In this document: piece after piece, positions 1 to 26,006 of the stretch
How positions within the stretch are numbered: the stretch's first letter is position 1
How the letters are laid out: every line of letters begins with the position of its first letter
NCBI GenBank assembly: GCA_027603945.1
Contig: JADIIU010000161.1
Location: 1 to 26,006 of the forward strand
Direction of reading: 5' to 3'
Length of the DNA: 26,006 bases
Source of the DNA: Terramyces sp. JEL0728
Taxonomy: Eukaryota; Chytridiomycota; Chytridiomycetes; Rhizophydiales; Terramycetaceae
The notes under the pieces: model-generated
Database searches by the model: none
The model's input: the letters and a program-made list of their open reading frames with translations, nothing else
Told to the model about the DNA's origin: nothing
Translations under genes and position numbers: made by a program

Positions 1-176
1 TGATTCCGAATTATTTATTCTGGTATTACGAACTTGTGTCTGATTGCCAAATAAATGAGATGCTATAATTTACCCAGCCAAATATTTCTAGAACCTACTA
101 TTTGACTCATTTACAGCGGAGGAAATTCGGTGTGGAATCGGGATATTCGGTGACAAGGGTTTAAAAGCGCACTCGA
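1..176. promoter_or_regulatory. 5' flank of the ALDH-like gene
   Basis: No gene was recognised in these bases. They form the upstream region of the ALDH-like gene whose ATG lies at 177. The stretch is AT-rich and contains a perfect TGACTCA site at 103-109, listed separately. The 3' end of a gene to the left of the window could extend into it, but nothing shows this. Confidence 0.4.
103..109 (+). promoter_or_regulatory. Candidate GCN4/AP-1-type bZIP site (TGACTCA)
   Basis: The seven bases TGACTCA, followed by T, match the core site of GCN4-like and AP-1-like bZIP proteins. The site lies 67 bp before the ATG at 177. Two GCN4-like bZIP genes are encoded in the same window. A 7-mer is expected by chance every few kilobases, so function is inferred from its promoter position. 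Confidence 0.35.
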
Positions 177-1538
177 ATGGTTTCAAACCGAATGCAACAA
201 ATCTCCAATCTTCTTGATGGGCAACTTCGAGTTCCAACAGTCACTGAATTTTTGGAATCCAAGCAATTGCAATGTGTCCAAGACGCCTATACTTTGGAAC
301 CTGTCTCCCAACTACTAGCAACTGACACGACAGCGCTTGAATTAGCACTGCAAACAGCTCATGGTATTCATCAATCGAAAGCTTGGCTAAATAACAAAAA
401 CAAGAAACAAATATTTGATAGGCTAGCAGATGAATTGGAAAATTCCGTCGAGGGATTCGCAATAGCTGATTGTAAAGACGTTGGGACTACGGTATCTCAG
501 GCAAGGGATATAAATGGGTATGGCCATCGCATATCACGCAGTTTGGAGTATCTTACAAAGGGAAAGTCCTGCGAATGGGCAGAATTACTGGAAAACGACA
601 AAGTAGTAGGGAAATCCAAACATCTGCCTATAGGACCAGTAGTAGTCATTGCCAAGCCGTCTCCCTGGTCCCCACACTCCTTTGATTTATTAGCAAAAGC
701 TTTTGTAAACGCCGAATTTCCTCCAGGGGTATTTCAAATATGCCATGGAGGGATGGAAGTAGGCAGATACTTGGTGGAAAGCCCTCTATCAAAGCAATTT
801 GCTTCACCGGCTCTTCAAAAGGAGGAATTGAAATTGTCAAGAGTTGCGCCGTCGTTAAAGCCAATTGTAATGGAGTTGGGCGGCTGTAATCCATTTATTG
901 TGCTCAAAGGTGCAGATTTGGAAAAAGCTGTGGACTCACTTATCCAATCTCTTACACAGATTAACGGGCAATACTGCTGTGGACCTTCAAAAGTAATTGT
1001 TCACGAAAAAGAACTTGATCTATTTATTCAAGGATTCAAAAACAAGGTATCCCAACTGGTACTGGGAAATCCGCAAGATGAAGCAACTACTCAAGGACCA
1101 ATTTGTGCTGGACTGGCCAACACGTTGAAAACTCAAATGGCTGATTTACTTGCTCATCCAAATTCTTACTCGATAACCGGGAATGATGTGCAATTTCCCA
1201 ACGAAAAGGGCACTTTTGTCCCTCCAACTTTAATATTCATGGAATCCGACGTGTCTATTGAACTATTTGGGCCAGTTGCAACTTTGCACTCAATTAACTC
1301 GGTAGAACAAGCGATTGCATTGGCGAATAATACTGATGCTATCTTGAAAGGCTATGTTTTTGGTGAAAAGGAAGAAACTGTGTTGGTGATTGAATCCGTT
1401 GAAACTTGTTGGTTTGATGAAAATCAATTCGATATGGGCACACCAGGATTAAAAGAACCGCACAGCTGGGGAGGCAATAGCGGATTTGGTTATGCCTTAC
1501 CAGAATTTTTTGTTAAATCCATTTATGTTCGTTACTGA
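177..1538 (+). pseudogene. Degenerate aldehyde dehydrogenase family gene
   Basis: The 453-codon frame is clearly of the NAD(P)-dependent aldehyde dehydrogenase superfamily. It has the ELGG block (here ELGGCNP), the catalytic-cysteine segment GQYCCGPSKVIVHE, and the ELFGPV block. Three things look broken. Residues 202-223 read as nonsense in the main frame, but the +2 frame over 782-847 spells the conserved PSIKAICFTGSSKGG block, so a -1 shift near 780 and an offsetting shift near 848 are present. About 25-30 residues are missing between LPIGPV and VVIAKPSPW, which removes the PWNxP motif with the oxyanion-hole Asn. The C-terminus is divergent. No intron of the local type explains the shifts. 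It could be a decaying gene, a catalytically dead paralogue, or an intact gene with assembly indels. The stop TGA shares its last base with AATAAA. Confidence 0.7.
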
Positions 1539-1543
1539 ATAAA
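1538..1543 (+). terminator. Poly(A) signal overlapping the ALDH stop
   Basis: The sequence reads TGAATAAA: the A of the stop codon TGA (1536-1538) is the first base of AATAAA. The same arrangement occurs at several other gene ends in this window. Confidence 0.6.
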
Positions 1544-1767
1544 ATCGTTTATCATTACATTAGAAAATTGGTGCTGTCAACACGGCACTTGGATGGAACT
1601 AAAGAAAAACGAGACTTGAAAGACAAAGACGAGTTACTTGGGGTACTGGATACTGTGTTGGTATTCCATGGCCAAAAGACACTCCTATGAACTGCCCTGG
1701 GTTAGAACGCCTAGAAACTTCATTGCTGGTTGATAAATTTCGTCCACAATTTTTTTAATTTTAAAAA
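1539..1767. other. Intergenic region, ALDH-like to EXOSC8
   Basis: These 229 bp hold no recognisable gene. One stretch on the plus strand (about 1606-1760) stays open in a single frame and reads ...TWGTGYCVGIPWPKD..., ending in TAA, but it has no ATG and no identifiable upstream exon. It is probably the EXOSC8 promoter plus the ALDH 3' UTR. A cryptic small exon cannot be excluded. Confidence 0.4.
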
Positions 1768-2667
1768 ATGGAAGACCTTGAATATGAGAAAACAACAGCT
1801 CTAGATGCAGAAACGTTTAAAAAGATACAGCCGAAAGAATACCTCCGCAGGTTCTTGCAACAAAATACAAGACCGGACGGGAGAGCAATTAATGAATCGA
1901 GACTAGTTAATGTTCACAAAAGTAATTCCCAGCTAATACAGACCCAATATCAAAATGCATTGGTTCCGCTACGGTAAAATCAGGAAACAGCATGGCTATT
2001 TGTGGAATAAAGGCGGAAATCACAGCTCCAGATCCACTGTATCCAAAGCAGGGATACTTTATTCCCAACTTGGATCTGCCGGCAATGTGCAATCCTAGAT
2101 TTAAACCTGGACCTCCACAACAATCAACGCAGTCGCTATCAGAGCAGATTAATCAATTATTTGAAAACTGTAATATCTTCAACAAGGAGCAATTAGCGAT
2201 TGAATACGGTGAGGTTTGTTGGATATTATATGCGTAACCCGATTTAACGTTAGGGATATCGTTTTTTTAAACTATGATGGATCAGCCATGGATATTGCTT
2301 TACTTGCGCTGTTTTCTGCGCTGAAATCTAGTAGATCGTACTTAACAGCAGTGAATCTCCCGTTAGTTGAGTATATTGATGGACAAGTGAAGCAAATTGA
2401 TGGATACAGAAAGTTGGAAATTGACAGAGTAATTTCTTCAACCACCTTCTGCATTTTTGACGAGTAACTGATTCTAACTCTAGTGTCATCCTGCTGGATC
2501 CTACTGACGATGAAGAATTGGAGGGCTCAGTATTAAATGTGTTTGTCGATCACGAAGGATTATTTTGCGGAATCCATGCTTTCGACGGCCATCTCTCAAA
2601 AGAAAAGTTGGACGGATGTTTATTGTCTGCTCAGCAAAGGGCAACCAAACTAATAAAGCTTATTTAA
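1768..2667 (+). CDS. RRP43: Exosome complex subunit EXOSC8/RRP43
   Basis: This is a non-catalytic RNase PH-like subunit of the RNA exosome ring, which processes and degrades RNA 3'-5' in nucleus and cytoplasm. Exons are 1768-1921, 1942-2233, 2254-2463 and 2484-2667, coding for 279 aa, the usual size of the family. Joining them across three introns of exactly 20 nt gives an uninterrupted match to human EXOSC8: PKEYLRRFLQQNTRPDGR near the N-terminus (family: PLEYYRRFLKENCRPDGR), GSATVKSGNSMAICGIKAE, GYFIPNLDLPAMCNPRF, YADIVFLNYDG across intron 2, and ILLDPTDDEE after intron 3. The introns start GTAATT, GTAACC and GTAACT and carry CTAAT, TTAAC and CTAAC before the closing AG. HID1 follows 143 bp downstream on the same strand. 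Confidence 0.93.
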
Positions 2668-2810
2668 CCAGTCGCAAAGAATTTGAATACCGACTGCAAA
2701 GATTCAGCTGCAGAACGGCTGGAATGAAATCAACCCTTTCATTTCTCTGTCTCTTGGTGGTTATCACGAACAAACGCTGAATTTGATTTTCTCAATTTTC
2801 AAAGCTTTCA

Positions 2811-5195
2811 ATGGGTGCATCTGAAAGTAAAATAGCTTTTCGAAAACAAGTGTTCAACCTGTCTGAACCAGATATCGAGCAACTGGAATTATTTTACACT
2901 CTTCCAGAAACCACAGAGGATATTTTCAACTTGTGTGCACATAAAGATATTAGAATTGCGATAGAAAAGCAACCACACAATGTCACTTTGTTGATTGAAA
3001 CTTTGATTGAACGATTGGAGAAATATATCAAGGATCCGGTGGAAACAAAGGAGGCTTCCAACTGTATTCGTCTTTTGACCAGGATCCTTCCATTTATTTT
3101 TGAAGCAAGTAACAATCTGGAAAACAACATGTTTTGGTCAGTAAAAGGTGATACTTGTTTAGGTACGAAATGCTTAATCAAGGAACCAAATTGTCTGTGA
3201 TTGTATCGCAGTTGCTCTTTTTACGCGGATTTACTATTCCATCTTCAAAACAAAACACTCCGCATGTTCAATATATCATATGGCAAAAGGGTATCGGGGC
3301 TAGCACTGCACCTCCAGCCATCAAGGAAGAAATTGTGAACCGAATCGAAGTAATGCGGTTGCTGTTGACCCTGTTATCACGTACCATGTATAGTACCGCT
3401 GGAGAATTAGCAAATATTGAGAATTTATGGGCAAGAGAGTTTTGCATTCGATTAGAAAGAAAGGCGGCGCTAGCCATGCTGTGTTCATTTACAAATACGA
3501 TTACAAACTATGATCCGATTGGCTGGGCAACGCTACCGTACAATCACGTAAATGCTAGATAACAATAGTTGCTGTTTGGGGATATCACAGAATTATTAGT
3601 CTCGCAATGTGCACATTCACTCTCAGTGTTATTCAATTACAAGTCAAACCTGAAAAGGAACCCGAGTGTTGAATCACTTGAAGAGTATTTCTTATTGACA
3701 CTAGCGATGCAAGGTTTTCTCTTTCTCAAGACAACTTGTCTACTGCCACATCGTCTGTTGCTCCACTGGCGAATACTTTTACTTTTTATTTCTCAAAAAT
3801 ATACAAGCCTGAAGATTTGGAGTTCTTGGTTGTTGGGATCGCCCGACTGCTAAAGAATCCAATTGATGTAGTTTATGTTAATGATAGGCTTCCAAATCCT
3901 ATCTGCCTGGATCAGCCAAAGCCATCAAACTAACAACGGATTTGCTAGTTTTAGTTTGGCACTATATGGACACCAACAAAAAGTTTTTAGCTCATCTCTG
4001 TCAATCGCCAAATGTGCTCGTTTTATTACAGGCGATTATGGTTGAAAGCTTGGACGCGAGAACTGTCCCTAGTAAACTAGGGATATTGCGTCTAAACTGT
4101 TTTATTTTGCATCGGTTATCACAAGATAGGAATTTCGGAATACGGTTGAATGAAAACTGCGATGTTTCCATCCTTGGTCAATACACAAAGCTGTTTCCAA
4201 TTTACTCCAGCGGATGTTGGGGCGACCTGCTGTACTTGTACATCTATGTGTTGCTATCTACAAATACAACTGCCCGACAAACCATATTGCATTTGCAAGA
4301 GTCCTACTTGTCTTCTATGGCAAACGTTTCTCATCTGGTAACAAAATTCACCTCGGCGACAGCAAACAAATTGTTCAATCTATTCCAAGTGTATTCATCG
4401 CCAAGATACTTGCTGTCCCGAGAACGTAATTACACTAAATTGTTTTACTTGCTCTACATTATCGATACAATTTTGCAGTACCAATATGCTGGGAATTCGC
4501 AAATTGTATACACCTTTGTTAGAAATAGAGAAAAGATTCTATCATTACGCGATATGGACTTTGAAAAGAGTGTTGAGCAGGTGCAAAAGCTTAATGCTCA
4601 ATCGTCAGAGGGTAATTTGGAGATTTCTTCCAGTACAGATGCAATAGACGGCGAATCGCCTAAATCAGTGACAACCTTGGCGGCCCAAGCAAAAGAAAAA
4701 GGTGCTGAAAGTCCAGTAAAGGAAGACAGACTGGTTTCAGATAAACTGCAGGGCAAGAAGCCAATTTCACCCTATGAATCATCGAACGGATTCACCCCGA
4801 CATTTGAATGGGTAACAGCTATTTAACCTAGTATACCGAGTGGAAAACTCGGATGCCAATCCAAGTGCTATCCACTCTTGTTGAAACGCTATCGCCCCAA
4901 GTGGAAGCATACTGCCTCCAACATGATCTAAGTGTTGATACAAAAGTCCACGCGTATCTTCAAAGTCAAACTATGGTTGGTGTTCTACCTCAACCACATC
5001 CGATTATCACCCACTCGTTCATTTATTCTGATGCTATCCATTCGTGGGTCACCGCCTTTCTATGGGTAGCTGTTGCTAATATAGGGATCTGTGTATATGA
5101 AAAGCCTGGAACCTCAGGACCAAGAAGCGGCCAAACTATGTCCTTCAATATGGGCTGGGACTAAAGTGCAACTATTTGGAGTATCCGTTCAATAA
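2811..5195 (+). CDS. HID1: HID1 family Golgi/secretory trafficking protein
   Basis: HID1 proteins are N-myristoylated peripheral membrane proteins of the trans-Golgi that act in secretory-vesicle sorting. Seven exons (2811-3162, 3183-3547, 3569-3684, 3705-3867, 3888-4811, 4832-5065, 5085-5195) give 754 aa, close to human HID1. Visible family landmarks are the N-terminal MGASESKIAFRK with Gly-2 for myristoylation, NCIRLLTRILPFIFE, GYGIPYNHL-like TLPYNHLLFGD across intron 2, FLVVGIARLLKNP, TTDLLVLVWH, SATANKLFNLFQVYSS, PTFEW, and a C-terminal KVQLFGV. The introns are 20, 21, 20, 20, 20 and 19 nt. A low-complexity, acidic and serine-rich linker lies roughly at residues 565-650, as in homologues. 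The stop TAA (5193-5195) lies inside AATAAA, and the convergent ECI gene stops 8 bp away. Confidence 0.92.
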
Positions 5196-5205
5196 AAAGT
5201 TTATT
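5191..5205. terminator. Interlocked poly(A) signals of two convergent genes
   Basis: AATAAA on the plus strand at 5191-5196 contains the HID1 stop. TTTATT at 5200-5205 is AATAAA on the minus strand and overlaps the ECI stop TAA (5204-5206). Each transcript must therefore run into the coding region of its neighbour if cleavage occurs the usual 10-30 nt downstream. Confidence 0.6.
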
Positions 5206-6049
5206 ATTTATTCTTATTTTTTAGTGACTTTAGCAATCCTTTGACTACCGCTTGGAATTCATCACCAGAGATACTTTCTACTACAGCCTCCAAACCTTCT
5301 GGATTGATTTCGTTCGTGACAGTTTCAACCGATTTGAGCTTTGCGTCTAACCTGGCGTTCCATGGCAGCTTGGTGTAGACCTTGATAATCTCTTCTGCTT
5401 TGGAAATTAATTGCTCTTCTGGGACAATATGGTCTACATAACCAATCTCCAAAGCCTCATTGTTTGGATACATTTTCCCCTGTTGAACAGCAATCGCAGC
5501 TTTTCTATTCCCAAGTGCATTCCTTGCTAATTGATGGACCCATTTTGGAGGGGCCATACCAACCATAACTTCGGTTAATCCCATAGAGAATCCGTTTGCT
5601 GACCCTACTCTTTCATCACATGCCAACGACAGTACGGTACCGCCGGCAGGAGCAGCACCCCTTACAATTGCTACTGATGGCATTGGAACAGTTATTAACA
5701 ATCGCACCACATCTTGGAATAGACCCATATAGCTGGAGATATGCTCTTTATATTTTTGCAAATAATCATCTCTAGTTGCCTTGCGTTCATCATCAGGCAA
5801 AAAGTATTCCGGATGATCAACTAAAGTCTTTAAATCCAGCCCTGCTGATAATACTTTTGGGAAAGCAGATTTGAGAATTAATCCTTTGATTTCCTTATTT
5901 TTGTGAATATTGACTAATTCCTGGTGCAGCTCATTCAACAATTTTGGTTCAAGCGCATTTACTGGTTTGTAGTTTAGAGTGAGTTTGTATATCCCGTTGT
6001 TGAACTCGGTGGAAAGTGTAGAGAGCAATCGCTTTTTCATGGATTGCAT
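5204..6049 (-). CDS. ECI1: Enoyl-CoA delta-isomerase, mitochondrial type (ECI1-like)
   Basis: Crotonase-superfamily enzyme that shifts 3-enoyl-CoA to trans-2-enoyl-CoA so that unsaturated fatty acids can enter beta-oxidation. The 281-aa single-exon frame has the ECI1 landmarks: LSAGLDLKTL (oxyanion-hole region), GAAPAGGTVLSLACDERVG (second oxyanion-hole Gly), GLTEVMVGMAPP with the expected catalytic Glu in the position of ECI1 GLNE, and IVPEEQ. The N-terminus MQSMKKRLLSTLST is basic with hydroxylated residues and no acid, as expected of a mitochondrial presequence. There is no C-terminal peroxisomal SKL. The segment around residues 80-110 is longer than in the human enzyme. The start at 6049 is an ATG, with a second Met three codons on. 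A divergent 138-bp promoter separates it from the next gene. Confidence 0.88.
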   Translation of the reverse strand: MQSMKKRLLSTLSTEFNNGIYKLTLNYKPVNALEPKLLNELHQELVNIHKNKEIKGLILKSAFPKVLSAGLDLKTLVDHPEYFLPDDERKATRDDYLQKYKEHISSYMGLFQDVVRLLITVPMPSVAIVRGAAPAGGTVLSLACDERVGSANGFSMGLTEVMVGMAPPKWVHQLARNALGNRKAAIAVQQGKMYPNNEALEIGYVDHIVPEEQLISKAEEIIKVYTKLPWNARLDAKLKSVETVTNEINPEGLEAVVESISGDEFQAVVKGLLKSLKNKNK

Positions 6050-6156
6050 TAGATGACAAAACTAAATTTCTGGTGAATCAAAGTTCCGAGTATGGAGTCA
6101 AACTTTGGCAGATGAAGACTGTTTATTCAGCTATATGGCAGAGCATAAATTTGAGT

Positions 6157-6164
6157 TGACGTCA
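6157..6164 (+). promoter_or_regulatory. Candidate CRE-type bZIP site (TGACGTCA)
   Basis: A perfect palindromic TGACGTCA lies 23 bp upstream of the ATG at 6188, in the 138-bp divergent region shared with the ECI gene. ATF/CREB-type and some GCN4-like bZIP factors bind this octamer. Its position so close to the start codon means it may lie in a very short 5' UTR. Confidence 0.4.
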
Positions 6165-6187
6165 CCCTGAATCTTACATTTTCTAAT

Positions 6188-7039
6188 ATGTGGACCATCG
6201 ACTTCTCCAACAGATTAGATATCTCAACAGTATTATTAGTTCTCGTGCTCTTCAGTGCGGCTTTCTATGGAATTGGTGCGATATACGAATATTACGATGG
6301 TGAGAAAGCACACGCCTTGGAATTGAAAGTTGTCCTAGAAAATATCGAACGAATGAGAAAGCTGCAATCAAATGTGTCTGACTCCAATGCATTGCAGGGT
6401 GTTCATAATGACCAGCAAAATACAAAAACACAGTCTCATCACAAGGGAAGCCCAAAATGTGCCAACAAAGATAGTGGCCAAAAAGAATTGCCAAACGAAC
6501 AAAGAATATTCAATAAAGAGCCAAACTGGCCAGATAAGGTAGATTCGTTATCGGAAGAGATATTGTTTGACGGGCAAAAAAAGAACAATGAACTGCCATC
6601 ACACTCTCCATCAAATTCCTCTGCAATGAGCTCACAAAGTAAATTCGACAGAAATATCAGTCCTTTTGAAGATGCAAATGCTCCACCAAAGATTATTACA
6701 AATATGAACAGATCCGGTTTATCGCCTGTATCTGCGTCTGATTCGCCAAGAAATGACAAAGTCAAATCAATATTAAAAAGAAAAACGCCAATCACAAGTG
6801 AAAATGTTCTCGACCATCTTCCGCCAGTACTAGCGCTTCCATTCAGAACCGTGGAGCTTGTGTTTGATAAAGCAACTGATGCATCTGCCTTTATAATCCA
6901 AAAAACTGTTATAAGCCCAGTTATCAATATCACATCTATATTCAGGACAAAACGCAAACATGCCACCTGCAAGCCAAATTTAAACCGCAGGGCTAGTTTC
7001 AGTGATGGCCAACCATACCCTAAAATTCTTTCAAAATAA
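6188..7039 (+). CDS. Membrane-anchored protein of unknown function
   Basis: I do not recognise this 283-aa protein. Residues about 12-30 (STVLLVLVLFSAAFYGIGAI) form one hydrophobic segment near the N-terminus, a signal anchor. A charged, coil-prone stretch (ALELKVVLENIERMRKLQSN) follows, then a long low-complexity S/N/K/P-rich middle (70-200). The C-terminal part (about 205-283) is better ordered: LPPVLALPFRTVELVFDKATD, then a basic tail with NRRASFSDG, which resembles a basophilic kinase site (RRxS). It is a single exon. The stop TAA (7037-7039) sits inside AATAAA (7035-7040), and the next gene starts 22 bp later on the same strand. Confidence 0.7.
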   Translation: MWTIDFSNRLDISTVLLVLVLFSAAFYGIGAIYEYYDGEKAHALELKVVLENIERMRKLQSNVSDSNALQGVHNDQQNTKTQSHHKGSPKCANKDSGQKELPNEQRIFNKEPNWPDKVDSLSEEILFDGQKKNNELPSHSPSNSSAMSSQSKFDRNISPFEDANAPPKIITNMNRSGLSPVSASDSPRNDKVKSILKRKTPITSENVLDHLPPVLALPFRTVELVFDKATDASAFIIQKTVISPVINITSIFRTKRKHATCKPNLNRRASFSDGQPYPKILSK

Positions 7040-7061
7040 ATTCTGTTTCAAGTTGCTCCTT

Positions 7062-7487
7062 ATGACAAAACTAGTAGGTTACTGGCCTCAAAGGATTATG
7101 GGGATTTCATTTATTATATTTGGATTAGCCATCATGCTATTTCCAAAATTAGCTTGTCAAACATTTTTCACAGACAGTTTTTTGGATTCCGTTAGAGTTG
7201 ATAATGAAATTGGAGAAGCTGCTCGGTTTCTGATGCAATGCTTTGGCAGCCAGTCTACCCTATGCGGGGTTCTAATTTGCTGTTCCAGGTTTACACGCAG
7301 GGCTTATTTATGTTTGGGATTCGCAGTTTTGCCATTCCTCGTATTTGATTGGGTTACATGGAGTCTGGGCTACATCAGTCCTATAGCTTTGGCTGGAGAT
7401 TTCGCAGGAAATCTTGTGTATATATTGCTATCTATTGTTGGATACCTATCATTGCCAGACGGGGTAAAAGAACAAGCTGTAGTTTAA
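7062..7487 (+). CDS. Small polytopic membrane protein, about four TM segments
   Basis: The frame opens at 7002, but that ATG lies inside the preceding gene. The ATG at 7062 (MTKLVGYWPQRIMGISF) comes 22 bp after the preceding stop and gives 141 aa. There are four hydrophobic segments, roughly residues 11-29, 55-74, 80-98 and 108-130, with short loops. Conserved-looking charged residues sit in EIGEAARF between TM1 and TM2, and GDFAGN precedes TM4. The size and the E-A-AR-F pattern recall small DUF-type four-TM families, but I cannot name it. AATAAA lies at 7494-7499. The convergent minus-strand gene stops at 7516, 28 bp away. Confidence 0.7.
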   Translation: MTKLVGYWPQRIMGISFIIFGLAIMLFPKLACQTFFTDSFLDSVRVDNEIGEAARFLMQCFGSQSTLCGVLICCSRFTRRAYLCLGFAVLPFLVFDWVTWSLGYISPIALAGDFAGNLVYILLSIVGYLSLPDGVKEQAVV

Positions 7488-7514
7488 ATGTATAATAAAT
7501 TGTTGGAAATTATG

Positions 7515-7520
7515 TTTATT
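7515..7520 (-). terminator. Poly(A) signal overlapping the coiled-coil gene stop
   Basis: On the minus strand the sequence reads GAA TAA AC, so the stop TAA (7518-7516) lies inside AATAAA (7520-7515). AATAAA of the convergent gene is at 7494-7499 on the plus strand, so the two 3' UTRs interleave. Confidence 0.55.
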
Positions 7521-9962
7521 CGTCTATATTTGGAGCTCCGTCTTCCTCTTCATTATCATTAATATTCACATTTGAAACATGCTGGTTGGCAAACTTTGCA
7601 GAAATCTGAGATTTAACTTCCCAGTTGAATTTGTATGCGGTAACTGCTACCATGTAAGCAGCAATAGAAGTCAGTCTATCTATTGTCACCTTATCTTCGC
7701 CATATTCTTTGGCTGCCAACGTATACCTTATGATTATTTCTTTTGTTGAAGCAGGTGGGAGAATTTTAGTCATTGCTACGGAAAAGTCCTTTGCGCTTAG
7801 TGAACCAGTTAGCTGCGAATCAAACTTGTCCAGAGCTTTCGAAAACTAGATTAGAAATGCTATTACGAAATCAAAATTTGGCTCTTTTCGATTGCCAACC
7901 AAGTATAACAGATGCTCCATAACTCCTTCTCTTGTAATTTTGTTTTTTGTGAATGAAATAAATTCAAGGCACATTTTTTCGTAGGATTCAGGCTATGTTA
8001 AACTGCCAATACTCTCCTGTCAGGATAAATTATCTTGATTTTCTCTTCGTAGACCGACATGTTGAATTCTCTGTTGTCTGAATAGAACAGATCCTTCACC
8101 AAGTACACGTATTTCCACACTTCCTCCTCTTTGCCAGACAAATGTTGGCAAAATATGGAAACAACCTAAATTAGAATAGTAGTACAGGATCTGATTTCTC
8201 CATGGATTGCAATGCAGTAAAGAAATCGTGAATTGCTTTCATACTAAATTGTTGGAACATGTATCGATCTTGAAAGCCTTTATAAAAGCTGTCGGTAAAT
8301 CTGTCAATATCTGGATGATTATCTGTTGTATCAAAATCAAGGGTCTCTGTTTTCCATCTTTGGTCGTAAATTTCTTGAATAATTCCAAGTACTTTTGAGA
8401 TTTGCATTGCCCTATTCGATGCTGGTTTTGTTCCGCTTTTCTTGTAATAGAAATCTTTCCATATTCTATAAAAGTTGGCAGACACCTACCATTAACACGA
8501 ATTACGAGCGGATCTTCGTCCTCTGTAATCAACATATGTTTCGACAGCGCTTCTTGTTCGGTTACTTTCAATGTCGATTTATACAAAAGCGATGGCTGGC
8601 TGAACTTTACATGACTGGTGTTTGCAGGCAAGGTGACATTTCTCAATTTCAATGGACAATGTGGACACAACAGTACTCTTACCCCGCATTTTTCACAAAA
8701 TTCGCAAGAGTCTAAAACTTCATACTCTTTGCCATTGCTTGAAGATTCGCACTTTGCAATTAGTAAATTGTTACAATTAAAGAATACTTTCTGGCTGCAA
8801 AATCTGCATATGGATCGATAGCTGGTAACTTTGCCATCATTTCATTTTTCTTTTCTTGCAGCTGCAATCCACCAACATGGCTCTTTAACAATTCCAATTC
8901 ATCTAAATACCTCAAAGACCTAATTTTGAACTGGTTAATGTGTTCGTTTAACTGGATTAATAGACTACTACTTCTGCATCGATGGATTTGATTGATTCTG
9001 AATATTCACCGCCTGATATCCCGAGCATGATTTCTCTTTTCCGATTTACTTGACTAAGATTCAAGTCAAAATCGTCCAACAGGTAATCCATCATTTCAGA
9101 AAACTGTTTTTCAATCTTTTTTGACTGCACAATATCGTATTTCATCATCCCATTCGCATCCATCTTTATATCTTTTAGCTTCATCGACTCTATGCTATTC
9201 TTGTCACTTTTTTCTACATAAGTATTAGGCACCTTTCTTGGCCTCGTTCCCGGAAGCTTTGAAAACAGTTAGCTTTTCTATAACTGATTGGGCTTGGGCT
9301 TTTGCAGCTTGTAAATCACTGATTTCCTTAAGATGCTGTTCTTCGGCTGCTGAAAATGAAGCTCGAAGCGCTTCCTGTTCTTTTTTTTGGACTACCACCT
9401 CATTCTTGTACTCTTGTATCTGCCCGTTTAATTCCGCTACGTCATGCTCAAAATCAGTAATCTTTTGTTTCAGACTCATATTGGTTCTGTACAGTATTTC
9501 CAAGTCATTTTCACGGAATTTTAGCTTTTGATTCAATGCTTCTATTGCTTCGCGATGGTTTGCGCTTTCTTCATCCCTTCCATTAGAAAATACTGAACCT
9601 AATCTTGTTATATCTTTCCATCAATACAAAGTATGGAACATTTTCATAGAACGGCTCTGTATCGCTCGAAGTTACAATTGATGAATATACTGATTTTCCA
9701 AGTTCTTTGATTACCATCGCCATTATCGTATGAAACGGTCCAGTTTGTGCTGAAATTGACTCCAACAACTTGAAGCATATTTTTAATCTTTCAGAAGATG
9801 GAGAGTTTGGATAATTGTCAAACACCTCTTGGAGTTGGACGTGATACACAAGGGCTGGGTAAGAATACGGATACCTTGAGACTTTGGGTTGATTTTAGTT
9901 GGGTCCGGTCTGCTATTTATTGCCATTCCAGCAAGGATATCTGCATTTTGATTAGCTCCCAT
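7516..9962 (-). CDS. Coiled-coil and zinc-binding protein, possibly flagellar
   Basis: Ten exons on the minus strand: 9962-9875, 9854-9599, 9576-9233, 9213-8972, 8951-8830, 8803-8506, 8485-8186, 8165-8013, 7992-7867 and 7845-7516. They give 752 aa. An N-terminal helical domain includes HVQLQEVFDNYPNSPSSERL. A long coiled coil follows (about 115-340). Then comes a cysteine cluster (about 352-400) with CSQKVFFNC, CEFCEKCG and CPHC, which looks like a double zinc ribbon. The C-terminal helical half includes NFYRIWKDFYYKKSG and ends in an acidic tail NDNEEEDG. Nine introns are inferred, eight of them 19-22 nt. The ninth (8804-8829, 26 nt) is the weakest. Donors at 9598 (GTTCAG) and 9232 (GTGCCT) are atypical. 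I cannot name the family. A flagellar role is suggested only by its architecture and by the nearby DNAI2 and PACRG genes. Confidence 0.7.
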
Positions 9963-10015
9963 CCAAACGAGTTAAAAGCAATGACATCACAAAATCAAAT
10001 TTACAGAGTGGTTTA

Positions 10016-10966
10016 TTATACTTTATCTACCTTTTGAGATATGTCCCATTGAATCGTTTCTATAGTTGGTGTGATTTCCTTTGAGGTACTCAGAGCGCTC
10101 CCCTTTGCCAAGGAGTGCCAGCAGCTACAAAGCTTCAATGCCAGCAAATGGAATAAGCCTTTCGATGCGATCGAGATAATATAGCATACCCAAATAAAGT
10201 ACAACGGAGAATCGATCGTAGTTTTGACTTTGAAGGTAAAGCACAGATATTGAGCTGCATAAGGTATACACACCAGCATATTCGATACTGTTAGTGCCTG
10301 GATGTTGGAGAGTATTCGAAATTTGGATTCTTTGGTAGGGCCGTTTGCTAATTTCCAGCTTTGGAGATAGATCCAGGTTATTATGAAAAATGCAGATATC
10401 GTAACAACGCTAAAGCATGCTATTACTGTGTTCATGTATACCGATATGTCGAACTGGGACTTGTCGCTCAAGTTGGCCATGTACACCAGCACTATATCCG
10501 ATATGAACGCTATTATTGCTGATATAAAAGTTGAAATCATAACAATCGCCTTTGCATTCACAACCTTGACTTTGCATCGAAGGACAACCAGCTGAAATGA
10601 AGTTATCGCCAGCGACAACCCAATCAGGAGTGAGGAATATAAGCTCGTATCCTGACAAAATTCAACTATCTGTGACGATATTTTTAGTGCAGCGGTGTTA
10701 ATTTCAATTCCATTACTGTGATTCAGCAGCTTAATCATTTTTAACACCAGTCCGATGCTGAATAATAGTGAATTTAAAAGATCGAATACCGCCATGCATG
10801 TAATTAATATTCCAAACTTGCTGCTTTCGAACGAGTAGGATTTGCCATACTATTGTTAGGATCAATGTACCTTTAGAAGAATCATTGAGGCTGCAACCCC
10901 TAGTGAAGAAAATAGCAGGCCAAATACTCTTGAAGGATCAATTATTGAGATTAGTTCCGAGCCCAT
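10016..10966 (-). CDS. Seven-transmembrane receptor-like protein
   Basis: Two exons (10966-10871 and 10849-10016), joined across a 21-nt intron with CTAAC before its AG, give 309 aa. Seven hydrophobic segments are visible. The first is encoded partly in exon 1 (VFGLLFSSLGVAASMILLK). Others include FGILITCMAVFDLLNSLLF, LYSSLLIGLSLAITSFQLVV, IVMISTFISAIIAFISDIV, IACFSVVTISAFFIITW, LTVSNMLVCIPYAAQYLCF and YFIWVCYIISIASKGLFHL. A Cys before TM3 (FCQDTSLYSSL) and a cytoplasmic C-terminal tail fit the overall layout of a GPCR such as the cAMP-receptor-like or Git3-like classes, but no signature fixes the class. The stop TAA overlaps AATAAA (10017-10012). The coiled-coil gene starts 53 bp downstream on the same strand. 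Confidence 0.7.
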
Positions 10967-11454
10967 GATTCTTTGTTTCAATCTCTTCTTTTAAGCTGCA
11001 TTAGTTCCCAGATCGCAGATTTCAGGGGTTGGCATAAACTGCAGTTCGCTACACCCTGCATTCCGTGATCAAAGAAAAGATTCCAGCTGGATGAATTTCG
11101 TTGCATAATAAGGATTAATTGCGATTCTAATGGCATGGAATCTTTGGATTTGATTAGTGGTGCCCAAAAGTGGTTTCACATTTCCAAAAACCGAGAACCA
11201 ATGCAGAAAAAGGAAAGGTGTTTCTCCGCCATAATTTGCACACTAGTCTTTGCCTCAAGATCATTTTTACATGAAAGTCCAGCAAGTACTAACTTTGAAT
11301 AAAGGCATACTGAGGACTTGAATGCCATTCTCCAGAATAGACCTTAGCAGTTTATAATCTCAACAAAGGTAGAGCCGTTAATATGCAATGAAAGGCCGAT
11401 TCTTTGCGATTTGACTCGCGTGTCGCGTTGTTAAACTTTTGAAATTCTAAACAA
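10967..11454. other. 488-bp region with unexplained open segments
   Basis: No gene could be assigned. On the minus strand an ATG-led segment of 53 codons (MAFKSSVCLYSKLVLAGLS...) starts near 11323. A shifted frame over about 11245-11090 reads coherently (YGGETPFLFLHWFSVFGN, then IQRFHAIRIAINPYYATKF) before stopping. A third frame continues with GMQGVANCSLCQP to about 10981. The frames cannot be linked by introns of the local type, because no GT donor is available near the second break. It may be a decayed gene or chance. The right end is the DNAI2 promoter. Confidence 0.3.
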
Positions 11455-13370
11455 ATGGAAATCGTATACGTCTATCAAAAAAAGAGAAAGGAGTTTGGAA
11501 AGCAAGCTATGCTTTCAGACAAACTTGCACAGATAAACCTCGATATTCCTCCAGACCCAGCATATATTAAAAATTACACTGAACGAAACCCAACACACAC
11601 TGAAGCACAATGCTGCCCAGATAAATCTGAACATGAAGTACCAAAGCATTAACTGCAGGTTAACACGGAAAGCTATGTCGTCAGCAACAGAGGGATTTTA
11701 CATACACAAGGAGGATGGCCAAAGGATGTTGACGCAACCGATGTTGAACACACAATTAGATTTAGAAAGAAGATTGAAAAGGATGAAGAATATATGAGAG
11801 TAATTAAAAACCTTGGGGATGTAATTATAGCTTAACGAAAGACTATGGAACACACTATTAAACAAAATAACGCTATCGACATTTATGAAGAATATTTTCA
11901 AGAAACGCCAGATACAATGTCATCTGAAGCCCCATCTGCAAAATCGTTGAATGTTTACCGGTAAAACTTTATCTAACCAAGCGACCCAAATACAATCAAG
12001 CGAGCTGCCACATATTTATCTTGGTATCCAGAAGAAGGCCACCGTATAGCAGTTGCGTATTCCGTATTGCAATTCCAAGGCATGCCAGCAAACATGTCGC
12101 TTGACTCGTACATTTGGGATGTTGAGAATCCCAATGCTCCTGAACAAACTTTGACTCCGGTTTCTCCATTGGTTTGCATAAAGTACAACCCAAAAGATCC
12201 CCACATCCTAGTTGGTGGATCATATAACGGCTTGCTATGTAATATTTGCTAATGAATAGCGTATTGGGATACAAGAAAAGGTGCGTTCCCAGTTGATTCA
12301 TCTCCGCTGGAAAAAAGTCATAGAGATCCAGTTTATAATGTAGCGTGGGTTCAATCAAAGTCTGGCTGCGAGTTTTTCTCTGTTTCGACTGATGGTCAAG
12401 CATTATGGTGGGATATCAGAAAACTCAGCGAACCAACTGAATCAATGTTGATTGATCCAGAAAAGAATGGAAACATTGTCGGAGGAACCGTCCTTGATTT
12501 TGAAACTACTATGGTAATATTAGTTAATTTAGCCAACTAAATTTATGATTGGCGGCGAAAATGGATCAATTTTCATGTGCAACAAGAAGGCAAAAACCCC
12601 AGGAGACAAAATTACTCATGTCTATCCGGGCCACCATGGTCCTGTTTACGCATTGCAAGTAAGTAGCCGTTTACAATAGCGCAATCCATTCTTCTTGAAG
12701 AACTTCTTGACTGTTGGTGACTGGAAAGCCCAGATTTGGTCTGAAGATATCCGTTCTCCAATAATGTCCACAAAATACAGCACGAGCTACTTGACCGACG
12801 GCTGCTGGAGCGCTACACGTCCATCGGTATTCTTTACATCAAAAATGGATGGAAGTATCGACATCTGGGATTACATGTTCAAGCAAGTTGAACCCTCCTA
12901 TACGGTTCAAGTAATTTTTTGCCAACCGCTAGGTATGCAACTCACCACTCCACTCAATAAAGGCCCAAGAGCATGGCAAATTATTGGCAGCATCAGCAAG
13001 GGATGGATCAATGACACTATTCGAATTATCTGAAGGTTTAACCAAGTTGCAAAATAATGAGAAAAAGATCTTCTCTGAGGTATATCTGCCACTAATGTAG
13101 ATGCTTGAACGAGAAGCAAAGAGAGAAAAGACTTTGGAAAGCGCTGTAAGGGAGAAGAGGATCAAAGCAGCCCAAAAACGTCCAAATTCTGCATTCATGC
13201 CAGCAGGTCCAGCCTTGGAAGAATTATTAAAGCAAGCCGATGCCGACTTTTTCAATTTTATTGATGATGGAAGCGGTAAAATATCAGAGGAAGCGACTGC
13301 TAGGGCAAGGGAATACGATACAAAGGAAACAAAAGAGATTCTACAAACCCAAGAGCAAGAACAAACTTGA
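11455..13370 (+). CDS. DNAI2: Axonemal outer-arm dynein intermediate chain 2
   Basis: WD-repeat intermediate chain that holds the outer dynein arm on flagellar doublet microtubules. Nine exons (11455-11637, 11659-11820, 11842-11960, 11982-12238, 12260-12513, 12533-12658, 12680-12910, 12933-13079, 13101-13370) give 582 aa, near the human length of about 600. The match to DNAI2 is continuous: [157 protein letters not shown] and a C-terminal helix [13 protein letters not shown]. Eight introns of 19-22 nt all begin GTA. AATAAA lies at 13381-13386, 10 nt after the stop TGA. The gene implies a motile flagellum with outer arms. Confidence 0.95.
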
Positions 13371-13885
13371 TATTATTTCTAATAAATTAGTGTTTTTGTT
13401 TTATTGCGATCCCAAATATATTATATCTGGCTATAGATCGTAAAACTGCATTAACCAAGATTTTCTCTTGGGTTTCTGTCGCTGATACTTTAATTGCGGG
13501 CTACCAACAAATCAATCCGATAAACTGCATTTGTTGCTGGTTATCGTCAGGCGAACTCACGACCAATTAAGGAATAAACCCAAATATGTATGTAAATAAG
13601 TTACCTGAGCCGGCGACGGTAGGAAATCCTAATAAATCAAAGTCAAAGTATACCCATGCAGAAATCTTCTGGATGGCTTCTTGCCCTTTCAAATTGTGAA
13701 TCGGAAAATACACTGGATTCGGCGGTAAATACTGCAGTTAGTCCGGTTGGGTTTCCTGCACTTTCTCCCGCTGGACTCTGCCAAAGAATCATGCACTATT
13801 AAACCCACTATCAGTTTATTCCATGTTGAGGACCATACGCGTCCAATTAAGTTACTATAGTAAACATAAATAGAAATTCCGTAGA
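13371..13885. other. 515-bp region, possible small minus-strand gene
   Basis: No product is recognised. On the minus strand several segments read like protein: LPPNPVYFPIHNLKGQEAIQK, followed in frame by ISAWVYFDFDLLGFPTVAGSG (about 13730-13610), and, in another frame, SPDDNQQQMQFIGLICC (about 13555-13505). The first is preceded by GGACTAACTGCAG, a good local branch and acceptor. The donors do not fit: the required introns would be 24 and 30 nt, and no convincing first exon with ATG was found. On the plus strand the last 200 bp form the ABCC promoter. Confidence 0.3.
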
Positions 13886-16800
13886 ATGGAACTTCAGGAT
13901 TTAAATAATATGAGGAAAATGAAACGGAACTCGTCCAGTCAGTCAATGAAAATATATCCAGATGGAGAACTGAAAGACATTCCAGTTAAACCTCTGCATG
14001 TTTCCAATCCTTCAGAGTTACTATACAAGGACGAAGAAAGGGATTCTTTTCCAGCCTTCCTTCCAAGCGATACACCTCAATTTCCAAAAGAACTCCCAAC
14101 ACCAATTTTCCCAAATGAGCCAGAATACCCGCGAAAAGGCTCTGACCCTAGCAAACCAGATAGCGGAAGGAAATATAGCGACCAAGAATCCTCTTCTAAA
14201 CTGGCAACTACTTCGCGGGATGGACTGTCTTTTGATAGGAAACTTTATCGATCAAGGAGCTCATTCAATATTATGGAGAAAGTGTCGTTCTCTTTCATGA
14301 ATGAAATAATGATTGACGGAAAGAATCGAGATATACTTATTTCGCAATACCCTCCAATCGAACAAGCAGATAATTCGCAGCTGTTGGGGAAGGAGATTCT
14401 GTCAAAATGGTACGCAGAAGTAGAGGCAAGAGGAAATTCGGCAAAGCTTGGTAGAGTACTGGTAATGTCCAAGTAACCTTAGCGCAAAACCTTTGGATTT
14501 CAGTTTATGCTATCAGGATTCGCGTACTTTGTAGAGACAATTCTCAAAGTCAGCGAATCCTATGTTTTTGGCTTGCTGTTGCACTGGTTCCAAAACTTTG
14601 ATGCTGAATCTCTAAATACTGGGTTGATTTACGCCGGAATCCTGTCTGCATTAGTTTTAATCCACTCTGTGCTGAATCAGTACAAATTTTATTCAGTAAG
14701 TTATTTTTCATAGTAGGCTACTCGAATTGGAATGCAAGTGAGGGTTGCGTTAGTTTCAGCTATTTTCGCAAAATGCATGCGTCTGCCCATTGCAGGTGCC
14801 TATTCATCAGCTCAAATATTGAGCCTGATTAGCAATGATGTTCAAAAATTCGAAGATGCCTCTGGATTCCTTCATTTCTTATGGCTCGGACCTATTGAAG
14901 CCTGTATTATTACGTACTTTGTGTATACGCAGATTGGAGCAGCGGCATTTGCTGCAATTATTGCATTGTTAATTTTGATTCCTGTTCAAGCAACATTCGG
15001 CTCAACTTTCGCCAATATTAGAAAGAAAACCAACGTGTTTAGAGACGATAGGATCAAGACACTTTCTGATATGATTACAGGAATGCTTGTTGTAAAGGCT
15101 CGTTTCATCTAACAGTAGCTCTATGCTTGGGAAAAACCATTTTGTGAAAAAATTGATTCAATTAGACAAAAAGAAATACTGAAAATCCGAAAGGCTTCGG
15201 TACTAAAAGCTGTGAATGAAGCCTTATTCTTCTCTTCGTCATGTACTACTCTGTTAACCCAGCATTTATTTCGCTTTCTGCATTTATCGTATTCAAGCTG
15301 CTTGGCGGAACTTTGGATCCAGCAAAAGTAAGTCCATAATAACTGGGTAGGTGTTTGTAACCGTAACGTATTTGCAGACTGTGCGAATGACTATGACGAA
15401 TCTTTTTTCAAAAGGGTACCAGTTTAGTTCAGAATGTAAAATAGCGCTGCAGAGAATTGAAGCACTATTCAAACTGAAGGAAGTAAATCTAAATCCAGTT
15501 ACAGATGTGGTTGACGAAGCAGTAGCTTCCTTGAACGATCCGAAAGTAAGCATTATAATGAAAGATGCTTGGTTTTCGTGGAAATTTAACCAAGGAAAGG
15601 ACATGCAAACCAACGATGTTGTATTGAAAAACTTTAATATGCGGATTCACAAAGGAGAACTAGTTGGGGGTATATGTCTTTAACAGTAGTATGCGGACCG
15701 GTTGGCAGTGGAAAAAGCTCTTTCCTTAACGCAATCTTAGGAGAACTACAATGTGTACAAGGCAAACTTGGCGTCCGATCAAAAAACATAGCGTACGTGT
15801 CTCAAAACCCATGGCTGCTTGCTGGGACAATAAGGAATAACATTCTTTTTGGCAAGTCGTACAAAGAAGATTGGTTTAAAGAGGTTGTAAAAGCTTGTTC
15901 CCTGGATTCAGATTTTGAGCAATTCCCTGATAAAGAAAACACTGTCATTGGCGAACGTGGTCTTGAGCTTAGTGGCGGTCAAAGAGCACGAATATCGCTG
16001 GCAAGAGCTGTTTACTCTGACGCAGACATATATCTTTTGGATGATCCACTGGCAGCAGTAGATCCAAAGGTTGGCAAACATTTGTTCAGATACTGTATAA
16101 GCGGTGTGTTAAAAAAGAAGGTAATGAAATGCTAAATGGCAGTCTGTAGTGTTGGTAACGCATTTAATACAGTATATTCAGCAATGCGATACAGTGGTGC
16201 TATTGGAAGGGGGGAAAATGACAGCTTCAGGGAATTATGCAAAAATCTTGGGAGTCAATACTTCTAAATTTGCCTCGTCCTTGCGCAAACTTAGTTCTTC
16301 TACCTCCGCGGAAAACATTCAGGCATTGGCCAACTCAAAAATGGTAAAATTATCGTCAATTGCCTCATTAAATAGCCTTGCAAATGGGGAAAAGACGACA
16401 TCGGCTGATCCTTTTGTAATGCCAGATCCCACTGACTTTACAGACTCTCAGGAATTCCGAAATTCCATTGCCAAGCGTAAAAATTCAGTCAAAAACAGCA
16501 GAGAAGATTTGGGAATCATGATCAAAAGTGAAGAATCCGTTGCGCAAGGTTCAATGTCCATTCGGTCTTATTGGGAATATTTTAGAGCGGGGTGTTCTAT
16601 TTCGGGGATTCTGCTATTATTTTTTGCTCTAGTTCTTGGCCAATTTTCTCAGATCGCTACTGATTGGTGGCTATCAAATTGGTCTGCACTTTCGGCCTCT
16701 CAGCAAAACGACAAGTACCTCCATTTAAGTGTCTATGCAGCACTTGGCGCCTTTACAATTTTGATTGCAATAACTAGAGCGGTCTGTTTCTTCCTTATCT

Positions 16801-18417
16801 GCCTTTCCTCATCTGAGGCGATGTTCAAAACAATGACAGAGCGGGTTTTTCATGCTCCTATTAATTTCTTCCAGAGTAATCCCCAAGGGCGTATCATGAA
16901 GTAATTTTCCCTTACACTAGTCGATTCACCAAAGATATTAGTTTGACAGACGAGAGCTTACCACAAACGTTCTTTGACCTTGTACAGAGGTCTTTCATGA
17001 TATTGGGGACATTAACCATTTCTGCTATTGTTGTTCCTTATGTATTGATAGTCATCCCCTTCTTGCTCGTTATATTTTTGTACTTTAGGAAAAGCTACAT
17101 AGGTTCTGCCAGGCAGATGAAAAGACTGGATGCCATTACAAGATCTCCAATGTAAATTTGCTTAATTGTAGATTCTCGTTTTTTACTACTTCAATTGACG
17201 GAAAGGCAGTCATCAGAGCTTATCGAATGAGAGAAAAATTCGAAACGGAAGTGAGCAAACTTCAAAACGACAACACCAGAGTATATTTTTCCTTTTCATG
17301 CGCTGGAAGATGGCTTGGAATTCGACTGGACTTGCTCGCTGCGGTTTTCTTTGCTGCGATTGTATTTTTCTGTGTGTCCCTTAACGGTGCTCTGGGATTC
17401 TCTTCTGCTGCAATGGGACTTTTGATCAGCTATATCTTGCAACTTATTGGTTTATTGCAGTGGACTGTTCGTCAAAGTGGTGAAGTAGAGAACTTGATGG
17501 TGTCGACTGAAAGGATTTTGGAGTATATGCAACTTCCGCAAGAAAGAGTCCAAAAAGATATTGCCGTACCGGAAAACTGGCCAACAAATGGACATATTGT
17601 ACTTGAAGATTTGTCGATGCGCTACTCAAATTCAGCTGGATTGGTTCTCAAAAACTTCAACTACGAAATTCCTGGCGGGAAAAAGGTGGGCATAGTTGGG
17701 CGAACTGGGGCAGGAAAGAGCTCGTTTATTAACGCATTGTTTAGGTTGAATGAACCTTTAAGCCCTGGCTCTATTATTATTGACAATGTCAGCACAAGCG
17801 AAATGAACCTGCAGACTTTAAGATCTCGAATAGCTATTATACCGCAGGAGCCGTTTTGCTTTAAAGGCAGCGTTAGGTTCAATATTGACCCATTGAGTAA
17901 ATTTTCCGACCAAGAGATTTGGGATACGTTGGGAATGGTGGAGCTACGGGAAGTCGTTAAAGAGTTAAAAGGACAACTAGACCATGAAATTTCAGAAAAT
18001 GGAGGCAACCTTTCTGTTGGAGAACGGCAACTTATCTGCCTGGCCCGCGCAATTCTAAAGAAATCAAAACTAATTGTGATGGACGAAGCGACATCGTCGA
18101 TTGACGTTACAACTGACCAAATCATTCACGAAATCGTCAGTGAAGGAGAAGGAGGCACATTTGCCTCTTCAACTGTCCTAACAATTGCGCACAGATTGCA
18201 AACGATTATTGATTACGATATTATACTTTTCCTGGACAAAGGAGAGCTTGTCGAAGCTGGTAATTCAAATTTAACTTTAGGCTCCCCATTTGAATTGATA
18301 ACAAAGGACCCAGGAGATCCAGAGGCAAGATTTGCAAAGCTAGTCCATGAGTTGGACAACGAAACACGGCAGACATTAATCGAAGGGGTGCTGCAGAAAA
18401 TTAATCGCAAACAATAA
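13886..18417 (+). CDS. ABC transporter, subfamily C (MRP), short type
   Basis: ATP-driven exporter or channel-like transporter of the ABCC/MRP family. Ten exons (13886-14461, 14483-14695, 14717-15097, 15119-15242, 15263-15327, 15351-15669, 15690-16120, 16143-16900, 16921-17151, 17172-18417) give 1447 aa. Order: a 190-aa hydrophilic Ser/Pro-rich N-terminus with no TMD0, TMD1, NBD1, a linker, TMD2, NBD2. NBD1 has GPVGSGKS (about 562), LSGGQRARISLARA (about 653) and LLDDPLAAVD, where Asp replaces the catalytic Glu as is usual in ABCC NBD1. NBD2 has GRTGAGKS (about 1210), LSVGERQLICLARAI (about 1312) and MDEATSSID. VVKLYAWEKPF and IMNRFTKDISLTDESLP are MRP hallmarks and form only after splicing. 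Nine introns of 20-23 nt, one of them GC-AG. The stop lies inside AATAAA (18413-18418). Confidence 0.93.
15098..15118 (+). other. GC-AG intron of 21 nt in the ABCC gene
   Basis: Removing 15098-15118, which begins GCTCG and ends CTAACAGTAG, restores the near-invariant MRP motif VVKLYAWE. It has a perfect CTAAC branch motif and the family-typical length. The only GT alternative (GTAAAG at 15092, 27 nt) would delete two conserved residues. Confidence 0.75.
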
Positions 18418-18458
18418 ACACTATCTATTTGCATGAATATTAATATGAACCAAAACAA

Positions 18459-18464
18459 TTTATT
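18459..18464 (-). terminator. Poly(A) signal of PACRG
   Basis: TTTATT on the plus strand reads AATAAA on the minus strand, about 26 nt beyond the PACRG stop (18492-18490). It lies in the 72-bp gap between the convergent ABCC and PACRG genes. Confidence 0.5.
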
Positions 18465-18489
18465 TTCAGACTTATATATTTAAACAATT

Positions 18490-19330
18490 TCAAACGCGAG
18501 ACAGTACTGATTCGTATGTAGGAACCATATACTTGATGTTTATGAAAGCATCTTCACCGCCAGTCAACTCAAATTTCTCCAAAGTCTCTTGAATTAAATC
18601 TCCAATGTTTTCACGTTTTTGTTGAGAATAGTAAATGCCATCACCAAGATTTACTTTGTTAGCAAGCAGGTACCATTTTTGTTTTTAAAAAGATTAAAAA
18701 TTGGAAGGATTTGGCGATAATAAGGGACCAAAGCTTCTCCAACCATATCTGCGGATTCTACTAAATGCTGCAATACTTTGAGGGTAGTCGTGATGACATG
18801 GATATTACGTGTATTGAGGGCTTCTAAAGTAAGACAATGGTTACTCTTGATTGGGATAATAAGCTGCGGGACCACAGGCAATATCTTGCTGCCGCCTTTG
18901 TCCAAGAGGTCGTGAATACCCTGCCTTGCCAAGAAAGCGTAAGGCTCTTCAGTTTCACAAAGCCCAGAAAAGAATAGCGGTAGGTAGTGATGGTAGTCTA
19001 GCTTTTCAATATCTACCTGGCGTTAAGCGGCCATTACCTTCCAGTTAATCTTGTTTCCTTTTGCATCGTGATTTACAGAGATTGGAAAGTCTCCTCTATC
19101 ATATAACTTTCTAAAACCTAATAATTATGCTGCATCTACTAGTTTTTTCTTTGCTATCTCCGAAAATATTATCCTCTACTGTTAGACGTGATTTTACTTG
19201 CTACCGGCGCTGTTTTTCTTGGAGCAAACGCTCCCGCTTTAGGAGGATGGGATCCAGGGGCTGCAAAATAGCCTCCTGCTCCTGCTATTGTCAACTTTTC
19301 GCTGTTGTTATGTAACACTTTGTGGGACAT
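18490..19330 (-). CDS. PACRG: Parkin co-regulated gene product, axonemal inner-junction protein
   Basis: PACRG joins the A and B tubules of flagellar doublet microtubules at the inner junction. Six exons (19330-19198, 19175-19140, 19117-19038, 19016-18845, 18823-18674, 18653-18490) give 244 aa. The match to human PACRG runs from [15 protein letters not shown] through [106 protein letters not shown] to [12 protein letters not shown] at the end. Introns are 22, 22, 21, 21 and 20 nt. The 21-nt intron at 18824-18844 has no in-frame stop, so an unspliced reading adds seven foreign residues. The N-terminus is variable in the family. I chose the ATG at 19330; upstream in-frame ATGs at 19354 and 19393 exist. 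Rab5 starts 153 bp away in the divergent direction. Confidence 0.93.
18824..18844 (-). other. Stop-free in-frame 21-nt intron in PACRG
   Basis: On the minus strand this begins GTAACC and ends CTTACTTTAG. It is 21 nt with no stop in the coding frame, so ORF callers read straight through it. Removing it turns [14 protein letters not shown] into PIKKALN, which lines up with human PIKNALN without a gap. Confidence 0.8.
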
Positions 19331-19482
19331 TGTAGCAAAATTAGAAAAAAGCATAATGACATGCTTGCGGTATACGTCATCCAAAATCGCCATTATACGA
19401 GCGCTATAATGCAGAAGCCAGGCGTACAGGTGAAAATTCTAATGCAAGTTTGAGTTTGTGTTCCCGCCACTTTTTCCAAAAC

Positions 19483-20216
19483 ATGTCGAATCGACCATCT
19501 TCAAGAGCTTCCACAGAACAAAACGGGCCTAGCTCCGCGGGAGGAGCTGCAACCATCAAACCAGTACAGGTTAAACTAGTGTTGCTTGGAGAAGCAGCGG
19601 TGGGAAAATCTTCTATCGTTTTACGATTTGTAAATGGCGAGTTCCAAGACAATAAGGAACCAACTATTGGAGCAGCTTTTCTCACACAAAAATGTAAACT
19701 TGATGACAAAATAATCAAGTTTGAAATCTGGGATACAGCCGGCCAAGAAAGATTCCACTCTCTTGCTCCTATGTATTACCGCAATGCTCAAGCCGCTGTT
19801 GTAGTGTACGACATTACAAAATCAGTAAGGATAGTGTTTAACCGAAGGCTTCCTTGGAGAAAGCTAAAGCTTGGGTAAAGGAGCTTCAAAGACAAGCAAA
19901 TCCAAATATTGTTATTGCCCTTGTCGGAAACAAGCTGGATTTACAGGTCAACCGAGAAGTGTCTTCAGAAGAAGCCGAAGAATATGCAAAAGAGTCTGGA
20001 CTATTATTCATGGAAGCTTCTGCCAAAACAGGAGAATTGGTTGGCGAAATTTTCACTGAAATTGGTACTTGAAATTAAACCGTAGCAAAGAAAATCCCTC
20101 TAGAAAACCTGGCTCAAAGCAGATCTCGAACTGGACTGAACAACCAAGGTGCAAACGGAAGAGTAGACTTGAATACTGGACCAACAGAAGCACAGCCAGG
20201 CAATTGCGCCTGTTAA
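19483..20216 (+). CDS. RAB5: Rab5/Ypt51-type small GTPase
   Basis: Early-endosome Rab GTPase. Three exons (19483-19824, 19848-20064, 20086-20216) give 229 aa. The P-loop GEAAVGKSS is at residues 36-44. The switch I region [11 protein letters not shown] is typical of Rab5. [18 protein letters not shown] covers switch II, and NKLD and EASAKT form the guanine-binding motifs. The C-terminus is CAC after a hydrophilic tail, a double-Cys prenylation signal. Introns are 23 nt (GTAAGG...) and 21 nt (GTACTT...), both with TTTAAC or TTAAAC near the AG. An upstream in-frame ATG at 19450 would add 11 residues, but the 19483 start matches family length better. No AATAAA was seen; GGATAAATAA downstream may serve. 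The convergent P450 stop is 47 bp away. Confidence 0.93.
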
Positions 20217-20263
20217 TTTCTTTTTGTGGATAAATAAGTAACAGTTTAATTTTTAAATTTTGT

Positions 20264-21854
20264 TTATAAAGCTTTGGGGATGAGCTTAACTGAAACCTTT
20301 TCCGTAGGTTTAGACAAGCCCAACAGCATACTTGTCAACTGATAATCTGGCTTGGCAAACTCCAAGTCATACTTGCACAAAATGATAGCAGAAAGCATCT
20401 TGATTTGCAGACTGGCAAATCGCATTCCAGTACATACGTGTTTTCCTGACGTTATTCCAGTTATTACCTAAGCCAAACCCGGAAAACATATGTGGAGCTT
20501 TTCCACCGCCAACGCATTTGCCATTTTCATCCAAGAATCTGCTTGGCGTAAATTCATATGGATCTGGATTGATATGGTCATCAAAGTGTACCAACCCTTG
20601 CATATTCAAAACAAGCGAGTCATTTGGAATAATTCGGTTTTCATCGACTGCAATTTCTTTGGTGGATTTTCTAAAGGTCCAACCAGTAGATCCTATGCGT
20701 ACGGTTTCCAAAAGACAAGCATCCAACAAGTCCAAATTTTCAACTAGTTCAGATGGAATACTATCGCACTTGCTTCCAGGTTCAATCAAATCCTTTTCTT
20801 TAAGGAACTGAACTAACGGTTGCAATGATTCCTCGACCCTTTTCTTGATTTCTGGATGGGCATTCAAATGAATCAGCAAGGTAACGGTGGCAATGTACTG
20901 ATTGAGTACAGCAGCATCGACTAGCGCAGCAGTAGTGGATACAGCATTACTGATTTGGATTGACTGAGTTGCAGGATCGTAAGCCTCGCGAATAATACAT
21001 GAAACCAAATCTTGCCCATCTCTATCTTTCTTGGTAGTCATCGCATCCAACTCTTCTTTGTGAGCAGTGACATAGTTGATGATAACTTCCTCCAATGTAG
21101 ATGTGAATTTATGGTAGATGCGTTCCCTTTCATTTACAAGAGATGGCAAGTTCGGGAAAGCCATGTGCCAAGGGTTATTGTTCATCATTGATTCAATATC
21201 AGCTTCTCGGACACCTTCGATCAATCTCTGTTGTTGTTCTGGTGTAGCGCAATATTCGGTGAATGTTCTGACAGCCATAGTCGACACGGTGTTGTAGTTG
21301 AATTCGAGCATGTTGTCAATGGTAGTTTGTTTGGCAAGCTTTTCAGTGATGGTTGGTAGCAAGATTCTTCCGGCCCATTCAGACAGTTTGCTTGGCTTGA
21401 GCAGTCTAGTGAGAACCGAAACGGATTCGATCACCTTGACTGGTTTCTCTTTAAACACCTTTGATCTGATATTTCCCAGCAACCATTCGTAGCCCTTTTC
21501 CAAACTAAGCCCAGAATTGGAATAGAAAAGTTTGTTTCCATCAGCATTCTTCAAAATATATCCGCTAAAGAGCGGGAAACAAGTCAACTTGACGAGAGTT
21601 TCATCCATATACTGTGGTTCCAACAGCTTTTTGGCCAATGCGGTTTTTAGATCTGGATGTTTTCCCATATTGTACATCACAGACCAGAGATTCAGAGTTG
21701 GAATAGAGTTTGATCTTTTGGTTTTAAGAACCACGAATAATCCAACCAGTACAGCACCAAGCGCGGCAGTTACCTTGTGTTCTGCTGTCAATTGTAGCAG
21801 TTCCTTGATTCCATGTTTGGCGTTTTGGGCGATATTGTTCCAGATCTCTTCCAT
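20264..21854 (-). CDS. Cytochrome P450, CYP7/CYP8-like
   Basis: Membrane-bound heme-thiolate protein of 522 aa in two exons (21854-20468 and 20445-20264), joined across a 22-nt intron that falls inside the heme motif. An N-terminal anchor lies near residues 28-45 (VTAALGAVLVGLFVVLK). The ExxR pair is in LETVR. The heme-binding loop FSGFGLGKHVCTGMRFA, with Cys about 467, appears only after splicing. The I-helix lacks the usual A-G-x-D/E-T-T: AAVLNQYIATVTLLIHLNAHPE stands in its place, with Asn where the catalytic Thr normally is, as in CYP7 and CYP8 enzymes (sterol 7-alpha-hydroxylases, prostacyclin synthase). Substrate is unknown, and a non-monooxygenase reaction is possible. Single ATG at 21854. 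Confidence 0.88.
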
Positions 21855-22032
21855 GATTTTTCAAAAAAGTTGGCTGGTGGCTGTGAAATTAGACGGTAAT
21901 TTAGCATAAAATCGATTAGTAACAAGTACGCAGGGTTCCTATCTGGATATTGGAAACCCATCGAATTGTACGAAGCGGTTCTCGATTGATGTCTTCCGCA
22001 TGTTTCCACCGGCACTTTGCTTGTGTTTATTA

Positions 22033-22346
22033 TCAGCATCGCGAAAGTTCAACCACAAATGCTACAGGTTACAGAAGTTTCAAAAGAGACAACTGACGTC
22101 CATAAGCAAATGTGCAATCTCTAGTGCATGCTGGGTCGTATCTTTTAATAGTGCTGTGCGTGTCGCAACTTGGATAGGATGCTGATCGTTCTGCTGCAGC
22201 CAATACAATTTGCATACGTATTGATCTGCGCGTTCACGGCAATCCAATAACAGTGCTCTATATTGCACAATCAGAAAACTACACTCCATGAAATAACCAG
22301 ATTTAGAATGCTTATTTCTCAATCTTTCACGCTGCACCAAAGGCAT
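22033..22346 (-). CDS. Small protein of unknown function
   Basis: An ATG at 22346 opens a minus-strand frame rich in charged and Leu residues (MPLVQRERLRNKHSKSGYFM, later LLLDCRERADQYVC and DTTQHALEIAHLLMD). The frame hits TGA after about 88 codons. A 29-nt intron (22090-22062, GTCTCT...TGTAACCTGTAG) leads to a short exon ending TGC TGA at 22033, followed at once by TAATAAA. That yields 94 aa, probably mostly helical with three Cys. A 32-nt donor choice is equally possible. Supporting evidence is the good branch and acceptor, the poly(A) signal at the stop as in neighbours, and position just upstream of the P450 on the same strand. No family was recognised. Confidence 0.45.
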
Positions 22347-22411
22347 ATTCGGACATTCTCCTGTATTTTCGGACAAGAACTGTGGCGTAGCAAAGAGATG
22401 TATGACGCGAA

Positions 22412-22418
22412 TGACTCA
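22412..22418 (+). promoter_or_regulatory. Candidate GCN4-type site upstream of bZIP gene 1
   Basis: GAATGACTCACC contains ATGACTCA, the GCN4 recognition core plus flank. It lies about 150 bp before the open frame of a gene encoding a GCN4-like bZIP protein, so autoregulation is plausible. It also overlaps the upstream ATGs at 22402 and 22411. Confidence 0.4.
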
Positions 22419-22467
22419 CCACGAAAATAAAAGGAGAGAAAAAACCACTTTTGCACTTTCCATCTGG

Positions 22468-22493
22468 AGTTTCTTTCATTCCCAAAAGAAACT
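22468..22493 (+). other. Leader hairpin of bZIP gene 1
   Basis: AGTTTCTTT (22468-22476) pairs perfectly with AAAGAAACT (22485-22493), a 9-bp stem with the 8-nt loop CATTCCCA. A near-identical stem occurs at the start of bZIP gene 2. Confidence 0.55.
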
Positions 22494-22564
22494 TTTAATT
22501 AGTTGCAAGAATCTGAATATCTTTCGACTAAGAACTTAAGCGCCGTACTACGCTCCCTCCTTAA

Positions 22565-23206
22565 CAACTAGCAGAACTCTCTTCCAAGGAAGGCCAAAAA
22601 TTAACACGTATCACTCTCAAGATAGCCAATTTGTCTCCTCAAGCAAAATTAGAATGTCAGAACTTGCCTTTTCCAACTCCACCTACACACATTCAGGATT
22701 CGTACAACGTCCCACCAGACATCCCGACAGATAATCATCTATTGTCGTTTGAAGACTTTTTTGCAGATCCATTTACAACAAACACCTATTCACTTGACGA
22801 TTTCCTTAATGAAAACCCATTAACTGCCGACAATATATTCGCCTTCTCTCCTTCCACCCTTGTAGAATCTCCTTTGCAGTCCATCAGCACTCCAGCTCCG
22901 TCCACTGTAAATACTCCCCTACAAAAGCCTAGAAAGAGAAAACTCGCAGCAGTACAAAAGAAACGCAAAGAACAAATCCTCAATCATGAGCAATTACTTG
23001 CCGATATCGAGGAGAAAAGAAAAAGAAACACTGAAAGCGCTCGCAGATCGCGCGAAAGAAAAACTTTGAGAGTGTCAGAATTAGAACGCCAACTTGCAGC
23101 GTCAGAAAATCAAAGAAAGATAATCCAGCAGCAGCTAAATCAATTGATTGCTGAAAAACAATCTTGGCAATTGAAGAGGGCAGTGTCCTCTGCCAAACTA
23201 GTCTAA
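22565..23206 (+). CDS. GCN4-like bZIP transcription factor 1, start codon unclear
   Basis: Nuclear DNA-binding activator of the GCN4/CPC-1 type. The frame is open from 22565. The protein-like part has a proline-rich start (NLPFPTPPTH), acidic/aromatic activation motifs (LLSFEDFFADPF, YSLDDFLNENP), basic clusters (KPRKRKLAAVQKKRK), then the basic region EKRKRNTESARRSRERKTLR (GCN4: KRARNTEAARRSRARKLQR). A leucine zipper from SELERQLAASE follows. No ATG occurs in this frame anywhere in the gene, so the first codon is unresolved: a near-cognate start such as TTG at 22631, or splicing from an upstream exon. A 70-nt intron (22502-22571) could join the ATG frame at 22402, but it is far longer than any other here. 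An out-of-frame ATG at 22654 overlaps the coding frame. AATAAA lies at 23229-23234. Confidence 0.75.
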   Translation, partial: QLAELSSKEGQKLTRITLKIANLSPQAKLECQNLPFPTPPTHIQDSYNVPPDIPTDNHLLSFEDFFADPFTTNTYSLDDFLNENPLTADNIFAFSPSTLVESPLQSISTPAPSTVNTPLQKPRKRKLAAVQKKRKEQILNHEQLLADIEEKRKRNTESARRSRERKTLRVSELERQLAASENQRKIIQQQLNQLIAEKQSWQLKRAVSSAKLV

Positions 23207-23331
23207 TTTTATTAATAGGAAATTTAAAAATAAAAAGATTTGATTGAACGCGTCTTTATTGCAAGTTGCACTCCGAACAGCCGCAACTTTGTACCGCATT
23301 TTGTACCGCAGATCAATTAAAAAATCTTTAC

Positions 23332-24909
23332 ATGAGAGATAAATCATCAGGCACGCTCTCAATCAAAAAATCAAATCTCTTGTCAACACCACTATGGATT
23401 ATTCCCGTCGTTTTTCTTTTAATTATATTTACTGGACAAACTGACCTGGTGCTCAAGAAAACAACCCCAGTGCCTTCAACTGAAAACGTCATCCACCACT
23501 TGAAGAATTTGGAAAAGCTAGCCGGGAAACATGATAATTCTCGATCAGTTGCAAATGGACATGCTGCTTCGGTAGACTATGTTGTAGCTGCACTTGCACA
23601 ATTGAACGAAACATTCACTTACCATATCCAGGAAGTTTCAATCAATGTCCAAGTCGATAGCGAACCACCTTTGTTCCTGATTAAAACCTCCAAAACCGGA
23701 AATATCACATTTGAACCAAGAATAGATGTTGCTACTTACCCTGGTTCAGGTTCAGTCATATTGGATAAAGTAGCTGTGAAATTCATCAGTGGTTGTAGTG
23801 TGAATCAAAAATTTCAAAAGGACTGGATTGCTGCTATTGATACATCTCTATCACTCCCGTGCTCTGTCTGTCAAAGACTTATTGAATCAATTGATGCAGG
23901 TGCTAGAGGCGTTGTTTTGTTCAACAAACCTGGTAATACCAAAGGTTACCCTCATGCGCTACCTCCACAACCTGGTCGGTGTGGTAGAGACCCTGAAAAC
24001 CATGCCAAGATTCAAAAGATTGGTGCTGTTCAGTTATCAGACTATGCAGCATTCCAATTCCTGTCACAGTATGCTAGTTACCCTGATACTAAAGCAAGCT
24101 TGACTGTTCAGAGCGTGTACCGCGAATTCATTTCTAAAAACGTGATTGCAGACTCTATTCAAGGCAACCCAGACTCTGTTGTTGTATTTGGATCGCATCT
24201 GGATTCTGTCCCAGCGGGGCCTGGTGTTAATGATGATGGCTCTGGAGCAATGGCTACATTGGAGCTTGCAAACTACTTTCACCAATACCTAGCAAAGAAG
24301 ACAGTTCAAAAATTAAGGTACTCTATGCTTGATGTAGATTTACTTGGTGGACCGGTGAAGAAATCGGATTATTGGGATCTGTTCATTATGTTAACGACTT
24401 GAAACAGCACAATCCCTCTGAATTATCAAATATTGTACTTAATATCGATACAGATATGATAGCTTCACCAAACTATGTAAGAGGGGTTTGGTCAGGAAAC
24501 AACTTGAAAGAACCAGCCTTGTACCAAAAATGCAAGAGTATCCACATGCTATTCAAAGACTACTTTTCGGCAAAAGGTCTCCCAATCGTAGAATTTGAAT
24601 TCAATGGTAGATCTGATTTCCAACCATTTTTGGATGCAGGTATTCCAGCTGGAGGTGTTATCACTGGCGAAGATGAGATTAAGACTGTCGAACAGGCTCA
24701 GCTATTCGGAGGTGTTAGTGGAATGGTACTTGATCGTAAGCTATTGATTAACTGAAGCATGTTATCATCAGGATTGCGATCGCGTTGAAAGTATTCTTGG
24801 TAGTGGAGTAACAATAATGGAACAAAACATGGGGGCTTTGGGGCATGCGTTGGACACTTATGCTTTGGCTGCTGATATCAAACAGTTGCTGTCGCCAATT
24901 GATGAATAA
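23332..24909 (+). CDS. M28 family zinc aminopeptidase, aminopeptidase Y-like
   Basis: Co-catalytic zinc exopeptidase, probably vacuolar or extracytoplasmic. Three exons (23332-24317, 24338-24735, 24758-24909) give 511 aa. A type II signal anchor covers residues about 18-36 (STPLWIIPVVFLLIIFTG). A PA domain insert lies roughly at 110-270, with GARGVVLFNKPG and GAVQLS. Metal ligands and catalytic residues are all present: His in GSHLDSV, Asp in NDDGSG, the Glu pair in WTGEEIGLLGS (formed by splicing), Asp in NIDTDMIASPN, and His in PCYHQDCD (formed by splicing). Introns are 20 and 22 nt. The frame extends upstream to 23266 but has no ATG there, so the start is 23332. The stop TAA lies inside AATAAA (24905-24910). 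Possible N-glycosylation sites are NETF and NITF. Confidence 0.92.
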
Positions 24910-25017
24910 AAGATTCTGAATCCATTTCAAACCTTTTAGGATATCCAAACCGTAATCTCAATTGTTTCAAAGGCAGAGAGTTAATTGATTATAGTTTTAT
25001 TTATAAAAATCAAAACA

Positions 25018-25926
25018 TTAGGCGGTAGTAGCTTCGGCTGGCTTTTGAGTATCTTGCTTTTGTTTCCATACAAGCTTTTCTTGCTTCAAAGCTTCAACTT
25101 GAGCCGCCATTTCCTTGCACATTCTTTCTGATTCTGCCAAGCGGCGTTCGAGTTCTTGAACTCTTTCAAACTTTTTGGCTCTGGAACGTCTGGCGGATTC
25201 TGTATTGCGGCGCTTCTTTTCTTCTTTGGCGGCATCTTCGTCTGCTTTGCGCTTGTTGTCCGGAAGAGCGGCCATAGTAGTAGCTAGAGTAAATGCCGGT
25301 GCAATTGGCTGGAACATTGGAGTCATGCTCAACAGCTGAGCTTGCGGTGTCATCATTGGCATTTGTGGTGTCATCATTGGCAGTTGCGGAGTCATCATCT
25401 GCGGAGCCATCATATTGGAATATTGAGAGAGCGTTCGAGTCATGTCGAGTCCAGAAAAGTCTGCATTAAAGGCAGACATGTTGCTGGCGGTTGGCGCCAT
25501 TGGAACTGGTTCCAAAGGCAGAGAAGTTTCGTTGAGGAAATCATCAAAAGAATAGTCGGTAGGTAGATCAGTTGGTTGGTTAATAAATTGGTCAAATAAG
25601 TTAGAGGTTGAGGCACCGCCCAAGCCAGCCAAATTATCTGTTTGGAAGCCGCTCAGCGTCGGCGAAAAAACGTTCGTTTGAGTTGGAAGTGCGTTGCATG
25701 TTGTTTCTTGTTGAGGAGTCAAGGCGAATAATTGTTCGATAGTAAATGTAGTTTGTTCTTTCAGAGTCTGTTCCAAAAGAGTTTCAGGGAAATTAGAGTT
25801 GTGCGACAAAACTAAACTTTGGTTGGTAGAAATTGGTGAGTTTCGCTCTGGAGAGAGTATAGTCTTCGTAGTAGTCTGAGAGGTAGTCGCAAGTAGTTTG
25901 ATTCTAGCTGGCAACAAATAAGTTTC
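25018..25926 (-). CDS. GCN4-like bZIP transcription factor 2, start codon unclear
   Basis: Paralogue of bZIP 1, about 300 aa. It has a Ser/Thr-rich N-terminus, FTIEQLFALTP, the shared acidic motif YSFDDFLNETSL, a Met/Pro/Gln repeat section, the basic region EKKRRNTESARRSRAKKFER and a zipper starting QELERRLAESE. The frame opens at 25926, just after an in-frame TAA inside a hairpin. The first in-frame ATG comes only about 140 codons later, which would discard the conserved activation motif. No ATG exists on the minus strand between 25927 and the window end, so the true start is either a near-cognate codon (two TTGs at 25917-25912) or an exon outside the window. AATAAA lies 3' of the stop, near 24999. 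Confidence 0.75.
   Translation of the reverse strand, partial: ETYLLPARIKLLATTSQTTTKTILSPERNSPISTNQSLVLSHNSNFPETLLEQTLKEQTTFTIEQLFALTPQQETTCNALPTQTNVFSPTLSGFQTDNLAGLGGASTSNLFDQFINQPTDLPTDYSFDDFLNETSLPLEPVPMAPTASNMSAFNADFSGLDMTRTLSQYSNMMAPQMMTPQLPMMTPQMPMMTPQAQLLSMTPMFQPIAPAFTLATTMAALPDNKRKADEDAAKEEKKRRNTESARRSRAKKFERVQELERRLAESERMCKEMAAQVEALKQEKLVWKQKQDTQKPAEATTA
25342..25404 (-). repeat. Three 21-bp tandem repeats inside bZIP gene 2
   Basis: Three head-to-tail copies of a 21-bp unit (25342-25362, 25363-25383, 25384-25404; the last is diverged) encode a seven-residue Met/Pro/Gln/Thr repeat built on PMMTPQ. In-frame expansion of a low-complexity activation segment is the likely origin. Confidence 0.75.
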
Positions 25927-25945
25927 TTAACGGACTAAAGAAACT
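25921..25945 (-). other. Leader hairpin of bZIP gene 2
   Basis: AGTTTCTT (25921-25928) pairs perfectly with AAGAAACT (25938-25945), an 8-bp stem with a 9-nt loop. On the coding strand it reads AGTTTCTT-TAGTCCGTT-AAGAAACT and contains the in-frame TAA that bounds the bZIP frame. The stem is the same sequence as in the bZIP 1 leader. Confidence 0.55.
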
Positions 25946-26006
25946 CTTTCAGAAAAAAGATAACTGTTTCTTGAAAATTTTGTTTTTTAAAGTTGCCGTG
26001 GCTTTG

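Follow-up and report, generated by a model that had tools for sequence, protein, structure and literature searches.

Ultrashort introns in the window

Genes on a contig of the chytrid Terramyces sp. JEL0728 (JADIIU010000161.1, positions 1 to 26,006; the window, i.e., the whole 26,006-nt stretch that was analyzed) are interrupted by segments of about 20 nt, which raises the question of whether these are introns removed by a spliceosome. Based on sequence comparisons, we consider it very likely that they represent U2-type spliceosomal introns of the ordinary kind that have been compacted to near-minimal geometry.

An iterated gene finder, with lengths of 17–25 nt allowed, predicted 41 introns in the window, of which one (6969-6990) was dropped, as its model seems to be two fused genes, leaving 40 introns of 19 nt (3), 20 nt (17), 21 nt (14), 22 nt (5), and 23 nt (1); an extra 23-nt intron (15328-15350) was placed by eye. 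An earlier sequence-only reading had described 45 such introns (3, 18, 15, 7, and 2 in the same length classes). The ultrashort introns were borne out, with a nearly equal length spectrum, although, as that reading gave no coordinates, the comparison is of length classes and not of individual introns. The genes and their predicted introns are:

1768..2667, + strand: RNase PH-type (exosome-like) gene (finder model; spliced protein matches RNase_PH and RNase_PH_C); introns 1922-1941 (20 nt), 2234-2253 (20), 2331-2351 (21), 2464-2483 (20)
2811..5195, + strand: Hid1/dymeclin-like gene (finder model; Pfam Hid1, E=2.9e-140); introns 3163-3182 (20), 3548-3568 (21), 3685-3704 (20), 3868-3887 (20), 4812-4831 (20), 5066-5084 (19)
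7516..9962, - strand: gene or genes without a Pfam match (two adjoining finder models, possibly one gene); eight introns, placed by frame and motif only, 9855-9874 (20), 9577-9598 (22), 9214-9232 (19), 8952-8971 (20), 8486-8505 (20), 8166-8185 (20), 7993-8012 (20), 7846-7866 (21)
11455..13370, + strand: axonemal dynein intermediate chain 2 (IC2) gene (PDB chain 9fqr_I6, E=1.3e-209; homologue junctions); introns 11638-11658 (21), 11821-11841 (21), 11961-11981 (21), 12239-12259 (21), 12514-12532 (19), 12659-12679 (21), 12911-12932 (22), 13080-13100 (21)
13946..18417, + strand: ABC transporter gene (covered by two finder models; ABC_tran match for a 279-residue piece); introns 14462-14482 (21), 14696-14716 (21), 15098-15118 (21, GC donor), 15243-15262 (20), 15328-15350 (23, by eye), 15670-15689 (20), 16121-16142 (22), 16901-16920 (20), 17152-17171 (20), 18260-18280 (21)
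19483..20216, + strand: Ras-family (Rab-like) GTPase gene (Pfam Ras, E=3.1e-61); introns 19825-19847 (23), 20065-20085 (21)
20264..21854, - strand: cytochrome P450 gene (finder model and Pfam); intron 20446-20467 (22)
23332..24909, + strand: M28 peptidase gene (finder model and Pfam); introns 24318-24337 (20), 24736-24757 (22)

That the spliced lengths are multiples of three had been offered as an argument against chance, but this is weak evidence, as frame-keeping models were selected. The real evidence for the predicted introns is the continuity of conserved proteins, together with motif geometry and the placement of indels. As for U2-type introns elsewhere, their removal restores conserved reading frames (RNase PH-type, Hid1, dynein IC2, and other Pfam-matched genes). 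For example, the spliced dynein IC2 protein runs on against its homologues at all eight junctions (alignment with 8 of 120 listed homologues, i.e., seven chytrids and Allomyces), two of which, Globomyces and Kappamyces, are gapped beside three of the intron sites. The public gene model for Hid1 differs from ours at five of the six introns; it omits two exons and terminates prematurely, and the omitted sequence can be matched to proteins of Globomyces, Kappamyces, and Polyrhizophydium. For cytochrome c peroxidase, our model and the public protein agree in all 271 residues, hence the intervening segments were removed in the public annotation too. Moreover, two duplicate segments (L023 and L024, 98.9% identical) differ by five indels, of which two, both single-base, lie in predicted introns (121 bp) and three are intergenic, with none in 2190 bp of exon.

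Geometry of donor, branch, and acceptor

The typical unit has AG followed directly by GTA(A/C)TT, then a YTRAY branch site and a YAG end. The finder imposes GT or GC, AG, a length of 17–25 nt, and a branch score tuned to 5–6 nt, so such features of its 257 gene-model introns (250 beginning with GT, 7 with GC, and 225 with GTA) are partly built in. Three scans are independent of gene models: a motif count in 229 kb, a genome-wide count of a 20-nt layout, and a two-distance scan. In the two-distance scan, the branch A had 13 or 14 nt of intron before it and 5 or 6 nt after it (162 sites vs 9), and GT-AG ends with a branch motif upstream of the AG, as in U2-type introns, were recovered. The branch A, as located by its motif, thus has the near-fixed position typical of ultrashort-intron genomes; the previous estimate, about 10 nt from the donor, was a little off.

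Among the gene-model introns, the donor-branch and branch-end distances vary independently (chi-square P=0.84), so that the length of an intron is approximately 1 plus the sum of two rulers, each with two possible values. A YTRA[CTA] motif at 4–7 nt from the end is absent in 46 of the 257, and only 16% have G at donor position +5; pairing to a canonical U1 would hence be weak. During splicing, U1 would hand the donor to U6, and the U6-donor and U2-branch helices would then adjoin with at most a small spacer, resulting in a lariat loop of 14–15 nt and a tail of 5–6 nt. The 3' AG would be chosen only a few nucleotides past the branch, leaving no space there for a polypyrimidine tract.

As a separate observation, in-frame stops occur in 50/63 of the 21-nt introns and in 109/192 of those in the 19, 20, 22, and 23 nt classes (Fisher P=0.0015). 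Selection for nonsense-mediated decay was not relied on as an explanation, since the finder sees stop-free 21-nt introns poorly.

Genome-wide extent

The predicted ultrashort introns are genome-wide in Terramyces sp. JEL0728 and not limited to the window, and chance is excluded as their source in four ways: by motif excess, a frame-only finder, a genome-wide layout, and the dynein IC2 junctions. Sites of the form GTA..YTAAY..AG in 229 kb numbered 77, 90, and 51 at 19, 20, and 21 nt, where 12, 9, and 9 were expected, and the same scan showed no comparable excess at 24–79 nt (highest counts 20 vs 10 at 43 nt and 21 vs 12 at 57 nt). A finder given only GT..AG and codon statistics, with 12–120 nt equally likely, placed 51 of 110 introns at 19–22 nt, the other 59 having scattered lengths; with 15–120 nt allowed and learned motifs, this rose to 122 of 173, and most of the other 51, also scattered, are probably noise. 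Donor and acceptor matrices showed excess pairing only at 19–21 nt and none at 25–599 nt. In the 15 Mb genome, one 20-nt layout had 1743 matches, compared with 77 for the reversed pattern (about 1670 above control). The length peak is therefore narrow, as in other genomes with introns near 15–25 nt. Extrapolation gives roughly 16,000 ultrashort introns in the genome; at 1.9 per kb of coding sequence, introns are still numerous and hence have been shortened more than purged.

Sequencing indels or pseudogene decay could also break reading frames, and the public model of the window contig does miss or read through several of the segments. Nonetheless, the segments have common donor, branch, and acceptor motifs with fixed distances between them, the surplus in a single layout is that of the genome-wide count, and their removal restores conserved proteins, which leaves this explanation with a close to negligible probability.

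Spliceosomal components

The genome encodes U2 RNA (140 bits, with a consensus branch-binding stretch), U5 RNA (86 bits), and core proteins, namely U1-C, with its conserved N-terminal region, and U2AF65 (252 bits unspliced in a genome search, below the family cut-off of 310). With an axonemal dynein gene in a chytrid, this supports the earlier description of a flagellated fungus with ultrashort spliceosomal introns. The presence of these components also bears on whether the segments stay in the mRNA and are tolerated through frameshifting or translational bypass. Their length alone would permit bypass, for which we found no support, and the GT-AG ends, the fixed-spacing branch motif from the gene-model-free scan, the consensus U2 branch-binding stretch, U5, U1-C, and U2AF65, and in-frame stops in many segments (50/63 at 21 nt) make it highly improbable. 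Removal by the minor (U12-type) spliceosome is likewise very doubtful. TTAAY resembles the end of the U12 branch site, but the U12 donor consensus is RTATCCTT, whereas the tabulated donors here have the consensus GTAATT; moreover, 225/257 begin with GTA, and the U2 RNA matches its family consensus.

Of the U1 and U2AF genes to which the sequence-only reading had pointed, U1-C and U2AF65 are present, and U1 RNA was not found by the U1 model or by patterns in the genome (in searches that had no positive control; the gene may lie in a gap of the assembly). Model and pattern searches, also without a positive control, did not find U6 RNA, including one further U6 pattern search of the genome with zero matches. 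Rfam identified no U1 or U6 in segments L027-L031 and gave no match at gathering score in the window plus L002-L012 (136 kb). Among candidates, 27-bit U6 matches were a repeated coding segment, U6 and U1 pattern matches inspected in context were judged coding or unrelated, and three further U1 pattern matches were judged not to be U1 from the matched letters alone.

These results, and the rarity of G at +5, would fit spliceosomal introns with changed donor recognition, in which U1 RNA and/or the U6 ACAGAGA region co-diverged with the donor and U1 helps little. We regard this as unlikely, although less remote than bypass or a U12-type origin: U1-C exists, which makes a U1 particle likely, and absence in searches without a positive control is weak evidence.

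Comparison with known ultrashort-intron systems

Ultrashort-intron genomes described in the sources cited here are those of ciliates, mikrocytids, and nucleomorphs; the statement that introns this small are known only in some ciliates and nucleomorphs thus omitted Mikrocytos (PMC10245619). Chlorarachniophyte nucleomorphs have introns of 18–21 nt, with >800 in about 300 genes (PMC10245619). They share with Terramyces a nearly equal length range, a narrow distribution, and several introns per gene, but a nucleomorph is the relic nucleus of an endosymbiont, whereas Terramyces has a fungal nuclear genome. In the heterotrich ciliate Stentor coeruleus, introns are 15–16 nt, the branch A usually being at position 10 or 11 with a tail of 5 nt (PMC9505925). 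Both systems have a near-fixed branch and a short tail; in Terramyces, an unrelated lineage, the A would be at position 14 or 15 with a tail of 5–6 nt, the loop is 3–5 nt longer, and the branch consensus is clear, whereas that of Stentor is weak. Mikrocytos mackini, a reduced obligate parasite whose spliceosome is highly reduced, has introns of 16–17 nt (PMC10245619) that are, as in Terramyces, numerous, uniform, and sequence-conserved; unlike it, Terramyces keeps flagellar genes, U2AF65, and U1-C. Among fungi, Cryptococcus neoformans also has many short introns (mean 63 nt), but these are three times longer, and the sections consulted of a 644-genome survey name no fungus near 20 nt (PMC8476143). 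Among the papers listed by our literature searches, none describes introns near 20 nt in a fungus.

Minimal-size introns are now placed in a fungus of the order Rhizophydiales. Batrachochytrium, the best-known member of this order, has ordinary introns, hence the shrinkage could be dated and compared across near relatives, for which the ciliate, mikrocytid, and nucleomorph cases are less suited. Introns nearly all of 19–22 nt, among the shortest known, suggest a splicing machine near a physical limit; they provide a clean measure of the minimal spacing of donor, branch, and acceptor and a natural way of testing the fit of U1, U2, U6, and U2AF on a 20-nt intron. Gene finders can miss such introns, as in the public Hid1 model, and chytrid protein sets and completeness scores may therefore be damaged.

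Longer introns and head-to-tail strings

The length is not uniform, as had been proposed, since a small minority of introns outside the window are longer. Of 26 predicted introns of >25 nt, three were accepted, each needed by a conserved gene: 45 nt (ribosomal protein S3), 51 nt (trypsin-like peptidase), and 56 nt (PME-1). Terramyces thus differs from an ultrashort-intron genome with no longer introns at all, and the survival of a few indicates that short size is strongly favored but not absolutely required. A predicted 41-nt intron is really a 23-nt intron, placed by eye, that restores VLLCEM; a 52-nt prediction is the 22-nt intron of the window; and a 49-nt prediction possibly comprises two introns flanking a 6-nt exon. 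The remainder were not accepted, and some seem to join neighboring genes.

Three stretches, 42, 43, and 63 nt long, consist exactly of complete introns joined head to tail; the genes that carry such strings are those for cytochrome c peroxidase and an ABC transporter and a HORMA gene. A stwintron has been described as one intron nested inside another's splice site; the units here lie head to tail in all three strings. In ratchet-point recursive splicing of long animal introns, an AG/GT junction forms a zero-length exon. The same zero-length exon lies between complete introns at the three supported loci, with L016 as a fourth candidate, although the units are complete introns of 20–22 nt in Terramyces and kilobases long in animals.

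We tentatively propose that intron size is quantized by two short, independent rulers (13–14 nt between donor and branch A and 5–6 nt between branch A and the end) and that many longer intervening sequences would be strings of complete 20–22 nt introns with zero-length exons, removed successively, possibly with altered U1/U6 donor recognition. We hold this to be possible rather than probable; if true, no smaller scale of recursive splicing would be known. When motifs were scanned for adjoining units, two pairs, both in the string of the HORMA gene, were detected, vs none in the reversed control.

Intron lengths, splice motifs and geometry across the genome

From the assembly (15.0 Mb in 231 contigs, the window being C161) we drew 20 contigs, took 10 kb of each (200 kb) and scanned this sample together with the window and the stretch L001 (229 kb in all, 3 kb of it counted twice because L020 contains L001). 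Sites of the form GTA..YTAAY..AG numbered 77, 90 and 51 at 19, 20 and 21 nt, against 12, 9 and 9 in Markov controls, and were barely above control at 22 nt in this strict scan (15 versus 12). No length between 24 and 79 nt was comparably raised, the maxima being 20 at 43 nt (control 10) and 21 at 57 nt (control 12). Donor and acceptor matrix pairs exceeded controls at 19, 20 and 21 nt (17, 13 and 9 versus 1, 0 and 1) and showed no surplus at any distance of 25–599 nt.

When the gene finder was given codon statistics and GT..AG alone, with every length from 12 to 120 nt equally likely, 51 of 110 introns fell at 19–22 nt. With learned motifs and 17–25 nt permitted, it built 98 gene models from 241 kb (the scan set plus L022–L025), and these contain 257 introns: one of 17 nt, 64 of 19, 102 of 20, 63 of 21, 25 of 22, and one each of 23 and 24 nt, a set that includes at least one gene present as two near-identical copies (in L023 and L024). 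The shape was unchanged in models scoring ≥50 (179 introns; 42, 71, 46 and 18 at 19–22 nt).

A scan for GTA, YTAAY and the next AG, made independently of gene models over 226 kb with reversed sequence as control, was dominated by four distance combinations, in which the A of the inferred branch motif is preceded by 13 or 14 nt and followed by 5 or 6 nt (52, 43, 36 and 31 sites; 162 versus 9 reversed). Two adjoining combinations were also raised (14 before and 4 after, 11 versus 2; 15 before and 5 after, 9 versus 3), while the remainder (8–45 before, 3–13 after) pooled to 518 versus 1130 in the control, which has a richer background. Among gene-model introns the two distances were independent (47, 42, 38 and 38; P = 0.84), and the donor consensus is AG|GTA(A/C)TT; 16% of donors carry G at +5.

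Number of introns

A genome-wide search for a single 20-nt layout, GTANNNNNNNYTAAYNNTAG, gave 1743 matches, and the reversed pattern gave 77. This layout accounts for 27 of the 257 introns in the sample, so the genome would hold roughly 16,000 introns (estimated range 13,000–20,000). This motif excess over controls, together with the restored proteins described below, bears out the sequence-only reading that the ultrashort introns are real and extends it genome-wide. Intron density is 1.9 per kb of coding sequence, about half the mean of 3.9 per kb that excerpts of Lim et al. give for two chytrids (PMC8476143). Introns are thus still numerous, pointing to shortening, perhaps with some loss.

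Spliced proteins and public gene models

In the window, where 45 introns of 19–23 nt had been claimed without coordinates, the finder re-derived 40 and one more was placed by eye. Of eight window gene models submitted to Pfam, two had no match; the spliced proteins otherwise matched RNase PH, Hid1, Ras, M28 peptidase, P450 and WD-repeat families. The WD-repeat protein is a full-length match to axonemal dynein IC2 and is continuous at all eight introns relative to eight aligned homologues (seven chytrids and Allomyces), except for gaps in two homologues at three sites. None of the 120 matches listed was a full-length dynein IC2 from Terramyces or Boothiomyces.

A public protein of Terramyces sp. 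JEL0728 (Chytridiomycota, Rhizophydiales, Terramycetaceae) agrees at every one of 271 residues with our cytochrome c peroxidase model from contig C170. The public model of the window Hid1 gene (HDV01_002077; window 2811–5195) has 551 residues versus 754 in ours. It too removes the 20-nt intron 3163–3182, replaces the stretch 3548–3887 with a single 340-nt intron, skipping two exons, and retains the 20-nt intron at 4812, terminating in VTAI. Proteins of Globomyces, Kappamyces and Polyrhizophydium contain sequence corresponding to what this model omits. The public Boothiomyces Hid1 model breaks similarly: it terminates in VIAILI at the corresponding position, which suggests, from protein rather than DNA, a homologous tiny intron there. 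Excerpts of PMC13391722 report BUSCO values for Rhizophydium megarrhizum MAG C06 of 76.9% on the genome versus 40.5% on predicted proteins, explained there by partial and fragmented genes; ultrashort introns could be one cause of this drop.

Duplicated segments

Contigs C199 and C111 share a 3.1 kb segment (L023 and L024, respectively) at 98.9% identity, which reflects either duplication or a pair of haplotypes left uncollapsed in the assembly. The five indels between the two versions comprise two inside predicted introns, three intergenic and none in 2190 bp of exon; both intronic indels are single bases (21 versus 20 nt introns; 121 bp of intron in total). Of 20 mismatches, 15 are exonic and none intronic, so intron bases are not simply fast-evolving, although 121 bp is little sequence.

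Splicing machinery

Inspection of spliceosomal genes, as the sequence-only reading had proposed, located U2AF65 and, for U1, the U1-C protein gene:

L025, about 1140–1730 counted on the minus strand: U1-C gene (gene model and match to solved U1-C)

The U1-C gene contains a 10-nt exon flanked by 21- and 22-nt introns, and the first 57 residues of its protein match solved U1-C; the zf-U1 family search was also positive in one control, E. coli, and the call rests on the solved-structure match. Intronless genes resembling histones H3 and H4 share L025. The U2AF65 gene itself has four introns of 19–20 nt, and residues 110–306 and 339–434 of its model match solved pieces of U2AF65. U2 RNA was found at 140 bits with the consensus GUGUAGUAUC stretch, and U5 RNA at 86 bits with a consensus loop; family-model and pattern searches run without a positive control recognised no U1 or U6 RNA gene. 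By the signs available in sequence, the introns appear to be U2-type. Two tRNA genes of equal score and identical aligned letters (L001 1901–1982 and 2330–2411) lie near the U5 RNA gene.

Comparison with known systems

Introns of around 25 bp are described, in excerpted literature, for Paramecium and Nyctotherus. Excerpts elsewhere give 15–16 nt for heterotrich ciliates (PMC9505925), and 18–21 nt for nucleomorphs and 16–17 nt for Mikrocytos, with introns few and relatively short in Microsporidia, kin of fungi (PMC10245619). The term "ultrashort" is used in an excerpt on Cryptococcus (PMC11913375). Among the papers listed by literature searches that covered few subscription journals and preprints, none dealt with introns of about 20 nt in any fungus, chytrids included, and the present case is the first fungal one that could be found.

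Longer introns and head-to-tail strings

The introns are slightly less uniform than first claimed: the 19–22 nt peak holds genome-wide, but three genes require introns of 45, 51 and 56 nt. The junctions of the 45-nt intron in ribosomal protein S3 and the 56-nt intron in PME-1 (predicted hairpin, −10.1 kcal/mol) align gap-free to solved homologues, and a family model matches end to end over the junction of the 51-nt intron in a trypsin-like peptidase gene. None of the three can be split into complete ultrashort units; when the threshold was relaxed, 109 of 20,000 shuffled versions of the 45-nt intron were splittable.

Zero-length exons separate predicted introns at four loci. One (L016) is a weak gene model, and three are supported:

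L021 5777–5819: cytochrome c peroxidase string, 21+22 nt, junction LAW|HASGT
L008 4717–4758: ABC transporter string, 21+21 nt
L018 1340–1402: HORMA-domain gene string, 20+21+22 nt

All three spliced junctions are continuous relative to relatives or solved homologues, and shuffled interiors were splittable in 7, 2 and 0 of 20,000 cases, respectively. The peroxidase string is the weakest, its lowest unit score (−0.25) lying near the 5th percentile of single introns. We infer that the strings may be removed unit by unit.

Elsewhere, L010 7986–8034 may hold a 6-nt exon between 22- and 21-nt introns or, equally, one 49-nt intron. Three adjoining gene models in L019 (1472–6340) have similar starts (Y.KDDA.G) and one 20-nt intron each, and are probably a tandem gene family.
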